A stretch of DNA of 64,000 nucleotides, from assembly GCA_026125795.1 (NCBI GenBank), contig JAHCKM010000002.1, positions 372,001 to 436,000 on the forward strand, in the 5' to 3' direction. The DNA is from Burkholderiaceae bacterium (GTDB taxonomy: Bacteria > Pseudomonadota > Gammaproteobacteria > Burkholderiales > Burkholderiaceae_C). The notes beneath the pieces are model-generated. The model saw only the letters and a list, made by a program, of their open reading frames with translations, was not told where the DNA came from and made no database searches. The position numbers and the translations under genes were made by a program. Below are positions 1 to 64,000 of the stretch, piece by piece (position 1 is the first letter of the stretch; each line of letters opens with the position of its first letter).

Positions 1-1
1 C

Positions 2-298
2 GCATTCGGCGCATCGCGCGACGAGGGTGCGCCAAAGGATCGGGCAGAAATCTGGGCCATCTATGTCAAGGCCGAATCTTGGTCCACTGGAGCCGGCCGT
101 CTGTTGTGGCTCGAGGCACTGCGGCGCATCGGGGCCGAGGCGTACAAGTCGGTCAGTCTTTGGGTCATCGCGGGCAACCAGCGCGCGGTACGGTTCTATG
201 AACGTGCAGGCTTTGTTGTCGAGCCGGAGTCGCGCAAGTCCTTTGAGCTTGGTGGCACTACGCTGGAAGAACTACGCTATGTCCGGCACGCGGGCTAA
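2..298 (+). CDS. GNAT N-acetyltransferase, 5'-truncated by window edge
   Basis: The last 98 residues of a GNAT acetyltransferase, cut by the left edge. The C-terminal half of the fold is visible (LWVIAGNQRAVRFYERAGF, the usual beta-alpha region after the acetyl-CoA loop). It is clearly homologous to the complete cassette protein at 12885-13397, with the same GGTTLEE-RYVR tail, so the two cassettes are paralogous. The TAA stop lies inside the attC R'' box. The substrate is unknown. Confidence 0.85.
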   Translation, partial: AFGASRDEGAPKDRAEIWAIYVKAESWSTGAGRLLWLEALRRIGAEAYKSVSLWVIAGNQRAVRFYERAGFVVEPESRKSFELGGTTLEELRYVRHAG

Positions 299-370
299 CC
301 CTTCGTTGCACCCGAAGTGCTACAGCGGGCTTCGCCCGCTTCCGCCCTCGGGTGAACTCAAACGTTAGCC
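293..370 (+). repeat. attC site 1
   Basis: 78-bp attC; R'' GGCTAAC, R' GTTAGCC; apical stem GCGGGC-TTC-GCCCGC (family A). Closes the first GNAT cassette. Confidence 0.95.
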
Positions 371-602
371 CGAAGCCGGGAATGCAAGCCAGTGCTCCAC
401 CAACACGGCGCGTGAAGCACAGAGCTTCTTGCCAGGTCGAGCACGCGCCTAGCGCATTCGAAGCAACACCGAGCCTTACCACGGTTCCTGCGCTGCGCGA
501 CCGTCCGCGCCGTCGGCGGTTGCTCTTGAGCCACCGCGTCTGGCAGAGTCCGCCCATGCTTCGAAGCACCGAGCGGCCCGCCAAAAGTCCTGCCCGGCCT
601 CG
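371..602 (+). other. ORF-less cassette body (family shared with 22562-22794)
   Basis: About 232 bp between two attC sites without a convincing gene. Open frames exist on both strands but have biased composition, no ribosome site, and only stay open by running through attC. It aligns along its length with the cassette at 22562-22794. The best conserved part encodes, if read on the plus strand, LRDRP-x(7)-LSHR-WQSP, with several third-position differences, so a short peptide or a structured RNA are both possible. Confidence 0.5.
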
Positions 603-680
603 GGCTAACCCGTCGTTGCACCCGACGGCCTACGGCTGGCTTCGCCAGCCTCCGTCCGCGGGTGAACTCCAACGTTAGGC
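603..680 (+). repeat. attC site 2
   Basis: 78 bp; R'' GGCTAAC, R' GTTAGGC; apical stem GGCTGGC-TTC-GCCAGCC (family C) with the GTCG/CTCCAACG arm variant. Confidence 0.95.
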
Positions 681-711
681 GTCACCGAACGAGCAATGAG
701 GAGAGTCACCA

Positions 712-924
712 ATGGCTGGAATGCTGCAGATCATCACGTACCTGCTTGCCTTTTACCTTGTCGTCAAAGGCGTCGAGATTCTCCAAATTGGCCTTGCATC
801 CAATCGGGAGAAGCGCATTGGTGTCATCGTCATTGGTGTAGTCACTTTGCTTCTTTGCATTGGTGCCGCCTTTGTCTTCACCACAATGCAGGATCAGCAA
901 GCCCGTTCAATAAGCTCAAGGTAG
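712..924 (+). CDS. Small two-TM membrane protein
   Basis: 70 residues with two hydrophobic helices (about 5-24 and 36-56) and a short polar tail. ATG follows a clear GAGGAG ribosome site at 699-704. It is the only gene of its cassette, and 92 bases of untranslated sequence separate its stop from the next attC, unlike most neighbours. No family recognised. Confidence 0.75.
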   Translation: MAGMLQIITYLLAFYLVVKGVEILQIGLASNREKRIGVIVIGVVTLLLCIGAAFVFTTMQDQQARSISSR

Positions 925-1016
925 CTACGGCCTGTTCTCGGCTCATTCAGCTGACGCCTGTTCAACCTGGACCGTGTACTTGAAAGGCATCCACGCCATG
1001 GCAGGCGCGCTGTGAC

Positions 1017-1094
1017 GCCTAACCCTTCGTTGCACCCGAATCGCTACAGCGGGCTTCGCCCGCTTCCGCCCTCGGGTGAACTCAAACGTTAGAC
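1017..1094 (+). repeat. attC site 3
   Basis: 78 bp; R'' GCCTAAC preceded by GTGAC that matches the start of the same cassette (GTTAGGCGTCAC); R' GTTAGAC; family A. Confidence 0.95.
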
Positions 1095-1408
1095 CGAATG
1101 GCCCTTCCACTGGCCAACGCTCAGCAAGGCCGCACTGCTCGCTGTCGGCGCTTGGCACCGAGCACGTCCACCAACGCGCGGGGCTACATCCCAGGGCGTC
1201 TTCTCGGAGCGCTGAAGAGCGCGCTTGCCGCGGGCCTGTCCGGCGGCCTTCTTGGTTTGCCGCGGTCTGCGCAGAGTGGCAGCATCGGCGGCATGCGAGC
1301 ATCGCCAATGCGGGCCATTCGGCCTAACGTGGGCCTCGGGACCGCAGGCTCAGTTTTGCGTGGCGTTTGGTTTGGGCGGCCGCTGTCGTGGTGTTCGCGG
1401 CCCACACG
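1095..1408 (+). other. Fused ORF-less cassettes with an attC deletion scar
   Basis: No supported gene. The left end (GTTAGACCGAATGGCCC from 1088) is complementary at 16 of 17 positions to 1311-1327, which ends in GGCCTAAC. That is the expected right end of this cassette, yet the attC hairpin after it is missing and unrelated sequence continues to the next attC. Two ORF-less cassettes therefore appear fused. Confidence 0.6.
1311..1335 (+). repeat. attC scar: R'' retained, hairpin deleted
   Basis: GGCCTAAC followed directly by GTGGGCC. The R'' box complements its own cassette start at 1088. The rest of the attC is gone, leaving a junction that could be R'' joined to a damaged R' (GT-GGGCC). 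Confidence 0.6.
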
Positions 1409-1486
1409 GCCTAACCCGTCGTTGGACCCGAATTGCTACAGCTGGCTTCGCCAGCCTCCGCAATCGGGTCAACTCCAACGTTAGCC
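1409..1486 (+). repeat. attC site 4
   Basis: 78 bp; R'' GCCTAAC, R' GTTAGCC; family C apical stem with GTCG/CTCCAACG arm variant; one base differs in the left arm (GTTGGACCC). Confidence 0.93.
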
Positions 1487-1499
1487 GGCGCATCCCGCG

Positions 1500-1889
1500 A
1501 TGGAGCTGCTTTTCTACGTTTTCGGGCCCATAGCTGTGCTTGGTGCCATCGCAGTTGCCATGGTCCCGTTCATCGTGGCTGGTGCTGCGCTTGCGACCGG
1601 TCGACCCATTGCGGCAGCGCTCGTCACTGCTTCCGCAGCTGGCTTTCTTGCGATCATGGTTCCTGTGGAGGTTGAGCAGTCTGGCAAGAGCGTCTTCTGG
1701 CCATGGCCACTCGCGATCGCGGTATTCCTCGGACGCGTCAGCTACTCAAACTGGGCTCAGGTCTATCAGTGGCTGCTCGTTGGCGGAGCCGCCGCTCTGG
1801 TTCTCGGCTTCGTAGGAGCGTTCATCGCAACGCGTGTGTTTGGAGTTGGGCGGTCATCGGCCAACAAGTCATCCCTTAGGCAGCGGTAG
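1500..1889 (+). CDS. Four-TM membrane protein
   Basis: 129 residues with about four hydrophobic segments (residues 5-30, 37-54, 66-85, 91-113) and a basic, Ser-rich tail. ATG lies 13 bases after the R' core with no clear ribosome site. It has small-residue-rich helices but no recognised family motif. Sole gene of its cassette. Confidence 0.75.
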   Translation: MELLFYVFGPIAVLGAIAVAMVPFIVAGAALATGRPIAAALVTASAAGFLAIMVPVEVEQSGKSVFWPWPLAIAVFLGRVSYSNWAQVYQWLLVGGAAALVLGFVGAFIATRVFGVGRSSANKSSLRQR

Positions 1890-1899
1890 TGCGCGCGCC

Positions 1900-1977
1900 G
1901 GCTAACCCTTCGTTGCACCCGAAGTGCTACAGCGGGCTTCGCCCGCTTCCGCACTCGGGTGAACTCAAACGTTAGGC
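1900..1977 (+). repeat. attC site 5
   Basis: 78 bp; R'' GGCTAAC, R' GTTAGGC; family A. The preceding GCGCC pairs with its own cassette start (GTTAGCCGGCGC). Confidence 0.95.
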
Positions 1978-1982
1978 CCCAC

Positions 1983-2528
1983 ATGAACCGCCGCGTCCTT
2001 CTTGCTGTTCTTGCAGCGTCGCTACCTACTGCTAGCATTCCGGCAGCGAGTAGCAGCATGACGCCAGAAGAGTTTGCCTCCATCGGTGCGGGCATATTCG
2101 AGTTCCCCATCGCGGGAAGCTTCGTCATCTCCAGCGGTGGAGGCGCCACGATCCTTGAGACCCCCGATGAATCCCGTCGCTACTACGTAGGCGCCTTCAG
2201 CAATGTCTCTGCGAGTCGCAGCGCCGAGTCGGGTGCCCAAGTTGCAAAGCTTGAGCAAGTCATAAGGGCATCTTGGGAGAACTTCGCCTCGTCCGAAAGA
2301 GGTACGGTCCGCGTTCCATTCAGCCGCGCGAGCGCAGGTGCACTGACCGTGTTCTTCATGGCAACCGAATTCACGCATAGCGGCCAGGTCCAGTACTACG
2401 TCCAGTACGCAGTAACCAACGGCCCCAGGTTCAGCACCATCTTTGCCGAGGGCCTTGGCCCAGCGCGGCCGGTGCATGACGAACTGCTTCCGCTCATACT
2501 GCGTGTCAAGGTCACAGGTGGGGCCTAA
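1983..2528 (+). CDS. Exported protein of unknown function
   Basis: 181 residues. A typical signal peptide (MNRR, hydrophobic core, cleavage likely near SIPAASS, residues 18-24) predicts export to the periplasm. The rest is soluble, alternating beta/alpha, with no Cys pairs or recognised catalytic motif. ATG is six bases after the R' core; the frame is also open back to a GTG in the attC, but the signal peptide supports the ATG. Stop TAA is in R''. Confidence 0.75.
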   Translation: MNRRVLLAVLAASLPTASIPAASSSMTPEEFASIGAGIFEFPIAGSFVISSGGGATILETPDESRRYYVGAFSNVSASRSAESGAQVAKLEQVIRASWENFASSERGTVRVPFSRASAGALTVFFMATEFTHSGQVQYYVQYAVTNGPRFSTIFAEGLGPARPVHDELLPLILRVKVTGGA

Positions 2529-2600
2529 CCCTTCGTTGCACCCGACCTGCTACAGCGGGCTTCGCCCGCTTCCGCAGGCGGGTGAACTCAAACGTTAGCC
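2523..2600 (+). repeat. attC site 6
   Basis: 78 bp; R'' GCCTAAC, R' GTTAGCC; family A with CCTGC/GCAGG upper stem. Confidence 0.95.
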
Positions 2601-2617
2601 CGCATGGAGGTGCCGCG

Positions 2618-3025
2618 ATGGTCTTCCGTTCGAAAGTCGATGCTTGGCTTGTCCTCGTTCTCGTAGCTGCCGCAGTCGTTGCTTTGGCTGCGGCTGGCGC
2701 AGCCTTTCGGCAAACCTCTGGCATGGCACTGCTCGCGCCTGTCGCCGTTGTCGCGATCGGCGCGGCCCTTCCTATCTGGATCCTCGTGTCCACGGCCTAT
2801 GTGGTCGAGAGCCGCACATTGCACATACGCAGCGGACCGTTCTCCTGGCGAATCCCTGTGTCGTCCATCACGAGCATCAAGCCCAGCCGCTCACCCATTT
2901 CAAGTCCTACTCTCTCGCTCAAGCGTCTGCGCGTGGAGTACGGAACGGGCAAGTCCATACTGGTATCGCCCGCTGATCAACAGGCGTTCATGCATGCGAT
3001 TGAAGGCGCGAAGAATGCGGGCTAA
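2618..3025 (+). CDS. Membrane protein with bacterial PH-like domain
   Basis: 135 residues: two N-terminal helices (about 9-32 and 40-62), then a cytosolic domain (about 65-130) with the pattern V-E-x-RTLHI-x-SGPFSWRIP-x-SSI-x-SIKPSRSP typical of bacterial PH-like domains found behind paired TM helices. ATG has a GGAGG seven bases upstream. The stop is the TAA of R''. Such proteins are membrane-associated but their ligands are mostly unknown. Confidence 0.75.
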   Translation: MVFRSKVDAWLVLVLVAAAVVALAAAGAAFRQTSGMALLAPVAVVAIGAALPIWILVSTAYVVESRTLHIRSGPFSWRIPVSSITSIKPSRSPISSPTLSLKRLRVEYGTGKSILVSPADQQAFMHAIEGAKNAG

Positions 3026-3097
3026 CCCTTCGCTGCACCCGAATCGCTACAGCGGGCTTCGCCCGCTTCCGCGATCGGGTGAGCTCAAACGTTAGGC
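3020..3097 (+). repeat. attC site 7
   Basis: 78 bp; R'' GGCTAAC, R' GTTAGGC; family A apex with the GCTGC/GAGCTC arm pairing instead of GTTGC/GAACTC. Confidence 0.95.
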
Positions 3098-3103
3098 AGC
3101 ACG

Positions 3104-3559
3104 GTGAAGATCCGCCGCTACACCAACGACGACTGGGTCCGGATCTGCCAAATCCATGATCTGGCTCGTAGAGATGAACTATTGTCCGCGGGACTCGCGG
3201 ATGCGTTCTTAACTATGGAGGAGACAGCCGAGAACGAAGGCTTCCACGACTACGATGTTTTGGTCGCAGAGGTGGATGGAGTCGTTCAAGGCTTTGCAGC
3301 GTACAGTGATGTTGAGCTTGCCTGGCTATATGTGGATCCGCGCTGTTATCGAATGGGTCTTGGCTTGTCCCTTGTCAAAGCATCGCTTCGTGCAACTGGT
3401 GTCCCGCTTTCGGTCGAAGTCCTCGACGGCAATGAAAGGGCACTTGCCTTGTATAAGAAGGCCGGTTTTGGTGTGGTTGGGCAAGCCAACGGGAGAATGC
3501 CGGGCAACGAGCGGTTTGCTGTCTCGGTAACAGAGCTGCGGTACAACGGTGCTGCCTAA
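3104..3559 (+). CDS. GNAT N-acetyltransferase (copy 1 of duplicated cassette)
   Basis: 151-residue complete GNAT protein. Visible features are beta4 (LAWLYVDPRCYRMGLG, the acetyl-CoA pyrophosphate loop RMGLGLSL at about residues 86-93) and the C-terminal NERALALYKKAGF block. GTG start seven bases after R'. A near-identical copy occupies 19192-19647 with the same start context and end. Likely acetylates a small molecule or peptide amine; substrate unknown. Confidence 0.9.
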   Translation: MKIRRYTNDDWVRICQIHDLARRDELLSAGLADAFLTMEETAENEGFHDYDVLVAEVDGVVQGFAAYSDVELAWLYVDPRCYRMGLGLSLVKASLRATGVPLSVEVLDGNERALALYKKAGFGVVGQANGRMPGNERFAVSVTELRYNGAA

Positions 3560-3631
3560 CCCTTCGTTGCACCCGACCTGCTACGGCTGGCTTCGCCAGC
3601 CTACGCAGGCGGGTGAACTCAAACGTTAGGC
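3554..3631 (+). repeat. attC site 8
   Basis: 78 bp; R'' GCCTAAC, R' GTTAGGC; family C apex but with GTTGC/GAACTC arms. The 12 bp before and in R'' mirror the cassette start GTTAGGCAGCAC. Confidence 0.95.
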
Positions 3632-3639
3632 GGTTAACT

Positions 3640-3903
3640 GTGATTGACGACCCCATCACTTCAGAGACCACAGAAGACCAACTGACGCCTCGCGAGGTGA
3701 AAGTCTACGGAGTCATTCACGGCGTAGCGGTAGTGCTTATGGTGTGCGGTTTTCTCTGGTATCTCGTGTTCAACATGGCGCCCGCAGGCCTTCTTCATGC
3801 CATCGCCTTCACTGCAATCACGGGAGTCATCATCGTGTTCGGGGTAGCGCTACGCAACAAGGTGCGCGTGATCCACGGTATTCGGTGGTTGCGGGGCCCA
3901 TGA
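3640..3903 (+). CDS. Small two-TM membrane protein
   Basis: 87 residues from GTG 3640: a polar head with acidic residues, then two hydrophobic helices (about 28-48 and 52-72) and a basic tail (RNKVRVIHGIRWLRG). The frame is open back to a GTG in the upstream attC at 3613, so the exact start is uncertain. No ribosome site is evident. No family recognised. Confidence 0.65.
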   Translation: MIDDPITSETTEDQLTPREVKVYGVIHGVAVVLMVCGFLWYLVFNMAPAGLLHAIAFTAITGVIIVFGVALRNKVRVIHGIRWLRGP

Positions 3904-3919
3904 GGACGTTGCGGCAACC

Positions 3920-3997
3920 GCCTAACCCGTCGTTGCACCCGACCTGCTACAGGCGGCTTCGCCGCCTTCCGCAGGCGGGTGAACTCCAACGTTAGGC
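3920..3997 (+). repeat. attC site 9
   Basis: 78 bp; R'' GCCTAAC, R' GTTAGGC; apical stem GGCGGC-TTC-GCCGCC (family D) with GTCG/CTCCAACG arms. Confidence 0.95.
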
Positions 3998-4460
3998 CGC
4001 TCGTTGCCGCGAAGTCGCGGGCTGTCCCGAGTTCCCTTTATCATTGCGGCGGGCGATCCGTCCTTGACCAACTTGTCGCGCAAACGGCGGGAGTCAACGG
4101 CGGACGCCGCCCCGGTGCGGTGGCAACCACGCCGTAAGGCGGTCAATTTGGGCTTGGCGATCTCGTGTTTGCGCACAAGGCATTCCCCTCGTTCAGAGTA
4201 GCCGCCAAAGCACGGCCACCTATTCCTGGCGGTCGCGCAGCGCTGCTGCGACTGCACGTTTCTGGTGTACTCCATGAAAGTGCAAATTGCAGTCCAAGCG
4301 GGGCGTTGGTTGAGGTTGTCGATCTCGGTAGCAATACCGGCTTCGTTGGCCTTGGCGCTTGTCCTGGCATTGGTGTAGTTGACGGCGGGCGGTTGCAGAA
4401 CCGCCCGCCCCAGCTGCAAAGCACCTCACTCCACCAAGCTTGCACGCCGGCTCGTCCGCG
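3998..4460 (+). other. Cassette body with no convincing gene
   Basis: 463 bp between two intact attC sites. Several open frames overlap on both strands, but none has a ribosome site plus plausible protein composition, and the longest (minus strand) runs into attC. Both ends carry the expected mutual complementarity, so the cassette itself is intact. Possibly a decayed gene or an RNA-coding cassette. Confidence 0.5.
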
Positions 4461-4538
4461 GCCTAACCCTTCGTTGCACCCGACGGCCTACAGCGGGCTT
4501 CGCCCGCTTCCGTCCGCGGGTGAACTCAAACGTTAGGC
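4461..4538 (+). repeat. attC site 10
   Basis: 78 bp; R'' GCCTAAC, R' GTTAGGC; family A. Confidence 0.95.
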
Positions 4539-4543
4539 GTCAC

Positions 4544-4978
4544 ATGTCAGAAACGTGGTACTGCCCATCGTGTCGGCGCCAGTTGCTGGACGGTGCGTCA
4601 TCCATGGAGTGTCCGAATTGCGGCGCAGACTTCGGTCCTCAAGCAGCTTGGGGGCCAGTGCAGAACGCACTGGGTCAATTCACGCCAAGGCCTCAAGCCG
4701 TGGTCGATGAGCCTCCGTCAATTGCCGGCGGCCTTGCGTTGGTCATCGCCAGACTCTTCATCGGCATTCCCATTTGGTTCGTCATTGCCATCCTCACCCT
4801 GCTTTCTGCTGTGCCATATGGCGGCGGCAGCCAAGGCATGTTTGCGTTTGCTGGTTTTGCAGCGGTATTCATCGTGCTATGGGCATGCATTCCCGTGCTA
4901 GAGGCGCTGCAGTATGTCGTCAAGCAACGTTTGAGCGCGAGATCATCATCGCCGGGTACAAAGAAGCGTGACGCCTAA
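4544..4978 (+). CDS. Zinc-ribbon membrane protein
   Basis: 144 residues. The N-terminal zinc ribbon has two CxxC knuckles (WYCPSCRRQ and MECPNCGAD, Cys at about 6, 9, 21, 24), followed by a Pro-rich linker and two TM helices (about 66-90 and 100-124), ending in a basic tail. ATG is five bases after R'; the complementary repeat of this cassette ends at the base before ATG. The stop is in R''. The role of the ribbon is unknown. Confidence 0.75.
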   Translation: MSETWYCPSCRRQLLDGASSMECPNCGADFGPQAAWGPVQNALGQFTPRPQAVVDEPPSIAGGLALVIARLFIGIPIWFVIAILTLLSAVPYGGGSQGMFAFAGFAAVFIVLWACIPVLEALQYVVKQRLSARSSSPGTKKRDA

Positions 4979-5050
4979 CCCTTCGTTGCACCCGAAGTGC
5001 TACAGCGGGCTTCGCCCGCTTGCGCACTCGGGTGAACTCAAACGTTAGAC
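4973..5050 (+). repeat. attC site 11
   Basis: 78 bp; R'' GCCTAAC, R' GTTAGAC; family A. Confidence 0.95.
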
Positions 5051-5055
5051 CCCCC

Positions 5056-5406
5056 ATGGACATTCGAGTCCGTCAATGGGAGAAGCTCAAGTACCTCGAC
5101 AGCGAGAAGATCTTGCGAGGTCTACGGAAGATTCAGGAAGCCAATCCCCTGCACGAGCTTCCATACCATGTCGCATCACTTCGCCGGCGGGATCTGTGGA
5201 CCTATGCGGAAGGGCGGCAAGCTGCCTTGTTCTGCTACGCACTGTCGAGGTTCGACGGCATTCCCGTTTCCTTTGCGCAGGTTGAAGCCAGTGACTACGA
5301 CATCATTGCTCGCTATGTGCGAGACGAGGTTGCTCACTACGTCCCGGTCCAGCTGAAAGGAACTCGTGCCCGACCAAGTCAACCCATACGCCGACCTCCA
5401 AACTGA
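5056..5406 (+). CDS. Hypothetical protein, probable N-terminal part of a frameshifted gene
   Basis: 116 residues, soluble, alpha-helical, with PYHVASLRRRDLWTYAEGRQ near the middle. ATG five bases after R'. After about residue 102 (VPVQLK) the reading frame looks wrong: reading AAA at 5356-5358 as AA would continue as QLKELVPDQVNPYADL, joining smoothly to the next ORF. I infer a one-base insertion that splits one gene of about 190 codons. A programmed frameshift or a coupled pair remain possible. Confidence 0.6.
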   Translation: MDIRVRQWEKLKYLDSEKILRGLRKIQEANPLHELPYHVASLRRRDLWTYAEGRQAALFCYALSRFDGIPVSFAQVEASDYDIIARYVRDEVAHYVPVQLKGTRARPSQPIRRPPN

Positions 5407-5629
5407 GCTGGACAAGATTGCCAAGTACGTGGACTCCCGTGATCTTGCTGTGGCGTTCCATCTGAACACGACACGACGCATCGAGTTCTCTAACCTACGC
5501 ATGCCTGTGGGCAAGGTCGGCGAGTTGTGGTTCTACGGAGCCACATCCCAAGACCAGCACTGGGTTCTCGTCGGCAACATGCTGTCTACCAAGAGGTATG
5601 CACTTGAGTTTAGGCATCCGGGGGTCTAA
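5366..5629 (+). CDS. Hypothetical protein, probable C-terminal part of the same split gene
   Basis: 87 residues from GTG 5366, overlapping the previous ORF by 41 bases in the next frame. It contains DLQTELDKIAKYVDSRDLAVAFHL and a Trp-rich beta segment (GELWFYGATSQDQHWVLVGN). AAAGGA at 5356-5361 could act as a ribosome site for a separate start, which would make the pair translationally coupled. TAA lies in R''. No family recognised. Confidence 0.6.
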   Translation: MPDQVNPYADLQTELDKIAKYVDSRDLAVAFHLNTTRRIEFSNLRMPVGKVGELWFYGATSQDQHWVLVGNMLSTKRYALEFRHPGV

Positions 5630-5701
5630 CCCTTCGCTGCACCCGAAGTGCAACAGCCGGCTTCGCCGTCTGTCGCACTCGGGTGAGCTCAAACGTTAGG
5701 C
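5624..5701 (+). repeat. attC site 12
   Basis: 78 bp; R'' GTCTAAC, R' GTTAGGC; family B-like apex with mismatches (CCGGC/GCCGTC) and GCTGC/GAGCTC arms. R'' covaries with its cassette start GTTAGAC. Confidence 0.93.
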
Positions 5702-5727
5702 CGCACGCAACATCGGGAGCCGCTCAG

Positions 5728-6141
5728 GTGCCAATGGAGAAATCGGTCGCCGCAGAAAATCCTGACGCCTATGTTGCCTCGCTCAGCAGTTGGCAGAGGC
5801 AGTATGTGGAAGCCCTGCGATCAGCTGTTGTCAGCACTGCTTCTCTGCAAGAGGTCGTCAAATGGGGTCACCTGGTCTACTTCTCGAACGGTCCGGTTCT
5901 TCTCATCCGGGCTGAGCAACGGCGCGTGCTCTTCGGGTTCTGGCGAGGCAAGAGCCTGCGTAGCATTGAGCCTCGTCTGAAGCCTGGCGGCAAATACGAG
6001 ATGGCCACACTCGTGCTCCTTGAGCAAACGCCACTGGAACGCTCAACGGTACTTGAGCTGGTCCGTGAGGCGGTAGCGCTCAACGCATCCCGTGGTGACC
6101 CCACGAAACTCAATGCTGGGAGCGTCGCCCGTGCGGCCTAA
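5728..6141 (+). CDS. DUF1801 (YdhG-like) protein
   Basis: 137 residues with the DUF1801 pattern: an N-terminal helix (Y-V-A-S-L-S-S-W-Q-R), the VVKWGHLVYFSNGPVLLIRAEQRRVLFGFWRGKSL block, and a helical C-terminus. The fold resembles frataxin-like domains; no enzyme activity is known. GTG 5728 is preferred (GGGAG at 5715-5719, 8 bases away); ATG 5734 is the alternative. Two further DUF1801 genes lie on the chromosomal side at 44244-45088. Confidence 0.8.
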   Translation: MPMEKSVAAENPDAYVASLSSWQRQYVEALRSAVVSTASLQEVVKWGHLVYFSNGPVLLIRAEQRRVLFGFWRGKSLRSIEPRLKPGGKYEMATLVLLEQTPLERSTVLELVREAVALNASRGDPTKLNAGSVARAA

Positions 6142-6213
6142 CCCTTCGTTGCACCCGAAGTGCTACAGCGGGCTTCGCCCGCTTGCGCACTCGGGTGAAC
6201 TCAAACGTTAGGT
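6136..6213 (+). repeat. attC site 13
   Basis: 78 bp; R'' GCCTAAC, R' GTTAGGT (the only GGT variant, matched by ACCTAAC at the other end of the next cassette); family A. Confidence 0.95.
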
Positions 6214-6276
6214 TGCTCGCGCACTCCGATGGTCTAATGGTGGCGGGCAAGGTCCGTTTTGGAGGCGAACCCGTTC

Positions 6277-6341
6277 CCCGGAGCTAGCGTTTCTCTGTCG
6301 AGGGTTTGGACACCATCGCAGGTTCGCTCGCTAGCTCCGGG
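6277..6341. terminator. 13-bp perfect inverted repeat, possible terminator or structured RNA
   Basis: CCCGGAGCTAGCG at 6277-6289 and its exact complement at 6329-6341, separated by 39 bases. It lies just beyond the stop of the convergent minus-strand gene (6353), so it could end that transcript. There is no T-tract, so a role as a structured RNA or protein site is equally possible. Confidence 0.4.
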
Positions 6342-6352
6342 TAGCCCATAAC

Positions 6353-6928
6353 CTATCTCTTCTCGGTCGCTAGCGAGTCGAGGAATGCCGCAAGCCGTTT
6401 CGCTTCGTCCTTCGTGAGGTCGCGCGGCACAACCACTTGCGCTAGAAAGTTCGGTCGGAGTGGGAAGGGAAGGGCAAGGCTGGTGTCAGTCGCGACCACT
6501 CGCGCCACACCTGGCATTGCAGTGTGCTCCGCCACTGGAGCCACTTCGCTGGCTGCACTACCGCTGCTCTTTGCCGGGCGCTCAGCGGGTCGCCGAGCAC
6601 TTCCCTTTGCGGCCTTGCCGTTGCTCGCCTTGGTAGGCGGCTTGTAGCCTGTAGGGTCAGTTAGCGTGCCCACGAACCCCGCAATCGCAGCCTTCACGCG
6701 ACTCTCATAGACACGGAGCGATTCACCCGCCAAGTCGTTGGGATGCCGGTTGTTGTACCGAACGATCTCCGCGGACACATCCACCTTTCGAACGTCGTCC
6801 TCCAACCCCACTTGCTCCAAAATCCGCCGGCACGCAGCCCGCATGCCAGCGCCCGTGTTCTTGTTAACTCGCCCCTTCTCAATCGCCTTGTCCAGGTACT
6901 CGAGCAGCGCTTTCTTGGAGAAGTCCAT
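6353..6928 (-). CDS. Hypothetical protein encoded on the opposite strand of its cassette
   Basis: 191 residues, soluble. A helical N-terminal domain (about 1-95) somewhat resembles SAM-like core-binding domains, followed by a low-complexity linker rich in Ala, Lys, Pro and Ser, and a C-terminal motif SLALPFPLRPNFLAQVVVPRDLT-x-DEA-RLAAFL. Transcribed against the array, so it needs its own promoter, probably in 6930-7020, a comparatively A+T-rich stretch. Function unknown. Confidence 0.7.
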   Translation of the reverse strand: MDFSKKALLEYLDKAIEKGRVNKNTGAGMRAACRRILEQVGLEDDVRKVDVSAEIVRYNNRHPNDLAGESLRVYESRVKAAIAGFVGTLTDPTGYKPPTKASNGKAAKGSARRPAERPAKSSGSAASEVAPVAEHTAMPGVARVVATDTSLALPFPLRPNFLAQVVVPRDLTKDEAKRLAAFLDSLATEKR

Positions 6929-7025
6929 ACCATACCCGTCATCACTCAGTTGGTGTGATAATCACACGGACCGGCACGTCTGTCAAGTGCTGTGTAAAAG
7001 TAATTGCTAGCCAGATGACCAAGCA

Positions 7026-7103
7026 ACCTAACCCGTCGTTGCACCCGACGTGCTACGGCTGGCTTCGCCAGCCTCCGCCCGCGGGTGAACTCCAACGTTA
7101 GGC
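7026..7103 (+). repeat. attC site 14
   Basis: 78 bp; R'' ACCTAAC complementing its cassette start GTTAGGT; R' GTTAGGC; family C with GTCG/CTCCAACG arms. Confidence 0.95.
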
Positions 7104-7125
7104 CGCACAACTCTTGGGTGGTGTC

Positions 7126-7413
7126 GTGGCGCCGAGATCAAAGTTCCGCATCCTTTTGTTGCTAGTCGTTGTTCTGGGGCTCGTTCTCATCATCGCGATC
7201 ACGAAGACCCAAAGCGAAGTCCTAGTCTGGGTACTCTTCGGTTGGTTGGTAGTGGGGTCTTACATGCTTCACCGCATACGTTGTCCGCGCTGCGGTACTT
7301 CAGTCGGCTATCAAGGCTCGCTAGGTCGCCTGCCAATCTACGCGGGGCTCGCGCGGCGTACCTGCGCAAGCTGCGGTTGTGATCTGACGGTTCCGCATGA
7401 CCCTGCTGCCTAA
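7126..7413 (+). CDS. Two-TM protein with C-terminal zinc ribbon
   Basis: 95 residues from GTG 7126: two adjacent hydrophobic helices, then CPRCGTSVGYQ and CASCGC, two cysteine knuckles that would form a zinc ribbon in the cytosol. TTG 7114 is an alternative start. TAA lies in R''. It is the reverse arrangement of the ribbon-first protein at 4544-4978. Function unknown. Confidence 0.7.
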   Translation: MAPRSKFRILLLLVVVLGLVLIIAITKTQSEVLVWVLFGWLVVGSYMLHRIRCPRCGTSVGYQGSLGRLPIYAGLARRTCASCGCDLTVPHDPAA

Positions 7414-7485
7414 CCCTTCGCTGCACCCGAAGTGCAACAGCTGGCTTCGCCAGCTGTCGCCCTCGGGTGAGCTCAAACGTTAGGC
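7408..7485 (+). repeat. attC site 15
   Basis: 78 bp; R'' GCCTAAC, R' GTTAGGC; apical stem CAGCTGGC-TTC-GCCAGCTG (family B) with GCTGC/GAGCTC arms. Confidence 0.95.
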
Positions 7486-7498
7486 TGCTAGTCGCCCC

Positions 7499-8059
7499 AT
7501 GACGAGCAAGACCGAGTTCAAGCTTGAGGAGGCACGCTTCTTCCTGCGTCACGTGGAGCACCATTGGCGCAATGTGCCGGAGATCGATTTCTATCTCAGT
7601 GCATTCATTTCAGCGGCTCGCAGTGTCACCTGGGTAATGGCCGCCGAGTTCGGCACCAAGCCCGGATGGCGCGAGTGGTACGACAAGAAAGCACCAAAGC
7701 CAGCCGTACGCGCTTTGCTCCGTGGCATGACGAACCTTCGCAATCGTTCTGTGAAAGCGCATCCGGTTCGCACTCGAACTACGGCAAAGATCATCGTTGC
7801 TCCCGAGCATCTCACACCGGAGGTACTGGCCTTCTTAGAAGATGGCGCAAAGGGGCAAGTCAATCTCGAGGCTCTCGATCCATCCAACACCCGCTTCGTG
7901 CTCAAGCAGGGCGAGCGTGTTCTCGCCCCTGTCACGCTCGAACACGCCGAGCACCATCTGCCGGAGTTCGCCGGTCGCGACGCGAAGGATGTATGTTCGG
8001 AGTACCTTGCCGAACTGGAAGCTTTGGTCAATGAATGCATCGCGAAGTTCGCAGCCTAA
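7499..8059 (+). CDS. Hypothetical alpha-helical protein
   Basis: 186 residues, soluble. The N-terminal half is helical (FFLRHVEHHWRNVPEIDFYLSAFISAARSVTWV) with an LRNRSVKAHP segment resembling the R-x(n)-H region of HEPN-type helical bundles, but the spacing is not canonical. The C-terminal part is mixed and ends in a helix. ATG lies 13 bases after R'; TAA in R''. Could be a distant HEPN/abortive-infection protein; low certainty. Confidence 0.7.
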   Translation: MTSKTEFKLEEARFFLRHVEHHWRNVPEIDFYLSAFISAARSVTWVMAAEFGTKPGWREWYDKKAPKPAVRALLRGMTNLRNRSVKAHPVRTRTTAKIIVAPEHLTPEVLAFLEDGAKGQVNLEALDPSNTRFVLKQGERVLAPVTLEHAEHHLPEFAGRDAKDVCSEYLAELEALVNECIAKFAA

Positions 8060-8131
8060 CCCTTCGTTGCACCCGAATCGCTCCAGCGGGCTTCGCCCGC
8101 TTCCGCGATCGGGTGAACTCAAACGTTAGGC
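8054..8131 (+). repeat. attC site 16
   Basis: 78 bp; R'' GCCTAAC, R' GTTAGGC; family A with ATCGC/GCGAT upper stem. Confidence 0.95.
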
Positions 8132-8138
8132 CGCGCAC

Positions 8139-8417
8139 ATGAGAACGGTGCTTCGCTATGCTCTCGCGCTAGCGCCAGCTCTCGTCACCATCGGTTGGTG
8201 GCAGCTGGCGCTCTGGGCATACGGTCACTACAACTGCCAAGGCAACTTGAAGAGTCTGCAGCCGTGCTACATCGGTGCGGTCAACATCCAGCTCTTCCTC
8301 GGCATCGGTCTGTTTTGGTGTCAGTTGCTTTCGTGGCTCGCCGTTCCTCTGTCGGCCTGGCTCTGTATTCGCGTCTATGCGCAGCATCATGAGCAGCAAA
8401 CGTCGGGCGCGGCCTAA
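8139..8417 (+). CDS. Two-TM membrane protein
   Basis: 92 residues with helices at about 8-29 and 50-78 and a small Cys-containing extracytoplasmic loop between them (YNCQGNLKSLQPCYIG; possible disulfide). The ATG directly follows a 12-bp cassette-end repeat; no ribosome site. TAA in R''. Unknown family. Confidence 0.7.
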   Translation: MRTVLRYALALAPALVTIGWWQLALWAYGHYNCQGNLKSLQPCYIGAVNIQLFLGIGLFWCQLLSWLAVPLSAWLCIRVYAQHHEQQTSGAA

Positions 8418-8489
8418 CCCTTCGTTGCACCCGAAGTGCTACAGCGGGCTTCGCCCGCTTCCGCACTCGGGTGAACTCAAACGTTAGGC
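8412..8489 (+). repeat. attC site 17
   Basis: 78 bp; R'' GCCTAAC, R' GTTAGGC; family A. Confidence 0.95.
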
Positions 8490-8894
8490 ATGAGTCATCG
8501 CATGGCTCGCATCAACTTCAAAGCGGTCCTGCTCGGCTTCGGTGCGGTCCTGCTACTCGACACTGTCGTCGGCTTGATTCTCTTTGCTGTATTGGGCGTT
8601 AACACGACGACAGAGCAGGCAGTGAGCCAGGCCAGTTCTAGCCTCGCATTTCTCTTGTCTAGCGCTGTGCTGGGCTCCCTCACCACGGCTGTCGGAGGCT
8701 ACCTCGCCGCACGCATCGCGAAGTCGTACCCATACTTCAATGCTCTTGCCCTGGGGCTGGTGGGCGCCGCATTCGGGCTGCTGTTCTGGCCGCAGTACCC
8801 TGTGTGGTTCAACATCCTGGGCCTTGTGCTTGTGGTCCCGGCAGCGCTGCTGGGCGCACACCTTCTTGCCATCAGCTCACGCGCTCATGCCTAA
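8490..8894 (+). CDS. Four-TM membrane protein starting at the cassette boundary
   Basis: 134 residues with about four TM helices. ATG begins immediately after the R' core, so the start codon sits inside the terminal repeat (GTTAGGCATGAGC), which is mirrored by the last codons and R'' (GCTCATGCCTAAC). M5 (8502) is an alternative start. No ribosome site inside the cassette, so translation must rely on the upstream cassette's sequence or be leaderless. Confidence 0.7.
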   Translation: MSHRMARINFKAVLLGFGAVLLLDTVVGLILFAVLGVNTTTEQAVSQASSSLAFLLSSAVLGSLTTAVGGYLAARIAKSYPYFNALALGLVGAAFGLLFWPQYPVWFNILGLVLVVPAALLGAHLLAISSRAHA

Positions 8895-8966
8895 CCCTTC
8901 GCTGCACCCGAAGTGCTACAGCGGGCTTCGCCCGCTTCCGCACTCGGGTGAGCTCAAACGTTAGGC
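8889..8966 (+). repeat. attC site 18
   Basis: 78 bp; R'' GCCTAAC, R' GTTAGGC; family A apex with GCTGC/GAGCTC arms. Confidence 0.95.
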
Positions 8967-8976
8967 GGCGAGGTCC

Positions 8977-9363
8977 ATGCAAGTCCGTCGTCACGCACTG
9001 GTGGCTCTGTCAGCGCTTCCACTCGCTGCGTGCAGTTCCCATCGGTACTACGCCGAGGCCATGCAGTATCACGCGTTGGCTACCACCATCCTTATCCGGC
9101 GTGGCATCTGCACTGATCCGCAGGATTGCCAGCGCAAGCAGCTCCTCTTTGCCGAGGGTGGCGAGTTCTCGCTTGGTTTCATGGCTTGGGGTGGCGCGTA
9201 CATCACTCTCTACCGCACGAACACAGACGCATTGGTCCAAGAGATCGCTGCGGCGTTTCGAGATCTTCACACCAAACTGAAGCGCCCCAAGGTAGTCCTC
9301 ACTGTGTACAGTTCCGCTCACGGCGAGTCCAAGGTGAAGTTCCGCGAGGTCGAGTTCGCGTGA
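8977..9363 (+). CDS. Putative lipoprotein
   Basis: 128 residues. The signal peptide ends in a lipobox (LPLAAC-SS, Cys about residue 19), predicting a lipid-anchored envelope protein. The mature part is mixed alpha/beta with a Cys pair (GICTDPQDCQ) that may form a disulfide. Unknown family. Confidence 0.75.
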   Translation: MQVRRHALVALSALPLAACSSHRYYAEAMQYHALATTILIRRGICTDPQDCQRKQLLFAEGGEFSLGFMAWGGAYITLYRTNTDALVQEIAAAFRDLHTKLKRPKVVLTVYSSAHGESKVKFREVEFA

Positions 9364-9379
9364 AGCACTCGAAATCGCC

Positions 9380-9457
9380 GCCTAACCCTTCGTTGCACCC
9401 GAAGCGCTACAGCGGGCTTCGCCCGCTTTCGCACTCGGGTGAACTCAAACGTTAGGC
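9380..9457 (+). repeat. attC site 19
   Basis: 78 bp; R'' GCCTAAC, R' GTTAGGC; family A with AAGCGC left stem. Confidence 0.95.
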
Positions 9458-9496
9458 CGCACAGGCGAGTTCAGGCATACGATCGGCGTCCTCGCC

Positions 9497-9787
9497 ATGT
9501 CTAGCGCAAACCCATCGCCTGCCGAGATAGTTGCGGCCCTGCAGCGTGGGGGCGTTGTTGAAGCATTGAAGCTCGTGCTTACGGCCAAGGGTGTTGGCTC
9601 AAGTCGAGAGAAGAAGAGCATTGCCGCTCAAGTCGGCAGTTCCGCCAAGCCACCTAGTGCCGCGCCTCTCTCGAGCGAAGCAACCGACCTATCGCCAGGT
9701 GAAGTCCCGCGGTCAAACAACGACCTCTGGCTCTTGCTGCTCGCCGCAGCAGTGCTATGCATTGCCTACTACTTCTTTGGTTCCTAG
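9497..9787 (+). CDS. Tail-anchored protein with L7/L12-CTD-like segment (intact copy)
   Basis: 96 residues. Residues 8-36 (EIVAALQRGGVVEALKLVLTAKGVG) resemble the first helices of the ribosomal L7/L12 C-terminal domain; a Ser/Pro linker and a single C-terminal TM helix (about 76-95) follow. A frameshifted paralogue is at 18435-18723, and leader and trailer sequences around both are about as conserved as the genes. The 5' leader is about 45 bp, longer than most cassettes. Function unknown. Confidence 0.75.
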   Translation: MSSANPSPAEIVAALQRGGVVEALKLVLTAKGVGSSREKKSIAAQVGSSAKPPSAAPLSSEATDLSPGEVPRSNNDLWLLLLAAAVLCIAYYFFGS

Positions 9788-9818
9788 CGCGGGTTGCGCA
9801 CGGCAAGAGGTCAGTGCG

Positions 9819-9896
9819 GCCTAACCCTTCGTTGCACCCGAAGTGCTACAGCGGGCTTCGCCCGCTTGCGCCCTCGGGTGAACTCAAACGTTAGGC
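9819..9896 (+). repeat. attC site 20
   Basis: 78 bp; R'' GCCTAAC, R' GTTAGGC; family A. Confidence 0.95.
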
Positions 9897-9901
9897 CTCA
9901 C

Positions 9902-10291
9902 GTGCCCGAGAAGAGCCCTTGGGGACCGCGGCAGTTGCTCGATGAGCACCCATGGTCGCTCTTCTCAAACATCGAGCTCAAGCGATCGTACGCTCGGGCT
10001 GCGCAGGTCGCGTGGTTTGCCGCCTGCTTGTTCACACTGTGGTTGCGTCTACCTGATTTTGTGGCCGTTGTAGTCGCCTGGTTAGTCGGCCTCTTCTCGA
10101 TCCACTACATCACTTGCCGGCTGCGTGGTGAAGCCGCGGAGTTTCTCTTCTCTAGAGGGCCGGCGGTTGATTCCAGTTCTTCGTTTCAGCATCGTCTAAC
10201 AGGTGATCTCGTGCACTTGGTGGTGCTGTCTGGAGCGGTCGCTGAGTTACTCTTCGGTCCCAATGCTTTCGCTGCCCTTTTCGCAGAGTGA
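9902..10291 (+). CDS. Two- to three-TM membrane protein
   Basis: 129 residues from GTG 9902, five bases after R'. An N-terminal polar segment (EKSPWGPRQLLDEHPWSLFSNIELKRSYARA) precedes two close hydrophobic helices (about 35-52, 55-75); a third weak one is at 105-122. The frame is also open into the upstream attC. Unknown family. Confidence 0.7.
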   Translation: MPEKSPWGPRQLLDEHPWSLFSNIELKRSYARAAQVAWFAACLFTLWLRLPDFVAVVVAWLVGLFSIHYITCRLRGEAAEFLFSRGPAVDSSSSFQHRLTGDLVHLVVLSGAVAELLFGPNAFAALFAE

Positions 10292-10292
10292 G

Positions 10293-10370
10293 GCCTAACC
10301 CTTCGTTGCACCCGAATGGCTACAGCGGGCTTCGCCCGCTTTCGCCATCGGGTGAACTCAAACGTTAGCC
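10293..10370 (+). repeat. attC site 21
   Basis: 78 bp; R'' GCCTAAC, R' GTTAGCC; family A with ATGGC/GCCAT upper stem. Confidence 0.95.
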
Positions 10371-10381
10371 CGCATTCACCC

Positions 10382-10639
10382 ATGCTCAACGCAATCTCCG
10401 AGGAAGCGCTGCGTCAGGTTTCCTACGCGTGCGGCATCCTGTTTTTTCTCATCGGGGGCTACATCTTCCTTACCGGGGGCCTCCAGGGTTCGGCCCTGTT
10501 CTTGCCGCTCGGCTTGGCCGCGCTTGGCTGTGTCTTGCTCATCGCAGCTCGCTGGCTGTCCCACGCCCACCTCAAGCTGCTGTACAACGGCCTCCTTCTT
10601 GCCGTCGTCGCTCTCGCCATTGCTGGGCAGTTCACTTAG
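10382..10639 (+). CDS. Small three-TM membrane protein
   Basis: 85 residues, almost entirely hydrophobic after a 10-residue polar head: helices about 13-32, 38-57, 66-83. ATG 11 bases after R'. TAG stop lies 18 bases before R''. Unknown family. Confidence 0.7.
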   Translation: MLNAISEEALRQVSYACGILFFLIGGYIFLTGGLQGSALFLPLGLAALGCVLLIAARWLSHAHLKLLYNGLLLAVVALAIAGQFT

Positions 10640-10659
10640 CCGCCTGTTTGCACCATGCG

Positions 10660-10737
10660 GGCTAACCCTTCGTTGCACCCGACCTGCTACAGCGGGCTTC
10701 GCCCGCTTCCGCAGGCGGGTGAACTCAAACGTTAGGC
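10660..10737 (+). repeat. attC site 22
   Basis: 78 bp; R'' GGCTAAC, R' GTTAGGC; family A with CCTGC/GCAGG stem. Confidence 0.95.
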
Positions 10738-10749
10738 GTCACGAGTCCC

Positions 10750-11334
10750 GTGCTGCATGACCCATGGCTAGATCGGTGGCTCGCAGTCATTGCGCCGCAC
10801 GCGCAAGACGCTGCCGTCCTAGAGCTTGGGTGCGGCTCGGGCCACGACACTGCCACGTTGACCGCTGCGGGCTTCACCGTGGTTGCTGTGGAGATTGATC
10901 CCGCGTCAGTCAGTCGTGCGCGAAAACGTGCACCCAATGCGCAGGTCGTGTGTCAGGACCTCCTGCACACGCTCCCCAAACCACCGGCTGGCCCATCATT
11001 CGGCGCCATCATCGCCAGCCTCTCGCTCCATTACTTCCCGTGGGAAGAAACGGTCCGTCTCGTCGCACGGATGCGCCATGCGCTTCGCCCGCACGGAGTG
11101 CTTGTCTGTCGCCTCAACTCCACGGAAGATCGCCACTTCGGAGCGGTAGGTCACCGCGAGCTCGAGCCGAACTACTACATGGTTAATGGGTCGCCGAAGC
11201 GCTTCTTTGACGAACCGGCGGTCGATCGCCTGTTCTCGGATGGTTGGCACGTACGCTCGAAGAGTCAGTACATCACTCACAAGTACGTCCTACCAAAATC
11301 TCTCTGGGAGGTTGTCCTTGAGCGCGACGCCTAA
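10750..11334 (+). CDS. Class I SAM-dependent methyltransferase
   Basis: 194 residues with a Rossmann methyltransferase core: motif I VLELGCGSGHDTATL (about residues 23-37), the acidic residue of motif II (VVAVEIDPASV), motif post-I (VVCQDLL) and motif IV region (FGAIIASLSLHYF). GTG start 12 bases after R'. TAA is in R''. The closest general type is the methyltransferase-25/11 group acting on small molecules; substrate unknown. Confidence 0.9.
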   Translation: MLHDPWLDRWLAVIAPHAQDAAVLELGCGSGHDTATLTAAGFTVVAVEIDPASVSRARKRAPNAQVVCQDLLHTLPKPPAGPSFGAIIASLSLHYFPWEETVRLVARMRHALRPHGVLVCRLNSTEDRHFGAVGHRELEPNYYMVNGSPKRFFDEPAVDRLFSDGWHVRSKSQYITHKYVLPKSLWEVVLERDA

Positions 11335-11406
11335 CCCCTCGTTGCACCCGAAGTGCTACAGCGGGCTTCGCCCGCTTGCGCACTCGGGTGAACTCAAACG
11401 TTAGGC
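11329..11406 (+). repeat. attC site 23
   Basis: 78 bp; R'' GCCTAAC, R' GTTAGGC; family A; CCCCTCG in place of CCCTTCG. Confidence 0.95.
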
Positions 11407-11443
11407 GCCCCAACTAGGACGGTTTGACCGACAGGAGGCCACT

Positions 11444-11785
11444 ATCCTCTTTGCCATCGCTAGCACGATCTTCTGGTTCTCATATCTCGTCGTCTGCCCC
11501 TTGACGACACTTGTGCTCATATGCGTTTCTGCCTTTGCAGCCAAATCACTTCGCTCAGCGCTCGCCCGGAGCTTGCTTGTCTTACCTCTGCTGGTGTTGC
11601 TGCTTGGCCCGGTGTGGACGGAACTTGGTCCAATGTCGTGGTGGCTTCCATACACCGATAGTCATTTCGTCTCCAGGACCGGAGCCACGTATTTCGTTTG
11701 GCCTTACGCTGCCGCCTGCGCAGCACTGCAAGCCACTCTCCTTGCCACCAGGCTTCTCTTTCACCTACGCCGCGGGGGCGCCTAA
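11444..11785 (+). CDS. Three-TM membrane protein, start codon apparently ATC
   Basis: The frame is open from 11405 but has no ATG, GTG or TTG until TTG 11501, which would cut the first hydrophobic segment. A perfect AGGAGG (11433-11438) sits five bases before ATC 11444, giving 113 residues with three hydrophobic segments. I infer an ATG-to-ATC change or true use of ATC. If TTG 11501 is used the protein has 94 residues. Unknown family. Confidence 0.55.
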   Translation: MLFAIASTIFWFSYLVVCPLTTLVLICVSAFAAKSLRSALARSLLVLPLLVLLLGPVWTELGPMSWWLPYTDSHFVSRTGATYFVWPYAAACAALQATLLATRLLFHLRRGGA

Positions 11786-11857
11786 CCCTTCGTTCCACCC
11801 GAAGTGCTACAGCGGGCTTCGCCCGCTTTCGCACTCGGGTGAACTCAAACGTTAGGC
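11780..11857 (+). repeat. attC site 24
   Basis: 78 bp; R'' GCCTAAC, R' GTTAGGC; family A with GTTCC in place of GTTGC in the left arm. Confidence 0.94.
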
Positions 11858-11882
11858 CGCTGATTCAACGAAGGTGTCAGTC

Positions 11883-12266
11883 GTGAAGCTTAAAGCCATC
11901 AATGCCTCTTCCGCTCCGCAGCCCGCGGGCGGGTACTCGCAAGCGCTCGAGGTTTTCGGAGCGCAACGTCTCTTGTTTGTCAGCGGCCAGGTGCCGGAAA
12001 CGGCGGCCGGAGCTGTGCCGCCGGACTTCAAGGCTCAGGCAATCCTCGCGTGGGCGAACGTCCGTGCCCAGGTCGAGGCCGCAGGAATGACAATGGCCAA
12101 TCTGGTCAAAGTCACAACCTTCCTGTCTTCCCGCGAGTACGCCCTTGCGAACCGCGAAGTGCGGAACGAAGTCCTCGGTTCACATTCGCCTGCTCTCACC
12201 GTCATCATCACCGGCATCTTTGATGAAAAGTGGTTGCTTGAAATTGAAGCGGTGGCAGCGGCCTAA
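11883..12266 (+). CDS. RidA/YjgF-family protein lacking the usual Arg
   Basis: 127 residues of the Rid family (trimeric chorismate-mutase-like fold): GGYSQALEV near the N-terminus, LFVSGQVPE, and NREVRNEVLGSHSPALTVI near the end. In RidA the Arg of the PAR motif binds the substrate carboxylate; here the motif is PAL, so imine deaminase activity is doubtful. GTG 11883 has AAGG eight bases upstream; GTG 11874 is an alternative. TAA lies in R''. Confidence 0.85.
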   Translation: MKLKAINASSAPQPAGGYSQALEVFGAQRLLFVSGQVPETAAGAVPPDFKAQAILAWANVRAQVEAAGMTMANLVKVTTFLSSREYALANREVRNEVLGSHSPALTVIITGIFDEKWLLEIEAVAAA

Positions 12267-12338
12267 CCCTTCGTTGCACCCGAGCTGCTACAGCGGGCTT
12301 CGCCCGCTTCCACAGGCGGGTGAACTCAAACGTTAGGC
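12261..12338 (+). repeat. attC site 25
   Basis: 78 bp; R'' GCCTAAC, R' GTTAGGC; family A with GAGCTGC/CACAGGCG stem. Confidence 0.95.
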
Positions 12339-12341
12339 CTC

Positions 12342-12806
12342 ATGCGCGTGTCTGCCACTCGGCTTCTTGCCATCGCTCTTGGCAGCACGGTCGCCGCGTA
12401 CTCGGCGTTCGTTCTTTGGGGGGTAGTGGTGCGAGCTCTCGACACCGGTGAAATCTTGGTTCAGCCCGCTTTGCGCCAAAGACCGCGTCTTCCATCGTCT
12501 GCCTATCCATGGCACATGGCCTGGCCCATCATTCTCGGCTGGGTACTCTTTGCGGCATCTGGAGTCGCCTTAGTACTCGCTGCCGTGCGGAGATTCGAAC
12601 GCGCAGCGCTTCTTGTGCCAGTCCTGCTGCTGTTAGGTTTCATCTGCATCGCGAGTGCCACTGTGATCAGCAGTATTTCCGGCCTGGCTTCGTACGTGGT
12701 CGCGGTCGTTGTGGGTATTGCGGCTCTAGCTGGTCTTGCCATTCTTAGTGAGCGAGTTGAGCATTGGAAAGCCAAACGCAGATCAAAGTCGGCAAATGAG
12801 GCCTAA
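12342..12806 (+). CDS. Four-TM membrane protein
   Basis: 154 residues, helices about 8-30, 58-78, 85-105 and 110-133, basic C-terminal tail (HWKAKRRSK). ATG is three bases after R' and overlaps the cassette-end repeat (GTTAGGCCTCAT mirrored by ATGAGGCCTAAC at the other end). TAA in R''. Unknown family. Confidence 0.7.
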   Translation: MRVSATRLLAIALGSTVAAYSAFVLWGVVVRALDTGEILVQPALRQRPRLPSSAYPWHMAWPIILGWVLFAASGVALVLAAVRRFERAALLVPVLLLLGFICIASATVISSISGLASYVVAVVVGIAALAGLAILSERVEHWKAKRRSKSANEA

Positions 12807-12878
12807 CCCTTCGTTGCACCCGAAGTGCTACAGCGGGCTTCGCCCGCTTCCGCCCTCGGGTGAGCTCAAACGTTAGGC
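12801..12878 (+). repeat. attC site 26
   Basis: 78 bp; R'' GCCTAAC, R' GTTAGGC; family A with hybrid arms (GTTGC left, GAGCTC right). Confidence 0.95.
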
Positions 12879-12884
12879 GGCGGC

Positions 12885-13397
12885 ATGCAGATTGAGCCTG
12901 CTACTGCGGAAGACTGCCATGCAGTTGCGCAGGTGCACGTCGAGTCATGGCAGCACGCGTACAAGGCCTTCCTGCCGGCGGACTATCTCGCTTCCCTATC
13001 TGTCTCTCAGCGCGCTGCCGGGTGGTGTCGCATGGTTGAGCGCTTCCCAAAGCACCTCTTACTCGCCCGCAGCGCAGGCCAGGTCGTTGGCTTCGTTGCC
13101 TTTGGCGCATCACGCGACGAAGGAGCGCCTGCCGGTCGTGCGGAGGTCTTCGCCATCTATGTCAAGCCTGGATCTTGGTCGGCCGGCGTGGGCCAGCAAC
13201 TGCTGCCCGCAGCACTGCAGCAGCTTCGCGCGGAAGGGTACCAATCAGTGAGTCTATGGGTCATAGCAGGCAATGAGCGCGCCATCAAGTTCTATGAACG
13301 CGCAGGTTTCGTCGCGGAGCCACAGTCGCGCAAGCAGTTCGAGCTCGGTGGCACAACGCTGGAAGAGGTCCGCTATGTTCGCGTCACCGCCGCCTAA
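12885..13397 (+). CDS. GNAT N-acetyltransferase
   Basis: 170-residue complete GNAT protein: N-terminal IEPATAEDCHAVAQVHVESWQHAYKAFLP (a frequent N-terminal signature of this subgroup), FAIYVKPGSWSAGVGQQLL with the acetyl-CoA loop, and SLWVIAGNERAIKFYERAGF. Homologous to the truncated gene at the left edge of the window. ATG six bases after R'. TAA in R''. Substrate unknown. Confidence 0.9.
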   Translation: MQIEPATAEDCHAVAQVHVESWQHAYKAFLPADYLASLSVSQRAAGWCRMVERFPKHLLLARSAGQVVGFVAFGASRDEGAPAGRAEVFAIYVKPGSWSAGVGQQLLPAALQQLRAEGYQSVSLWVIAGNERAIKFYERAGFVAEPQSRKQFELGGTTLEEVRYVRVTAA

Positions 13398-13469
13398 CCC
13401 TTCGCTGCACCCGAAGTGCAACAGCTGGCTTCGCCAGCTGTCGCCCTCGGGTGAACTCAAACGTTAGGC
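13392..13469 (+). repeat. attC site 27
   Basis: 78 bp; R'' GCCTAAC, R' GTTAGGC; family B with hybrid arms (GCTGC left, GAACTC right). Confidence 0.95.
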
Positions 13470-13491
13470 GGCACATTCCATCGGAGGTGCT

Positions 13492-13812
13492 ATGGGTCGT
13501 TTTGTCATTGCGGCGTTCAAGCCAAAGCCAGGCAAGCAAGAGCAACTGCTGGCGGTCGTAGCAAAGCACTGGAGCGTCCTTAGCGAGCAGGGTCTCGTCA
13601 CTGGCAGGCCTCGCTATGCAATGCGGTCCGCGGACGGCATGATCCTCGAGGTTTTCGAGTGGCGGTCTGCACAGGCCATCGAGAGCGCCCACAACAATCC
13701 AGCCGTCCAAGCCCTATGGGCAGAGTTCGAGGCGGCATGCGAGTACGTGCCGCTCACCGCGGTGGCGGAGTCGCAGCATCTATTCGCTGAGTTCGAGGCA
13801 CTGCCCCTGTGA
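13492..13812 (+). CDS. Dimeric alpha/beta-barrel (ABM-like) protein
   Basis: 106 residues with a ferredoxin-like pattern: FVIAAFKPKPGKQEQLLAVVAKHW, a central strand with MILEVFEWRS, and the AIESAHNNPAVQALWAEFEAACEYVPL helix typical of antibiotic-biosynthesis-monooxygenase-like dimeric barrels. ATG has GGAGG 13483-13487 ahead. Could be a small monooxygenase or isomerase; no catalytic residue can be assigned. Confidence 0.75.
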   Translation: MGRFVIAAFKPKPGKQEQLLAVVAKHWSVLSEQGLVTGRPRYAMRSADGMILEVFEWRSAQAIESAHNNPAVQALWAEFEAACEYVPLTAVAESQHLFAEFEALPL

Positions 13813-13828
13813 GAGCGCACACGGTGCC

Positions 13829-13906
13829 GCCTAACCCTTCGTTGCACCCGAAGTGCTACAGCGGGCTTCGCCCGCTTGCGCACTCGGGTGAACTCAAACG
13901 TTGGGC
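13829..13906 (+). repeat. attC site 28
   Basis: 78 bp; R'' GCCTAAC, R' GTTGGGC (first GTTGGGC variant, opening a toxin-antitoxin cassette); family A. Confidence 0.95.
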
Positions 13907-13929
13907 GTATGCAAGGCCCGGCGTAGAAT
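13901..13929 (+). promoter_or_regulatory. Predicted promoter of hicBA-1 with -35 in the attC R' box
   Basis: TTGGGC (13901-13906, the R' core) and TAGAAT (13924-13929) are separated by exactly 17 bases, a good sigma70 arrangement 25 bases upstream of the hicB ATG. TAGAAT matches TATAAT at 5 of 6. Confidence 0.55.
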
Positions 13930-13954
13930 TGCCCGCACCTACGGAGCACACGCC

Positions 13955-14164
13955 ATGAATCTCACACTTGAGTGCGAGCGCGAAGAGGATGGTCGCTGGC
14001 TTGCGGAAGTCGCTGCACTTCCGGGTGTGCTGGCCTATGGCGCGTCGGCCAACGAGGCAATGGCCAAGGCAGAGGTACTTGCACTACGCGTCCTGGCTGA
14101 GCGGCTCGAACATGGAGAGAGTGCGCCGCTCGCCATCAACATCACGCTTCCTGCGGCTGCATGA
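13955..14164 (+). CDS. hicB: HicB-family antitoxin (module 1)
   Basis: 69 residues of the HicB partial-RNase-H fold: LTLECEREEDGRWLAEVAALPGVLAYGASANEAMAKAEVLALRVLAERLEHGE. It lacks a separate DNA-binding tail, like many short HicB proteins. It precedes and overlaps hicA by four bases (ATGA), so the pair is translationally coupled in antitoxin-first order. It should neutralise HicA by masking its active site. Confidence 0.88.
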   Translation: MNLTLECEREEDGRWLAEVAALPGVLAYGASANEAMAKAEVLALRVLAERLEHGESAPLAINITLPAAA

Positions 14165-14373
14165 GCCAGTGGCCTTCTGCGAAGGCCAAGCGTGTCTACG
14201 CAGCCCTTCTTAAGATCGGCTGGCAACAAAAGCGCCGGACTGGCTCGCACCGTACTCTTTCGCGGGAAGGCTCAACCGATTTCGTCTTCGCCTTTCACGA
14301 CGGTGAAGAAATCGGTCCTCGCATGCTCGCTCGCATCGCGAAGCACACAGGTCTGCAACCCAAAGACCTCTGA
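14161..14373 (+). CDS. hicA: HicA-family toxin (module 1)
   Basis: 70 residues with the HicA double-stranded-RNA-binding-like fold: ALLKIGWQQKRRTGSHRTLSREG, where the His of GSH is the usual catalytic residue of this mRNA interferase family, then DFVFAFHDGEEIGPRMLARIAKHTGL. ATG overlaps the hicB stop. Expected activity is ribosome-independent mRNA cleavage. The module occupies a complete cassette with its own predicted promoter. Confidence 0.88.
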   Translation: MSQWPSAKAKRVYAALLKIGWQQKRRTGSHRTLSREGSTDFVFAFHDGEEIGPRMLARIAKHTGLQPKDL

Positions 14374-14391
14374 AGTGTCGGCGGGGCATAC

Positions 14392-14469
14392 GCCCAACCC
14401 TTCGTTGCACCCGACCTGCTACAGCGGGCTTCGCCCGCTTCCGCAGGCGGGTGAACTCAAACGTTGGGC
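14392..14469 (+). repeat. attC site 29
   Basis: 78 bp; R'' GCCCAAC (complement of its own GTTGGGC start), R' GTTGGGC; family A. Confidence 0.95.
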
Positions 14470-14521
14470 GTCACGAAGACCGTTCTGCGACAATCGCCGC
14501 ACTTAGCCAGCGAGGCGCCTC

Positions 14522-14734
14522 ATGGAACTTACCGCTGTCCTTACGCCAGCCGAAGAAGGTGGCTTTGTTGCGCTCAATCCAGAGACCGGTACCACCACGC
14601 AGGGCGAGACGGTCGAGGAAGCTGTCGCAAATCTCCGCGAGGCCACGGCGCTGTATTTGTCCGAGTTCCCACTTTCTACAACTGGGCACCCAGTCGTCAC
14701 GGTCTTCACCATCCCTGAGCCCGCAGGTGCCTAA
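14522..14734 (+). CDS. hicB: HicB-family antitoxin (module 2)
   Basis: 70 residues: LTAVLTPAEEGGFVALNPETGTTTQGETVEEAVANLREATALYLSEFP, the standard HicB beta-alpha core. Only distantly related to module 1, so this is not a tandem duplication. It overlaps the downstream hicA start by eight bases. ATG is 52 bases after R', leaving room for a promoter (TTGGGC at 14464 and GACAAT at 14489, spacing 19, weak). Confidence 0.88.
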   Translation: MELTAVLTPAEEGGFVALNPETGTTTQGETVEEAVANLREATALYLSEFPLSTTGHPVVTVFTIPEPAGA

Positions 14735-14948
14735 GCTGCCCCATGTGTCGGGGGCTGACGTTGTGCGGGCCCTCGAGCGCCTTGGCTTCGCCAAGGTTCG
14801 CCAGAGCGGTAGCCATGTGATCATGCGGCGCGAGTCAAAGGGTTGCGTTGTTCCAATGCACCGTGAGGTGAAGGTCGGCACCCTTGCAGGCGTTCTGCGG
14901 CAAGCAGAGGTATCCGCAGAAGAGTTCGTTGCCGCACTACGCGCGTGA
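14727..14948 (+). CDS. hicA: HicA-family toxin (module 2)
   Basis: 73 residues from GTG 14727: HVSGADVVRALERLGFAKVRQSGSHVIMRRESKGCVVPMHREVKVGTLAGVLRQAEVS. The SGSH-x-MRR motif carries the catalytic His, and the C-terminal helix is typical of YcfA/HicA. The GTG lies inside hicB, ensuring coupling. TGA ends just before the R'' box. Predicted mRNA interferase. Confidence 0.88.
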   Translation: MPKLPHVSGADVVRALERLGFAKVRQSGSHVIMRRESKGCVVPMHREVKVGTLAGVLRQAEVSAEEFVAALRA

Positions 14949-14949
14949 C

Positions 14950-15027
14950 GCCCAACCCTTCGTTGCACCCGAATCGCTACAGCGGGCTTCGCCCGCTTCC
15001 GCACTCGGGTGAACTCAAACGTTAGGC
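14950..15027 (+). repeat. attC site 30
   Basis: 78 bp; R'' GCCCAAC, R' GTTAGGC; family A with ATCGC left stem but GCACT right (mismatch). Confidence 0.94.
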
Positions 15028-15050
15028 CGCAGAAGTAGCATCGCTGCACC

Positions 15051-15506
15051 ATGGCTGAAATCGCGCTGCGCCCGGCACTACCCGCGGACGCTCCTGGCGT
15101 AGCAGCGTGCGTTTGCGAGGCCTACGTGCACTACATCGAGCGCATTGGCGTGCAGCCAGGTCCAATGCTTGAGGACTACGCGCGTGTCATTGCCGAAGCG
15201 ATGGTTCACGTAGCCACGGAGGACGGGCGTGTTGTCGGAGCCATCGTACTGAGCACTACAGACGAAGGCTTCTACATCGGAAATGTCGCGGTTCGTCCTT
15301 CGTTGAAGGGTAGGGGTGTTGGCCGTATGCTGCTACAGCTCGCGGAGTCTGAGGCGCGGCAGCACGGGTACTCCTCCATATACCTGGCCACGCACGAGCT
15401 GATGGTGGAGAACCGTGCCCTCTACACTCGAATCGGCTATGTCGAATACGACCACCGCGTGGTCAATGGCTACCCGCGAGTCTTCTTTCGGAAGTCGCTG
15501 GCGTGA
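15051..15506 (+). CDS. GNAT N-acetyltransferase
   Basis: 151 residues: IALRPALPADAPGVAACVCEAY at the N-terminus, IGNVAVRPSLKGRGVGRMLLQLAESEA (acetyl-CoA loop KGRGVG about residues 87-92), and ENRALYTRIGYVEYDHR. A member of the broad Acetyltransf_1 group; substrate unknown. ATG is 23 bases after R'. Confidence 0.9.
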   Translation: MAEIALRPALPADAPGVAACVCEAYVHYIERIGVQPGPMLEDYARVIAEAMVHVATEDGRVVGAIVLSTTDEGFYIGNVAVRPSLKGRGVGRMLLQLAESEARQHGYSSIYLATHELMVENRALYTRIGYVEYDHRVVNGYPRVFFRKSLA

Positions 15507-15513
15507 ATGTGCG

Positions 15514-15591
15514 GCCTAACCCTTCGTTGCACCCGAAGTGCTACAGCGAGCTTCGCCCGCTTGCGCACTCGGGTGAACTCAAACGTTAGGC
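15514..15591 (+). repeat. attC site 31
   Basis: 78 bp; R'' GCCTAAC, R' GTTAGGC; family A with one apical mismatch (GCGAGC-TTC-GCCCGC). Confidence 0.94.
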
Positions 15592-15636
15592 ATCACGTTC
15601 ATCACCAGTCCTTCCAATGCTCGTCGTGAGGTTCCC

Positions 15637-15930
15637 ATGTCTGCGTTCGTCATCTTCGACGTCGATATCCGAGATCCTGAGCGGTACCAAGACTTCATGC
15701 GCCAAGTGAAACCCGCGCTTGAGTCCGCGGGTGCCCGCTACCTCGCCAGAGGCGGTCCGCACAAGGTCCACGAAGGTGATTGGTCGCCACGTCGCATCGT
15801 CATACTCGAATTCCCGTCCGTTCAAGCGTGGGAGTCGTTCTACAACGGTTCTGTGTACCAAGACCTCAAGGCGGTGCGTGACGAATGCAGTTCTGCCCGC
15901 CTCGTATGCGTAGAGGGTTTGGCGCAGTGA
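15637..15930 (+). CDS. DUF1330 protein
   Basis: 97 residues, a close match to the DUF1330 dimeric ferredoxin-like fold: AFVIFDVDIRDPERYQDFMRQVKPALESAGARYLARGG and RIVILEFPSVQAWESFYNGSVYQDLKAVR. ATG with GAGG ahead. Biochemical role unknown; the family is common in proteobacteria. Confidence 0.88.
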   Translation: MSAFVIFDVDIRDPERYQDFMRQVKPALESAGARYLARGGPHKVHEGDWSPRRIVILEFPSVQAWESFYNGSVYQDLKAVRDECSSARLVCVEGLAQ

Positions 15931-15931
15931 C

Positions 15932-16009
15932 GCCTAACCCGTCGTTGCACCCGACTCGCTACAGGCGGCTTCGCCGCCTTCCGCGAGCGGGTGAACTCCA
16001 ACGTTAGGC
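15932..16009 (+). repeat. attC site 32
   Basis: 78 bp; R'' GCCTAAC, R' GTTAGGC; family D with GTCG/CTCCAACG arms. Confidence 0.95.
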
Positions 16010-16013
16010 CGCC

Positions 16014-16244
16014 GTGTTGATCAAGTCACCTCGCGTGCGTTCAGAGTATTGGCTTGGCTTGCTGGGCGCTGTGCTTTTCGCATGTGCCATGTACTTCGCG
16101 TCCGGGGCAGTGTTGGCGGTCCTTCTGACCCTCAGCGCGGTTAGCTTCATTGCTGGGCGGTGCATTGCGTACATGCGGTCCGGCCGCGACGAATCAGCTA
16201 GTCAAAGTCCATCGCATGGCAAGAATGACCATGGGCCGGCCTAA
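16014..16244 (+). CDS. Small two-TM membrane protein
   Basis: 76 residues from GTG 16014 (four bases after R'); helices about 13-30 and 32-51, then a charged Ser-rich tail. TAA in R''. Unknown family. Confidence 0.65.
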   Translation: MLIKSPRVRSEYWLGLLGAVLFACAMYFASGAVLAVLLTLSAVSFIAGRCIAYMRSGRDESASQSPSHGKNDHGPA

Positions 16245-16316
16245 CCCTTCGCTGCACCCGAAGTGCGACAGCTGGCTTTGCCAGCTGTCGCCCTCGGGTG
16301 AGCTCGAACGTTAGGC
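16239..16316 (+). repeat. attC site 33
   Basis: 78 bp; R'' GCCTAAC, R' GTTAGGC; family B (loop TTT variant GGCTTTGCC) with GCTGC/GAGCTC arms. Confidence 0.95.
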
Positions 16317-16321
16317 ATCGC

Positions 16322-16558
16322 GTGAACCCGCGTACTCCAATCGCTCTGGTGGTGGCGTTCGGTCTTGCTGGTTTCGGTCTGTTTTGGCTTGTCGGTGCTT
16401 CATCGAGTTCAGCGCAGGCGGAGTGTGAGCGTCAGTGCTCAGCCGTTGGCAAGCGCGCTGTTGCGGCTCCGGCTGGTACCACGCACAGTCGGTCCATTGA
16501 CAATAGTGGTTCACGTACCGATCCATCGGACCAATGCACTTGTGTGCCACGGCCGTGA
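16322..16558 (+). CDS. Small secreted or membrane-anchored Cys-rich protein
   Basis: 78 residues from GTG 16322: a hydrophobic helix (about 7-25) followed by a Ser-rich region and four cysteines (AECERQCSAV and QCTCVPRP) that could form two disulfides outside the cytoplasm. Unknown family. Confidence 0.6.
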   Translation: MNPRTPIALVVAFGLAGFGLFWLVGASSSSAQAECERQCSAVGKRAVAAPAGTTHSRSIDNSGSRTDPSDQCTCVPRP

Positions 16559-16571
16559 TGTACAGCGCAAT

Positions 16572-16649
16572 GTCTAACCCTTCGCTGCACCCGAAGTGCA
16601 ACAGCTGGCTTCGCCAGCTGCCGCCCTCGGGTGAGCTCATACGTTAGGC
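16572..16649 (+). repeat. attC site 34
   Basis: 78 bp; R'' GTCTAAC, R' GTTAGGC; family B with GCTGC/GAGCTC arms; R'' does not exactly match its cassette start (GTTAGGC). Confidence 0.93.
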
Positions 16650-16682
16650 GCCCCTCCTTTGGAACGAGTTGGAGCCATCTGA

Positions 16683-17045
16683 ATGCGCAACTTGGTCTTC
16701 CCCCGCTGGCTCTGCGTCACCTTGTTTGCGGCACTTGCGAACGCGCACGCCTGCGAAGGAGCTGCGTCAGCACCGCAGGTCAAGTGCACTTGTGCAAAGG
16801 TTGAGTACCCACAGCTGGCGCGACGGGCCGAAGCACAGGGCACTACAGGACTGGAGTTCACGCTCGACGCAAATGGCAAAGTCAGTAGTGCAACTGTAGT
16901 ACGCCGCAGTGGTTGGTTCCGTGAGCATCGTCTACTCGATCAGGTAGCCCTTCAGTGGCTGACCACGTGCACGTTTCAGCCGGCACTGAGCGAGGAGGAC
17001 CGCGCCAAGAAGCATCACATGGAGTATGTATGGCGCCTGCAGTAA
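16683..17045 (+). CDS. Exported TonB-C-like protein
   Basis: 120 residues. Signal peptide (about 1-23), then the core of a TonB C-terminal domain: VEYPQLARRAEAQGTTGLEFTLDANGKVSSATVVRRSGWFREHRLLDQVALQWLTTCTFQPA. No N-terminal TM anchor and Pro-rich spacer as in true TonB, so it is a free periplasmic TonB-C-like protein. Cys residues at the domain edges may pair. Confidence 0.8.
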   Translation: MRNLVFPRWLCVTLFAALANAHACEGAASAPQVKCTCAKVEYPQLARRAEAQGTTGLEFTLDANGKVSSATVVRRSGWFREHRLLDQVALQWLTTCTFQPALSEEDRAKKHHMEYVWRLQ

Positions 17046-17070
17046 GCACCGAGAGTCCATTGCCCGGGGC

Positions 17071-17148
17071 GCCTAACCCTTCGTTGCACCCGAAGTGCTA
17101 CAGCGGGCTTTGCCCGCTTCCGCACTCGGGTGAACTCAAACGTTAGGC
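17071..17148 (+). repeat. attC site 35
   Basis: 78 bp; R'' GCCTAAC, R' GTTAGGC; family A with GGGCTTTGCCC apex. Confidence 0.95.
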
Positions 17149-17162
17149 TTCACGAGCGCCAC

Positions 17163-17807
17163 ATGTCGATCTTCAGCCTTCGTCTACGCGCGCTCGCGGA
17201 GTGGCTTGCAGAGGCCAACCACGTTTGGCTTGCGCTCGCTGTCCCTCTGCTTGCGTTGGGGATTTGCCTGCGCCCTGGCATGTCTGAGCCGTTCATTCGT
17301 CTTACGGGCTTAGCTCTGCAAATCTTGGGCATTGGTACCGTGGTCTGGGGAATTTTGGCAACTCGCGCCTTTTTCGGTCGCCCGTCTCCCATTGCGCAAG
17401 TCCGGGGCTGGTTGAAGCGATGCCCCCTCTTTGGAGGAACGATCTCCGCAAGTGCCGGTACGGCTGTGAGTCGTTCGTTCGCAGGCAGGCTTCATGGCTA
17501 CAGCAGTGTGCCCATAGATCCCAAGGCACCGGTTGACACGCGTATCGAGGTCGTAGAGCGCAACATTGGCCTGATCCACGAGAGAATCACAGCCACCATT
17601 CGCGTTTTCGACAGCGATCTTGGTGAACTTCGCAATCACATTGCAGAGGAAACTAGCAAGCGTGAGAGCACGTCAGATCATCTTCGCGCGCGTATCGAGG
17701 AAGCATCTACCGGTGGAATACACATCTCGGCCATTGGCGCAGCGTGGCTCTTTGTCGGAGTAGTCCTGAGCACGAGCGCCCCAGAAATCGCGGTGCTCAT
17801 CAAGTGA
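17163..17807 (+). CDS. Membrane protein with internal coiled coil
   Basis: 214 residues: two N-terminal TM helices (about 22-40, 46-70), a cytosolic part with a helical, likely coiled-coil stretch (about 125-185, ERNIGLIHERITATIRVFDSDLGELRNHIAEET), and a C-terminal TM helix (about 192-212). ATG 15 bases after R'. No family recognised. Confidence 0.7.
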   Translation: MSIFSLRLRALAEWLAEANHVWLALAVPLLALGICLRPGMSEPFIRLTGLALQILGIGTVVWGILATRAFFGRPSPIAQVRGWLKRCPLFGGTISASAGTAVSRSFAGRLHGYSSVPIDPKAPVDTRIEVVERNIGLIHERITATIRVFDSDLGELRNHIAEETSKRESTSDHLRARIEEASTGGIHISAIGAAWLFVGVVLSTSAPEIAVLIK

Positions 17808-17808
17808 A

Positions 17809-17886
17809 GCCTAACCCGTCGTTGCACCCGACGTGCTACGGCTGGCTTCGCCAGCCTCCGCCCGCGGGTGAACTCCAACGTTAGGC
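17809..17886 (+). repeat. attC site 36
   Basis: 78 bp; R'' GCCTAAC, R' GTTAGGC; family C with GTCG/CTCCAACG arms. Confidence 0.95.
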
Positions 17887-17896
17887 ATCACAGGCT

Positions 17897-18316
17897 ATGG
17901 AGTTCGTTAGTTGGCTGGGCGATTGCTATCGTGCCTTCCGGAAGATGGGCGTGGTCGAGTGGGTCCGCGCCGGCTACCGGCTCCGTGATCGTCTGCAATT
18001 CCGCTACCGGCTCGTGCTCTACGGTCCTCCAATACTTGGCCTCGCCGCGCTCTTGCCGGTCTTCTGGCTAGTCATGGCGTTCATTGCCAATGCAATTGGG
18101 TTAGGCCATGGGCCCGTGCGTGGGCATCCAATGGCGCTTTGGGCGTTCATCTCGCTCGCCGTCGGTGGCTTCCTCACCATCACAATTGGCTGCTTCTTGG
18201 GCAGTCTCGCGCTAGCGCTCGTGCTTCGCTACTGGGCCGGTTGGTCTTGGATCGACCTTCGCCGTCTAATGGTTGAGTCGCAAGCCCCAAGCCACTGGCT
18301 GCTGTCGGAACGGTGA
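17897..18316 (+). CDS. Two-TM membrane protein
   Basis: 139 residues: a basic amphipathic N-terminus (residues 1-40), two strong hydrophobic segments (about 43-68, 80-112) and a Trp-rich C-terminal part. ATG ten bases after R'. Unknown family. Confidence 0.7.
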   Translation: MEFVSWLGDCYRAFRKMGVVEWVRAGYRLRDRLQFRYRLVLYGPPILGLAALLPVFWLVMAFIANAIGLGHGPVRGHPMALWAFISLAVGGFLTITIGCFLGSLALALVLRYWAGWSWIDLRRLMVESQAPSHWLLSER

Positions 18317-18317
18317 T

Positions 18318-18395
18318 GCCTAACCCTTCGTTGCACCCGAAGTGCTACAGCGGGCTTCGCCCGCTTCCGCCCTCGGGTAAACTCAAACGTTAGGC
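18318..18395 (+). repeat. attC site 37
   Basis: 78 bp; R'' GCCTAAC, R' GTTAGGC; family A; right arm GTAAACTC instead of GTGAACTC. Confidence 0.94.
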
Positions 18396-18434
18396 CGCAC
18401 AGCCGAGTTCAGGCATACGATCGACGTCTTCGCC

Positions 18435-18723
18435 ATGTCCAGCGCAAACCCGTCGCCTGCCGAGATAGTTGCCGCCCTACAGCGTGGGGGCATTGTTGAG
18501 GCAATAAAGCTCGCGCTTGCGGCCAAGGGTGTTGGCTCGTCGAGAGAACAAGAGCATTGCCGCCCAGGTCGGTCGTTCCTCCAAGCCAATATGGCCTCAG
18601 CCTCTATCAAGCAAGGCAACTGACCTATCGCCAGGCGAAGTCCCGCGGTCAAGCGGCGACATCTGGCTCTTGCTGCTCGTCGGTGCAGTGCTATGCATCG
18701 CGTACTACCTCTTCGGTTCATAG
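18435..18723 (+). pseudogene. Frameshifted paralogue of the L7/L12-CTD-like tail-anchored protein
   Basis: Strongly similar to 9497-9787 over the whole length, but one base is missing near 18540 (GGCTC-GTCGAG against GGCTCAAGTCGAG in the intact copy). The N-terminal frame (MSSANPSPAEIVAALQRGG) therefore ends early, while the C-terminal part with the TM helix continues in another frame. The 5' leader and 3' trailer are conserved with the intact cassette, so this was a whole-cassette duplication. Confidence 0.8.
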
Positions 18724-18754
18724 CGCTGGCTGCGCACGGCAAGAGCTCAGTGAG

Positions 18755-18832
18755 GCCTAACCCTTCGTTGCACCCGAAGTGCTACAGCGGGCTTCGCCCG
18801 CTTTCGCACTCGGGTGAACTCAAACGTTAGGC
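18755..18832 (+). repeat. attC site 38
   Basis: 78 bp; R'' GCCTAAC, R' GTTAGGC; family A. Confidence 0.95.
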
Positions 18833-18839
18833 CGATCTC

Positions 18840-19100
18840 ATGCCACGGTCGCTCGAGCGCTTCTTGACATGGTGTTGCCTGGGCCTCCTGGCAGTCGTAG
18901 CGCTGGTGGTGACTGGCGCGGTCTTGGGCTCGATCCTTGGCGGCAGTATCCCTACCTTCGCCAAGTACAGCTCGCGTGTCATTTCAATGGCTGCTGATCC
19001 TGTCGCCTTCTGGGCGGCCGCGGCCGTGTACTTCTTTGTCGCAGTTCTGGCGTGGGGCGCACTCGTCGTTGCTTGGCGGCGCACGTCATCCCAGCGATGA
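18840..19100 (+). CDS. Small two-TM membrane protein
   Basis: 86 residues with hydrophobic segments at about 9-33 and 56-79 and basic ends. ATG seven bases after R'. Unknown family. Confidence 0.68.
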   Translation: MPRSLERFLTWCCLGLLAVVALVVTGAVLGSILGGSIPTFAKYSSRVISMAADPVAFWAAAAVYFFVAVLAWGALVVAWRRTSSQR

Positions 19101-19107
19101 AGCATCG

Positions 19108-19185
19108 GCCTAACCCTTCGTTGCACCCGAAGTGCTACAGCGGGCTTCGCCCGCTTCCGCACTCGGGTGAACTCAAACGTTAGGC
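19108..19185 (+). repeat. attC site 39
   Basis: 78 bp; R'' GCCTAAC, R' GTTAGGC; family A. Confidence 0.95.
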
Positions 19186-19191
19186 AGCACG

Positions 19192-19647
19192 GTGAAGATC
19201 CGCCGCTACACCGACGACGACTGGGTCCGCATCTGCCAAATCCATGATGCGGCTCGCAGAGATGAACTATCGTCCGCGGGACTCGTGGATGCGTTCTTAA
19301 CTATGGAGGAGACAGCCGAGAACGAAGGTTTCCACGAGTACGAGGTTTTGGTCGCAGAGGTGGATGGAGTCGTTCAAGGCTTCACAGCGTTCAGTGATGT
19401 TGAGCTTGCCTGGCTTTATGTGGATCCGCGCTGCTATCGAATGGGTCTTGGCTTGTCCCTTGTCAAAGCAGCGCTTCTTGCCACTGGTGTCGCGCTTTCG
19501 GTCGAAGTCCTCGTCGGAAATGAATGGGCACTTGCCTTGTACAAGAAGGCCGGTTTTGGTGTGGTTGGTCACCTCAACGGGAGAATGCCCGGCAACGAGC
19601 GGTTTGCTGTCTCGGTAACAGAGCTGCGGTACAACGGTGCTGCCTAA
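19192..19647 (+). CDS. GNAT N-acetyltransferase (copy 2 of duplicated cassette)
   Basis: 151 residues, near-identical to 3104-3559, with the same GTG context, the same RMGLGLSL acetyl-CoA loop and the same last residues. Substitutions are scattered and conservative (L18A, S24L-type changes, D-to-V near 129), so both copies still look functional. The attC sites that follow differ in stem sequence (CCTGC family C versus CTCGC family A). Confidence 0.9.
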   Translation: MKIRRYTDDDWVRICQIHDAARRDELSSAGLVDAFLTMEETAENEGFHEYEVLVAEVDGVVQGFTAFSDVELAWLYVDPRCYRMGLGLSLVKAALLATGVALSVEVLVGNEWALALYKKAGFGVVGHLNGRMPGNERFAVSVTELRYNGAA

Positions 19648-19719
19648 CCCTTCGTTGCACCCGACTCGCTACAGCGGGCTTCGCCCGCTTCCGCGAGCGG
19701 GTGAACTCAAACGTTAGCC
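19642..19719 (+). repeat. attC site 40
   Basis: 78 bp; R'' GCCTAAC, R' GTTAGCC; family A with CTCGC/GCGAG stem. Confidence 0.95.
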
Positions 19720-19728
19720 ACCTCGGGC

Positions 19729-20196
19729 ATGGAACGCGTTCTCCAGAATCTCCTGGATCCTTCCTGGTGGTTCACCAGCGTAGTGGTGGCACTGGTGGTT
19801 TCCGTGGTCGCGATGCCCCTGCACAACTGGCTCGCCAAACGGTGGGTCAGTCGAGTCGCCCGCCGGCAGGTCGTTTCTCTTATCTCTACGGCCACTTTCC
19901 GCGCGGAGCTTGAACGCATGAAACAGCATCCCGAGCTCGTTGCTGTGAAGCTTATCGACGATCGCAGCGACCAGGGTCAGTTTGTGCTGCTAGTCTTCGC
20001 CGGTGTAGCCATAACGCTGGATACCATCGCGGAGTTTGGCAACGCAAGCGTGGCAGTGAAGGTCGCCCTTGTTCTTGGCCCGCTTGGCGTGCTGCTCCTG
20101 CTTCTCAATGTGTACCGCAGAATGTTGCGCCGTAGCCTCCTACTGGCCGCTTACAGAGAACAGGTCTTGCGCTCAGTGGAGCGTGGAGATGGCTAA
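19729..20196 (+). CDS. Three-TM membrane protein with cytosolic helix
   Basis: 155 residues: TM helix about 13-34, a basic amphipathic region (WLAKRWVSRVARRQVVSLISTATFRAELERMKQHPE), then two TM helices (about 87-105, 112-130) and a basic tail. ATG ten bases after R'; TAA in R''. Unknown family. Confidence 0.7.
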   Translation: MERVLQNLLDPSWWFTSVVVALVVSVVAMPLHNWLAKRWVSRVARRQVVSLISTATFRAELERMKQHPELVAVKLIDDRSDQGQFVLLVFAGVAITLDTIAEFGNASVAVKVALVLGPLGVLLLLLNVYRRMLRRSLLLAAYREQVLRSVERGDG

Positions 20197-20268
20197 CCCG
20201 TCGTTGCACCCGACGTGCTACGGCTGGCTTCGCCAGCCTTCACACGCGGGTGAACTCGAACGTTAGGC
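20191..20268 (+). repeat. attC site 41
   Basis: 78 bp; R'' GGCTAAC, R' GTTAGGC; family C; GTCG left with AACTCGAACG right (partly broken arm pairing). Confidence 0.94.
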
Positions 20269-20319
20269 GGCCTCGGAGTCAACCCAAGCAGTCGACCGCA
20301 CTCCAGATGGAGAGACACC

Positions 20320-21152
20320 ATGGAAGCAGCGACGCGGTATGTTCAAGTAAACGATGCGAGGCTCGCCTACCGCGACATGGGAAGTGGGCAACCGATTCTT
20401 TTCGTGCACGGGGCGATTTCAGACCACAGGTGTTGGAAACCTCAGTTCGAGGCCTTTGAGTCGAGCCACCGATGCATCGCCCTTGACTTGCGAAACTTCG
20501 GAGCGTCGCGCGGCGGCGATCAATCTGCCTTCGCACTCAAGACGCATGCGGACGACGTGTGCGCGTTCATCGAAGCGCTTCAGACCGGCCCCGCACACCT
20601 GGTTGGCCACTCCTATGGATCAGTAGTCGCCCTGGCCACCACGGTGGCACGCCCGGACCTGGTGGCCGACTTGTTTCTCAGCGAGCCTACACTGGCCTCG
20701 GCAGTTACCGAGGCCGACGACGTCGCTGTTCTCCGCGATGCCCGGGCAGAGCTGGCTCCAGCGATTGCGGCGCTATCAAAGGGTGAATCTACAGCCGCTG
20801 TTCAGTTGTTCCTCGATTGGGTTGCCTTTCCAGGTGCGTTGCTTCGCTTCCGACTGAGCTGCGGGACGCGATTGTCGAGAATGCGCGAACTATCGGACCG
20901 TTCCTGTCGGCACCACCACCTCGGATCAGCGAGTCTGATCTTGCTGGAATCAAGGTGCCGATATCCTTGATCGTAGGCGAGAGGACCAAACCGTTCATTG
21001 CGGTTCAAGTGCGCGCGCTGCACCGCCTGTTGCCACGCTCGAGCGTAACCACGATCTCAGCTGGCTACCACGGATCGATGTTCGTTGATTCGGCAGAATT
21101 CAACCGGTTACTAGCCAAGCATCTGAATGAACAACGTGCAGCCGAGGCCTAA
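20320..21152 (+). pseudogene. Alpha/beta hydrolase, frameshifted
   Basis: The first frame encodes an alpha/beta hydrolase with FVHGAISDHRCW (oxyanion HG motif) and the nucleophile elbow LVGHSYGSVVAL (Ser about residue 99). Near 20830-20840 the frame breaks, and the continuation in the next frame (SLPTELRDAIVENARTIGPFL, then IPISLIVGERT-like strand and the catalytic-His region ISAGYHGSMFVDSAEF) runs to the TAA in R''. One missing base explains it. Neither half alone has a full triad. Confidence 0.8.
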
Positions 21153-21224
21153 CCCTTCGCTGCACCCGAAGTGCAACAGCTGGCTTCGCCAGCTGTCGCC
21201 CTCGGGTGAGCTCAAACGTTAGGC
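21147..21224 (+). repeat. attC site 42
   Basis: 78 bp; R'' GCCTAAC, R' GTTAGGC; family B with GCTGC/GAGCTC arms. Confidence 0.95.
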
Positions 21225-21234
21225 ATCATCACTC

Positions 21235-21468
21235 GTGATCCAATCGCGCCCTTACCGTTGGCCGTCGCGTGCACGCATTGCCGTCTTCGGTGCTATCGCA
21301 TGTGGCGCCGCTGCCCTTCTCAGTGCTGTGCGGGTGGAGCGCGCCGAAGGCACTAGCGACATTCACGTTCATATCGACATCGCGCTACTTGAACTCACTC
21401 TTCTCGTGGCGGCTGTCGTTCTACTCGTCGCTGCGCTCAGGCTACGTGTCAGCCACACGAGAGGCTAA
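21235..21468 (+). CDS. Small two-TM membrane protein
   Basis: 77 residues from GTG 21235: TM about 15-32 and 48-69, with a short His- and Asp-containing loop (GTSDIHVHIDIAL) between. Unknown family. Confidence 0.65.
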   Translation: MIQSRPYRWPSRARIAVFGAIACGAAALLSAVRVERAEGTSDIHVHIDIALLELTLLVAAVVLLVAALRLRVSHTRG

Positions 21469-21476
21469 GCTGTGAA

Positions 21477-21554
21477 GCCTAACCCTTCGTTGCACCCGAA
21501 GTGCTACAGCGGGCTTCGCCCGCTTGCGCACTCGGGTGAGCTCAAACGTTAGGC
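21477..21554 (+). repeat. attC site 43
   Basis: 78 bp; R'' GCCTAAC, R' GTTAGGC; family A with hybrid arms (GTTGC left, GAGCTC right). Confidence 0.95.
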
Positions 21555-21557
21555 GGC

Positions 21558-21965
21558 ATGAATCAACGATCCGATCGTTGGCTAGATCCGTTGACCTCCG
21601 ACTACACGGGCGCTGTGGTTGTCGGCTTCCTGTTTGTCGCACTTCCCATACTTGCGTACACAGAGTACCGAAGCATCTTTGGCGAACTCGCGGAACTCAA
21701 GCTCGTCATCTTCTGCGCGCTCGGGATGGCCGTTGCGTTCAGTTTGTTCTTTGGCGCCGGCCGTCGTCTGCTCGCTTTCATTCCCGGGATGGTCACTGGC
21801 CTCGTAGCCGGCGCACTGGTTCTCTACGCTTCATCACTACTCGCCGAAGTCTGGAGCACCATGCCCACTCGGTGGGTACTTGCCCTGCTTTTCATCGTCG
21901 CGCTCTTCCCGGGATTGCTGCTCTACTGGCTCTTGAGAATGCGCGGCGAATCTGATGCCCTATGA
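21558..21965 (+). CDS. Four-TM membrane protein
   Basis: 135 residues with four hydrophobic helices (about 18-38, 46-66, 72-93, 103-124). ATG three bases after R', overlapping the cassette-end repeat (GTTAGGCGGCAT). Unknown family. Confidence 0.72.
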   Translation: MNQRSDRWLDPLTSDYTGAVVVGFLFVALPILAYTEYRSIFGELAELKLVIFCALGMAVAFSLFFGAGRRLLAFIPGMVTGLVAGALVLYASSLLAEVWSTMPTRWVLALLFIVALFPGLLLYWLLRMRGESDAL

Positions 21966-21983
21966 ACCTATGAGCTCAATGCC

Positions 21984-22061
21984 GCCTAACCCTTCGCTGC
22001 ACCCGAAGTGCAACAGCTGGCTTCGCCATCTGTCGCCCTCGGGTGAGCTCAAACGTTAGGC
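21984..22061 (+). repeat. attC site 44
   Basis: 78 bp; R'' GCCTAAC, R' GTTAGGC; family B with one apical mismatch (GCCATCTG) and GCTGC/GAGCTC arms. Confidence 0.94.
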
Positions 22062-22066
22062 AGCAC

Positions 22067-22489
22067 ATGCTGCACTCGACCTGGCTGCTTGCCGCGCTCT
22101 TCGTGCTAAGCGTCCTACCCACGACCGCCTTTGCCTTGGTACTTGCCGTTGCTGGCTCCTTCCTCTGGGTGGCAGGCGTTGCAGACCTTTTCCTGGGCAA
22201 CGTGCGCTTTCGTGTCGACGAGCTTGGTTTGTACCTTCTCTGGGTCACGGCACCGCTCGGTTTGGTCGGTCTTTGGTGTCTCTGGCGGGTCTTCTGGCTG
22301 GTCTTTCGGGCCAAGGCCATACAAACCCCCGGCCGCTTCGCGCTCGGGTTGTTCGCAGGGTTGCTCGCAGGTGTCCACCTGCTTTTCCTCAAGGTTGGCT
22401 TGTTGGCCATTGCGCTGCCCGCGGCAATCTTCGCTCTCTTGCATCTGCGCCTCGCTTACCGCCGTCATGCGCTCTCCAGTGCTGCCTAA
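22067..22489 (+). CDS. Four-TM membrane protein
   Basis: 140 residues with four helices (about 5-38, 55-80, 90-108, 110-130). ATG five bases after R' directly behind the 12-bp end repeat; TAA in R''. Unknown family. Confidence 0.72.
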   Translation: MLHSTWLLAALFVLSVLPTTAFALVLAVAGSFLWVAGVADLFLGNVRFRVDELGLYLLWVTAPLGLVGLWCLWRVFWLVFRAKAIQTPGRFALGLFAGLLAGVHLLFLKVGLLAIALPAAIFALLHLRLAYRRHALSSAA

Positions 22490-22561
22490 CCCTTCGTTGC
22501 ACCCGACCTGCTACGGCTGGCTTCGCCAGCCTCCGCAGGCGGGTGAACTCAAACGTTAGCC
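22484..22561 (+). repeat. attC site 45
   Basis: 78 bp; R'' GCCTAAC, R' GTTAGCC; family C apex with CCTGC/GCAGG stem. Confidence 0.95.
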
Positions 22562-22794
22562 CGCAGCCGGGAATACAGGCCCAGTCGCATGCAGCAACGG
22601 CGCGCGAACCACCGAGCTGCACGCAAGACTGAGCGCGCGCCTTGCCGCGTGAAAGTAGCACCGAGCGGTGCGGCGGCTGTCGTGCTTCGCGATCGTCCGT
22701 GCCGTTCGCAATTGCGCTTGAGCCATCGCCTCTGGCAAAGTCCGCGCGTGTCCACATACACCGAGCTCTGCGCAGCAAGTGTTGCCCGGCCGCG
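22562..22794 (+). other. ORF-less cassette body, second member of family at 371-602
   Basis: About 233 bp homologous to 371-602, with the same start (GTTAGCCCG-AGCCGGGAAT) and the same end motif. No gene with a ribosome site is seen. Conservation between the two copies runs from end to end, which suggests selection or a fairly recent shared origin. Confidence 0.5.
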
Positions 22795-22872
22795 GGCTAA
22801 CCCGTCGTTGCACCCGACCTGCTACAGCGGGCTTCGCCCGCTTCCGCAGGCGGGTGAACTCCAACGTTAGAC
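22795..22872 (+). repeat. attC site 46
   Basis: 78 bp; R'' GGCTAAC, R' GTTAGAC; family A apex with GTCG/CTCCAACG arms. Confidence 0.95.
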
Positions 22873-22894
22873 GCCGCAGCCACCCGTGACCATG

Positions 22895-23191
22895 TCACCG
22901 TTGTCGCCAATACCCGGGCATTCGGCGCTGGTGTCCGACCGCGAGCACCGTAGCGACACCCGCGTCCAGCAGGTAGTGCACCGTGTAGGGAAAGTGGCGC
23001 AGGTGATAGTGCCGCACTTCATCTTCGTCAGGCGGCCACATGTCCGCTCGCTCGCCGAGAGCGTCAATTGCGTCGAGCGCTTCAGTGCGGAAGGCATCCG
23101 CCGCAATCGGGCTTCGCTCGAAGTACCAAAGGAACGCTTCGCGGATCTCTGCCTCGGCAGGAGGCAGAACCTCGACCACAAAGCGCGTCAC
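22895..23191 (-). CDS. RelE/ParE-superfamily toxin
   Basis: 98 residues of the ParE-like fold: FVVEVLPPAEAEIREAFLWYFERSPIAADAFRTEALDAIDAL, then HYHLRHFPYTVHYLLDAGVATVLAVGHQRRMPGYW, the standard RelE/ParE core with the C-terminal His/Arg segment. Encoded opposite to the array, downstream of and overlapping its antitoxin by four bases. Target (gyrase or mRNA) cannot be told. Confidence 0.85.
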   Translation of the reverse strand: MTRFVVEVLPPAEAEIREAFLWYFERSPIAADAFRTEALDAIDALGERADMWPPDEDEVRHYHLRHFPYTVHYLLDAGVATVLAVGHQRRMPGYWRQR

Positions 23192-23412
23192 AGCGCGCTC
23201 AGTCGTGCTCGCGCTTCAGCCCAAGGCACTGCCTTTAGCGTTCCGTCCCGCAGTGCTTGCTTGCGCAGGCGAAGCTCTTGGCGCCAAGCTTCAGAAATTG
23301 CGGCGTCCGTGCTTCCTTCGAGGCTATCGAGGAGCGCCACCACAAGGGCAGAGCGCTCATCGGCCGGAAGGTCCAGGGCGTCAGCAAGCAGTTGGTCCAC
23401 GCGCGCGTTCAT
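23188..23412 (-). CDS. Addiction-module antitoxin (Unstab_antitox type)
   Basis: 74 residues: VDQLLADALDLPADERSALVVALLDSLEGSTDAAISEAWRQELRLRKQALRDGTLKAVPWAEARARL, the pattern of the short antitoxins that pair with RelE/ParE toxins. First gene of a two-gene minus-strand operon; its promoter must lie in 23413-23466. Self-contained, inverted TA cassette. Confidence 0.85.
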   Translation of the reverse strand: MNARVDQLLADALDLPADERSALVVALLDSLEGSTDAAISEAWRQELRLRKQALRDGTLKAVPWAEARARLSAL

Positions 23413-23466
23413 GGTGCCCAGTCTACTCTTCGTGGTATTCGCCCGCCAGCGGAAGCCAAAGGCGGC

Positions 23467-23544
23467 GTCTAACCCTGCCTTGCACCTGACTCGCTACAGC
23501 GGGCTTCGCCCGCTTCCGCGAGCAGGTGAAGGCAAACGTTGGGC
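23467..23544 (+). repeat. attC site 47
   Basis: 78 bp; R'' GTCTAAC matching its cassette start GTTAGAC; R' GTTGGGC; family A; arms altered (CTGCCTTGCACCTG / CAGGTGAAGGCAAACG) but still paired. Confidence 0.93.
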
Positions 23545-23564
23545 CTCTTGCGGTTACTGGACAG

Positions 23565-23585
23565 CTATACGCCTTAGGCGTATAG
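23565..23585. promoter_or_regulatory. Perfect 21-bp palindrome, predicted TA operator
   Basis: CTATACGCCT and AGGCGTATAG flank a central T and are exact complements. It ends seven bases before the toxin ATG at 23592 and contains TATACG/TATAG -10-like sequences, so binding by the downstream HTH antitoxin would block transcription. Confidence 0.7.
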
Positions 23586-23591
23586 TGCCGC

Positions 23592-23903
23592 ATGCTCACC
23601 GTCGTAGAGACGCTGCTGTTCCAGCGCCAGTGGCCGATGTACTGGACCGAGGAGGAACGCGGAGCCTTTGCGGCGTACATCGCTGAGCATCCCACCGCCG
23701 GAGATGTCGTGCCCGAGTCTGGCGGTATTCGCAAGGTGCGCTGGCGGCGTGCAGGTACGGGCAAGTCAGGTGGAGTCGGGGTCATCTACTTCACTCGCAC
23801 CGCTGAAGGTGAGGTCGTTCTACTAACGCTGTACGCAAAGGCGAAGACCGACAACCTCACCGGTGCAAAGCTCAAGGAGATTCGTCGTGCCCTCGAAGAG
23901 TAA
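23592..23903 (+). CDS. HigB/RelE-like toxin
   Basis: 103 residues: MLTVVETLLFQRQWPMYWTEEERGAFAAYIAEHP, GGIRKVRWRRAGTGKSGGVGVIYFTRTAEGEVVLLTLYAKAKTDNLT-x-LKEIRRALEE, the RelE-like group that pairs with XRE antitoxins. Toxin-first order and 17-base overlap with the antitoxin gene are typical of higBA. Expected to act as a ribosome-dependent mRNA endonuclease. Confidence 0.85.
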   Translation: MLTVVETLLFQRQWPMYWTEEERGAFAAYIAEHPTAGDVVPESGGIRKVRWRRAGTGKSGGVGVIYFTRTAEGEVVLLTLYAKAKTDNLTGAKLKEIRRALEE

Positions 23904-24201
23904 GCCTCTGTCAAAGGCCCAGCTGGCGGCCTACGAAGCCAAGCGCGATCTGGCGGCTGAGTTGCTGCAGTCGGTTCGGGAAATGAAGGCCGGCCAAACG
24001 CGTGTCGTTTCCTCTCCGGTCATCGAAGCCCGCCAGAAGACGGGGCTTTCCCAGTCGCAGTTCGCGGCGCTTCTCGGCGTGTCGGTACGTACCCTCCAGG
24101 GGTGGGAGCAGGGGCGCAAGCAGCCAAGCGGTGCCGCGCGAACGCTCCTGGCCATCGCCAGCATCAATCCAAAGGCGGTACTTGCCGTTGCGTCGAAATA
24201 G
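23887..24201 (+). CDS. HigA-like XRE-family antitoxin
   Basis: 104 residues from GTG 23887: a helical N-terminus, then a Cro/C1 HTH (SPVIEARQKTGLSQSQFAALLGVSVRTLQGWEQGRKQPSGAARTLL, about residues 43-88). It should neutralise the upstream toxin and repress the operon via the palindrome at 23565-23585. Confidence 0.88.
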   Translation: MPSKSKPLSKAQLAAYEAKRDLAAELLQSVREMKAGQTRVVSSPVIEARQKTGLSQSQFAALLGVSVRTLQGWEQGRKQPSGAARTLLAIASINPKAVLAVASK

Positions 24202-24219
24202 TGCGTCTTGGCAGGAGAG

Positions 24220-24297
24220 GCCCAACCCTTCGTTGCACCCGACTCGCTACAGCGGGCTTCGCCCGCTGTAGCGAGCGGGTGAACTCAAACGTTAGAC
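24220..24297 (+). repeat. attC site 48, fully paired stem
   Basis: 78 bp; R'' GCCCAAC, R' GTTAGAC. The upper stem is an unbroken perfect palindrome (CTCGCTACAGCGGGC, loop TTC, exact complement), so the unpaired central spacer found in other sites is lost. Confidence 0.93.
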
Positions 24298-24329
24298 CGC
24301 ACGCCGTTCCTCCATCGCACGCCAACCGT

Positions 24330-24770
24330 ATGCGCCAGCTACTTCTCTCGTTGCACGTCATCTTCGCCGCGCTGTGGGTCGGGTGCATCCTCACCGAAGC
24401 GCTGTTTGAACGAGCGTTGCTTGCACAAGATCGCGCAGCACACCTGGTACTCGCGAACCTGCATGTCAAGGTGGACAATCTCGTTGAAGTACCGGCAATC
24501 GTGATCGTCTTACTCACCGGCGCGTTCATGGCACTTCAGGGAGTTCCTCGCTCTCTTTCTTACTACAGCATGCTGTCTGCCGGCGCAGCCGCCGCCGTGC
24601 TCAACTTCATCTGTGTGTGGTTGGTCTACAAGCGCAGGTTCGCAGCAGTCTCCGCAAACTGGCAGAGGTTTGCCCAGCTCGATCGACTCCAACACAAAGC
24701 AGGCGCTGGTGTGCTTGCTTTGGTGGTGGCCGCATTTGTGGCAGGCCTTTGGGGGAAAAGTGCGGTCTAA
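24330..24770 (+). CDS. Four-TM membrane protein (DUF2269/CopD-like)
   Basis: 146 residues: MRQLLLSLHVIFAALWVGCILTEALFERALL resembles the first helix of DUF2269/CopD-like proteins (LHxxxAxxWVG), followed by three more TM helices (about 55-72, 78-97, 122-142). A His in helix 1 could bind heme or metal, but this is inference. ATG 33 bases after R'; TAA in R''. Confidence 0.7.
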   Translation: MRQLLLSLHVIFAALWVGCILTEALFERALLAQDRAAHLVLANLHVKVDNLVEVPAIVIVLLTGAFMALQGVPRSLSYYSMLSAGAAAAVLNFICVWLVYKRRFAAVSANWQRFAQLDRLQHKAGAGVLALVVAAFVAGLWGKSAV

Positions 24771-24842
24771 CCCTTCGTTGCACCCGAATGGCTACAGCGG
24801 GCTTCGCCCGCTTCCGCTATCGGGTGAACTCAAACGTTAGGC
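24765..24842 (+). repeat. attC site 49
   Basis: 78 bp; R'' GTCTAAC matching its start GTTAGAC; R' GTTAGGC; family A with ATGGC/GCTAT stem. Confidence 0.94.
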
Positions 24843-24845
24843 GTC

Positions 24846-25350
24846 ATGGCCCATCCCGAGAGCGACCCGTTTTGTCATTCAGAAGAAGCTGCACGCAGCC
24901 TTCTCTGATGTTCGCCTTGGCTCCGGAATCAGCATTCGCCAATCTGTCGCCATCGACGCCTACGGTGAGGGACACACCGATGAGTCGTTTGCCGCACTTC
25001 CGCAGACGGAGGTCACAGATGACTGGAGCTCCATACCTGACAGCGAACTCGAGCAGATCGCGGTCGCTCATCTCGATGCGGAGGGTTTTCGCTACTACAT
25101 TCCGGCGCTCGCGCTCAGCATCCTGCGGGACTATCAGTCAGTCTCCATGCGTGTCATCGGCACGATCTCTGGTCTCTGCCCTAAGCCGCAGACGTGGTCC
25201 TACAGCGTGCAGCAGTACACCGCTCTCACCGAATCGCAGAAGAGCGCGATCGCGTTTTTTCTTGCCAAGCTTCCGTCGGTAGTTGACAGCGAGGATGCCA
25301 CTTGCGTTGAACGGGCACTTCGCAACTACTGGTCTCACTACGCAAGATGA
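24846..25350 (+). pseudogene. DUF6714-like gene with +1 frameshift near the start
   Basis: ATG 24846 (in the usual position after R') gives MAHPESDPF and then goes out of frame at a TTTT run (24870-24873). Reading TTT restores MAHPESDP-FVIQKKLHAAFSDVRLGSGISIRQSVAIDAYG and a full-length frame to TGA 25350 (FRYYIPALALSILRDY, TESQKSAIAFFLAKL), which resembles DUF6714. The intact frame has no other start codon before 25147. About 167 codons if repaired. Confidence 0.7.
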
Positions 25351-25351
25351 C

Positions 25352-25429
25352 GCCTAACCCTTCGTTGCACCCGAAGTGCTACAGCGGGCTTCGCCCGCTT
25401 TCGCACTCGGGTGAACTCAAACGTTAGGC
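25352..25429 (+). repeat. attC site 50
   Basis: 78 bp; R'' GCCTAAC, R' GTTAGGC; family A. The preceding ATGAC mirrors the cassette start GTTAGGCGTCAT. Confidence 0.95.
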
Positions 25430-25435
25430 CGCACG

Positions 25436-26101
25436 ATGACTGCTCTTCAGCAGTTCAACCGCAATGTCGATGCTTCCGACAAGCTGGTTCACATGTATCG
25501 GCAGCTGCGCGGCTTCCGGAATCTTGGTGCGCGAGGCCGACTCGACGCACAGAACCAAGATCTTCTGTGGCTACCGCGATCCGCTGTCGTTGCAGCAATC
25601 TCTGCGCTCGACACCTACGTCCACAGCGTCGTCAAGGAGCGGCTTCCACGTCAGTTTGGTGCAGGCATAGTCGTGCCAGAGTCGCTTGCTGAGCAGTTGT
25701 CCCAGCTCATGCCGGTCAGAAACGCAAATACCTTCCGGCAAGCCGTGCCGCTGCTCCTCGCCAACGACACACTGCCCCAGCTTCTCAAGAAACTGGAAGA
25801 AAACTTCCTGCAGTTTCAGTCCTACCAAGCCCCGGAGAAGATCATCGAAGCCTACCGACTCATCGGTATCGAGAATGTCTTCGAACCGGTCTCCGATCTA
25901 TGGCCAGGCCCAAACACAACAGCCGAGCACTTGAGGCGTCGTCTCGCTGGGTACGTGCAGCGGCGCAACCAGATCGCCCACGAGGGCGACCTTGAGGCCA
26001 ATGGGCAACAACGTCCTATGCAACCTGAGTACGCAGTCGAGTGCCGCGACTTCGTGGGTTCTCTAGTAACTCGTTTGAACCAGGTCGTGTATGCGGCCTA
26101 A
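25436..26101 (+). CDS. HEPN-domain protein (RiboL-PSP-HEPN type)
   Basis: 221 residues, all-helical. The C-terminal part has the HEPN RNase-type motif R-x4-H as RRNQIAHEGD (about residues 183-192); the N-terminal part (WLPRSAVVAAISALDTYVHSVVKERL) matches the start of RiboL-PSP-HEPN proteins. HEPN proteins with this motif are often RNases in toxin or antiviral systems. Here it is alone, with no visible MNT or other antitoxin in the cassette. ATG six bases after R'; TAA in R''. Confidence 0.8.
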   Translation: MTALQQFNRNVDASDKLVHMYRQLRGFRNLGARGRLDAQNQDLLWLPRSAVVAAISALDTYVHSVVKERLPRQFGAGIVVPESLAEQLSQLMPVRNANTFRQAVPLLLANDTLPQLLKKLEENFLQFQSYQAPEKIIEAYRLIGIENVFEPVSDLWPGPNTTAEHLRRRLAGYVQRRNQIAHEGDLEANGQQRPMQPEYAVECRDFVGSLVTRLNQVVYAA

Positions 26102-26173
26102 CCCCTCGCTGCACCCGAAGTGCAACAGCTGGCTTCGCCAGCTGCTGCCCTCGGGTGAGCTCAAACGTTGGGC
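26096..26173 (+). repeat. attC site 51
   Basis: 78 bp; R'' GCCTAAC, R' GTTGGGC; family B with GCTGC/GAGCTC arms. Confidence 0.95.
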
Positions 26174-26257
26174 GTAACGCAAGGCGTGATAGTCGCAGCG
26201 AAGTGCGCTCGTCTGCGGCGCCCGCGCGTGGCAGTAGGCTGCTGATATGCTCGCGTC

Positions 26258-26446
26258 GTGAAAGTTGGAGAAGTTCTCCGCCTGCTCCAGGCCGATGGCT
26301 GATATCTTGTAGCCACGCGCGGCAGCCATCGCCAGTTCAAGCATGCAAGTAAACCCGGTCGCGCTACTGTGCCTGGCAAAGCGAGTGATGATCTCGCTCC
26401 GGGTACGCTCAATAGCATTCTCAAGCAGTCTGGTCTGAAGTCGTGA
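26258..26446 (+). pseudogene. hicA: hicA toxin gene inactivated by a nonsense codon
   Basis: From GTG 26258 the frame reads VKVGEVLRLLQADG, then TGA (26300-26302) where HicA proteins have Trp, then YLVATRGSHRQFKHASKPGRATVPG and a complete C-terminus to TGA 26446. A single TGG-to-TGA change explains it. The GSH catalytic motif is downstream of the stop. The antitoxin gene after it is intact. Confidence 0.85.
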
Positions 26447-26452
26447 GGTCGT

Positions 26453-26665
26453 ATGCGCTATGCCATCGTGATTGAGAAAGCCGAAGGCAACTACTCCGCC
26501 TACGTTCCCGATCTACCGGGTTGCGTAGCTACGGGCGCGACAGTTGTAGAGGTAGAGAGCCAGATTCGTGAGGCCATTGCCTTTCATGTCGAGGGTTTGC
26601 GCGAAGACGGTGTACCGATCCCAGCTCCGTCGAGCCAGGTTGAGTACATCGACGTTGCCCCTTAG
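26453..26665 (+). CDS. hicB: HicB-family antitoxin (module 3)
   Basis: 70 residues: MRYAIVIEKAEGNYSAYVPDLPGCVATGATVVEVESQIREAIAFHVEGLREDGVPIPAPSSQVEYIDV, the canonical HicB core. It follows the broken hicA by six bases in toxin-first order. It may remain as an orphan antitoxin able to counter related HicA toxins. Confidence 0.9.
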   Translation: MRYAIVIEKAEGNYSAYVPDLPGCVATGATVVEVESQIREAIAFHVEGLREDGVPIPAPSSQVEYIDVAP

Positions 26666-26684
26666 TGGCAACGGTGGGCTTTAC

Positions 26685-26740
26685 GCCCAACCCTTCGGGC
26701 TTCGCCCGCTTCCGCGAGCGGGTGAACTCAAACGTTAGGC
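26685..26740 (+). repeat. attC site 52, internally deleted
   Basis: 56 bp; R'' GCCCAAC and R' GTTAGGC kept, but 22 bases of the left arm are missing, leaving CCCTTCGGGCTTCGCCC. It may still fold a short hairpin. Confidence 0.85.
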
Positions 26741-26775
26741 AGCGCCAACAGCCAGACTGCGCATCGCCAACGATC

Positions 26776-27255
26776 ATGGTCACCGTCCGCCATCGATTCG
26801 AGTCGCCCGACACAACGCAAACACTGGCCGAGGCGCTCAGTGAGTACCTTGCTGCCAACCCATTGCTCAAGCGTGAGTCGGACCTGCAATCTCCCGAGGC
26901 GCGGCAGTTCTTCCGCTCACACGATGTCGTTCACGTTGTGTACGGCTGCGGCACATCATTGCTTGATGAATCCATCGTCAAGCTTTCCAGCATCTTCGGT
27001 ACAACGGGAGGCATTCGGGTGCTGCGAGGCTACGCGCCCCACGAGACACTTGATATCTATCGCAAGCTGCCAGTTCTCGGTAGTCTGCACGCATTCCTGG
27101 CGGCACCGTACATGATCCTGCGCACCGTGTGGCGGTGCATGGCGCAGTCCAAGCGCTGGCCATGGGATCAGTACGATGCATTCCTCAATGTGCCCCTGCG
27201 CGAAGTACGGGCGCAGTTCCGCATCAAGGTTGCACATGAACGCGGCGCTGCCTAA
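26776..27255 (+). CDS. Possible Coq4-like protein
   Basis: 159 residues, helical. The segment RQFFRSHDVVHVVYGCGTSLLDESIVKLSSIFGTTGG resembles the HDxxH...E metal/quinone motif region of Coq4-family proteins (ubiquinone biosynthesis), but the overall match is weak. ATG 36 bases after R'; TAA in R''. Treat as hypothetical with a possible link to Coq4. Confidence 0.6.
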   Translation: MVTVRHRFESPDTTQTLAEALSEYLAANPLLKRESDLQSPEARQFFRSHDVVHVVYGCGTSLLDESIVKLSSIFGTTGGIRVLRGYAPHETLDIYRKLPVLGSLHAFLAAPYMILRTVWRCMAQSKRWPWDQYDAFLNVPLREVRAQFRIKVAHERGAA

Positions 27256-27327
27256 CCCTTCGTTGCACCCGAAGTCCTACAGCGGGCTTCGCCCGCTTGC
27301 GCACTCGGGTGAACTCAAACGTTAGGC
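27250..27327 (+). repeat. attC site 53
   Basis: 78 bp; R'' GCCTAAC, R' GTTAGGC; family A with AAGTCC left stem mismatch. Confidence 0.94.
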
Positions 27328-27373
27328 CACGCGAATGCCGCTGGCTGGGGCACGACGCTTGCCGCGTTAATTC

Positions 27374-27862
27374 ATGACTCTTCGGGTGCATATTGCCGTC
27401 GCATTGACTCTTGCCGCTTTGGGCCTGGTTCCGGGAGCCGCGCACTTGATGGAACTCCCGGTCAAGTTGACCTATTCGCCCGAGTTGTACGCTGAGGTCA
27501 CCAGCACGCTTTACGCTTGGTATGGCATTGCGGGCGGAGCCGCTCAAGTCGGTGCGGCGTTCATAGTCGCACTCCTGGCTGCCCGAGTCAGGCACTCGTC
27601 ATCGGCAGGACTTGCACTCGCAACTGCTGCCACCTTTATCATTTCGCTGGTTCTTTGGGGCGCCGTTGTCAGTCCGGTCAATTCAGCTTGGGCAGAAGTC
27701 TCTCGTGCCAATCCGGGCGAACTCGCGTCTGCATATGCGCGTCTGCGCGGCCGGTGGGAGTTCGGCCATCTTGCGGCGTTCATCGCGTGGTTCACCGGCT
27801 GGCTTGGCCTTGTGGCATTGGCAACCCGCTGGCCGGTCGTGGACCCAAAGAGCGCGGCCTAA
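27374..27862 (+). CDS. Four-TM membrane protein (DUF1772-like)
   Basis: 162 residues with TM helices about 6-27, 46-70, 77-100 and 136-154. The layout, with the conserved polar loop WGAVVSPVNSAWAEVSRANPGELASAYARLRGRWEFGH before the last helix, resembles DUF1772 proteins. ATG is 46 bases after R'; no strong ribosome site. TAA in R''. Function unknown. Confidence 0.72.
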   Translation: MTLRVHIAVALTLAALGLVPGAAHLMELPVKLTYSPELYAEVTSTLYAWYGIAGGAAQVGAAFIVALLAARVRHSSSAGLALATAATFIISLVLWGAVVSPVNSAWAEVSRANPGELASAYARLRGRWEFGHLAAFIAWFTGWLGLVALATRWPVVDPKSAA

Positions 27863-27934
27863 CCCTTCGTTGCGCCCGAAGTGCTACAGCGGGCTTCGCC
27901 CGCTTCCGCACGCGGGTGAATGCAAACGTTAGAC
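27857..27934 (+). repeat. attC site 54
   Basis: 78 bp; R'' GCCTAAC, R' GTTAGAC; family A; arms GTTGCGCCCG / CGCGGGTGAATGC. Confidence 0.93.
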
Positions 27935-27955
27935 CGCACGCCGCCGATCAGCGCG

Positions 27956-28414
27956 ATGCCGATCCCCGCAAACCTTCAGCGCTTCTGGAACGCGTTTGCT
28001 TCTGCGAGCGGTGAGCCGGATGATTCCCGCTTCCTCGAAGCGTTCGCCTTCGGCGACAGCGAGAGTCTTGCCAATGAGCTAGCAGCGTTGGTGCTGCAAG
28101 GGGTCAAGCGCGCAACCGCGGGATCTCTCTGGGCCATACAAGCTGAAGGCAAGCAGCTTCAAAAGCCCGGCGACCTCAGCATCGTCACCAATTGGGGTGG
28201 CCAGCCGCTGTGCATCATCGAAACGGAGGCCGTTGAGATCGTGCCCTTCCGTGAGGTTACCGCTGAGTTTGCGGCAGCAGAAGGCGAGGGTGACTCGTCG
28301 CTATCCTTCTGGCGTGCTGCCCACACCGAGGCCTTCACCCGTGAGTGCAGTCGCATCGGCCGAGCATTCGAGCAGACAATGCCTGTTGTTTGTGAACGCT
28401 TCCGAGTCGTGTAG
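27956..28414 (+). CDS. ASCH-domain protein
   Basis: 152 residues: VLQGVKRATAGSLWAIQAEGKQLQKPGDLSIVTNWGGQPLCIIETEAVEIVPFREVTAEFAAAEGEGDSSLSFWRAAHTEAFTRECSRIGR, the ASCH fold (PUA-related, RNA-binding-like), with the conserved K-x-AT and GD motifs. Known members include amidohydrolases acting on acetylated nucleosides; role here unknown. ATG 22 bases after R'. Confidence 0.88.
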   Translation: MPIPANLQRFWNAFASASGEPDDSRFLEAFAFGDSESLANELAALVLQGVKRATAGSLWAIQAEGKQLQKPGDLSIVTNWGGQPLCIIETEAVEIVPFREVTAEFAAAEGEGDSSLSFWRAAHTEAFTRECSRIGRAFEQTMPVVCERFRVV

Positions 28415-28423
28415 CCAAGTGCG

Positions 28424-28501
28424 GTCTAACCCTTCGTTGCACCCGAAGTGCTACAGCGGGCTTCGCCCGCTTCCGCAATCGGATGAACTCAAACGTTAGG
28501 C
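28424..28501 (+). repeat. attC site 55
   Basis: 78 bp; R'' GTCTAAC matching its start GTTAGAC; R' GTTAGGC; family A; CGGATGAACTC right arm. R' also supplies the stop codon of the next, inverted gene. Confidence 0.94.
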
Positions 28502-28891
28502 ATCAGAGAGCCCGACCGCGCGCGCTCCGAAAGCCTTGCACAGTTTGGCGTCTGCGGAAACCAGCTTCACGTCTAGATGCTCGGCCAGCGCCACATACTC
28601 GCAGTCGTATGCGGAGCTGCCGCTGTCCTTCGCTAGCCGAAGCACGGCCATGGCAGACACGTCGTACTCATTGCCGGCCAGCAGGCCTTCAGCTCTCCGG
28701 TGAATGGTCATTGCATCATCCAGCGAGAGCAGCTTTTGGCGCATGTATGTCGCCAGAATGCTGCGGAACTCGCTGCGCCAGAGTCGAGGTACAGCCCAAT
28801 CAGGCTCTCGCAATAGCAGGTCTTCTGCCTGCTCGCTGTACTTACCGGGCAAGTACAGGTACGCCACTAGGTTCACGTCGGCTACTATCAC
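28496..28891 (-). CDS. PIN-domain toxin (VapC/FitB-like)
   Basis: 131 residues from GTG 28891: IVADVNLVAYLYLPG with the first catalytic Asp, WRSEFRSILATYM (acidic residue), SSAYDCEYVALAEHLDVKLVSADAKLCKAF with the further Asp residues of the PIN nuclease site. Expected RNase activity. Its TAA stop is the complement of the TTA in the attC R' box, mirroring how forward genes stop in R''. Overlaps its antitoxin by four bases. Confidence 0.88.
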   Translation of the reverse strand: MIVADVNLVAYLYLPGKYSEQAEDLLLREPDWAVPRLWRSEFRSILATYMRQKLLSLDDAMTIHRRAEGLLAGNEYDVSAMAVLRLAKDSGSSAYDCEYVALAEHLDVKLVSADAKLCKAFGARAVGLSDA

Positions 28892-29133
28892 GAACGCCCC
28901 AAGCGCTTGAATCGGTCTATGTCCTCCGGCTTGAATGCGCCTCGCTTCAGGGAGAGTCTGACCTCTCGCGCCTTGGCCAAGTGCTCCAGCGCCGTGGTCT
29001 TCTTTGGCAACAGCACCGTCTCCAAGCAAGCTATCGCTTCGCTGTTCAAGCTGCGTCGGTTCGCCTCTGCCGAAGACCGCAGTTGTTCATACACGTCGTC
29101 GGGGATGCCTTTCAAGGTAATCGTCGTGGGCAT
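28888..29133 (-). CDS. Ribbon-helix-helix antitoxin (FitA/VapB-like)
   Basis: 81 residues: MPTTITLKGIPDDVYEQLRSSAEANRRSLNSEAIACLETVL is an Arc-type ribbon-helix-helix of FitA/StbC antitoxins, followed by a toxin-binding tail. ATG 29133 has GGAG eight bases ahead on the minus strand. It probably represses the operon through the palindrome at 29153-29169. Confidence 0.85.
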   Translation of the reverse strand: MPTTITLKGIPDDVYEQLRSSAEANRRSLNSEAIACLETVLLPKKTTALEHLAKAREVRLSLKRGAFKPEDIDRFKRLGRS

Positions 29134-29152
29134 ACGCTGCTCCAGCTGCAAT

Positions 29153-29169
29153 GGAACCATTATGGTTCC
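29153..29169. promoter_or_regulatory. 17-bp palindromic operator of the minus-strand TA pair
   Basis: GGAACCATTATGGTTCC is a perfect palindrome around a central T. On the minus strand it contains CATAAT, a -10-like hexamer, 20 bases before the antitoxin ATG. Confidence 0.65.
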
Positions 29170-29200
29170 GCTAGCTTCCGGCAGTCAAGCTGAGCGTGAT

Positions 29201-29278
29201 GCCTAACCCTTCGTTGCCCCCGAATGTCTACAGCGGGCTTGGCCCGCTTCCGCGATCGGGTGAGCTCAAACGTTAAAC
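29201..29278 (+). repeat. attC site 56
   Basis: 78 bp; R'' GCCTAAC, R' GTTAAAC; family A with apical mismatch (GGGCTTGGCCC) and hybrid arms. Confidence 0.92.
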
Positions 29279-29304
29279 GGCAAACCAACCACCGGAGGTT
29301 CGCA

Positions 29305-29694
29305 ATGACTGACCACCCGCTTGCAACGTGGCATCGTCTCGTTCGTACTCATGATCCGTCCGGATTAAATGCGTTGCTCGCGGAGGATGCGGTCTTCTAT
29401 TCCCCAGTGGTTCACACACCGCAACGCGGCAAGAAGCTGGCGTTCTTGTACTTGAGCGCGGCATTCGGAGTGTTCTTCAATCCGACCTTTCGCTACGTCC
29501 GAGAGATTGCGGGACCATCGGACGCCATGCTCGAGTTTGAAACCGAGATCGATGGCATCGTTGTCAATGGAGTTGACCTGATCAAGTGGAACGCAGCTGG
29601 CCAGATAGTCGAGTTCAAGGTGATGCTCCGGCCGCTCAAGGCAATCAACCTGATCCACCAGCGTATGGCTGCGATGCTTCAGTCCAGTCAATGA
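29305..29694 (+). CDS. SnoaL/NTF2-like protein
   Basis: 129 residues: an NTF2-like cone fold is suggested by ATWHRLVRTHDPSGLNALLAEDAVFYSPVVHTPQRGK, and strands DAMLEFETEIDGIVVNGVDLIKWNAAGQIVEFKVMLRPLKA. GGAGG ahead of ATG. Such proteins bind or isomerise small hydrophobic ligands; no catalytic pair is assignable. Confidence 0.85.
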   Translation: MTDHPLATWHRLVRTHDPSGLNALLAEDAVFYSPVVHTPQRGKKLAFLYLSAAFGVFFNPTFRYVREIAGPSDAMLEFETEIDGIVVNGVDLIKWNAAGQIVEFKVMLRPLKAINLIHQRMAAMLQSSQ

Positions 29695-29704
29695 GCTCGC
29701 CGCC

Positions 29705-29782
29705 GGCCAGCCCTTCGTTGCACCCGACTCGCTACAGCGGGCTTCGCCCGCCTGCGCGCTCGGGTGAAGTCAAACGTTGGGC
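29705..29782 (+). repeat. attC site 57, degenerate R''
   Basis: 78 bp; R'' GGCCAGC (two changes from the expected form), R' GTTGGGC; family A with partly mismatched stem (CCTGCGCGCTCGG). Confidence 0.85.
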
Positions 29783-29892
29783 CGCACGACATAACATGCG
29801 CGCTCTGTGCACCGTCTGCTGCGCCGACATCGCGCGGTCAGCAGCGCGTTCATTGAAGGCGCCCTTCACGGCCTGGCGCGTCTGCTAGAAGG

Positions 29893-29905
29893 TCAGGGCC
29901 GCACG
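29893..29905 (+). repeat. Possible fossil cassette boundary (R'-like)
   Basis: GTCAGGGCCGCAC resembles a cassette start of form GTTAGGCCGCAC and repeats the GGGCCGCACGAC found at the true start of this cassette (29779). No hairpin remains. Confidence 0.35.
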
Positions 29906-29927
29906 ACACCACCATTGGAGGTTTTCC

Positions 29928-30296
29928 ATGCGCATCCAAGCAGTTGTTGCCGCTCTGGCACTCATTGCAGTACCGCATGGCAGTGCACTTGCACAAGATG
30001 GTCCGATCCCAGCCAAGGAGATTCAAGACACCTGGGTTGGCAAAGACCTCAGTGGCACAACCACCTCAGGCGCCAAGGCATCTATGCGTCTCGAGCCTGA
30101 TGGCAAGGCCTCTGTATCCGCGGGCAGTACGAGTGATACGGGAACTTGGCGTTTGTCTGAGAACGGCTACTGCACAACCTGGAAGACCATTCGGTCGGGC
30201 CAGGAGCGTTGTTTCACGGTCATCAGGGCAGGGGCATCGTTCAGGGTCATGAATCCGGATGGTTCGTTGAGCGGGCAGTTCAACGCCGTCAAATAG
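29928..30296 (+). CDS. Exported protein
   Basis: 122 residues with a signal peptide (about 1-22, ALIAVPHGSALAQD) and a small beta-rich domain: GTWRLSENGYCTTWKTIRSGQERCFTVIRAGASFRVMNPDGSLSG, with two Cys likely disulfide-bonded. ATG with GGAGG ahead. The pattern of ligand-barrel-like secreted proteins (DUF995-like) is possible. First of two genes in the cassette. Confidence 0.72.
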   Translation: MRIQAVVAALALIAVPHGSALAQDGPIPAKEIQDTWVGKDLSGTTTSGAKASMRLEPDGKASVSAGSTSDTGTWRLSENGYCTTWKTIRSGQERCFTVIRAGASFRVMNPDGSLSGQFNAVK

Positions 30297-30310
30297 CAGG
30301 ATGCACCAGC

Positions 30311-30732
30311 ATGTCGGCCGGCTACTCCGGAACGCCACTGCCAAGAAAGCTCGGCATCACCGAGTCCACGCAGGTTGCGCTCATTGGTGCACCGTCGGAG
30401 TACGAGGCGCTGCTTGGCCGGCTTCCGGTCGGCGCGAACCTCGGCGCACCTCTGTCGCAGAGAACCGATCTCGTGCACGTGTTCGTCACACAGCGCGAGG
30501 AGCTGACGGCTCATCTCGCACGGCTGCGTGAGCGCTGCGTGATGACGCGGTCGTTTGGGTATCGTGGCCAAAGAAGGCATCCAAGGTCGCCACAACCGTC
30601 ACCGAGGATGTCGTGCGCGAACTGGCATTGCCACTGGGCTTCGTTGACATCAAGGTCTGTGCTGTCAGCGAGGTGTGGTCCGGCCTGAAGCTGGTCGTGC
30701 GCAAAGGATTGAGAGGCAAGAGTGCAGGCTAA
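30311..30732 (+). pseudogene. DUF3052 gene, frameshifted
   Basis: ATG 30311 opens MSAGYSGTPLPRKLGITESTQVALIGAPSEYEALLGRLPVGANLG...LVHVFVTQREELTAHLARLRER, the DUF3052 signature. Around 30533-30541 the frame breaks; the next frame continues DDAVVWVSWPKKASKVATTVTEDVVRELALPLGFVDIKVCAVSEVWSGLKLVVRK to the TAA in R''. One lost base (or two gained) explains it. Confidence 0.8.
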
Positions 30733-30803
30733 CCCTTCTTTGCAATGGACTGCTGCAGCGGGCTTCGACCGCTTCCGCCCTCGGGCGAACTCAAACGTCA
30801 GGC
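30727..30803 (+). repeat. attC site 58, degenerate
   Basis: 77 bp; R'' GGCTAAC, R' GTCAGGC; stem changed at many positions (TTGCAATGGACTGCTGCAGC, CTTCGACCGC) but the overall plan is clear. Confidence 0.85.
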
Positions 30804-30845
30804 AGCACGAAGCACCCTGTATGCCACTGCTGAATCGAGGCCTAA

Positions 30846-31232
30846 ATGATTGATCACACGGGCGTTGTTGTAAGCGACTTCGGCAAGAGCAAGGCGTTCT
30901 ACGCAAGCTCGCTTGCGCCGATCGGCTACTCACTCATCATGGAGTTGCCGGCCTCGGTTACCGGTCATACAGATGTAGCGGGCTTCGGTGAACCACCAAA
31001 GCCCGACTTCTGGATCAGTCGCGGAAACCCGAACCAGCCACCTGTCCACGTGGCCTTTCGCGTTGCGTCGAGAGCTGCAGTCGATGCTTTCTACGGAGCT
31101 GCACTCGCTGCGGGCGGCCGAGACAACGGCCCTCCTGGGTTGCGCCTGCATTACCACCCCAATTACTACGCTGCTTTTGTGCTCGATCCAGATGGTCACA
31201 ACATTGAAGCCGTCTGCCACACGCCAGAGTGA
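30846..31232 (+). CDS. VOC-family (glyoxalase-like) protein
   Basis: 128 residues with two beta-alpha-beta-beta-beta modules: MIDHTGVVVSDFGKSKAFYASSLAPIGY (His 3 as a potential metal ligand), HVAFRVASRAAVDAFYGAALAAGG, and YYAAFVLDPDGHNIEAVCH. Possible metal-dependent isomerase or dioxygenase; substrate unknown. No good ribosome site before ATG. Confidence 0.88.
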   Translation: MIDHTGVVVSDFGKSKAFYASSLAPIGYSLIMELPASVTGHTDVAGFGEPPKPDFWISRGNPNQPPVHVAFRVASRAAVDAFYGAALAAGGRDNGPPGLRLHYHPNYYAAFVLDPDGHNIEAVCHTPE

Positions 31233-31240
31233 ATGCCGTG

Positions 31241-31287
31241 CGGCCTTCGCCCGCTTCCGCGAGCGGGTGAACTCAAACGCGTGAGGC
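31241..31287 (+). repeat. attC remnant 59, left arm lost
   Basis: CGGCC fused to TTCGCCCGC, then a normal right arm ending AACTCAAACGC and R' GTGAGGC. The R'' box and left arm have been deleted. Confidence 0.75.
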
Positions 31288-31318
31288 AGCGGGGAAGCAG
31301 GGCCGCACTTTGTCCAGC

Positions 31319-31777
31319 GTGAACACCATCAACGTCCGCCAAGCCGTAGCTGCTGACATTGAGGCGCTGGCAGGCCTGTTTGATCAGTACCGCCAGTTCC
31401 AAGGCGAAGCAAGCAATATTGCTGCTGCTCGCTCGTTCCTCGCCGAGCGCTTCAACCACGGTGAGTCCGTCGTGTTCATTGCCACGGTAAGGGACGCCGC
31501 GGTTGGATTCGCACAGTTGTACCCAAGCTTCTCGTCCGTCGCGCTGGCGCGGGTGTTCGTGCTGAATGACCTCTTCGTTCTGGAAGCAGCGCGCGGCCGC
31601 AGAATTGCCTCGGAGCTGCTGTCTGCAGTGGAATCCTACGCGTGGTCGTTCGGCGCGTCTCGCGTCACACTCAACGTCGCGCGCACCAATGTCTCGGCGC
31701 AGCAGGTCTACATTGCGCGCGGCTGGAAGCAGGATGACCAGTTCTTCATGTTCCACCGTTTCCCTGCGGACAAGTGA
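31319..31777 (+). CDS. GNAT N-acetyltransferase
   Basis: 152 residues from GTG 31319 (TTG 31310 possible): INVRQAVAADIEALAGLFDQYRQFQG, VFVLNDLFVLEAARGRRIASELLSAVESYA (acetyl-CoA loop ARGRRIA) and VSAQQVYIARGWKQDDQFFMF. The N-terminal DQYRxFQ pattern is typical of a GNAT subgroup. Substrate unknown. Confidence 0.88.
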   Translation: MNTINVRQAVAADIEALAGLFDQYRQFQGEASNIAAARSFLAERFNHGESVVFIATVRDAAVGFAQLYPSFSSVALARVFVLNDLFVLEAARGRRIASELLSAVESYAWSFGASRVTLNVARTNVSAQQVYIARGWKQDDQFFMFHRFPADK

Positions 31778-31787
31778 ACGGGCCGCT

Positions 31788-31857
31788 GCCTAAGCCTTCG
31801 TCGCAACGCGACCTGCCAGAGCGGGCTTCCGCAGGCGGGTGAACTCAAACGTTAGGC
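31788..31857 (+). repeat. attC site 60, degenerate
   Basis: 70 bp; R'' GCCTAAG (last base changed), R' GTTAGGC; apical part shortened to GCGGGC-TTC with the matching strand deleted. Confidence 0.78.
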
Positions 31858-31874
31858 GGCGCGCTTCACAACCC

Positions 31875-32222
31875 ATGCTCCGCGTTGGCATCACCGGCGG
31901 TCCAGGTGTCGGCAAGACCACGCTACTTGCTGAGCTCGCGGCAAGGGGCTATGCAACCGTGGCGGAGTCCGCCCGGGCAATCATCTCGGAGCCCTTCGAG
32001 CGTACCCATTCCACTCACCCGTGTTCATCCTGCCGCCGTGGTCGGCCATCTACACCACTGATGCCTGAGCGCGACCACTCGTTTCCCTTGGTTGAGCAGG
32101 TTCACAGTCAGCTTGTGCAGTGGTACCGTTCGTGCGGCTACGCTGTGTGTGAGGTACCTCGCTTGCCCGTTGCTCAACGCGCCGAGTTCGTCCTTCAAGT
32201 GCTCGCACATGGCGCCGCCTAA
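31875..32222 (+). pseudogene. AAA (NadR/Ttd14-like) ATPase with internal deletion
   Basis: The start is normal: MLRVGITGGPGVGKTTLLAELAARGYATVAESARAII, with a Walker A GGPGVGKTT. After about residue 40 the middle of the domain is missing. A remnant in another frame reads PFHSPVFILPPWSAIYTTDA before the original frame resumes with ERDHSFPLVEQVHSQLVQWYRSCGYAVCEVPRLPV. A deletion plus frameshift makes it non-functional despite an open frame. Confidence 0.75.
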
Positions 32223-32288
32223 CCCTTCGCCGCACCTGCACTGCAACAGCTGGCTTCGCCAGCTGTCGCCATCGGGTGAACGCTAAGC
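32217..32288 (+). repeat. attC site 61, degenerate right end
   Basis: 72 bp; R'' GCCTAAC good, apex family B, but the right end reads GTGAACGCTAAGC, with six bases lost and R' = GCTAAGC. Confidence 0.8.
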
Positions 32289-32303
32289 GTCACGGATCTT
32301 GCC

Positions 32304-32849
32304 ATGTTGCCGAACCGTCGTCAGCGCTGGGCCGCATTTGGCGCGATCGTCATCTTGGCCTCACATCCGGCTCGAGCCCAGTGGCCGGCGATTGATGCTC
32401 CGAACTTCGTTCCCATCAGTGAGTCTCTCGCCACCTCTGGCCAGCCGTCGGCTGCCACGCTGGCAGGCTTGAAGCGAATCGGCGTGGAGGCCGTCATATC
32501 CCTTGGGCCGCGGGCCGGTCCGGATCTCGTGCCGGAGGAACCAGCCCTCGTCCGAGGCCAGGGGATCGAGTTCATCTATTTGCCTTTTCCGCCAGACGGT
32601 CCCAGCGAAACCCAGTACCTCGCCGTAGCAGAGGCGCTTCGTCGCGTCCAGGGCCGGCGCACATTGGTGCACTGTCAGGTCAACTGGCAAGCCTCCACCT
32701 TCGTCTTCCTCTATCGCGTCATCGTGGGCAAAGAGAGTCCCAGCCTTGCGTACGCACCCGTAGCGAGCGTGTGGTCGCCTCCGGGTCCGTGGAAGGAGCT
32801 TCTCATGACACAGCTGCGCAAGCATCAGATCGACTTTGAGCCGTACTGA
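32304..32849 (+). CDS. Exported DSP-like phosphatase-fold protein
   Basis: 181 residues with signal peptide (about 1-25, ASHPARAQ). The domain resembles the beta-lactamase-hydrolase/DSP-like group: NFVPISESLATSGQPSAATLAGLKRIGVEAVISLGP, then the P-loop VHCQVNWQASTFVFLYR. The Cys is present, but the Arg expected in the loop is Gln (NWQA), so phosphatase activity is doubtful. Confidence 0.8.
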   Translation: MLPNRRQRWAAFGAIVILASHPARAQWPAIDAPNFVPISESLATSGQPSAATLAGLKRIGVEAVISLGPRAGPDLVPEEPALVRGQGIEFIYLPFPPDGPSETQYLAVAEALRRVQGRRTLVHCQVNWQASTFVFLYRVIVGKESPSLAYAPVASVWSPPGPWKELLMTQLRKHQIDFEPY

Positions 32850-32864
32850 GAGTGAGACGGTGAC

Positions 32865-32928
32865 GCCCAACCCGAAGTGCTACCGCGGGCTTCGCCCGCT
32901 TCCGCAAGCGGGTGAACCCGCGTTCGCC
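32865..32928 (+). repeat. attC remnant 62
   Basis: 64 bp; R'' GCCCAAC, about 12 bases of left arm lost, apex family A intact, right end GTGAACCCGCGTTCGCC with R' degraded. Confidence 0.7.
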
Positions 32929-32963
32929 GCATGGCGCCATCCGCCGCATATGAGGTGCTGTCA

Positions 32964-33368
32964 ATGACTCCATCGGTCGTCGTGAGCGCGAGGCGCTCTG
33001 CGTTGTTCGTCATCGCCTCGGTCGCGTTGCCCGTACGCGCACAAGCGCCGCATGAGCAGCGATTTCCAGACGTGGTTGCGGTCAAAGTCAAAGCGACGAC
33101 GCCGGGCGTCTTCGATTTCGACGTCACCGTTTCTTCGCCATATGACACTGCGTCAAGGTACGCAGACGGCTTTCGCGTCTCGACCACAGCAGGCGAGGTG
33201 CTTGGCGAACGTCAGCTGCTGCACGACCATCAAACGGAGCAGCCGTTTACCCGGGATCTTTACTCCGTGAGGGTTCCAGAGGGCATCTCAAAGGTCATCG
33301 TCCAGGCGCGTGACCAGAAGTACGGGTACGGTGGGAAGGTCGTCGAGGTCGCGCTTCCGGGCAGGTGA
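32964..33368 (+). CDS. Exported beta-rich protein
   Basis: 134 residues from ATG 32964 (GAGG ahead). Signal peptide to about residue 27 (ALPVRAQAP). The mature part is all-beta: VVAVKVKATTPGVFDFDVTVSSPYDTASRYADGFRVSTTAGEVLGERQLLHDHQTEQPFTRDLYSVRVPEGISKVIVQARDQKYGYGGK, an immunoglobulin-like or copper-binding-like pattern. No family named with confidence. Confidence 0.72.
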   Translation: MTPSVVVSARRSALFVIASVALPVRAQAPHEQRFPDVVAVKVKATTPGVFDFDVTVSSPYDTASRYADGFRVSTTAGEVLGERQLLHDHQTEQPFTRDLYSVRVPEGISKVIVQARDQKYGYGGKVVEVALPGR

Positions 33369-33370
33369 GG

Positions 33371-33385
33371 CAACGTAGGCCGCAC
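33371..33385 (+). repeat. Fossil cassette boundary (R' only)
   Basis: CAACGTAGGCCGCAC equals the usual right end CAAACGTTAGGCCGCAC with two bases lost. It lies right after the stop of the preceding gene; no hairpin remains. Confidence 0.5.
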
Positions 33386-33417
33386 CAAAGCACTTCTTTC
33401 GAAGGTCGAGGTGAGAA

Positions 33418-33717
33418 ATGTCCGATGGCCGCAGCCGAACCGTATCGAAGCCAACCCATCGCAGTCAGCGCTGGACGTCCTTCGTCGCCTCGAGCAGCCG
33501 CGGTCGTGTCTCTCGCGGGCTTGAAGAGGAAGGAAATCCCGCGCACCGCGTTCGGGTGGAGCACAACAAGGACACGCTGCTCGTCCACGTCTCCGATGAA
33601 GACGGTCGAAGCTGGACCACCGTTGCGGTGGATCGTGCCACACGAGAATGGGCTGTCGCGCAGCGCAGCCGGCAGCTTGATGCAGCGATCGCAGCGTACG
33701 ATCAGCTCTATGCCTGA
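33418..33717 (+). CDS. Hypothetical protein
   Basis: 99 residues, basic and Ser/Arg-rich N-terminus (MSDGRSRTVSKPTHRSQRWTSF), then a small beta-alpha domain (DTLLVHVSDEDGRSWTTVAVDRATREWAVAQRSRQLDAAIAAYDQLYA). GAGG ahead of ATG. Could be nucleic-acid binding by charge only; no family recognised. Confidence 0.65.
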   Translation: MSDGRSRTVSKPTHRSQRWTSFVASSSRGRVSRGLEEEGNPAHRVRVEHNKDTLLVHVSDEDGRSWTTVAVDRATREWAVAQRSRQLDAAIAAYDQLYA

Positions 33718-33746
33718 TCTCGTACGCAGTGAGGCTGGCACGTGCC

Positions 33747-33824
33747 GCCCAACCCTTCGTTGCACCCAAAGTGCTACAGCGGGCTTCGCCCGCTTGCGCA
33801 CTCGGGTGAACTCAAACGTCAGGC
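33747..33824 (+). repeat. attC site 63
   Basis: 78 bp; R'' GCCCAAC, R' GTCAGGC; family A, left arm CACCCAAAGTGC. Confidence 0.88.
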
Positions 33825-33865
33825 GGCAACAAGGGCTCTAGCCACCTTAGCCGTAGCATGCGCGC

Positions 33866-34222
33866 ATGACGCTAGATGAGTTCTTTGGCGATGATCTGGT
33901 GGCACGGAGGCTGTTCGACGCTCTGGCCAAAGAAGTCGCTCGCTTCGGAAGTGCAAACATCCGGGTCAGCAAGAGCCAAGTCGCCTTCCGCAGGAAGAAG
34001 AACGTGGCGGTTGTTTGGATGCCAGGTTCGTATCTGGAGCGACCAAGCGCACCGCTTGTTCTTACCCTGTCGTTCCCGAAGAGGGACGACTCGCCCAGGT
34101 GGAAGGAAGTCACCCAAATTTCTGCGAGTCGATTCACGCACCATCTGGAGTTGCACGAAGTGAAAGACATCAATGCACAGGTCAAGGGATGGCTGCACGC
34201 TGCATGGGAAGCAGCCGCCTAA
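33866..34222 (+). CDS. DUF5655 protein
   Basis: 118 residues: VARRLFDALAKEVARFGSANIRVSKSQVAFRRKKNVAVVWMPGSYL, FPKRDDSPRWKEVTQISASRFTHHLELHEVKDINAQVKGWLHAAWEAA, the DUF5655 pattern with the conserved HHLEL block. Function unknown. Some family members follow other DNA-processing domains. TAA lies in R''. Confidence 0.85.
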   Translation: MTLDEFFGDDLVARRLFDALAKEVARFGSANIRVSKSQVAFRRKKNVAVVWMPGSYLERPSAPLVLTLSFPKRDDSPRWKEVTQISASRFTHHLELHEVKDINAQVKGWLHAAWEAAA

Positions 34223-34230
34223 CGTCAGGC
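34217..34230 (+). repeat. attC scar: R'' joined directly to R'
   Basis: GCCTAACGTCAGGC: both 7-bp core boxes are present back-to-back, and the entire hairpin between them (about 64 bp) is missing. Confidence 0.8.
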
Positions 34231-34272
34231 CCCTGAAGTCCACCATCCCTCCGCAGGTGCAGCATCGCTCGC

Positions 34273-34653
34273 ATGCCAATCGTCACCGTCACCGTGCGCA
34301 AGCCAAAGTCGGCCGAGTTCAAGGCCACCGTGCTCTCGGCAGTTCATGAAGCACTCGTTGGCATCGGCGCGAGCCCCAGTGACCGCTTTCACCGTGTGCT
34401 CGAGCTCGAGGAGGAGAACTTCCAGTTCGACGCCACGTTCCCTGATGTTCGGACTCGCCGTACCAATGACTTCGTGCTCATTGAGATCCTGCTTGGCGTA
34501 GGTCGCAGCGTCAAACTCAAGAGGCAAGTTGTGGCCGGCATCGTCGAGCGCCTCTCGGAGAAGCACTTCGATCCGGAGAACGTCATGGTCGTCTTTCAGG
34601 ATGTCGCGTGGGAGAACTGGTCTCCTGCGGGTGGTCGCATTCCCCATGCGTAG
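34273..34653 (+). CDS. Tautomerase-superfamily protein
   Basis: 126 residues beginning MPIVTVTVR, giving the N-terminal Pro that is the catalytic base of 4-oxalocrotonate-tautomerase-like enzymes after Met removal. Two beta-alpha-beta halves follow (ATVLSAVHEALVGIGASPSDRFHRVLEL and DFVLIEILLGVGRSVKLKRQVVAGIVERLSEKHFDPENVMVVFQD), matching the longer Tautomerase_2 type. Substrate unknown. Confidence 0.88.
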   Translation: MPIVTVTVRKPKSAEFKATVLSAVHEALVGIGASPSDRFHRVLELEEENFQFDATFPDVRTRRTNDFVLIEILLGVGRSVKLKRQVVAGIVERLSEKHFDPENVMVVFQDVAWENWSPAGGRIPHA

Positions 34654-34683
34654 CCCCGTTCTTCAACGTCATTGCCGGCAGCG

Positions 34684-34761
34684 GCCCAACCCTTCGCCGC
34701 ACCCGAAGCGCAACAGCTGGCTTCGCCAGCTTCCCCAATCGGGCCAGTTCCAACGTTAGGC
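34684..34761 (+). repeat. attC site 65
   Basis: 78 bp; R'' GCCCAAC, R' GTTAGGC; family B; right arm GGGCCAGTTCCAACG degraded. Confidence 0.85.
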
Positions 34762-34775
34762 GTCGGCCACCCCGA

Positions 34776-35099
34776 ATGCTCAGTGACTTTTTCTCGAGCT
34801 CCTTAGAGGATGCAACCATCGAGGGACGTGTCCGCACTCGCCGGGGGCGCATCATTGCGAGAGTGTTTGTCGGTCTTCTCGGCTTCGCATTGTGCGCAGC
34901 GGGAGCGGTTCACTTCCTGCTCAAGTCGGGCCTTACCAGCAATGGCGTCCTGCGAGGCAGCATGGTCGCTATGTTCGTGTTCTTTGGGTGCTTCTGGCTG
35001 CTGAACGTCGCGCTCGCTCGCCCGTCGCGCTGGCCACTCAGGCTGTTCGCACTCAGCTTTGTGGCGCTTTTTGCGAGCCGCGTGCTCCTGGGCCCGTAA
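34776..35099 (+). CDS. Three-TM membrane protein
   Basis: 107 residues: an acidic then basic head (LEDATIEGRVRTRRGRIIAR), TM helices about 28-48, 58-80 and 86-104. ATG 14 bases after R'. Unknown family. Confidence 0.7.
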   Translation: MLSDFFSSSLEDATIEGRVRTRRGRIIARVFVGLLGFALCAAGAVHFLLKSGLTSNGVLRGSMVAMFVFFGCFWLLNVALARPSRWPLRLFALSFVALFASRVLLGP

Positions 35100-35139
35100 C
35101 GACGCTGACCAGCAGCATTCACACAATGCGCATTCCGAC

Positions 35140-35216
35140 GCCTATCCCTTCGCTGCACCCGCAGTGCAACGGCCGGCTTCGCCGGCTGTTGACCTCGGGT
35201 GATCTCAACATTGGGC
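35140..35216 (+). repeat. attC site 66, degenerate
   Basis: 77 bp; R'' GCCTATC, R' ATTGGGC. The conserved G at the crossover of R' is changed to A, which should disable recombination. Confidence 0.8.
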
Positions 35217-35255
35217 GTCACTTCGGTCATGCGGCAGACTCAACCTGGAGGTTGC

Positions 35256-35657
35256 ATGTTCAAGCGTATCGACCATATTGAGCTGTTGACCGCGGCGCCA
35301 GAACGCACGATTGCGTTCTACGTTGACGTGCTGGACTTCCGTGAGCGCGAACGCGCGCGTATTCCCGAGACCCCATTCGGTCCACTTGATCTTGTCTATC
35401 TTGAGCTTGGCGGCACCACCGTCGAGGTGATGTGCTATCCCGATGCCAAAGCTATTGCGCCGCGCAGTCCCGAGCAGCGGCTCGGCTGGCAGTGCCTCGC
35501 GCTCGAGGTCCAAGACATGGATCGCGCGCTGAACGTGCTGAAGGACAAGGGCGTGGAGGTGGCATGGGGACCGATCAAGCGCCCAACCTATGCCCGTGCC
35601 GAGATCCGCGACCCAGACGGCAATCCAATCGAGCTGCGCCAGTGGTTTGGCCGCTAG
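35256..35657 (+). CDS. VOC-family (glyoxalase-like) protein
   Basis: 133 residues: MFKRIDHIELLTAAPERTIAFYVDVLDFRERERARIP, LVYLELGGTTVEVMCY, LGWQCLALEVQDMDRALNVLKDKGVEVAWGP, RAEIRDPDGNPIELRQW. Potential metal ligands are His 7 and the C-terminal Glu. Ribosome site GGAGG ahead. Substrate unknown. Confidence 0.9.
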   Translation: MFKRIDHIELLTAAPERTIAFYVDVLDFRERERARIPETPFGPLDLVYLELGGTTVEVMCYPDAKAIAPRSPEQRLGWQCLALEVQDMDRALNVLKDKGVEVAWGPIKRPTYARAEIRDPDGNPIELRQWFGR

Positions 35658-35667
35658 TGGTCATGCA

Positions 35668-35745
35668 GCCCAGCCCTTCGCCACACCTGGAGTGCGACAG
35701 GTGGCGAAGCCAGCTGCCGCCCTCGGATGAACTCAAATGTGAGGC
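35668..35745 (+). repeat. attC site 67, inverted apex
   Basis: 78 bp; R'' GCCCAGC, R' GTGAGGC. The apical part reads GTGGCGAAGCCAG, the reverse complement of the normal family B apex CTGGCTTCGCCAG. Confidence 0.78.
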
Positions 35746-35760
35746 CGCGAGAAAGAAGAT

Positions 35761-36102
35761 ATGGCGTACGACGAACGACTCGCTCAGCGCATCCGTTCCG
35801 CGTTGCAGGGCAAGCGGTACATCACCGAAAAGAAGATGTTTGGCGGCATCGCCTTTCTGCGTAAGGGTCTGATGTTTGTCGGCGTCTCTGACGCCGCGCT
35901 CATGGCCCGCGTGGGGAAGGAGAAGCACGCGGACTCTCTCGGTCGCAAGCATGTGCGCGAGATGGATTTCACAGGCAAACCCATGCAAGGCTATGTGTTT
36001 GTCGATGCGGAGGGCGTGAATACAGAAGCCCAGTTGCGGTTCTGGCTTGATCGTTGCGAGCAGTTCGTGTCCACATTGCCGCCCAAGGCTGCAAAGCCAT
36101 GA
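35761..36102 (+). CDS. TfoX N-terminal-domain protein
   Basis: 113 residues: MAYDERLAQRIRSALQGKRYITEKKMFGGIAFLRKGLMFVGVSDAALMARVGKEKH, then MDFTGKPMQGYVFVDAEGVNTEAQLRFWLDRCEQFVSTLP, the TfoX_N fold without the C-terminal domain of the competence regulator. Small stand-alone proteins of this kind are common; function unknown. Confidence 0.9.
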   Translation: MAYDERLAQRIRSALQGKRYITEKKMFGGIAFLRKGLMFVGVSDAALMARVGKEKHADSLGRKHVREMDFTGKPMQGYVFVDAEGVNTEAQLRFWLDRCEQFVSTLPPKAAKP

Positions 36103-36750
<648 letters not shown>

Positions 36751-36761
36751 GGCGCAACCCC

Positions 36762-37217
36762 ATGGTGGTTCGGCGAGCGAACAACGACGACACCGCGCCC
36801 ATCCTGGCACTCGTGGCGCAGTACTGGGATTCTGAAGGCCTCAGTGGGTTTGATCCTGCCACTTTGAGTGCACCGTTGGAACACCTGCTTTCTTCGCCCA
36901 CCATCGGCGCGGTTTGGGTAGCCACCGACGGGCAACGATTGCTCGGGTATCTGGCACTCGTCTACGTCTTCAGCCTCGAGCACCGTGGCATGACCGCAGA
37001 GATCGATGAGTTCTTCGTGGTACCGGATCATCGCGCCCTTGGTGTCGGCTCCCAGTTGTTGCGCCGGGCCGAGGCGGAGTCGGTGGAGCAGGGATGCACG
37101 AACATTTCGCTGCAGGTCTCAACGTCCAATCGCCGAGCCAGGCAGTTCTATGCCCGGCACGGCTACTCGCGGAGGTCGCGATTCCATCTGCTGGAGAAAA
37201 CGCTTGACGCCGTCTGA
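36762..37217 (+). CDS. GNAT N-acetyltransferase
   Basis: 151 residues: VVRRANNDDTAPILALVAQYWDSEGLSGFD, AEIDEFFVVPDHRALGVGSQLLRRAEAESVEQG (acetyl-CoA loop RALGVGSQLL about residues 92-101) and SNRRARQFYARHGYSRRSRFHLLEK. Substrate unknown. Confidence 0.9.
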   Translation: MVVRRANNDDTAPILALVAQYWDSEGLSGFDPATLSAPLEHLLSSPTIGAVWVATDGQRLLGYLALVYVFSLEHRGMTAEIDEFFVVPDHRALGVGSQLLRRAEAESVEQGCTNISLQVSTSNRRARQFYARHGYSRRSRFHLLEKTLDAV

Positions 37218-37286
37218 CCCTTCTTGCGCCCCACCTGCTACGGCTGGCTTCGCCGGCCTCCGCAAGCGGGTGAACTCTTGGAGCGT
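37212..37286 (+). repeat. attC remnant 70, R' lost
   Basis: R'' GTCTGAC and a recognisable stem (CTACGGCTGGC-TTC-GCCGGCC), but after GTGAACTC the R' box is missing and the next gene starts at once. Confidence 0.7.
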
Positions 37287-37793
37287 ATGACACCAACGCC
37301 GGCCCTGTCAGCGTCCAGCCAGGCTATTGGCCTTCTCGTCTGGCTGCTGGTGGTGTTCGCCGGCGCTGCCGTCGGTGCGTTTGCGTCGGCGAGTGCGAGC
37401 GAGTTCTACCGTGATCTTGTCCGCCCGTCGTGGGCGCCGCCAGGCTGGTTGTTTGGCCCGGTCTGGACGGTTCTGTACGCACTCATGGGCGTCGCTGCAT
37501 GGCTGGTTTGGCGAGCGCGCGGGTTCGGTGGTGCTCGAAGGGCTCTGCTCGTCTTCGTCGTCCAGTTGGCTGCCAATGCTCTATGGACCTGGTTGTTCTT
37601 TGCGTGGCGCCAAGGTGGCCTGGCCTTTGCAGAGATACTCCTGCTCTTGGCGCTCATCCTCGCAACGATTGTGTTGTTTTGGCGGGTCAGCAGGCTTGCA
37701 GCAGTGCTGCTCTTGCCCTATCTCTTGTGGGTGTCGTTCGCGTCAGCGCTCACGCTTTCTGTATGGCGGCTCAACCCAGGTCTGCTGGGCTGA
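37287..37793 (+). CDS. TspO/MBR-family membrane protein
   Basis: 168 residues with five TM helices. The signature is PSWAPPGWLFGPVWTVLYALMGVAAWLVWRA (about residues 49-80), then NALWTWLFFAWRQGGLAFAEI, as in bacterial TspO tryptophan-rich sensory proteins that bind porphyrins. TTGGAG precedes ATG. The reading frame is also open into the attC remnant. Confidence 0.9.
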   Translation: MTPTPALSASSQAIGLLVWLLVVFAGAAVGAFASASASEFYRDLVRPSWAPPGWLFGPVWTVLYALMGVAAWLVWRARGFGGARRALLVFVVQLAANALWTWLFFAWRQGGLAFAEILLLLALILATIVLFWRVSRLAAVLLLPYLLWVSFASALTLSVWRLNPGLLG

Positions 37794-37821
37794 GTTTCCT
37801 TTCACGTCACCCGGAGTCTTC

Positions 37822-38097
37822 ATGTCCATTGAGCTTCCAGACCCAGCGCGCAAGACCGCCATCGCCTCCATCGAGCGGTACTTTCGTGAAAACATGGAAG
37901 AGAAGATCGGCAATGTCGCAGCCAGCGGCCTTCTTGGTTTCTTTCTGGAGGAAGTGGGCCCGAGCATCTACAACAAGGCCGTAGCCGATGTACAGGAACG
38001 CCTGCAGATGCGTATCTCGGAGCTGGACATAGAGATTCATGAGGAAGAGTTTCAGTACTGGCGCAAGTACGAGCGCTCCGCCAAGGGCCGCAAGTGA
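37822..38097 (+). CDS. DUF2164 protein
   Basis: 91 residues: ELPDPARKTAIASIERYFRENMEEKIGNVAASGLLGFFLEEVGPSIYNKAVADVQERLQMRISELDIEIHEEEFQYWRK, a clear DUF2164 pattern. Function unknown. It follows the TspO gene by 28 bases without an attC between, so either one two-gene cassette or a lost site. Confidence 0.9.
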   Translation: MSIELPDPARKTAIASIERYFRENMEEKIGNVAASGLLGFFLEEVGPSIYNKAVADVQERLQMRISELDIEIHEEEFQYWRKYERSAKGRK

Positions 38098-38104
38098 GTT
38101 TGCG

Positions 38105-38111
38105 GCCCAAC
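38105..38111 (+). repeat. attC remnant, R'' only
   Basis: GCCCAACCCCATCC is all that remains of an attC left end between two genes; the next ATG is at 38131. Confidence 0.45.
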
Positions 38112-38130
38112 CCCATCCTTTGTCCGTCAC

Positions 38131-38610
38131 ATGCGAATCGAGATCGACGACCTCACTCGCCCGCAGGTTCACGCTCTGCTGAACGAGCATCTGGCCAACA
38201 TGTTCGAGCTCTCGCCACCCGACCAGGTGTTCGCGCTCGATCTGACGAAGCTTCGTGCGCCGGACATCACCTTCTGGACGGTCTGGGACGGTGACACGTT
38301 GCTCGGTTGCGGTGCGCTCAAGGAACTGTCGCAAACTGAGGGGGAGGTCAAGTCCATGCGCACACCCAAGGCACAACGTCGCAGGGGCGCAGGGCGCGCC
38401 GTCTTGGCTCGCATCGTGGATGTTGCTCGACAGCGCGGGTACAAGACGCTCAGCCTCGAAACCGGTTCACACCCCGCGTTCCTGCCGGCGCAGAAGCTGT
38501 ATCAACAGTTTGGCTTTGCTTACTGCGGGCCGTTCGGCAGCTACCGAGAGAACGCCAACAGTGTGTTCATGTCTCTGAGCCTCGGCGAACAGGTGGCCTA
38601 CAAACGTTAG
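38131..38610 (+). CDS. GNAT N-acetyltransferase
   Basis: 159 residues: MRIEIDDLTRPQVHALLNEHLANMFELSPPDQVFALDLTKLR, EGEVKSMRTPKAQRRRGAGRAVLARIVDVARQRG (acetyl-CoA loop RRRGAGRAVL) and LPAQKLYQQFGFAYCGPFGSYRENANSVFM, a common YafP-like subgroup. The last codons (VAYKR-stop) read into a cassette boundary scar, so the native C-terminus may be altered. Confidence 0.88.
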   Translation: MRIEIDDLTRPQVHALLNEHLANMFELSPPDQVFALDLTKLRAPDITFWTVWDGDTLLGCGALKELSQTEGEVKSMRTPKAQRRRGAGRAVLARIVDVARQRGYKTLSLETGSHPAFLPAQKLYQQFGFAYCGPFGSYRENANSVFMSLSLGEQVAYKR

Positions 38611-38612
38611 GG
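38595..38612 (+). repeat. attC scar: truncated left end joined to right end
   Basis: GGCCTACAAACGTTAGGG looks like R'' GCCTA joined to the right end CAAACGTTAGG with the hairpin deleted. It is followed by GACCGCAC, close to the usual CCGCAC extension. Confidence 0.55.
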
Positions 38613-38698
38613 ACCGCACGGCGTGCGCACAGCTGATCTGCCGCCGTCCCCATCAGGTTCGGGAGACGCATACGAGGAGATTCAACACCCTGCGCGTC

Positions 38699-38773
38699 AT
38701 GTTCAAGCCGCTCGCCGGTGGCACTCTGGCGCAATACCTCGCGCTGGTGGAGCGGGACCGAATGGAGGGCTAG
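38699..38773 (+). pseudogene. Short gene fragment
   Basis: A 24-residue open frame (MFKPLAGGTLAQYLALVERDRMEG) with protein-like composition that looks like the end of a longer lost gene. No ribosome site and no recognised family. Confidence 0.35.
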
Positions 38774-38793
38774 AGTCGGCGCATACTTGTCGC

Positions 38794-39123
38794 ATGGCCA
38801 TCGCACACGCAAGACCCGGTGAGGCAATCAATGTCCAGCCTCTGGGTGCGCGCCTGCACAGCGAGAGGACGGTGGCGTTGTTCAAGTCCGAGGATCTTGA
38901 ACTCATGCGCCTTGTGCTGCCTGCCGGCAAGTCGCTGCCGCCGCACAAGGTGCCTGGCGAGATCACCGTGCAGTGCATCGAGGGAAGAATCGATGTCACG
39001 GTCGACGGCAAAAGCCATGTTCTTGGCGCCGGTCAACTTCTCTACTTGGCCGGCGATGTCCTGCACGGTGTCGTGGCACTCGAGGACGCATCAGCACTGG
39101 TTACGGTCGCCCTTCGCAGGTAG
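38794..39123 (+). CDS. Cupin-fold protein
   Basis: 109 residues: LMRLVLPAGKSLPPHKVPGEITVQCIEGRIDVTVDGKSHVLGAGQLLYLAGDVLHGVVALEDASALVTVAL, a single small cupin barrel with motif 1 (PPHKVPGEITV) and motif 2 (PGDVLHGV-like), typical of metal-binding cupins of unknown role. ATG 38794. Confidence 0.88.
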   Translation: MAIAHARPGEAINVQPLGARLHSERTVALFKSEDLELMRLVLPAGKSLPPHKVPGEITVQCIEGRIDVTVDGKSHVLGAGQLLYLAGDVLHGVVALEDASALVTVALRR

Positions 39124-39216
39124 TGCCAGCCGCCGCCAGATCAGATGCCTCCACCCGAGCGGCCCGCAACGTTGTTCTTCCGTGTGGCATGGGAGATGCT
39201 CCAGTTTCATCGAGGT

Positions 39217-39243
39217 TCGGGCGGCTGAACTCAAGCGTCAGGC
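39217..39243 (+). repeat. attC remnant, right arm only
   Basis: TTCGGGCGGCTGAACTCAAGCGTCAGGC keeps the right arm and R' GTCAGGC followed by GGCAC; the left arm is missing. Confidence 0.6.
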
Positions 39244-39282
39244 GGCACAGCCGTCGTCATCACTCCTCATCGGACACCTGCC

Positions 39283-39633
39283 ATGCAAGCCATCAATCTC
39301 GCAGACAAGCTCGCCACCTTCGAAGGCCATTGGCAACCGCGTGTGGTCGGCCAGTTCAATGGTCACGATCTGATGGTCGTCAAGGTCAAGGGCGAGTTCG
39401 TCTGGCATACGCACGAGAACACGGATGATTTCTTTCTTGTCCTCAAAGGTCGCATCACCATTCGGATGCGCGAGGGTGACGTTGCCCTCGGCCCCGGTGA
39501 GCTGTTTGTCGTTCCCAAGGGAACAGAGCATTGCCCCGTTGCCGAGGAGGAGGCGCACCTCTTGCTCATCGAGCCGGTGGGAACACCCAACACAGGCAAT
39601 GCAGCCACTGCCGCACCGCGACGCGTGCTTTAG
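39283..39633 (+). CDS. Cupin-fold protein
   Basis: 116 residues: MQAINLADKLATFEGHWQPRVVGQFNGHDLMVVKVKGEFVWHTHENTDDFFLVLKGRITIRMREGDVALGPGELFVVPKGTEHCPVAEEEAHLLLIEP. Two His and a Glu-like residue of motif 1 (WHTHENTDDFF) and His of motif 2 (PKGTEHCP) can bind metal. Close to the widespread small cupins sometimes annotated as mannose-6-phosphate isomerase-like. Confidence 0.9.
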   Translation: MQAINLADKLATFEGHWQPRVVGQFNGHDLMVVKVKGEFVWHTHENTDDFFLVLKGRITIRMREGDVALGPGELFVVPKGTEHCPVAEEEAHLLLIEPVGTPNTGNAATAAPRRVL

Positions 39634-39650
39634 GCAGGAAGCGCGGTGAC

Positions 39651-39729
39651 GCCCAAGCCTTCATTGCTCCCCCACCTGCTGCGGCGGGCTTCGCCCGCTT
39701 CCGCACTCGGGTGAGCCCAGACGTTGGAC
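39651..39729 (+). repeat. attC site 71, degenerate
   Basis: 79 bp; R'' GCCCAAG, R' GTTGGAC; family A apex; right arm GTGAGCCCAGACG. Confidence 0.8.
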
Positions 39730-39741
39730 CTCAGACGCACC

Positions 39742-40167
39742 ATGTCAGACCTGAAAGCCATTGCCTACGTCAGCTCGGCGACACAACTGATGACTGTGGC
39801 GCAGTTGGAGTCCTTGCTTGTCGAGGCGCGCGACCTGAACCTTGAAAGTGGCGTGACTGGGGTGCTGCTCTACAGTGACGGCAACTTCATGCAGTACTTC
39901 GAAGGTTCGGAAGAATCCATGCGCGTGACGTATGAGCGCATACGAGCCAGCCAACGGCACAAAGACATCATGGAGATCCTGAACGAACGGATTGCCCAGC
40001 GCAGTTTCCCCGATTGGCAGATGGGGTTTGCACAGGCAACACAGTCCGAGCTGCTGGCGTTGTCAACCGCACGCTGGCAGAGGATGGCAGGCGAAGCGCG
40101 TGACTCATCGGCCGTCTCCCCGGGCCTTGCGCTTCTTCAGAACTTCTGGAGGCGTGCCCGCAAGTGA
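39742..40167 (+). CDS. BLUF-domain blue-light photoreceptor
   Basis: 141 residues: LKAIAYVSSATQLMTVAQLESLLVEARDLNLESGVTGVLLYSDGNFMQYFEGSEESMRVTYERIRASQRHKDIMEILNERIAQRSFPDWQMGFAQ. Key BLUF residues for FAD photochemistry are present: Tyr in AYVS, Asn in RDLNLESG, Gln in FMQYFEG, and the WxM region. A short helical C-terminus follows, with no effector domain, so it is a single-domain BLUF protein acting through a partner. Confidence 0.92.
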   Translation: MSDLKAIAYVSSATQLMTVAQLESLLVEARDLNLESGVTGVLLYSDGNFMQYFEGSEESMRVTYERIRASQRHKDIMEILNERIAQRSFPDWQMGFAQATQSELLALSTARWQRMAGEARDSSAVSPGLALLQNFWRRARK

Positions 40168-40168
40168 G

Positions 40169-40260
40169 GTCTAGCCTTTCACTGCAACCGACTCGCCAAT
40201 CCGGGGTGCGACAGCGGGCTTTGTCCGCTTGCGCCCTCGGGTGAACATCAATCGCGGGCG
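40169..40260 (+). repeat. attC remnant 72
   Basis: About 92 bp; R'' GTCTAGC, an insertion in the left arm, apex GCGGGCTTTGTCCGC, right end GTGAACATCAATCGCGGGC without a normal R'. Confidence 0.65.
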
Positions 40261-40292
40261 GCACCAATACAACCACGACCGAGGCTGCGGCC

Positions 40293-40739
40293 ATGTTTGC
40301 ATCAGCATTGCGTATCGCACTTGGGAAGGCCCAGGGCTGCGCCTCGGCCGCAGCCCTGTCCAGAGCGCTGCTGGCCGCCGAATCACTCGAGACGATTGAG
40401 GCGAACTTCGAGTCAAGCATCAACGCGAGCAAGGCCAAACGTGGTGAGAAGCCCACGAGGCTCTCCAAGTCTCGCCGCAGTCAGATTGATCAGTACACAG
40501 CCGATGGGGCAGCATTCCAAGCCCAGCAGTTGACTGAGTTTGAGACCGCGTTGAGTGCCAGTCAGATCGTCGCGGCGCTGGCGGCGGGGTTGGCCAGCGA
40601 TCTGCAGTTTTGGTCCAATGCCGCGAAGTACACCCACCCGGACGACCTGCCGGTTGTCAACGAACTCGTTAGCGCGAAGCGCGAACTTCATGTGGCGCTC
40701 AAGGCCTTCCTGGCCTGCACACCGGAGAGTGCTGCCTAA
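40293..40739 (+). CDS. Hypothetical protein
   Basis: 148 residues, soluble, helical and Ala/Ser-rich: MFASALRIALGKAQGCASAAALSRALLAAESLETIEANFESSINASKAKRG, then LSASQIVAALAAGLASDLQFWSNAAKYTHPDDLPVVNELVSAKRELHVALKAFL. No TM helix or recognised family. TAA lies in R''. Confidence 0.68.
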   Translation: MFASALRIALGKAQGCASAAALSRALLAAESLETIEANFESSINASKAKRGEKPTRLSKSRRSQIDQYTADGAAFQAQQLTEFETALSASQIVAALAAGLASDLQFWSNAAKYTHPDDLPVVNELVSAKRELHVALKAFLACTPESAA

Positions 40740-40809
40740 CCTGCGTTGCACTTGGGGTGCCACAGCGGGCTTTGCCCGCTTCGGCGGGTGGTGAACTCAG
40801 ACTTCAGGC
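40734..40809 (+). repeat. attC site 73, last recognisable site
   Basis: 76 bp; R'' GCCTAAC, apex GCGGGCTTTGCCCGC, right end GTGAACTCAGACTTCAGGC with R' altered to TTCAGGC and the crossover G replaced by C. Confidence 0.78.
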
Positions 40810-40825
40810 GTCACAGGAACACCGC

Positions 40826-41458
40826 ATGATCGAAGCGCAGTGGATGCTCTTTCTTCTGGCCTCGCTGGCTGTGATCGTCACCCCGGGCCAGGACATGATC
40901 CTTGTCATGTCCAGGTCGGTGACACACGGTACGCGCGCGGGTCTGGCGACCGCGGCGGGAGTCAGCATCGGTCTGGTCGGCCACACGGTTCTTGCGACGC
41001 TTGGACTCGGCGTGCTGCTGCGGACGTCGGAGTGGCTCTTCACGGGCATCAAGCTGTTGGGAGCGGCGTACCTCCTGTATCTCGGTGTGCAGCTGCTTCG
41101 CGCGCGCAGTGCCCAACTCGCCGCCGACGCGTCGCCTGCAAGGTCGCATCTTCGCCTGTTCGGCATGGGCGCGGCGTCGAACATCAGCAACCCCAAGATC
41201 GCTGTCTTCTACTTTGCCTTCCTGCCGCAGTTCGTCACAGCCGAGGCGCGGCACCCAACGCTCACCATCTTCGTGCTCGGGCTCGCGTTCGCGGCGCTCA
41301 CGTTTCTCATCAAGGGGCCGGTGGCCGTGTTCGCCGGGCGCCTGTCGTCTTGGTTCCAGTCTCGACCCAGGGTGCTGCTGTGGCTCTACCGGTTCAGCGG
41401 TCTCGTGATGGTGGGCTTGGCGGTTCGCTTGGCATTCTCGCGGCGCGGTGATACCTAG
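40826..41458 (+). CDS. LysE/RhtB-family exporter
   Basis: 210 residues, six TM helices. Signature at the N-terminus: LASLAVIVTPGQDMILVMSRSVTHGTRAGLATAAGVSIGLVGHTVLATLGLGVLL, then LLGAAYLLYLGVQLLRA and NISNPKIAVFYFAFLPQFV, typical of amino-acid or homoserine-lactone effluxers. AGGAA ahead of ATG. The last gene preceded by an attC; its own downstream attC is not recognisable. Confidence 0.92.
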   Translation: MIEAQWMLFLLASLAVIVTPGQDMILVMSRSVTHGTRAGLATAAGVSIGLVGHTVLATLGLGVLLRTSEWLFTGIKLLGAAYLLYLGVQLLRARSAQLAADASPARSHLRLFGMGAASNISNPKIAVFYFAFLPQFVTAEARHPTLTIFVLGLAFAALTFLIKGPVAVFAGRLSSWFQSRPRVLLWLYRFSGLVMVGLAVRLAFSRRGDT

Positions 41459-41833
41459 CCCTCGCTCGAACGGTCGGCCCAACGCGTGGCACCGTGGGCG
41501 GAACGCGCTGTGGCACGTTGTTGAACCGGTAGGCGGCATGTCCCGTAAAGATGTTCGTCTCGCTCGTGACGCTGCGTCCCGTGGTGTGTTTCTCCGGTGA
41601 CCGCGTGCCGAGCCGTGATGAGCACGCGCAGATGCACCATCGAGCTCACGAGGAGTGCTACATAGCGAACTCCGTGCAGACAGAGGTTCGTTGTGAGCCG
41701 CTGCTCGCCAAGTCGCGCAGTGCCGTCTGAGCTTTGGTTGCACACGCCCCAGGACCTCCAGGTGCGGCGGCATCGGGCTCTTGTCCGGGATAATCGTATC
41801 CGTGTGGCCGCCTGATCGTAGTAAGGTCAGCGC
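41459..41833. other. Intergenic junction between array and chromosome
   Basis: 375 bp without a supported gene. A pair GCCCAAC (41477) and GGTAGGC (41528) could be the last trace of an attC but has no stem. No tRNA, direct repeat or transposase marks the junction. A small open frame on the minus strand has poor composition. Confidence 0.5.
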
Positions 41834-42967
41834 GTGCGGCTGGCCGAGTTCATCCTGCGTGACATGGAGCCCATTCTGGTCGAGTGGGACGCGTTCGCGG
41901 CCACGCTGCTCCCCGGCGCAAGAGGCATGACGCCGCTCGCCCTGCGGGACCACGCACAGCACATCCTGGAGGCCGTGGCCAAGGACCTCGCCACGCCGCA
42001 GACCCGTCACGAGCAGACGGAGAAGTCCAAGGGTCGGGGTCCCAGGGTGGCGGGCGCCCCGCAGACAGCGGCCGAGTCGCATGCCGTTCTGCGCGCGCAA
42101 AGCGGGTTCGACATCAATCAACTGGTCGCCGAGTACCGCGCGCTGCGGGCGAGCGTGCTGCGGCTGTGGATGGATGACCGCCGCCTTGACCCGTCGGGCA
42201 TAGAGGACATCGTCCGCTTCAACGAGGCCATCGACCAGGCTGTTGCCGAGTCGGTCAGCCATTTCCATGTCCAGGTGGAGCGGGCTCGCAACCTGTTGCT
42301 GGGGATGCTCGGGCACGACATGCGCAGCCCGCTGCAGACCATCCGCTTGACGGCGTCGTACCTCGCTGCCCTCAACGCCGGTGAGCACGTGTCCGTTGCG
42401 GCGGCACGCCTCATCCGCAGCGGCTCGGCGATGCAGGCCCTGCTCGATGACCTGGTGGATTTCAATCGAACGAAGCTGGGGTTGGGCATCAACATCGTGC
42501 GGTCCCACATGGACCTCGCCGCGCCGGTGGCCGATGAACTGGAGCAGTTGCGCGGCGCCAACCCGCATCGACGGATCGAGCTGACCGTGTCCGGCGACTG
42601 TCGTGGCCAATGGGACGGGCGCAGGCTGCAGCAAGCGCTGCGCAACCTCGTCTCCAACGCCATCGCCTACGGGACTCCCGGATCGCTGATCCGGGTGTCG
42701 CTGCGCGGCGACGAGGAGGCCCACGTTCACCTGGAAGTGGCCAACAGCGGACAGCCCCTGGATCCGTCGGCGCTCGGCATGATGTTCGATCCGCTCAAGC
42801 GAGGCCCGACCGATGCTGAACGGGACGAGCGCAGCCTCGGGCTGGGACTGTTCATCGTGAACGAGATCGCGCGGGCCCATGGGGGTGAGGTGACGGTGCA
42901 TTCCCACGCCGGCGAGACGACCTTCACCCTGCGCCTGCCGCGCCACGATCCGGCCGCGTCGTGCTGA
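41834..42967 (+). CDS. Soluble sensor histidine kinase
   Basis: 377 residues from GTG 41834 (AAGG seven bases ahead). N-terminal RsbRD_N-like helical domain (about 1-125), HisKA with the phospho-acceptor His in LLGMLGHDMRSPLQTI (about residue 161), and HATPase_c with the N box (NLVSNAIAYG) and G box (SLGLGLFIVNEIARAHGG). No TM helices, so a cytosolic sensor. No response regulator is adjacent. Confidence 0.9.
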   Translation: MRLAEFILRDMEPILVEWDAFAATLLPGARGMTPLALRDHAQHILEAVAKDLATPQTRHEQTEKSKGRGPRVAGAPQTAAESHAVLRAQSGFDINQLVAEYRALRASVLRLWMDDRRLDPSGIEDIVRFNEAIDQAVAESVSHFHVQVERARNLLLGMLGHDMRSPLQTIRLTASYLAALNAGEHVSVAAARLIRSGSAMQALLDDLVDFNRTKLGLGINIVRSHMDLAAPVADELEQLRGANPHRRIELTVSGDCRGQWDGRRLQQALRNLVSNAIAYGTPGSLIRVSLRGDEEAHVHLEVANSGQPLDPSALGMMFDPLKRGPTDAERDERSLGLGLFIVNEIARAHGGEVTVHSHAGETTFTLRLPRHDPAASC

Positions 42968-43004
42968 GCGGAATCGTCACCCGACCCACGGGCGGCGCCT
43001 AGCC

Positions 43005-43712
43005 ATGCCTCTGCTCGGTTCGGCAGCCATGTTGTTGTCGTTCGACATCGACGCGGACGTCATGGCCGAACACGACCGCTGGCACACGCACGAGCATCTG
43101 CCCGAGCGGCTGTCGATCCCGGGTTTCCTGCGCGGCACGCGCTGGATCGCCACCGAGGGCGGCCCGCGCTACATGGTGATCTACGAAGTGCAGAGCCTGC
43201 AGACGCTGTCGTCGCAGCCTTATCTCGCGAGACTGAACAACCCCACGCCCTGGACGGCGCGGATGATGCCGCACTACAGGGGCATGGCGCGCGGTCTGTG
43301 CGTCGTGCTCGGCAGCTGGGGCTTCGGCCAAGGCGGTGCAGCGGCGCTCATCCGTTTCACGCCCGAGGAGTCCCGTGCCGAACCGTTGCGTCGTTGGTTG
43401 CTCGAGGAGACGCTGCCAGCGGTTCCCCACATGCCGGGCCTCGGCAGCGCCCACCTGCTGCAAGGCGCGCAGGCGGCGGCCATGACCAACGAGCAACGCA
43501 TCCGCGGTGTCGATCGCGGTGTCGACTGCGCGATCATCCTCACCGGATACGATCGCGACGCCGTGGCTGAATGCGCTGCCAGGCTCAGCGACGATGCCGG
43601 CCTGCGCGGCCGGGGTGCACCCGAGCCGGTTGTTGCCCTCTATGGCTGTCACTACGCGCTGGCGAGCGCAGAAGTGAACCAGGCCGCTGCACCGGAGGCC
43701 CGATCCCAATGA
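43005..43712 (+). CDS. EthD/DUF4286-like protein
   Basis: 235 residues with two ferredoxin-like halves: LLSFDIDADVMAEHDRWHTHEHLPERLSIPGFLRGTRWIATEGGPRYMVIYEVQ (HxHEHLPERL motif of EthD/DUF4286-type proteins) and a less conserved second half. The stop overlaps the next start (ATGA), so it is coupled to the downstream cupin gene. Function unknown. Confidence 0.8.
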   Translation: MPLLGSAAMLLSFDIDADVMAEHDRWHTHEHLPERLSIPGFLRGTRWIATEGGPRYMVIYEVQSLQTLSSQPYLARLNNPTPWTARMMPHYRGMARGLCVVLGSWGFGQGGAAALIRFTPEESRAEPLRRWLLEETLPAVPHMPGLGSAHLLQGAQAAAMTNEQRIRGVDRGVDCAIILTGYDRDAVAECAARLSDDAGLRGRGAPEPVVALYGCHYALASAEVNQAAAPEARSQ

Positions 43713-44200
43713 CCCGCACCGCTCCGATCACCGACGCCGACCCCAGCGTGGCCGAGATGGAGACCCGCGTCGCTCGTTTCCGTGACCTGAAGCCAACCGC
43801 CGACTACGTGGACTCGGCCATCCCCGGCTGCGAGCGCACGACCCTGCGGGTGCTGGGCCATCCGCCCGGGGCGCCTCTGGCGGCCGAGGGATTCCACATG
43901 AACATCGTGCGTTGCGAGCCCGGCAAGTCGGCGCCGCTGCACAACCACCTCACACAGGAGGTCTTCGTCGCGCTCACCGGCCGGTGGGAGATCTTCTGGG
44001 GGCCGCAGGGCGAGCGGCACATCGTGCTGGGCCCGTGGGACACGATCAGCATTCCACCCGGCGTCTCGCGCGGCTTCAAGAACGTGAGCGCCGAACCGGC
44101 CTACCTGATCGGCATGGCCAGCGGACAGGACCCCGGCATGATCAACTGGCCGTCGCAAGTGCGCGCCGCGGCGTTGGCGGTGGGCGTCACGCTGCCTTGA
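43709..44200 (+). CDS. Cupin-domain protein
   Basis: 163 residues: FHMNIVRCEPGKSAPLHNHLTQEVFVALTGRWEIFWGPQGERHIVLGPWDTISIPPGVSRGFKNVSAEPAYLIGMASG, a classic cupin with metal ligands in LHNHLTQEVF and a Ser-Arg in place of the last His (PPGVSRGF). It may form an operon with the EthD-like gene, suggesting metabolism of a small aromatic or polyketide-like compound; this is inference. Confidence 0.88.
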   Translation: MTRTAPITDADPSVAEMETRVARFRDLKPTADYVDSAIPGCERTTLRVLGHPPGAPLAAEGFHMNIVRCEPGKSAPLHNHLTQEVFVALTGRWEIFWGPQGERHIVLGPWDTISIPPGVSRGFKNVSAEPAYLIGMASGQDPGMINWPSQVRAAALAVGVTLP

Positions 44201-44243
44201 CTCTCGCCCCGGTGGGTGCGGGGCGATCACGCGGGTGAACAGG

Positions 44244-44633
44244 ATGAAGAAGAGCGAAGCGAAAACCACCGCATCGGCCGCAGCGCTGATCGACGCCAGA
44301 ATCGCCGAGCTGGGCGACTGGCGCGGCGAGATGCTGGCGCGGCTGCGCGCCTTGATCAAGGAGACCGACCCCGGTGTCGTGGAAGAGTGGAAGTGGAGCG
44401 TTCCGGTGTGGTCGCACGACGGGATCCTTTGCACCGGCGAGACCTACAAGAACGTGGTGAAGATGACGTTTCCCAAGGGCGCCTCGCTGGCGGATCCGGC
44501 GCGCCTGTTCAACTCCAGCCTCGAAGGCAATGTCCGGCGCGCCATCGACTTCCATGAAGGCGACAAGCCGGACGTGAAGGCGCTGAAGGCGCTCATCCGC
44601 GCGGCGGTGGCGTTGAACCAGGCCAAGGCGTGA
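44244..44633 (+). CDS. DUF1801 protein
   Basis: 129 residues: LIDARIAELGDWRGEMLARLRALIKETDPGVVEEWKWSVPVWSHDGILCTGETYKNVVKMTFPKGASLADPARLFNSSLEGNVRRAIDFHEGD, standard DUF1801. GTG 44235 is an alternative start. Overlaps the next DUF1801 gene (GTGA). The two look like a divergent tandem pair. Confidence 0.88.
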   Translation: MKKSEAKTTASAAALIDARIAELGDWRGEMLARLRALIKETDPGVVEEWKWSVPVWSHDGILCTGETYKNVVKMTFPKGASLADPARLFNSSLEGNVRRAIDFHEGDKPDVKALKALIRAAVALNQAKA

Positions 44634-45088
44634 AGACCAGGGCCCGCACCGGCCAGTCGTCCAAGGCTTCGGCGGCCGCCGGCCCGGTGCTGCTCTCAGG
44701 CGGCAACCCGCAGATCGCCAAGGGATATGGCGACGCGCCGGTGCAGGCCTATATCGCCGCCATGCCCGGCTGGAAGAGCGATCTCGGCCGCCGGCTCGAC
44801 GCGCTGATCACGCGCACCGTCCCCGAGGTGCGCAAGGCCGTCAAGTACAACTCGCCGCTGTACGGCGTGGAGGGTGAGGGCCGGGGCTGGTTCCTCGGCA
44901 TCCATTGCTTCACGCGATACGTCAAGGTCACGTTCTTCCGCGGCGCGTCGCTGCAGCCGCCACCGCCTGGGCCATCGAAGCAAAAGGACGTGCGCCACCT
45001 CGACCTGCACGAGAGCGACCCGCTCGACGAAGCGCAGTTCGCGGCCTGGGTCCGGCAAGCCAGCCGGCTGCCGGGCGAGAAGCTCTGA
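44630..45088 (+). CDS. DUF1801 protein
   Basis: 152 residues: VQAYIAAMPGWKSDLGRRLDALITRTVPEVRKAVKYNSPLYGVEGEGRGWFLGIHCFTRYVKVTFFRGASLQPPPPGPSKQKDVRHLDLHESDPLD. Family relative of the upstream gene and of the cassette gene at 5728-6141, with GTG start overlapping the upstream stop. Function unknown. Confidence 0.88.
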   Translation: MKTRARTGQSSKASAAAGPVLLSGGNPQIAKGYGDAPVQAYIAAMPGWKSDLGRRLDALITRTVPEVRKAVKYNSPLYGVEGEGRGWFLGIHCFTRYVKVTFFRGASLQPPPPGPSKQKDVRHLDLHESDPLDEAQFAAWVRQASRLPGEKL

Positions 45089-45132
45089 GGCCCCACCGGC
45101 GACGCGGGAACCGTTCTTGCCGCCCGCATCCC

Positions 45133-45555
45133 ATGAACCCGCACATCACCCTCGTCACGCTGGCCGTCGACGACCTCGAGCGCGCGGTGGCCCTCTACCG
45201 CGACGGACTCGGCCTGCCGACCAACGGCATCGTCGGCGCCGAGATCGAGAACGGGGCCGTCGCGTTCTTCAAGCTCGATTCGGGCCTGAGGCTGGCGCTG
45301 TGGCCGCGCAAGAGCCTGGCCGCCGACGCTGGCGTGCCGCTGCAGCCGCGCAGCGCCAGCGAGTTCGCGCTGGCACACAACGTCGGGTCGCAGCGCGAGG
45401 TCGATGCCGTGATGCGGGAGGCGGAGCGCGCCGGCGCCCGCATCACCAAGCCTGCGCAACCCACGTCGTATGGCGGCCACGCCGGCTGCTTTCAGGACCC
45501 GGACGGGCACCTGTGGGAGGTGGCGTTCAATCCCGGCCTGGCGTCGCTCGGTTGA
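45133..45555 (+). CDS. VOC-family protein
   Basis: 140 residues: ITLVTLAVDDLERAVALYRDGLGLPTNGIVGAEIENGAVAFFKLDSGLRLALWPRKSLAADAGV and GARITKPAQPTSYGGHAGCFQDPDGHLWEVAFNPGL. Metal ligands only partly conserved (no N-terminal His), so possibly a ligand-binding rather than catalytic VOC protein. Confidence 0.88.
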   Translation: MNPHITLVTLAVDDLERAVALYRDGLGLPTNGIVGAEIENGAVAFFKLDSGLRLALWPRKSLAADAGVPLQPRSASEFALAHNVGSQREVDAVMREAERAGARITKPAQPTSYGGHAGCFQDPDGHLWEVAFNPGLASLG

Positions 45556-45609
45556 GCTTGCCCCCGGGCACTGCACAATCGGGCACCTTCATCACGACCA
45601 CCCCCACCG

Positions 45610-46110
45610 ATGGCTTCCACGCTGCAGACCCTGTTCGGCTACAAGGCCTGGGCCAACGCGGAACTGCTCGCCCAGCTCGCGACGATCGATGCGGCCGTGC
45701 ATGCCACCGCGCTGCACAGCGCCATCCGCGTGCTCAACCACACCCATGTGGTGGACCGCATCTTCAAGGGCCACCTGCTCGGCGAGCCGCATGGCCAAAG
45801 CGCCACCAACACCAAGGAGACGCCCACGCTGCAGGCGCTCGCCGCGGCGATGCGCGAGCTCGACGCCTGGTACGTCTCGTATGTCCAGGGCCTGCCCGCC
45901 GCGGCGCTGCACGAGCAGGTGCGCTTCACGTTCACCGACGGCGACAGCGGCCTGATGACGCGCGAGGAGATCCTGCTTCACGTGATCACGCACGGCGGCT
46001 ACCACCGCGGCCAGGCCGGGCAGGTGATGCGCGGCGCCGGGGCGGCGCCGCCGCGCGACCTGTACACCCGGTTCCTGCACGCCAGCGAGCCCGCGCGCCG
46101 CGCGCACTGA
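45610..46110 (+). CDS. DinB-family protein
   Basis: 166 residues forming a four-helix bundle: LQTLFGYKAWANAELLAQLATI, AIRVLNHTHVVDRIFKGHLLG (His 49-type ligand) and EEILLHVITHGGYHRGQAGQVMRGAG (two His of the C-terminal motif), giving the three-His metal site of DinB proteins. Possibly a thiol transferase or stress-induced protein. Confidence 0.92.
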   Translation: MASTLQTLFGYKAWANAELLAQLATIDAAVHATALHSAIRVLNHTHVVDRIFKGHLLGEPHGQSATNTKETPTLQALAAAMRELDAWYVSYVQGLPAAALHEQVRFTFTDGDSGLMTREEILLHVITHGGYHRGQAGQVMRGAGAAPPRDLYTRFLHASEPARRAH

Positions 46111-46136
46111 GCGGCGTCGCGCCCGGAGCCGACACG

Positions 46137-46796
46137 ATGACCTTGCGCACCCTGCCGATCGACGAGCGCCTGATGCAATACGTGCTCGACCACGGTGCGC
46201 GCGAGCATCCGGCGCAGGTGGCGTTGCGCGAAGCCACGCGCAGGCATCCGCACGCCGGCATGCAGATCGGCGCCGACCAGGGCCAGTTGATGGCGATGCT
46301 GGTCAAGCTGCTGGGCGCCAAGCGCACGATCGAGGTGGGCGTGTTCACCGGCTACAGCGCGCTCACGGTCGCGCTGGCGCTGCCGCCCGACGGCCGCGTC
46401 CTGGCGTGCGACGTGAGCGACGAGTACACGCGCATCGGCAAGCCGTTCTGGCAGCACGCCGGGGTCGACCACAAGATCGATCTGGTGCTCGGGCCGGCAC
46501 TGGCCACGCTCGATGCGCAGCTGCGCCAGGACGCGGCGGCGAGCTATGACTTCGCCTTCATAGACGCCGACAAGAGCAACTACGACGGCTACTACGAGCG
46601 CTGCCTGCAGCTGGTGCGCACCGGCGGGCTGATCGCGTTCGACAACACGCTGTGGAACGGCGCGGTCGCCCGGCCGGCCGCCGACGACGACACGCGCGCG
46701 CTGCAGGCGCTCAACGACAAGCTGCAGGCCGACGAGCGCGTCGACGTGGCGCTGCTCACCGTGGGCGACGGGCTCACGCTGGCGCGCAAGCGCTGA
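46137..46796 (+). CDS. Class I SAM-dependent O-methyltransferase
   Basis: 219 residues, Methyltransf_3 family: AKRTIEVGVFTGYSALTVALALPPDGRVLACDVSDEYTRIGKPFWQHAGV, then YDFAFIDADKSNYDGYYERCLQLVRTGGLIAFDNTLWNGAVA with metal ligands DADK and DN. Related to caffeoyl-CoA O-methyltransferases; in bacteria the acceptor is a catechol-like compound. Confidence 0.92.
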   Translation: MTLRTLPIDERLMQYVLDHGAREHPAQVALREATRRHPHAGMQIGADQGQLMAMLVKLLGAKRTIEVGVFTGYSALTVALALPPDGRVLACDVSDEYTRIGKPFWQHAGVDHKIDLVLGPALATLDAQLRQDAAASYDFAFIDADKSNYDGYYERCLQLVRTGGLIAFDNTLWNGAVARPAADDDTRALQALNDKLQADERVDVALLTVGDGLTLARKR

Positions 46797-46805
46797 AGGC
46801 CGGGC

Positions 46806-47201
46806 TCAACTCGACAGCTCGGGCCGCAGGTACTTGCGCTTGAGCGTGCCGATGCCGGCAAAGCGCGCCGCCGCGAAGGTGGCGGTGAAGCACGACTGGT
46901 CTGGCTTGCTCGGGTGCTCGAGCAGCGCGATGAACAGCGCATCGCCGCCGGTCTTCTGCCACAGCACGATCCTGGACACCGGAAAGCCGTGCTGCGCCAG
47001 CACCGGGTAGCGCTGCTGCATCTCGGCGTGCACGCGCGCCTGGTCGTCGGCATCGAGCACCACGCGCTGGTCGAGCGCGCCGAACTCAATCGCGCTGGCG
47101 CTGACACAGCTCTCGATGCGCGACAGGTCCGTGGCCGACGCCGCCGATGCCAGCACCATCACAGCCGCACCCATCGACGATCGTGCGACTGTGCGGTTCA
47201 T
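46806..47201 (-). CDS. Exported protein of unknown function
   Basis: 131 residues with a signal peptide (MNRTVARSSMGAAVMVLASAASATD) and a small mixed domain containing two cysteines (IESCVSAS and PDQSCFTATF). Convergent with the O-methyltransferase gene; ten bases apart. Upstream is the acyl-CoA synthetase gene on the same strand. No family recognised. Confidence 0.75.
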   Translation of the reverse strand: MNRTVARSSMGAAVMVLASAASATDLSRIESCVSASAIEFGALDQRVVLDADDQARVHAEMQQRYPVLAQHGFPVSRIVLWQKTGGDALFIALLEHPSKPDQSCFTATFAAARFAGIGTLKRKYLRPELSS

Positions 47202-47214
47202 GCTGCGCTCCTCG

Positions 47215-48783
47215 CTAGACGATGCGGCTCTTGCCGTGCCCCTGCCAATAGGCGTCGCGCAGCGGCTTCTTGTACAGCTTGCCGGTAGGCAGGCGCGGCA
47301 GCGCGTCGGTGAAATCGATCGACTTGGGGCACTTCATGTGCGCCAGGTGGTCGCGGCAGAACGCGATCAGCGAGCGCGCCAGTTCCGCGTCGGCTGCCAC
47401 ACCGGGCATCGGCTGCACCACCGCCTTCACCTCTTCGCCCAGGTCTTCGTTGGGCACACCGAACACCGCGGCATCGAGCACCTGCGGGTGCGTGATCAGC
47501 AGGTTCTCGCACTCCTGCGGGTAGATGTTGACGCCGCCCGAGATGATCATGAAGGTGGAGCGGTCGGTGAGGTAGAGGTATCCGTCGTCGTCGAGGTAGC
47601 CCACGTCGCCCACGGTGGTCATGGTGCCGTCGGCCGAACGCGACGCCTGCGTGCGCTCGGGGTCGTTGAAGTAGACGAACGGCGTGGCGGTCTTGAACCA
47701 CAGCTCGCCGGGTTGGCCCTTGGGCGCGGGCTGGCGGTGCTCGTCGAGCACGTGCAGTTCGCCGAGCAGCACCTTGCCCACCGTGCCCTTGTGCGACAGC
47801 CATTCGGCGCTGTTGCAGGCGGTGAAGCCCAGGCCCTCGGTGGCGCCGTAGTACTCGTGGATGATCGGGCCCCACCACTCGATCATCTGCTCCTTCACCG
47901 GCACCGGGCACGGCGCCGCGGCGTGCACCGCGATCTGCAGCGAGCTCACGTCGTAGCGCCGGCGCACGGCCTCGGGCAGCTTGAGCATGCGGCTGAACAT
48001 CGTCGGCACGAGCTGGATGTGCGTGATGCGGTGCTGCTCGATCAGCGCAAGGCACGCTTCGGCGTCGAAGTGCTCCATGATCACCACGGTGCCGCCGTTG
48101 CGGATGGTGAGCGACACGTTGGCCTGCGGCGCCGAGTGGTACAGCGGCGCGGGGCACAGATAGCGCATGCCGTCCTTGCATTGCCATAACGCGTTCAGAA
48201 AGTGAAACAGCGGCAACGGCTGCGACGGCGGGTTTTCCGGCAGCGGCCGCAGGATGCCCTTGGGCCGGCCGGTGGTGCCCGACGAATACAGCATCGGCGT
48301 GCCGAGCCACTCGTCGGCAAGCGGCGTTCCGGCATGGCCTGACGTGGCCTCGACGAAGTCGACGCAGCGCGGGTCACGCAGCGCGCGCACCGCGTCGCCG
48401 CCGTCGACCACCAGGCAACGCCTGACGCGCGGGCATCGGGCGAGCGCCGCCTGCACGACCGGCAGCTTGGGCGAAGACGTGATCAGCACCTGCGACTCGC
48501 TGTTGTCGACGATGTAGGCCAGCTCGTCGGCCGTCAGGTAGGAGTTGATGCAGGTGTAGTACAGCCCCGAGCGTTCGCCCGCCCCGTTGCATTCGAGGTA
48601 GCGGCTGTTGTTCTCCATGAAGATCGCAAAGTGGTCGAGCCGCCTCAGCCCCTCGGCACGCAACAGGTGCGCCAGGCGGTTGGTGCGCTGCTCGTGTTCG
48701 GCGTAGGTCACCGTCTCGCCGCTGCCGGCCATGATGAAGGCGGCGCGGTCGGGATGCTGGGCGTAGCGGTTGCCGGCGTACAT
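47215..48783 (-). CDS. AMP-forming acyl-CoA synthetase
   Basis: 522 residues of the adenylate-forming superfamily: P-loop MLYSSGTTGRPKGILRP, HEYYGATEGLGFT (A5 motif), GDVGYLDDDGYLYLTDR (A7/A8), and PTGKLYKKPLRD with the catalytic Lys. Substrate is likely a fatty, aryl or bile-type acid. It lies directly downstream of a second synthetase on the same strand, possibly one transcript. Confidence 0.93.
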   Translation of the reverse strand: MYAGNRYAQHPDRAAFIMAGSGETVTYAEHEQRTNRLAHLLRAEGLRRLDHFAIFMENNSRYLECNGAGERSGLYYTCINSYLTADELAYIVDNSESQVLITSSPKLPVVQAALARCPRVRRCLVVDGGDAVRALRDPRCVDFVEATSGHAGTPLADEWLGTPMLYSSGTTGRPKGILRPLPENPPSQPLPLFHFLNALWQCKDGMRYLCPAPLYHSAPQANVSLTIRNGGTVVIMEHFDAEACLALIEQHRITHIQLVPTMFSRMLKLPEAVRRRYDVSSLQIAVHAAAPCPVPVKEQMIEWWGPIIHEYYGATEGLGFTACNSAEWLSHKGTVGKVLLGELHVLDEHRQPAPKGQPGELWFKTATPFVYFNDPERTQASRSADGTMTTVGDVGYLDDDGYLYLTDRSTFMIISGGVNIYPQECENLLITHPQVLDAAVFGVPNEDLGEEVKAVVQPMPGVAADAELARSLIAFCRDHLAHMKCPKSIDFTDALPRLPTGKLYKKPLRDAYWQGHGKSRIV

Positions 48784-48808
48784 GCATGTCTCCTTGGTCT
48801 TGCGGCGG

Positions 48809-50320
48809 CTAGACGCGCCGGCTGCGTCCGGCCCAGTACGGCTCACGCAGCCTGCGCTTGAAGATCTTGCCGGTGTCCTCGCGCGGCAGCTCGGCGTGGA
48901 AGGTGACGACCGCGGGCACCTTGTAGCCGGCCAGACGCTCGCGCACATACGCCTGCACCGCGTCGGCCTGCAGCGCCGTGCCGGCGCGCGGCTGCACCGC
49001 GGCGGCCAGCGCCTCGCCGTACTCGTCGTGCGGGATGCCGAACACGGCGCAATCCTGCACCCCGGGCATGTCGATCAGCACTTGTTCGATCTCGGCGGGG
49101 TAGATGTTGACGCCGCCCGAGATCACCATGTCGGCCGAGCGGTCGACGATGAACAGATAGCCGTCGCGGTCGAGGTAACCCACGTCGGCCATCGTCAGGA
49201 AGCCGTCGCGCTCCATCTCGCGCCGGGCGCCGTCGTTGCCCTGGTAGGTGAAGTCGACAAATCCCGGCTGGCGCACGTAGATCAGGCCGGGCTCGCCGGG
49301 CGGCAACTCGCGCCCTTGTTCGTCGAGGATGCGGATCTCGGCGCCGGGGGTCGGGCGGCCGGCGGTTCCGGGCCTGGCATGCGCCTCGGCGCTGGTCACA
49401 TAGGTCATGTAGCCGAGTTCGCTCGAGCCGTAGGCCTCGGTGAACACCGGTCCCCACCAATCGATCATCGCGCGCTTGACCTCGGGCGGGCAGGCCGATC
49501 CGGTGGAGGCCACGTGGCGCATCGAGCTCACGTCGTACTTGCGTTTCACCGCGTCGGGCAGGCGCAGCAGCCGCACGTAGAGCGTGGGCACGAGGTAGGC
49601 ATGCGTGAGGCGGTGCTGCTCGATCAGCTGCAGCGTGCGCTCGGCGTCGAAGCGCTGCTCCAGCAGCAACGTCGAGTCCTCGACGGTCGACACGCCCACG
49701 GCATAGGCATTGGGCGCGCTGTGGTACATCGGCGCGTTGAGCAGGGCGCGCATGCCCGGCTCGATGCCGTAACACAGGCGCGACTTCTCCACCGTGCGCT
49801 GCACCTGCTCGGGCGTGGCGGCGTTGCGGCGGATGCCCTTGGGGCGGCCGGTGGTCCCGGAGGTGTAGAGCATCGGACCGCGCGGCGTGCGCTGCGGCTC
49901 GGCGCACGGCGGCGCGGCGTCACGCAAGTGTTCCCACCGTGGCCAAGGGCCGCTGTCATCGGCCGTCGGCCCCGGACCGCTGTCGCCGCCCGCCTGGATG
50001 GCGGTCATGCCGTCAGGCACCGCGCCGTGCAGCTCCTGCAGCAGTGGCGCGTCGGCGATGAAGAGCCTGGCGCCGCAATCGCCCAGGATGAAGCGCAGCT
50101 CGTCGTGCCTGAAGTGCCAGTTGATCGGGCACCAGGTGGCGCCGAGCCAGCGGCAGGCGAGCATCAGCTCGAGCACGGTCGGCGAGTTGCGCATCATCAG
50201 AGCCACCGTGTCGGCCGGGGTGACGCCCAGCCGCTGCAGCGCCGTGGCGGCGCGCATCACGCGCTCGAAATACGGCTCGGCTTCGAGCGTCCGGCCCTCG
50301 AAAAGGATCGTCGGTTTCAT
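48809..50320 (-). CDS. AMP-forming acyl-CoA synthetase
   Basis: 503 residues: MLYTSGTTGRPKGIRRNAAT, TEAYGSSELGYMT, ADVGYLDRDGYLFIVDRSADMVISGGVNIYPAEIE and EDTGKIFKRRLREPYW. Related to the downstream synthetase but clearly diverged, so likely a different acid. Probably co-transcribed; gap of 25 bases. Confidence 0.93.
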   Translation of the reverse strand: MKPTILFEGRTLEAEPYFERVMRAATALQRLGVTPADTVALMMRNSPTVLELMLACRWLGATWCPINWHFRHDELRFILGDCGARLFIADAPLLQELHGAVPDGMTAIQAGGDSGPGPTADDSGPWPRWEHLRDAAPPCAEPQRTPRGPMLYTSGTTGRPKGIRRNAATPEQVQRTVEKSRLCYGIEPGMRALLNAPMYHSAPNAYAVGVSTVEDSTLLLEQRFDAERTLQLIEQHRLTHAYLVPTLYVRLLRLPDAVKRKYDVSSMRHVASTGSACPPEVKRAMIDWWGPVFTEAYGSSELGYMTYVTSAEAHARPGTAGRPTPGAEIRILDEQGRELPPGEPGLIYVRQPGFVDFTYQGNDGARREMERDGFLTMADVGYLDRDGYLFIVDRSADMVISGGVNIYPAEIEQVLIDMPGVQDCAVFGIPHDEYGEALAAAVQPRAGTALQADAVQAYVRERLAGYKVPAVVTFHAELPREDTGKIFKRRLREPYWAGRSRRV

Positions 50321-50513
50321 GGTTGGGCTGGCCGCCGGGTGGTCTTTGCCAAGCGTTGTACCCGTTGCCGAGGCCTGCCGCGCACCCCTGGAATACCCTA
50401 GGCAGGAGCGACTTTTGCTGCACAACCGGGCAACCGGCGTTTTACCGGCGTCAGGTTCGCGCTACGCTGGCGACTGACTCTTCATGCTCGACTGACAGAA
50501 CAAGGCGACAACC

Positions 50514-50891
50514 ATGGGGGCCAAGCGGCACACGGCGATCGGGATGGGTTGCTTCTGGATGTGCGCCTTGGCGGTCGCCGGCGATCTCAACCCCGTGGCG
50601 CAGAAGGAGATCGCCCAGCTGCTGGAGCGCATCGAGACGTCCAACTGCAGCTTCGGGCGCAACGGCAGCTGGCATCCGCCGGCCGATGCACGCAAGCACC
50701 TGCAGATGAAGATCGACTACATGGTCAAGCGCAACATGCTGGGCTCGACCGAGGAGTTCATCAGCAAGGCCGCCACCGCCAGCAGCATGAGCGGCGAGGC
50801 CTACCAGATCCGCTGCGGCAACAACGCGCCGATGCCGAGCGCCACCTGGCTGATCGCCGAGCTCAAGCGCATTCGGGGCAGCGGCTACTGA
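50514..50891 (+). CDS. DUF5329 exported protein
   Basis: 125 residues: signal peptide (to about residue 23), then LLERIETSNCSFGRNGSWHPPADARKHLQMKIDYMVKRNMLGSTEEFISKAATASSMSGEAYQIRCGNNAPMPSATWLIAELKRIR, the DUF5329 pattern with two conserved Cys. Periplasmic; function unknown. Confidence 0.85.
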   Translation: MGAKRHTAIGMGCFWMCALAVAGDLNPVAQKEIAQLLERIETSNCSFGRNGSWHPPADARKHLQMKIDYMVKRNMLGSTEEFISKAATASSMSGEAYQIRCGNNAPMPSATWLIAELKRIRGSGY

Positions 50892-50993
50892 GCGCCCCCA
50901 AGGCCAGGCCGATATCCGGCTCGCCGCCGCGGGATCGAGGAACTCGGGAGCGGTCCTTCGTTCCCTGAGAGCCAAAGCGCGACAATCGCGCCG

Positions 50994-51914
50994 ATGGAAT
51001 CGTCCGCACGCGGGCGCGAGCCCGCGCACGGGATCAACACGCGCCAGCTCGCCTATGCGCTGCTGTTCATCACGCCGGCGCTGTGGAGCGTGAACTACCT
51101 GGTGGCGCGCTGGGCGCCGGGCATCATCGCGCCGCACGCGCTGGCGCTCGGGCGCTGGATCGTCGCCGCGCTCGTGCTGGGTGCGTTCTGCGCCGCCGAG
51201 CTGCGCGACAAGCGCCATGCGTTGCGCACCGAGTGGAAGCAGCTGCTGGTGCTGGGCGCGCTCGGCATGTGGGTGTGCGGCGCGTTCGTCTACATCGGCG
51301 GGCGCTCGACGAGCGCCGTCAACATCGGCCTGCTGTATGCGGCCTCGCCGGTGCTGATCGCTCTGGTGTCGGCGCTGTGGCTGCGCGAGCACCTGGGCGC
51401 GCGCCAGGTGCTGGGCGTGGCGCTGGCGCTGGCCGGCGTGCTGCACATCCTGCTGCGCGGCGACTGGCCGGCGCTGCTGCGGCTGCAGATCAACGCCGGC
51501 GACGTGTGGGTCGCGGTGGCGGTGGTGTGCTGGACCGTGTACTCGCTACTGCTGCGCGCCTGGCGCTCGGCGTTCGGCCCGCTGGCGCGTCTCACGCTCA
51601 TCGCGCTGGCCGGTATCGTCGTGCTGGTGCCGTTCGCCGTGGTGGAGGCGATTCTGTGGTGGCCCACCGAGTGGTCGTGGCGCGCGCTGGCGCTGATCGT
51701 CGCGGCGGCGCTGCTGCCGGGCGCCGGCGCCTACGGCGCCTATTCGATCATGCAGCGCGAGCTCGGCGCCGCGCGCGTCGGCATGGTGCTGTACCTGGGG
51801 CCGCTGTACAGCGCCGTGCTGGCCTGGTTGGTGCTGGGCGAACGGATCGAGGGCTTCCATTGGGTCGGCGGCGCGTTGATCCTGCCGGGCATCTACCTGA
51901 GCACGCGGCCATGA
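50994..51914 (+). CDS. DMT-superfamily (EamA) transporter
   Basis: 306 residues with about ten TM helices in two EamA repeats: first LLFITPALWSVNYLVARWAPGIIAPHALALGRWIVAAL, second repeat starting near residue 165 (WVAVAVVCWTVYSLLLRAW) and ending LGPLYSAVLAWLVLGERIEGFHWVGGALILPGIYLS. Likely exports metabolites or amino-acid-like compounds. Confidence 0.93.
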   Translation: MESSARGREPAHGINTRQLAYALLFITPALWSVNYLVARWAPGIIAPHALALGRWIVAALVLGAFCAAELRDKRHALRTEWKQLLVLGALGMWVCGAFVYIGGRSTSAVNIGLLYAASPVLIALVSALWLREHLGARQVLGVALALAGVLHILLRGDWPALLRLQINAGDVWVAVAVVCWTVYSLLLRAWRSAFGPLARLTLIALAGIVVLVPFAVVEAILWWPTEWSWRALALIVAAALLPGAGAYGAYSIMQRELGAARVGMVLYLGPLYSAVLAWLVLGERIEGFHWVGGALILPGIYLSTRP

Positions 51915-52080
51915 GCCCCGCCCGGCCGCCCGAAGGGGCTCATTCCCTCTCGGAGGGACAGGCGCGCAGCGCCAAGGGTGTACCAGTGAGCCCCGCCCGG
52001 CCGCCCGAAGGGGCTCATTCCCTCTCGGAGGGACAGGCGCGCAGCGCCAAGGGAGGGACAGGCGCGCAGCGCCAGGGTGC
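51912..52080 (+). repeat. 75-bp tandem repeat, 2.4 copies
   Basis: A unit starting TGAGCCCCGCCCGGCCGCCC recurs at 51912 and 51987 (period 75), followed by a partial third copy of its end (GGAGGGACAGGCGCGCAGCGCCA). GC-rich, with inverted elements inside. It lies just after the EamA stop, which overlaps the first unit. Looks like a dispersed chromosomal repeat rather than part of the integron. Confidence 0.8.
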
Positions 52081-52157
52081 GCCAATGAGGGCCTTTGCGC
52101 GCTGCGGATGCGGCCGCCGCAGCGTGGCGTATACATCGCAGCAGCAGGAGTGATGCG

Positions 52158-52664
52158 ATGGTTTGGCGGGTGCTCGGTGTCTCGATGGTCGTGGGTCTGG
52201 TGGCGTGTGCGGGTTATGCGCCCGGCCCCAACGTGCGCGCCGGCAGCACCGAAGCCGAGGTGGTGCAGGCGATGGGCCAGCCGACGGGTCGCTACACCAT
52301 GCCCGCCGGCACGCAGCGCCTGGAGTTCGCGCGCGGGCCCTTCGGCCGCCACACCTGGATGGTCGACCTCGACGCGCAGGGCCGCGTGGCCAACGTCGAG
52401 CAGGTGCTCGATGCGCGCCACTTCGCGCGCGTGATGCCGGGCCAGACACGCGACGAGGTGCTGCGCACCATCGGGCGGCCCGGCGAACGCGTGGGCATGT
52501 ACCGCAACGGCCAGATCTGGTCGTGGCGTTATGCGAACAACGATTGCCTGTGGTGGCAGGCGCAGTTCGACGCACAGGGCGTCGTCACCGCGGCCGGTTA
52601 TGCCCCGGAGCGCGGCTGCGACGGGCCGAGCGACCGCTCGGCGCGCATGATGCCGCTGCGCTGA
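52158..52664 (+). CDS. Putative lipoprotein, SmpA/BamE-like
   Basis: 168 residues with a lipobox (VGLVAC-AG, Cys about residue 17). The mature part has two STEAEVVQAMGQPTGRY-like repeats (residues 30-45 and 90-105: GQTRDEVLRTIGRPGER), the pattern of the SmpA/OmlA/BamE fold. Outer-membrane lipoprotein, role in assembly uncertain. Confidence 0.85.
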   Translation: MVWRVLGVSMVVGLVACAGYAPGPNVRAGSTEAEVVQAMGQPTGRYTMPAGTQRLEFARGPFGRHTWMVDLDAQGRVANVEQVLDARHFARVMPGQTRDEVLRTIGRPGERVGMYRNGQIWSWRYANNDCLWWQAQFDAQGVVTAAGYAPERGCDGPSDRSARMMPLR

Positions 52665-52670
52665 GCCGCA

Positions 52671-53804
52671 TCAGGCCGGCTGCAGATCAAAGTCCGCCAG
52701 TGCCTCGGGGCGGCCGTTGATCAGGATCTCGATGCGGTGCCGTCCCGGGTAGATGCGCCGTGTCGTGACCTCGCGCAGCGAATGCCGCTTGTTCAGCCGC
52801 AGCGTGTCGCCGGCGCCGAGCTCCACGATCCAGCCCTTGAACACCTTGGGGGCCGTGCGGCCGTTGGCCAGCACGCGGTGCAACGCATAGTCGACCAGCA
52901 GCGGCTGCTTGCGAGCGGCGCCTGACACCAGCGTCAGCGCCAGCTCGAGCGTGTCGCCAACGCGTGCGCGCCGCGGCGTGAGCTTGAGCACGGCCTTGCC
53001 GCGCAGCGGCTGGGCCTGGCCCCAGGCCTTGAGCGCCGGCGCATGGCCCTTCTTGATCAGCGTGCGGCTGGCGTGGCGCAACAGCGCGCGGCGCTCGGCC
53101 GACGCGCCGTCCAGGTGTTGCCGCAGCCATGCGACCACCAGTTCGGGATGGTCCTTGGCGATGTCGTTCAGGTGGTTGGCCACGCTGCGCCGCACGTAGT
53201 CGCTGGCATCGTCCTGCAGCGCGCGCAGCAGCGGCAGCGACGGCGATGGATCGGCGATCAGGCCCTTGAGCTGCATGCCCCACGGCAGGCGCGGCCGCGT
53301 GCCTTCGCTGACCAGGCGGCGCACGTGCACGCTGTCGTCGCGCACCCAGCGCGCCAGCGTGTCAAAGGTGAGCTCGGGGTGGTGCTGGATGAACGGGCGG
53401 ATCGCCCACTCGGCGGTGAAGCGTTGCGTGAGCGCGTGCAGCGCGGCCAGCGCGCGCTCGGGATGTCGCAGGCCTTGCCGCGCCACGAACTCGCCGGCCG
53501 CCCACAGGCTCCAGCCGCGCAGGCCGTCGTCGTGTGCGGTCGGCGTGGAAGGCGCCAGCGGGTCGATGGGCGCGCCGAGCGCGGCTTGCAGGTGGTCGGC
53601 CGCGGCGCTGAAGTCGGGCGACAACGTCTCCTGCAGCGCCTCGCACAGCTGCATCGCGCGCGCCTTGAGCTCCAGGGTGTCGAGGGCGTGCAGCGCACGC
53701 CGCGCAAAACGTTGCGCCGGAAAGCCGCGGTCCACGCGCTGCAGGTGCGCGGCCATCGAACGCACCGTGCTTTCGTTGATCAGGTTCTTGAACGGCTCGG
53801 CCAT
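52671..53804 (-). CDS. DNA alkylation repair (AlkD-like) HEAT protein
   Basis: 377 residues: MAEPFKNLINESTVRSMAAHLQRVDRGFPAQRF, followed by HEAT-like repeats including RPFIQHHPELTFDTLARWVRDDSVHVRRLVSEGTRPRLPWG and DDASDYVRRSVANHLNDIAKDHPELVVAWLRQHL, the signature of the AlkD-related group. A beta-rich C-terminal domain follows (residues about 275-377). Likely binds damaged DNA. Confidence 0.88.
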   Translation of the reverse strand: MAEPFKNLINESTVRSMAAHLQRVDRGFPAQRFARRALHALDTLELKARAMQLCEALQETLSPDFSAAADHLQAALGAPIDPLAPSTPTAHDDGLRGWSLWAAGEFVARQGLRHPERALAALHALTQRFTAEWAIRPFIQHHPELTFDTLARWVRDDSVHVRRLVSEGTRPRLPWGMQLKGLIADPSPSLPLLRALQDDASDYVRRSVANHLNDIAKDHPELVVAWLRQHLDGASAERRALLRHASRTLIKKGHAPALKAWGQAQPLRGKAVLKLTPRRARVGDTLELALTLVSGAARKQPLLVDYALHRVLANGRTAPKVFKGWIVELGAGDTLRLNKRHSLREVTTRRIYPGRHRIEILINGRPEALADFDLQPA

Positions 53805-53915
53805 GGGCGGCGAGCATAGCGCCGGCCGGTTGCCCATAAGATGTGCGCCGCGCGGCGCCTCGGTGCGCGCTGGATTCGAACACGGTGCGCCATGCACCAA
53901 TGGAGGAGACACCGA

Positions 53916-55118
53916 ATGGAGCAACTCAAGCAGGGCAGCGATGCCCTGTTCATCCTGCTGGGAGCGGTCATGGTGCTGGCGATGCACGCCGGCTTCGCGT
54001 TCCTCGAGCTCGGCACCGTGCGCAAGAAGAACCAGGTCAATGCGCTGGTGAAGATCCTGGTCGATTTCTCCGTGTCGACCATCGCGTACTTCTTCGTCGG
54101 TTATGCCGTCGCCTACGGTGTCAGCTTCTTCACCGGCGCGGAATCGCTGGCGGCCAAGAACGGCTACGACCTGGTCAAGTTCTTCTTCCTGCTCACCTTT
54201 GCCGCCGCGATTCCGGCCATCGTCTCGGGCGGCATCGCCGAGCGCGCGCGCTTCGGCCCGCAGCTGATCGCCACCGCCGCGCTGGTGGCGTTGGTCTATC
54301 CGGTGTTCGAAGGCATCACCTGGAACGGCAAGTTCGGCGTGCAGGCGTTGATCAAGGACCTGACCGGTGCCGAGTTCCACGACTTTGCCGGCAGCGTGGT
54401 GGTGCACGCGGTGGGCGGCTGGATCGGCTTGGCCGCGGTGCTGCTGCTCGGTGCGCGCGCCAATCGCTACCGCAAGGACGGCGCGATCAGTGCGCACCCG
54501 CCGTCGTCGATCCCGTTCCTGGCGCTGGGCGCCTGGGTGCTGTCGGTGGGCTGGTTCGGCTTCAACGTGATGAGCGCGCAGACCATCGACAAGATCTCGG
54601 GCCTGGTGGCGGTGAACTCGCTGATGGCGATGGCCGGCGGCACGCTGGTGGCCGCGCTGTTGGGGCGCAACGACCCGGGCTTCGTGCACAACGGGCCGCT
54701 CGCCGGGCTGGTGGCGATCTGCGCCGGCTCCGACGTGATGCATCCCGCCGGCGCGCTGGTGGTGGGTGGCGTGGCCGGCGCGATCTTCGTCGTGCTGTTC
54801 ACGCTGACGCAGAACCGCTGGAAGATCGACGACGTGCTCGGCGTGTGGCCGCTGCACGGCCTGTGCGGCGCCTGGGGCGGCATTGCCTGCGGCATCTTCG
54901 GCTCCACCGCGCTCGGCGGCCTGGGCGGCGTGGCGTTCGGTGCGCAGTTGATCGGCACGCTGATCGGCGTGCTGTGGGCGCTGATCGGCGGCGCCGTGGT
55001 CTACGGCGTGCTGCGCGCCACGATGGGCCTGCGGCTCACGCCCGAGGAGGAGCACGACGGCGCGGATCTGTCCATCCACAAGATCGGCGCCACGCCGGAA
55101 CGCGAGGTCAGCTGGTAG
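53916..55118 (+). CDS. amtB: Ammonium transporter
   Basis: 400 residues with about 11 TM helices. Conserved elements are GSDALFILLGAVMVLAMHAGFAFLELGTVRKKNQ at the N-terminus and the twin pore His residues in FAGSVVVHAVGGW and WPLHGLCGAWGG. Strong GGAGGAG ahead of ATG. No glnK lies beside it, which is unusual. The 3' end overlaps the convergent SRPBCC gene by 11 bases. Confidence 0.95.
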   Translation: MEQLKQGSDALFILLGAVMVLAMHAGFAFLELGTVRKKNQVNALVKILVDFSVSTIAYFFVGYAVAYGVSFFTGAESLAAKNGYDLVKFFFLLTFAAAIPAIVSGGIAERARFGPQLIATAALVALVYPVFEGITWNGKFGVQALIKDLTGAEFHDFAGSVVVHAVGGWIGLAAVLLLGARANRYRKDGAISAHPPSSIPFLALGAWVLSVGWFGFNVMSAQTIDKISGLVAVNSLMAMAGGTLVAALLGRNDPGFVHNGPLAGLVAICAGSDVMHPAGALVVGGVAGAIFVVLFTLTQNRWKIDDVLGVWPLHGLCGAWGGIACGIFGSTALGGLGGVAFGAQLIGTLIGVLWALIGGAVVYGVLRATMGLRLTPEEEHDGADLSIHKIGATPEREVSW

Positions 55119-55635
55119 GGCGCGCCGCGCCCGTCGTTTCCGCCGCGCGCCGGTCCGCTACCTGCGCGAAGTGCTCGAGCATGCCGTTCCAGCCGTTGGG
55201 CGAGCTGAAGGTCTCGTGCATCGCCATCGCATCGGCGCCATAGGCCTCGAGCCCGCGGTGTTCGAGTTCGACGCGGGTGGTGCCCGCATCGACCGCAATG
55301 AAGCGCACGTCGACCTCGGTGTGGATCGCGGGATCGAAGCGGAACTGCGCATTCAGCTGCCACAGCAGCACCACGCGGCGCGGCGCCTCCCACACCAGCA
55401 CCTGGCCCCAGACGCACTCCACGCCGTCGACCCCGCGTTCGTACCAACGGCCACCCGGCCGCGGCTCGATGAGCACCGCCGCGCAGTCGGCCTCGCCGAT
55501 GTGGTGCGATGCCATCGGCCACCAGGTGTCGATCTGCGCGGTGAACACCTCGAAGGCCACCGCCAGCGGCGCGGCCACGAGAACCGACTTGCGCACCACC
55601 GGGCCGGCGGCGGGTGTCTTGGAGGGCATGTTCAT
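55108..55635 (-). CDS. SRPBCC/AHSA1-like protein
   Basis: 175 residues: VRKSVLVAAPLAVAFEVFTAQIDTWWPMASHHIG, EPRPGGRWYERGVDGVECVWGQVLVWEAPRRVVLLWQLNAQFRFDPAIHTEVDVRF, and GWNGMLEHFAQVA. A helix-grip START/Aha1-like fold that binds hydrophobic ligands. Second gene of an operon with the ArsR regulator (ATGA overlap). Confidence 0.9.
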   Translation of the reverse strand: MNMPSKTPAAGPVVRKSVLVAAPLAVAFEVFTAQIDTWWPMASHHIGEADCAAVLIEPRPGGRWYERGVDGVECVWGQVLVWEAPRRVVLLWQLNAQFRFDPAIHTEVDVRFIAVDAGTTRVELEHRGLEAYGADAMAMHETFSSPNGWNGMLEHFAQVADRRAAETTGAARPTS

Positions 55636-55994
55636 TTGGGCTCCCGGATCTTGCGTTGGCCGACGGCACGTTCACGTGCCACCTTTTCGGCCTGCCGCTT
55701 GAAGCGCGCCAGGCCCACGTCCCACAGGCTGTCGATGAAGCTGCGCAGGCTCTCGACGCCGTCGGTGTCGGGGCGGTAGAGGTTGCGCGTGCCGACCGAC
55801 TCGAGTTGCACCAGGCCGGCATCGGCCAGCACCTTGAGGTGCTGCGACACCGCCGGGCGGCTCACCGGCAGCTGCGCCGCCACCTCGGCCACCGACAACG
55901 GCGCGCGCGAGATCAGCGCAAACACCTGCAGCCGTGTGGGATCGCCGAGGGCGGCGAAGCGGCGGGCATGGATCGGGGCGAGGGCGGGCTTCAT
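55632..55994 (-). CDS. ArsR-family transcriptional regulator
   Basis: 120 residues with a winged HTH: IHARRFAALGDPTRLQVFALISRAPLSVAEVAAQLPVSRPAVSQHLKVLADAGLVQLESVGTRNLYRPD. No Cys metal site in the alpha3 helix (PLSVAEVAA), so it belongs to the non-metal type that is usually paired with SRPBCC proteins. It likely represses its own operon at 56013-56030. Confidence 0.92.
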   Translation of the reverse strand: MKPALAPIHARRFAALGDPTRLQVFALISRAPLSVAEVAAQLPVSRPAVSQHLKVLADAGLVQLESVGTRNLYRPDTDGVESLRSFIDSLWDVGLARFKRQAEKVARERAVGQRKIREPK

Positions 55995-56012
55995 GCGTCA
56001 GTTATGGCTTAC

Positions 56013-56030
56013 GGTAAGTATATTCTTACC
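56013..56030. promoter_or_regulatory. Inverted repeat, predicted ArsR operator
   Basis: GGTAAGTATATTCTTACC (arms GGTAAG/CTTACC) lies 19 bases upstream of the ArsR start. Its AT-rich centre could be the -10 region on the minus strand. Confidence 0.6.
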
Positions 56031-56047
56031 TATCCGACGCCGTCAAC

Positions 56048-56461
56048 CTACTGTGTCGACCGCGACCACTGCAGCAGGTGATCAAAGTCGCCGTCGAAGC
56101 GCTCGGACAACAACCGCTCGTAGATCACCGAGCATTGCGCCGCCTCGCCGAAGCCCAGCGCCCGCGCCATCGCCGCGCGGCTGCAGTCGAGGTAACGCTG
56201 CTCGAGCTCGGGCAGCGTCGACGCAGGCGCCGGCACCGCGCCCGCACCCTGTGTGGGGCTGGGATCGGAACGCACGCCGACAGGGCTGCCGACGATCGGG
56301 CTCGGCGCCGGCTGCGTTGCGGCCGCGGGTGCTGCGGCGGCCTCGCGGACACGAGCGAGCTTGGCCTCGGGCGTGCTCACCGCCAGCAACGCGAACCACA
56401 TGAGCGCCATCCAACCCGCAACGGCCGCCGCGAGCGCCGTCAGGAAATGCAGTGGGTTCAT
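56048..56461 (-). CDS. Single-TM protein of unknown function
   Basis: 137 residues from ATG 56461 (GGGAG ahead; an upstream in-frame ATG at 56479 is less likely). TM helix about 6-28, an Ala/Pro-rich linker, and a soluble C-terminal domain (LPELEQRYLDCSRAAMARALGFGEAAQCSVIYERLLSERFDGDFDHLLQWSRS) with two Cys. No family recognised. Confidence 0.75.
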   Translation of the reverse strand: MNPLHFLTALAAAVAGWMALMWFALLAVSTPEAKLARVREAAAAPAAATQPAPSPIVGSPVGVRSDPSPTQGAGAVPAPASTLPELEQRYLDCSRAAMARALGFGEAAQCSVIYERLLSERFDGDFDHLLQWSRSTQ

Positions 56462-56705
56462 CTTCAACTCCCGTGACATCCCGATTCATCCGGGCCAGCG
56501 GTCGGGGTGTCGTCGCCGCGGCCCGGTGCGATCGGAACAACCGCACGGGTGGCACTCTCGGCGCGAAGGCGTGCGCGCTCAATTGCACGCCGGGGGTAGT
56601 CGACGGCCTAAGCAATGCTGAGGATCTCTAGGCCAAAGGTTTAGGCCGCGGCGCGTTGCCTTGATGCGCCGCGCGGCGGCGTCGCTGCCGACGGCGCGGC
56701 TTGGT

Positions 56706-57911
56706 CTACCAACGCACCGGCAAATGCGTGAAGCCGCGAAAACGCACGCGCCGGTCGCGCTGTGGCGCGCCCGCGAGTTCGAGCCGCGGAAAACGCGCCA
56801 CCAGCGCGCCGATGGCGATGCGCGCCTCCAGGCGCGCCACGTTCATGCCGGCGCACGCATGCGCGCCGTGGCCGAACGCCACGTGCAGGTTGGGCTTGCG
56901 CGCGATGTCGAGCGTGTCGGGGTCCGCAAACTGCGCCGGGTCGCGGTTGGCCGCGCCGATGCCCAACGTGACGAAGTCGCCGGCCGGCAGCTCGCGCGTC
57001 GACAGGGCGATCGGTGCGGTGAGCTGGCGGTTGTTCAGCTGCAGCGGACTCTCGAAGCGCAGCAGCTCCTCCACTGCGGTGTGGATCAGCGCGGGCTCAC
57101 GCTGCAGTCGTTCCAGCTGGCTGCGCTGGGACAACAGGGCATGCAGGCCGTTGCCGATCAGGTTGGTGGTGGTCTCGTGGCCCGCGTTGAGCAGGAAGAT
57201 GCAGTTGTGCAGCAGCTCGGTCTCCGAGAGCCGCTCGCCACCGTATTCGCCCATCAGGCGCGTCAGCACGTCGACCTCGGGGTCACCCGGGTGCGCGCGC
57301 CGCTGTGCCACCAGCGTGCGCAGATAGACGAGAAACTCGCTCACCGCTGCGTGGCCGCGCGCCAGCACGTCGGCACTGGGCACCGGCTCGAGCGCCGACA
57401 GGATGGCGAGCGACCAGCCGCGCAGCGGGGAGCGCTCGTGGCGCGGCACGTCGAGCAGGTTGCCGATCACCTCCACCGGGATCTGCGCCGCGAAGTCGTC
57501 GATCAGGTCGGCCTGCGCGCGGCCCTCGAGCGCATCGAGCAGGCCGTTCACCAGCGCCACCACGCCGGCTTCCATGCGCGCGATCGCGCGCTGGTTGAGG
57601 GCGCCCATCAACAGCCGGCGCACGCGTGTGTGCAGCGGCGGGTCGCTGAACACCAGGCTGGTGGTGTGGTGCTCGTACAGTGGCGTGCCGACGCCGAACT
57701 TGGGGCCGAACTCGCGCTGCTTGTCGGAGCTGGCGCCGGCATGGCGATACAGCAGCGACACGTCGTCGTGGCGCGTCAGCAGCCACTGGTACGGTCCGAT
57801 GGCATGCACCGGGTCGCGCTGGCGCAGCGCGGCGTAGGTGGGGTAGGGGTCTTCGATGAACTCCGGCGGCGCGCCGGCCAGCGTGAAGCCGGCGACCGCG
57901 TCGACGTTCAT
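56706..57911 (-). CDS. Cytochrome P450
   Basis: 401 residues of a bacterial class I P450: I-helix NCIFLLNAGHETTTNLIGNG (A-G-H-E-T oxygen-activation motif), ExxR region VEELLRFESPLQLNNR, and heme loop FGHGAHACAGMNVARLEA with the axial Cys. Start overlaps the stop of the upstream enoyl-CoA hydratase gene by four bases, so they are probably one operon. Substrate unknown; redox partner not adjacent. Confidence 0.94.
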   Translation of the reverse strand: MNVDAVAGFTLAGAPPEFIEDPYPTYAALRQRDPVHAIGPYQWLLTRHDDVSLLYRHAGASSDKQREFGPKFGVGTPLYEHHTTSLVFSDPPLHTRVRRLLMGALNQRAIARMEAGVVALVNGLLDALEGRAQADLIDDFAAQIPVEVIGNLLDVPRHERSPLRGWSLAILSALEPVPSADVLARGHAAVSEFLVYLRTLVAQRRAHPGDPEVDVLTRLMGEYGGERLSETELLHNCIFLLNAGHETTTNLIGNGLHALLSQRSQLERLQREPALIHTAVEELLRFESPLQLNNRQLTAPIALSTRELPAGDFVTLGIGAANRDPAQFADPDTLDIARKPNLHVAFGHGAHACAGMNVARLEARIAIGALVARFPRLELAGAPQRDRRVRFRGFTHLPVRW

Positions 57912-58687
57912 TCAACGGCCCCGTGGCGTCCCGCGCCGGCCGCAAAACGCGCGGCACCGGCCAGGCTCTCGGCCTCGATCACCGGATAGCCGCCGGCGCC
58001 TTCGCGTTGCAGCGCCTGCGCCAACGGCAGGTCCCACTGCGCGAACGCGCTGGCGCGGTCGGCGCGCAGGCAAGCCTGCGGGAACGCCGCGATCTGCGCG
58101 GCCAGCGCCTGCGCGGCGGCGAGCGCGTGCCCGTCGTCGACCACGCGGTTGGCCAGGCCGATCGCCAGCGCCTCCTCGGCGGCCACCGCGCGGCCGGTGA
58201 GAATCAGATCGAGCGCACGGCCCATGCCCACCACGCGCGGCAGCCGCACCGTGCCGCCGTCGATCAGCGGCACGCCCCAGCGGCGGCAGAACACGCCGAA
58301 GACGGCCGAGCGCGCCGCGACGCGCAGGTCGCACATCAGCGCGAGCTCGAGCCCGCCGGCCACCGCATGGCCCTCAATCGCGGCGATCACCGGCTTGCTG
58401 AACGCCATGCGGGTCGGCCCCATCGGGCCCGGTGCGGTGCCGTGCGGCTCCACTGCGTTGGCGCGCTGCGGATCGCCGAGCGCCTTCAGGTCGGCGCCGG
58501 CGCAGAAGGTGCCGTTGGCGCCGTGCAGCACGGCCACCGCCCACTCGGCGTTGCTTTCGAATGCTTCGAAGGCCGCGCGCAGCGCCGCCGCCGTGGGCCC
58601 GTCGACCGCGTTGCGGCATTCGGGGCGGTCGAGGGTGATCGTGAGCACCGCACCTTCGGTGCTCAGCGTGACGGGACTCGCGAGCAT
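57908..58687 (-). CDS. Enoyl-CoA hydratase/isomerase family protein
   Basis: 259 residues from ATG 58687 (GGAGAG ahead; 58702 is an alternative): LTITLDRPECRNAVDGPTAAALRAAF, NGTFCAGADLKALGD (oxyanion hole), EGHAVAGGLELALMCDLRVAARSAVFGVFCRRWGVPLIDGGTVRLPRVVGMGRA. Catalytic Glu positions are only partly conserved. Coupled to the P450 gene, suggesting a catabolic pathway. Confidence 0.93.
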   Translation of the reverse strand: MLASPVTLSTEGAVLTITLDRPECRNAVDGPTAAALRAAFEAFESNAEWAVAVLHGANGTFCAGADLKALGDPQRANAVEPHGTAPGPMGPTRMAFSKPVIAAIEGHAVAGGLELALMCDLRVAARSAVFGVFCRRWGVPLIDGGTVRLPRVVGMGRALDLILTGRAVAAEEALAIGLANRVVDDGHALAAAQALAAQIAAFPQACLRADRASAFAQWDLPLAQALQREGAGGYPVIEAESLAGAARFAAGAGRHGAVE

Positions 58688-58748
58688 CGCTGGGCTCTCC
58701 ATGCACCGGCCGGCTGGCGCTGGCGCGTCTTCGTTGTGCGCGCTGGAC

Positions 58749-61496
<2,748 letters not shown>

Positions 61497-61585
61497 GGCG
61501 ACCCTCCGTGGCGTGGCTGTTGTTGAGGCGATTCTGGCAAATTGGCGGGCCCCTGCGAACGCCCGGGGCATCGCTGCCGGTATCT

Positions 61586-62779
61586 TCAGCCGGCTTTCAC
61601 CGGCAGGTAACGCACGGCGAGTACCCCATGGATGCCGGCGATGTCCGCGAGCACCGCATCCGCAACGGGGCTGTCCACGTCGACCAGCGTGTACGCCATT
61701 TCGCCGCGCGACTTGTTGACCATGTTGTGGATGTTGAGACCGGCCTGCGCCATCGCGGTGGAGATCTGGCCCACCATGTTGGGCACGTTGGCGTTGGCGA
61801 TCGCCACACGGTAGCCCGATTCACGCGCCATCGTGACCTGGGGGAAGTTCACCGCGTTGACGACGTTGCCGTGCTCGAGGTACTCGCGCAGCTGGTCGAC
61901 CACCATCACGGCGCAGTTCTCCTCGGCCTCGCGCGTGCTGGCGCCCAGGTGCGGCAGCGCGATCACGCCCGGGTGCCCGAGGATCTCGGCGCTCGGAAAA
62001 TCGCACACGTAGGCGCCGAGCTTGTGCGCATCGAGCGCGGCGCGCACCGCGGCATCGTCGACCACGCCGTCGCGCGAGAAATTGAGCAGCACCGCGTCGC
62101 TGCGCAAGTGGCCGATGTTGGCCTTGCCCAGCAGATGGCGCGTGGCGGCGACCAGCGGCACGTGCAGCGTCACGAAGTGGGCCGACTTCAGCACCTCGTT
62201 GACGCTGCCGGCGCGCTTGACCTGCGACGGCAGGCTCCACGCCGCATCCACCGTGATGTCCGGATCGTGCCCGAGCACGTGCATGCCGAGCTTGATTGCC
62301 GCATCGGCCACCAGGCAGCCGATCTTGCCCAGGCCGATCACGCCGAGCGTGCGGCCGGCCAGCTCGATGCCGGCATAGTGCTTCTTGCCGTCCTCGACGC
62401 GCGCGTCGAGGTCGGGCGTCTTCGGATCGAGCCCGTCGACGAAGCGCAGCGCCGGCGCGATCTGGCGCGCCGCCATCAGCATGCCGGCCAGCACCAGCTC
62501 CTTCACCGCGTTGGCATTGGCGCCGGGTGCGTTGAACACCGGCACGCCGCGTGCGTTCATCGCCTCCACCGGGATGTTGTTGGTGCCGGCACCGGCGCGC
62601 GCGATCGCGCGCACGCTGGCCGGGATGGCGGTCTTGTGCAGGTCGGCCGAGCGCAGCAGGATCGCCACCGGGTCGGCCACGTCCTTGCCCACGCGGTAGC
62701 GGTCCGCGGGCAGGCGCGACAGACCCCGGTCGGAGATCTGGTTGTAGACCTGGATCGGCAGGACCGCAGGGCTACGCAT
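61586..62779 (-). CDS. serA: D-3-phosphoglycerate dehydrogenase
   Basis: 397 residues: NAD-binding [29 protein letters not shown] (GxGxxG about residues 145-150), substrate/catalytic segments [10 protein letters not shown] and [14 protein letters not shown] (His/Glu), and a C-terminal ACT domain ([39 protein letters not shown]), the serine-feedback site. Overlaps serC by eight bases in a serine-biosynthesis operon. Confidence 0.95.
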
Positions 62780-63854
62780 GCTGCGCCTCGAACTCCTTCA
62801 TGTACACCACCAGCGCGCGCACGCCGTCGATCGGCATCGCGTTGTAGATGCTCGCGCGCATGCCGCCGACCGAACGGTGCCCCTTGAGCTGCACCATGCC
62901 GCGCGCCTGCGCGCCCTTGAGGAACGGCTCGTCCAGGCGCTCGTCGGGCAGCCGGAACGGCACGTTCATCAGCGAACGGTCCTCGCGCGCCACCGGGCAG
63001 GTGTAGAAACGGGTGCTGTCGAGGTAGTCGTACAGCACGGCGGCCTTCTTGCGGTTGTGCGCCTCCATCGCCGACACGCCGCCTTGCATCTCGATCCACT
63101 TGAAGACCAGCCCGGCGATGTAGATCGCGTAGGTGGGCGGCGTGTTGTACATCGAATCGTTGTCGGCCACGATCTTGTAGTCGAACGCGCTCGGGCAGAT
63201 CGGCAGCGCCTGGCCGATCAGGTCGTCGCGCACGATCACGATCGTCAGGCCGGCGGGGCCGATGTTCTTCTGCGCGCCGCCGTAGATCAGGCCGTACTTC
63301 GACACGTCGATCGCGCGCGACAGGATGTTGGATGACATGTCGGACACCAGCGGCACCGCGCCGACGTCGGGCGTCCAGTGGTATTCGACACCGCCGATGG
63401 TCTCGTTGCCGGTGATGTGCACGTAGGCGGCATCCGGATCGAGCTTCCAGCTGTCGCGCGGCGGGATGCGCGTGTAGCCGCTGTCCTTGGCCGATGCAGC
63501 CACGTTGACGCTGCAGTACTTCTGCGCCTCCTTGATCGACTTCTTGGACCACTCGCCGGTGTCGATGTAGTCGGCCTTGGCTCTTCCGCGCAGCATGTTG
63601 AGCGGCACGATCGCGTTCTCGCCGATCGCGCCGCCCTGCATGAACAGCACCTTGTAGTTCGCGGGCACGGCGAGCAGCTTGCGCAGCAGCGCCTCGGCCT
63701 CGGCGTGGATGGCGATGAACTCCTTGCCGCGGTGGCTCATCTCCATCACCGACATGCCCGAGCCGTGCCAGTCGAGCATCTCTTCGGCCGCCTGGCGCAG
63801 CACCGGCTCGGGCAGCGCGGCGGGGCCGGCGCTGAAGTTGAATACGCGCGTCAT
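62772..63854 (-). CDS. serC: Phosphoserine aminotransferase
   Basis: 360 residues, PLP-dependent class V aminotransferase. Schiff-base Lys 196 in [27 protein letters not shown] loop, and the C-terminal [27 protein letters not shown]. Second step of serine synthesis (and pyridoxine precursor formation). Directly precedes serA. Confidence 0.96.
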
Positions 63855-63947
63855 CGTGTCACTCCGGCGGCCGGGGCAGGCCGCAGACCAAAAAGGCCAA
63901 GAATACCGAACCTTCCCGGCGCGGCGCCGTCGAGCCCTGCGCGCGGC

Positions 63948-64000
63948 TCAGTCCGGCACGTACATGTAGCCGGCGTTGCGCACGGTGCGGATGCAGCGCG
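63948..64000 (-). CDS. C-terminal end of an OmpR-type response regulator (partial)
   Basis: The last 16 residues before TGA read RCIRTVRNAGYMYVPD, the end of a winged-helix trans_reg_C domain (RTVRGxGY-type wing). The rest of the gene lies beyond the right edge. Confidence 0.75.
   Translation of the reverse strand, partial: RCIRTVRNAGYMYVPD

Follow-up and report, generated by a model that had tools for sequence, protein, structure and literature searches.

By comparison with what has been described for integron cassettes, an attC site is formed by RYYYAAC and GTTRRRY boxes around a hairpin, its own R'' being complementary to the first bases of the cassette. The R box is taken as 7 bp in the available portions of PMC2727003, PMC2674596 and PMC5371416, and integron sites are currently described as this box and then whatever follows it; no pairing that continues past those 7 bp was found described in the open-access literature searched. 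Clusters of attC without an adjacent integrase are known as CALIN, a term used in the accessible text of PMC7923331.

The window analysed here is a stretch of 64,000 nucleotides from a Burkholderiaceae bacterium (contig JAHCKM010000002.1, positions 372,001 to 436,000). It holds most of an array of 75 attC and 74 cassettes, whose sites were located across C2:366328-411729, with 12 of the 75 lying upstream of the window on the same contig. The boxes R'' RYYYAAC and R' GTTRRRY were found at short spacing around a predicted hairpin in the 75 sites; the length from R'' to R' was 78 bp in 72/75 of them, and 72 of the 74 cassettes gave segments of 243-1090 nt. The part with mostly intact 78-bp attC runs along 293..29278 of the window (+ strand). 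The own R'' complemented the first six cassette bases, with 215/222 matches at positions 5-7 and fractions of.91-.96 at positions 2-4. No integrase match adjoined the array, which is thus not a complete integron: the sole TIGR02249 match above cut-off was a full-length IntI gene on another contig (C1:125162-126109), and no attC was found within about 9-10 kb around it. With at least two attC and the integrase not nearby, the array is a CALIN, and no difference from that class was seen, both being without an adjacent integrase match.

When the cassette is excised, its folded bottom-strand attC appears, from the sequence comparisons given below, to have as its outer arm a stem of 9-12 bp with private letters, which is selectively maintained. 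The sequence-only reading had noticed that each cassette of this array carries its own terminal inverted repeat of 10-13 bp. The observation was confirmed and is sharper than stated, own-end complementarity passing the 7-bp R box by five bases: the private repeats are real and about 12 long, with an edge at 12 (G plus 11 cassette bases) and not a loose 10-13. At positions 8-12, 311 of 370 cells matched between own ends versus 168.6 ± 7.7 in shuffled pairs (0/2000 shuffles reached it), while positions 13-17 were at chance (101/370 versus 94.5; 454/2000 shuffles). Position by position from 8 to 12, own ends matched in.86.91.93.78.72 of the 74 cassettes, all other end pairs in.32.44.73.37.39, and the junctions of neighbouring cassettes in.26.41.73.38.29; from position 13 on, the values were.27 versus.23, that is, chance. 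This count was made with no length limits and includes two cassettes of 1903 and 3384 nt which probably span missed attC. It was as claimed that bases 8-9 vary between cassettes and agree within them, that the pairing belongs to own ends and is absent across junctions, and that CAC often follows: position 10 was C in 86% at one end and 84% at the other, and positions 11 and 12 leaned to A and C. The private letters are mainly positions 8, 9 and 11, partly 6 and 12, and the arm at the cassette start is typically G plus TTAGGCNNCRC.

Over 12 bases, 38 of the 74 cassettes were perfect, a single mismatch was present in 18, and the other 18 had at least two. The five examples quoted by that reading were found in place, all on the + strand. 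The 5' arm GTTAGGCGTCAC (674..685) pairs 12/12 with the 3' arm GTGACGCCTAAC (1012..1023), which contains R''; GTTAGGCAGCAC (3091..3102) with GTGCTGCCTAAC (3549..3560) and GTTAGGCGCCCC (11400..11411) with GGGGCGCCTAAC (11775..11786) also pair 12/12. The 11-base arms GTTAGACCCCC (5044..5054) and GTTAGGTTGCT (6207..6217) pair 11/11 with GGGGGTCTAAC (5620..5630) and AGCAACCTAAC (7022..7032), position 12 being mismatched in both cassettes.

Three ordinary sources of such a signal were considered and rejected. Composition or a shared consensus was discarded by own pairs exceeding within-array shuffles at positions 8, 9, 11 and 12 in the window array and in the arrays G499, G459 and G509, and at 8-11, not at 12, in a Vibrio array (G532). 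Family redundancy was discarded by counting one cassette per homology family (282/335 versus 150.9 expected in the window array). Pairing between neighbours did not exceed that of shuffled pairs in any of the window array, G499, G459 and G532.

The same edge was seen in related arrays. Considering the window array and four more of the same family (five genomes, one cassette per homology family), the match stopped exactly at position 12 in 296 of the 443 representatives and went beyond it in 22 (to 13 in 20, to 14 in 2). Matches at positions 8-12 were.93.91.96.95.94 in G499 (219 cassettes), falling to.08 at 13;.94.97.97.91.84 and then.09 in G459 (171 cassettes); and.98.78.94.87.83 and then.05 in G509 (110 unique cassettes). 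G544 gave 14 usable, noisy cassettes, and G466, of the window's genus, 9 that were too few and too alike. Cassettes pooled from 32 loci found by integrase searches (128 cassettes, a set diluted by false attC calls and with a few loci of weak integrase matches) gave 315/640 at positions 8-12 versus 217.2 (0/1000 shuffles) and 172/640 versus 159.6 at 13-17, with a softer edge that tapered from.68 at position 8 to.28 at 12; many integrase-linked stretches held no usable array. In a class 1 sample of eight plasmid regions, with few clean cassettes and many attC missed by the finders, 12 rows, several of them spanning missed attC, gave 12, 12, 10, 9, 9 and 8 matches over 12 and six values of 5-7. 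Private own-end pairing was also present in the sedentary Vibrio array, a kind of array in which repeating the comparison had been proposed: its 144 cassettes, obtained with a Vibrio-specific finder (the first finders yielded 15 and 20), matched in.88.88.58.51.25 at positions 8-12 versus about.3, and in.95-.97 versus.44-.53 at positions 5-7, so that the edge lies at 9-11. Cassette length limits were 150-2600, 150-1500 or 150-1200 nt depending on the count, and cassettes outside them were left out.

Homologous cassettes were then compared, with 73 cassettes from the window array, its last one being left out. For the 35 families (of 57) whose bodies diverged by more than 5%, the difference per site was.085 in the arms,.264 in the flanks and.163 in the bodies; the arm was below the flank in 25 families and above it in 2, and only pairs longer than 900 nt with an identity of at least 95% were left out. 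It had been proposed that a birth mechanism copies one end onto the other, which, with no later maintenance, would give private matching ends immediately and by its copy tract could make a sharp edge. Copying alone is insufficient because the ends stay paired in cassettes whose flanks and bodies have diverged: a 27-member family with identities of 69-99.8% keeps GTTAGGCACCGC at both ends in 26/27 members, and in 28 of the 35 families the arms have diverged less than the bodies. It also leaves unexplained the strand bias of mismatches described below, and we consider it very improbable as the whole explanation, although copying may have been the origin of the matching ends.

Where both arms had changed, 13 of 16 family-positions were complementary in both cassettes (7 of 60 families). 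The homologue of the cassette with 5' arm GTTAGGCGGCGG (12872..12883, +) and 3' arm CCGCCGCCTAAC (13387..13398, +) lies at -221 to 299, is 71% identical and has GTTAGCCCGCAT; the two cassettes differ on each arm at positions 6, 8 and 12, and all three positions are paired in the one as in the other. Likewise, between GTTAGCCCGAAG (364..375, +; 3' arm at 598..609, +) and GTTAGCCCGCAG of its homologue (22555..22566, +; 3' arm at 22790..22801, +) position 10 went from A to C on both arms and is paired in both, position 11 being a bottom-strand G-T mismatch in the cassette at 364 and mismatched likewise in its homologue. The final count left out 13 insert-bearing cassettes of the G499 type and superseded a stricter one, with one insert-bearing family included, that had given 2/61 families; a pair-level value of 31/34 (60-95% identity bins) was set aside as pseudo-replicated. 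An apparent swapping of ends in G499, with near-identical bodies and different paired ends, was mostly due to IS-type repeats inserted in different cassettes. Compensatory events were few and one-sided changes commoner: when one random pair was drawn per family, the average draw held 21.7 one-sided changes, 8.0 that were compensated and 1.0 double changes of another kind. Some mismatches were fixed, at position 9 in 13/14 members of a G509 family and at position 8 in a G499 family of four members.

Those 13 of 16 double changes could also have arisen in one step if repair or template switching in the folded circle copied arm onto arm, without selection. Such correction would be expected to let the two arms evolve jointly and near-neutrally, but their rate of change is about a third of that of the flanks, and it predicts neither a common edge at 12 nor the excess of bottom-strand wobble described next; we regard it as improbable.

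Transition mismatches at positions 5-12 were G-T on the bottom strand in 78 cases versus 26 on the top strand, counted in 317 of 403 distinct end pairs, those with at least 9/12 matching (p 4e-5 versus shuffled composition). Composition produces an excess of bottom-strand wobble in the unpaired flanks as well, 989 versus 577, and against that background the 78:26 is weaker (p.006). Polarised within families, the changes were 11 versus 1, with 534 versus 602 in the bodies (p.0017), a small count in which changes shared by descent are included. The bias was present in Vibrio at positions 5-11 (25 versus 6; 113/124 end pairs with at least 7/9 matching) and weak in G499 (8 versus 5). Transcription of integron arrays runs in the top-strand sense, and the pairing might act in RNA, as an mRNA stem between cassette ends, or in double-stranded DNA as a symmetric protein site. 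However, sense RNA would tolerate top-strand G-U, and the excess is the opposite in both the main set and Vibrio, while from a double-stranded site no strand bias would be expected; of all the readings considered here, this is the one to which we give the least credence.

The pairing followed the state of the attC. In the window array, own-end matches at positions 8-12 were 246/275 for attC with 0-1 deviations, 28/35 with 2-3 and 37/60 with at least 4. In the downstream part of the array (29705..39729, +), where attC are decayed, pairing is largely lost, the last 7 cassettes, which begin at 29776, giving 18/35 matches over positions 8-12. The 67 cassettes starting before these were folded, and the bottom-strand hairpin was predicted to be more stable with the cassette's own end, as in the circle (-36.2 kcal/mol), than with the array neighbour (-30.7 kcal/mol), the former being lower in 61/67 cassettes.

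The selected step could be the excision itself, with removal of a single cassette forming the own-arm pairing, stabilising the product and being favoured over block excision. In the array R'' faces the start of the next cassette, and excision is predicted to stabilise the hairpin by about 5.5 kcal/mol; moreover, in the available part of PMC12901181 a tandem attCaadB-aadB-attCaadB was excised at 97%, more than attCsat2-aadB-attCaadB, and the upstream attC of that tandem would be fully own-paired. But whole attC sites are identical in the tandem and the arm is confounded, equal labels are not avoided between neighbours, the junctions being at the shuffled level, and sequence cannot separate this reading from integration. 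We hold it to be unlikely, though less so than templated correction, and integration from the circle would rather be the selected step.

Arm conservation, compensation, loss in decay and bottom-strand wobble support the proposal of the sequence-only reading that an outer stem is selected in the circular form. It is probable, in our opinion, that the integrase needs this whole private arm double-stranded and that the pairing is selected through reinsertion of the circle. In the excised circle, the 12 bases ending at R'' would pair with the first bases of the same cassette, and the folded bottom-strand attC would present a continuous R arm of 12 bp (9-11 bp in the Vibrio array) in place of the 7-bp box; measured outward from the site of cleavage, which falls between G and TT, the arm extends over 11 bp. 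The site of a tyrosine-recombinase monomer is about 11 bp, and the footprint of the integrase may set the edge of the pairing. Contacts would be mostly with the backbone, and in the crystal structure, according to the available portion of PMC2727003, the DNA interface is almost wholly made of non-specific phosphate contacts. A solved integrase complex is listed in the PDB as 2a3v. Letters 8, 9 and 11 would then be free to drift if both ends change jointly, positions 1-7, 10 and 12 being additionally under sequence preference, and pairing would be kept by selection as cassettes survive through reinsertion from the circle. One fixed footprint cannot explain everything, because the edge is softer outside the big arrays of the same family and Vibrio ends at 9-11. 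A mismatch within the first 12 bases is tolerated by 36 of the 74 window cassettes.

If the working arm is of 9-12 bp and partly private, the activity of an attC would depend on the adjoining cassette: the circle and array forms of one site are predicted to lie about 5 kcal/mol apart, and recombination rates taken from different contexts may not compare directly. More tentatively, and with the odds against it, the private arm might act as an address label, by which an attC is weakly paired beside a stranger and a full substrate only with its own start; mismatch at the junctions would then hold arrays quiet, with circles and tandems highly active and single-cassette excision favoured. The label would also offer a simple mark of true cassette ends, of reshuffled or fused cassettes and of dead ones, and models of cassette birth are constrained, having to account for how a new cassette comes by matching ends, whether acquired or evolved.

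Compared with the half sites of other tyrosine recombinases (XerC/XerD, Cre), the cassette arm has the same length, about 11 bp counted outward from the site of cleavage; those half sites are ordinary DNA duplex, whereas the cassette arm would be a full duplex only in the folded strand of the excised circle. With chromosomal Vibrio arrays it shares the private own-end pairing, and differs in that their edge lies at 9-11 and their private letters include positions 5-7 of the R box. From the attC of integron cassettes as described, the sites differ in a pairing that continues with private letters to base 12 (9-11 in the Vibrio array) and then stops.

The window sits within a long integron gene cassette array of the 6.57 Mb Burkholderiaceae genome, in which 75 attC sites were located from C2:366328 to about C2:411730 (12 of them upstream of the window), 72 measuring 78 bp from R'' to R'. 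The attC beyond window position 29.7 kb are decayed, and this distal part (29705-39729), with its point-mutated and truncated sites, is usable as a neutral comparison. Because none of the six matches in a TIGR02249 profile search of the genome adjoins the array, it is classed as a CALIN. The single match over the cut-off (464.6 bits) lies on contig C1 (G000:C1:125162-126109), and a search of the 20 kb surrounding this integrase gene gave no attC. The strand bearing the gene (stretch L014) also has an overlapping 792-codon open frame in another reading frame, and its antisense is open for 316 codons, probably a high-GC effect. Far from the main array, another stretch (L013, G000:C1:1880001-1892000) holds a small number of attC of this type at about 4600-6100, some of them truncated, perhaps a stray insertion. 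The cassette at window 28495-29207 has its ORF opposite to the array direction and by eye looks like a PIN-domain toxin-antitoxin pair.

It is established that the first bases of a cassette complement R'' within the R box. The sequence-only reading had claimed more, namely private terminal inverted repeats of 10-13 bp in each cassette, pairing only in the excised circle. For 74 cassettes, the first bases, counted from the G of GTT, were compared with the reverse-complemented stretch that ends at R''. The own match, that is, complementarity between the two ends of one cassette, was.86,.91,.93,.78, and.72 at positions 8-12, against.32,.44,.73,.37, and.39 for all non-own pairs and.26,.41,.73,.38, and.29 for neighbouring cassettes. 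The claim was borne out: the five cassette-end examples quoted were all correct, own pairs beyond position 7 outdid shuffled ones (311/370 matches at positions 8-12 versus 168.6 ± 7.7 expected, with 0 of 2000 shuffles reaching 311), and neighbours behaved about as all other pairs, the pairing being private to own ends and absent across junctions. From position 13 on the match was at chance (101/370 versus 94.5 expected at positions 13-17). Over 12 bases, 38 of the 74 cassettes were perfect, 18 had one mismatch and 18 had more. Sorted by the deviation of the cassette's attC, own match was 246/275 (0-1), 28/35 (2-3), and 37/60 (4 or more), and it was 18/35 in the last 7 cassettes of the array.

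A pattern-based screen of 150 genomes from this taxonomic family pointed to other large arrays, whose attC are longer (estimated by eye at about 130 bp in examples from genomes G499 and G459). The finder used there judged each attC as placed in the array and is therefore blind to own pairing; it found 219 cassettes in G499, 171 in G459, and 111 in a third genome, G509. Own match at positions 8-12 was.93,.91,.96,.95, and.94 in G499 (219 cassettes),.94,.97,.97,.91, and.84 in G459 (171), and.98,.78,.94,.87, and.83 in G509 (110 unique cassettes). At position 13 it fell to.08,.09, and.05, respectively, under one in four because in these three arrays both ends mostly have a purine as top-strand base 13, and the stem closes there with a purine-purine clash; the dip is absent from the window array (.27). 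When each homology family was represented by a single cassette (443 representatives from these three genomes, that of the window, and G466, of the window's genus), the pairing was exactly 12 long in 296, 13 in 20, and 14 in 2. Base use in the arm shows a scarcity of T at position 8, for no evident reason: its share at each of the two ends is 2-8% in G499, G459, G509, and the window's genome. Position 9 is nearly free in G499, position 10 is C in 84-97%, position 11 is mostly A or G, and position 12 mostly C. In one G509 family, 13 of the 14 members carry a T-against-G mismatch at position 9, and a single fixed mismatch is thus tolerated there. Two repeats were also observed in G499. One starts exactly at cassette base 13, directly past the 12-bp 5' arm, in 5/5 cassettes of a cluster (joined positions 56646, 68585, 84521, 104915, and 126774), and its ORF looks like an IS30-type transposase; the second, of about 1.29 kb, stops inside the 3' arm of 6 different cassettes, about 2-4 bases in as judged by eye.

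The claimed pairing past position 7 was recovered in a Vibrio array (G532, 144 cassettes), where positions 5-9 are paired and private (.97,.97,.95,.88, and.88 versus.53,.44,.44,.30, and.29), positions 10-11 are about half as strong, and position 12 is at chance; G544 (14 cassettes) gave a similar, noisy pattern. The edge of the pairing hence varies by lineage, from 12 in the arrays of the window's family to 9-11 in Vibrio. A pooled set of 128 cassettes from 32 loci found through integrase searches (the match being weak at a few loci) gave 315/640 at positions 8-12 versus 217.2 expected (0/1000 shuffles), tapering as.68,.57,.50,.43, and.28, and was not significant at positions 13-17 (172/640 versus 159.6). 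Simple attC finders miss or invent sites, which dilutes signals outside large arrays. From eight class 1 plasmid regions came 12 cassette rows, several across missed attC, with matches over 12 bases of 12 (aac(6')-Ib, twice), 10 (aadA type), 9, 9, and 8, and six of 5-7. In one of these arrays (L200 8123-8834, plasmid NZ_CP087162.1) the first cassette fails to pair with its own 3' end (5/12) and opens with letters resembling the 3' conserved segment, as though another sequence had replaced its 5' end.

Several of the tests use cassettes in common. In the 35 of 57 homology families kept for body divergence >5%, the difference per site was.085 in arms,.264 in flanks (14-18), and.163 in bodies, the arm being lower than the flank in 25 families (higher in 2) and lower than the body in 28 (higher in 7). 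A 27-member G499 family retained GTTAGGCACCGC at both ends in 26 members, with body identity of 69-99.8%. Where homologues had both arms changed, 13/16 family-positions, in 7/60 families, were complementary in both cassettes, 13 cassettes with large near-identical inserts or duplicates being left out of the count; in the window, the cassette ending at 299 and that at 12872 compensate at positions 6, 8, and 12, and those at 364 and 22555 at position 10. One-sided changes remained commoner: when one random pair was drawn from each family, a draw held on average 21.7 of them, against 8.0 compensated changes and 1.0 other double changes.

A transition mismatch gives the two strands different pairs, a G-T wobble in one and A-C in its complement. 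At positions 5-12 of 317 cassettes, out of 403 distinct end pairs, G-T fell on the bottom strand in 78 and on the top strand in 26, 158 more mismatches being transversions; the bottom share expected is 56% from composition (p = 4e-5) and 63% from unpaired flanks (p =.006). Changes polarised within families were 11 bottom versus 1 top (plus 6 transversions and 1 double change), and the same kinds in bodies 534 versus 602 (p =.0017 against the arm, changes shared by descent kept in). Vibrio gave 25 versus 6 at positions 5-11, with 58% expected. This bias speaks against sense RNA or ordinary duplex DNA as the place of pairing; integron integrases recombine the attC bottom strand (passages of PMC2727003).

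In the array, R'' faces the start of the next cassette, and its own start only once excised. In predicted folds of the bottom strand, the own start gave -36.2 kcal/mol, the array neighbour -30.7, and a random other cassette -31.3, and the value was lower for the own start than for the neighbour in 61/67 cassettes. Circle integration or single-cassette excision may be the selected step, and sequence cannot tell which. A cassette between two copies of its own attC was excised at 97%, significantly above a foreign upstream attC (passages of PMC12901181). We infer that the upstream site in such a tandem is fully own-paired; the result is consistent with own-pairing without being decisive, as the whole attC sites are also identical. 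Pairing of R'' with the 4 variable bp of R' is not required in the array (passages of PMC5371416). Pairing beyond the R box is not stated in the literature searched, which was mostly open-access, so that an earlier report may exist; passages of PMC2727003, PMC2674596, PMC3053210, PMC3518468, PMC5371416, PMC8352920, PMC8618304, PMC9410878, PMC11641012, and PMC12901181 give no extension past it.

The solved IntI complex (2a3v) is described as contacting DNA almost only via the backbone (passages of PMC2727003). Such contacts would explain a need for pairing without fixed letters. With the cleavage point (G|TT) as its origin, the paired arm extends outward for 11 bp and resembles in length one half site of a tyrosine recombinase, which is about 11 bp. 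On both grounds, the arm length and the backbone contacts, we regard the 7-bp R box as the portion of a longer arm that is conserved in sequence.
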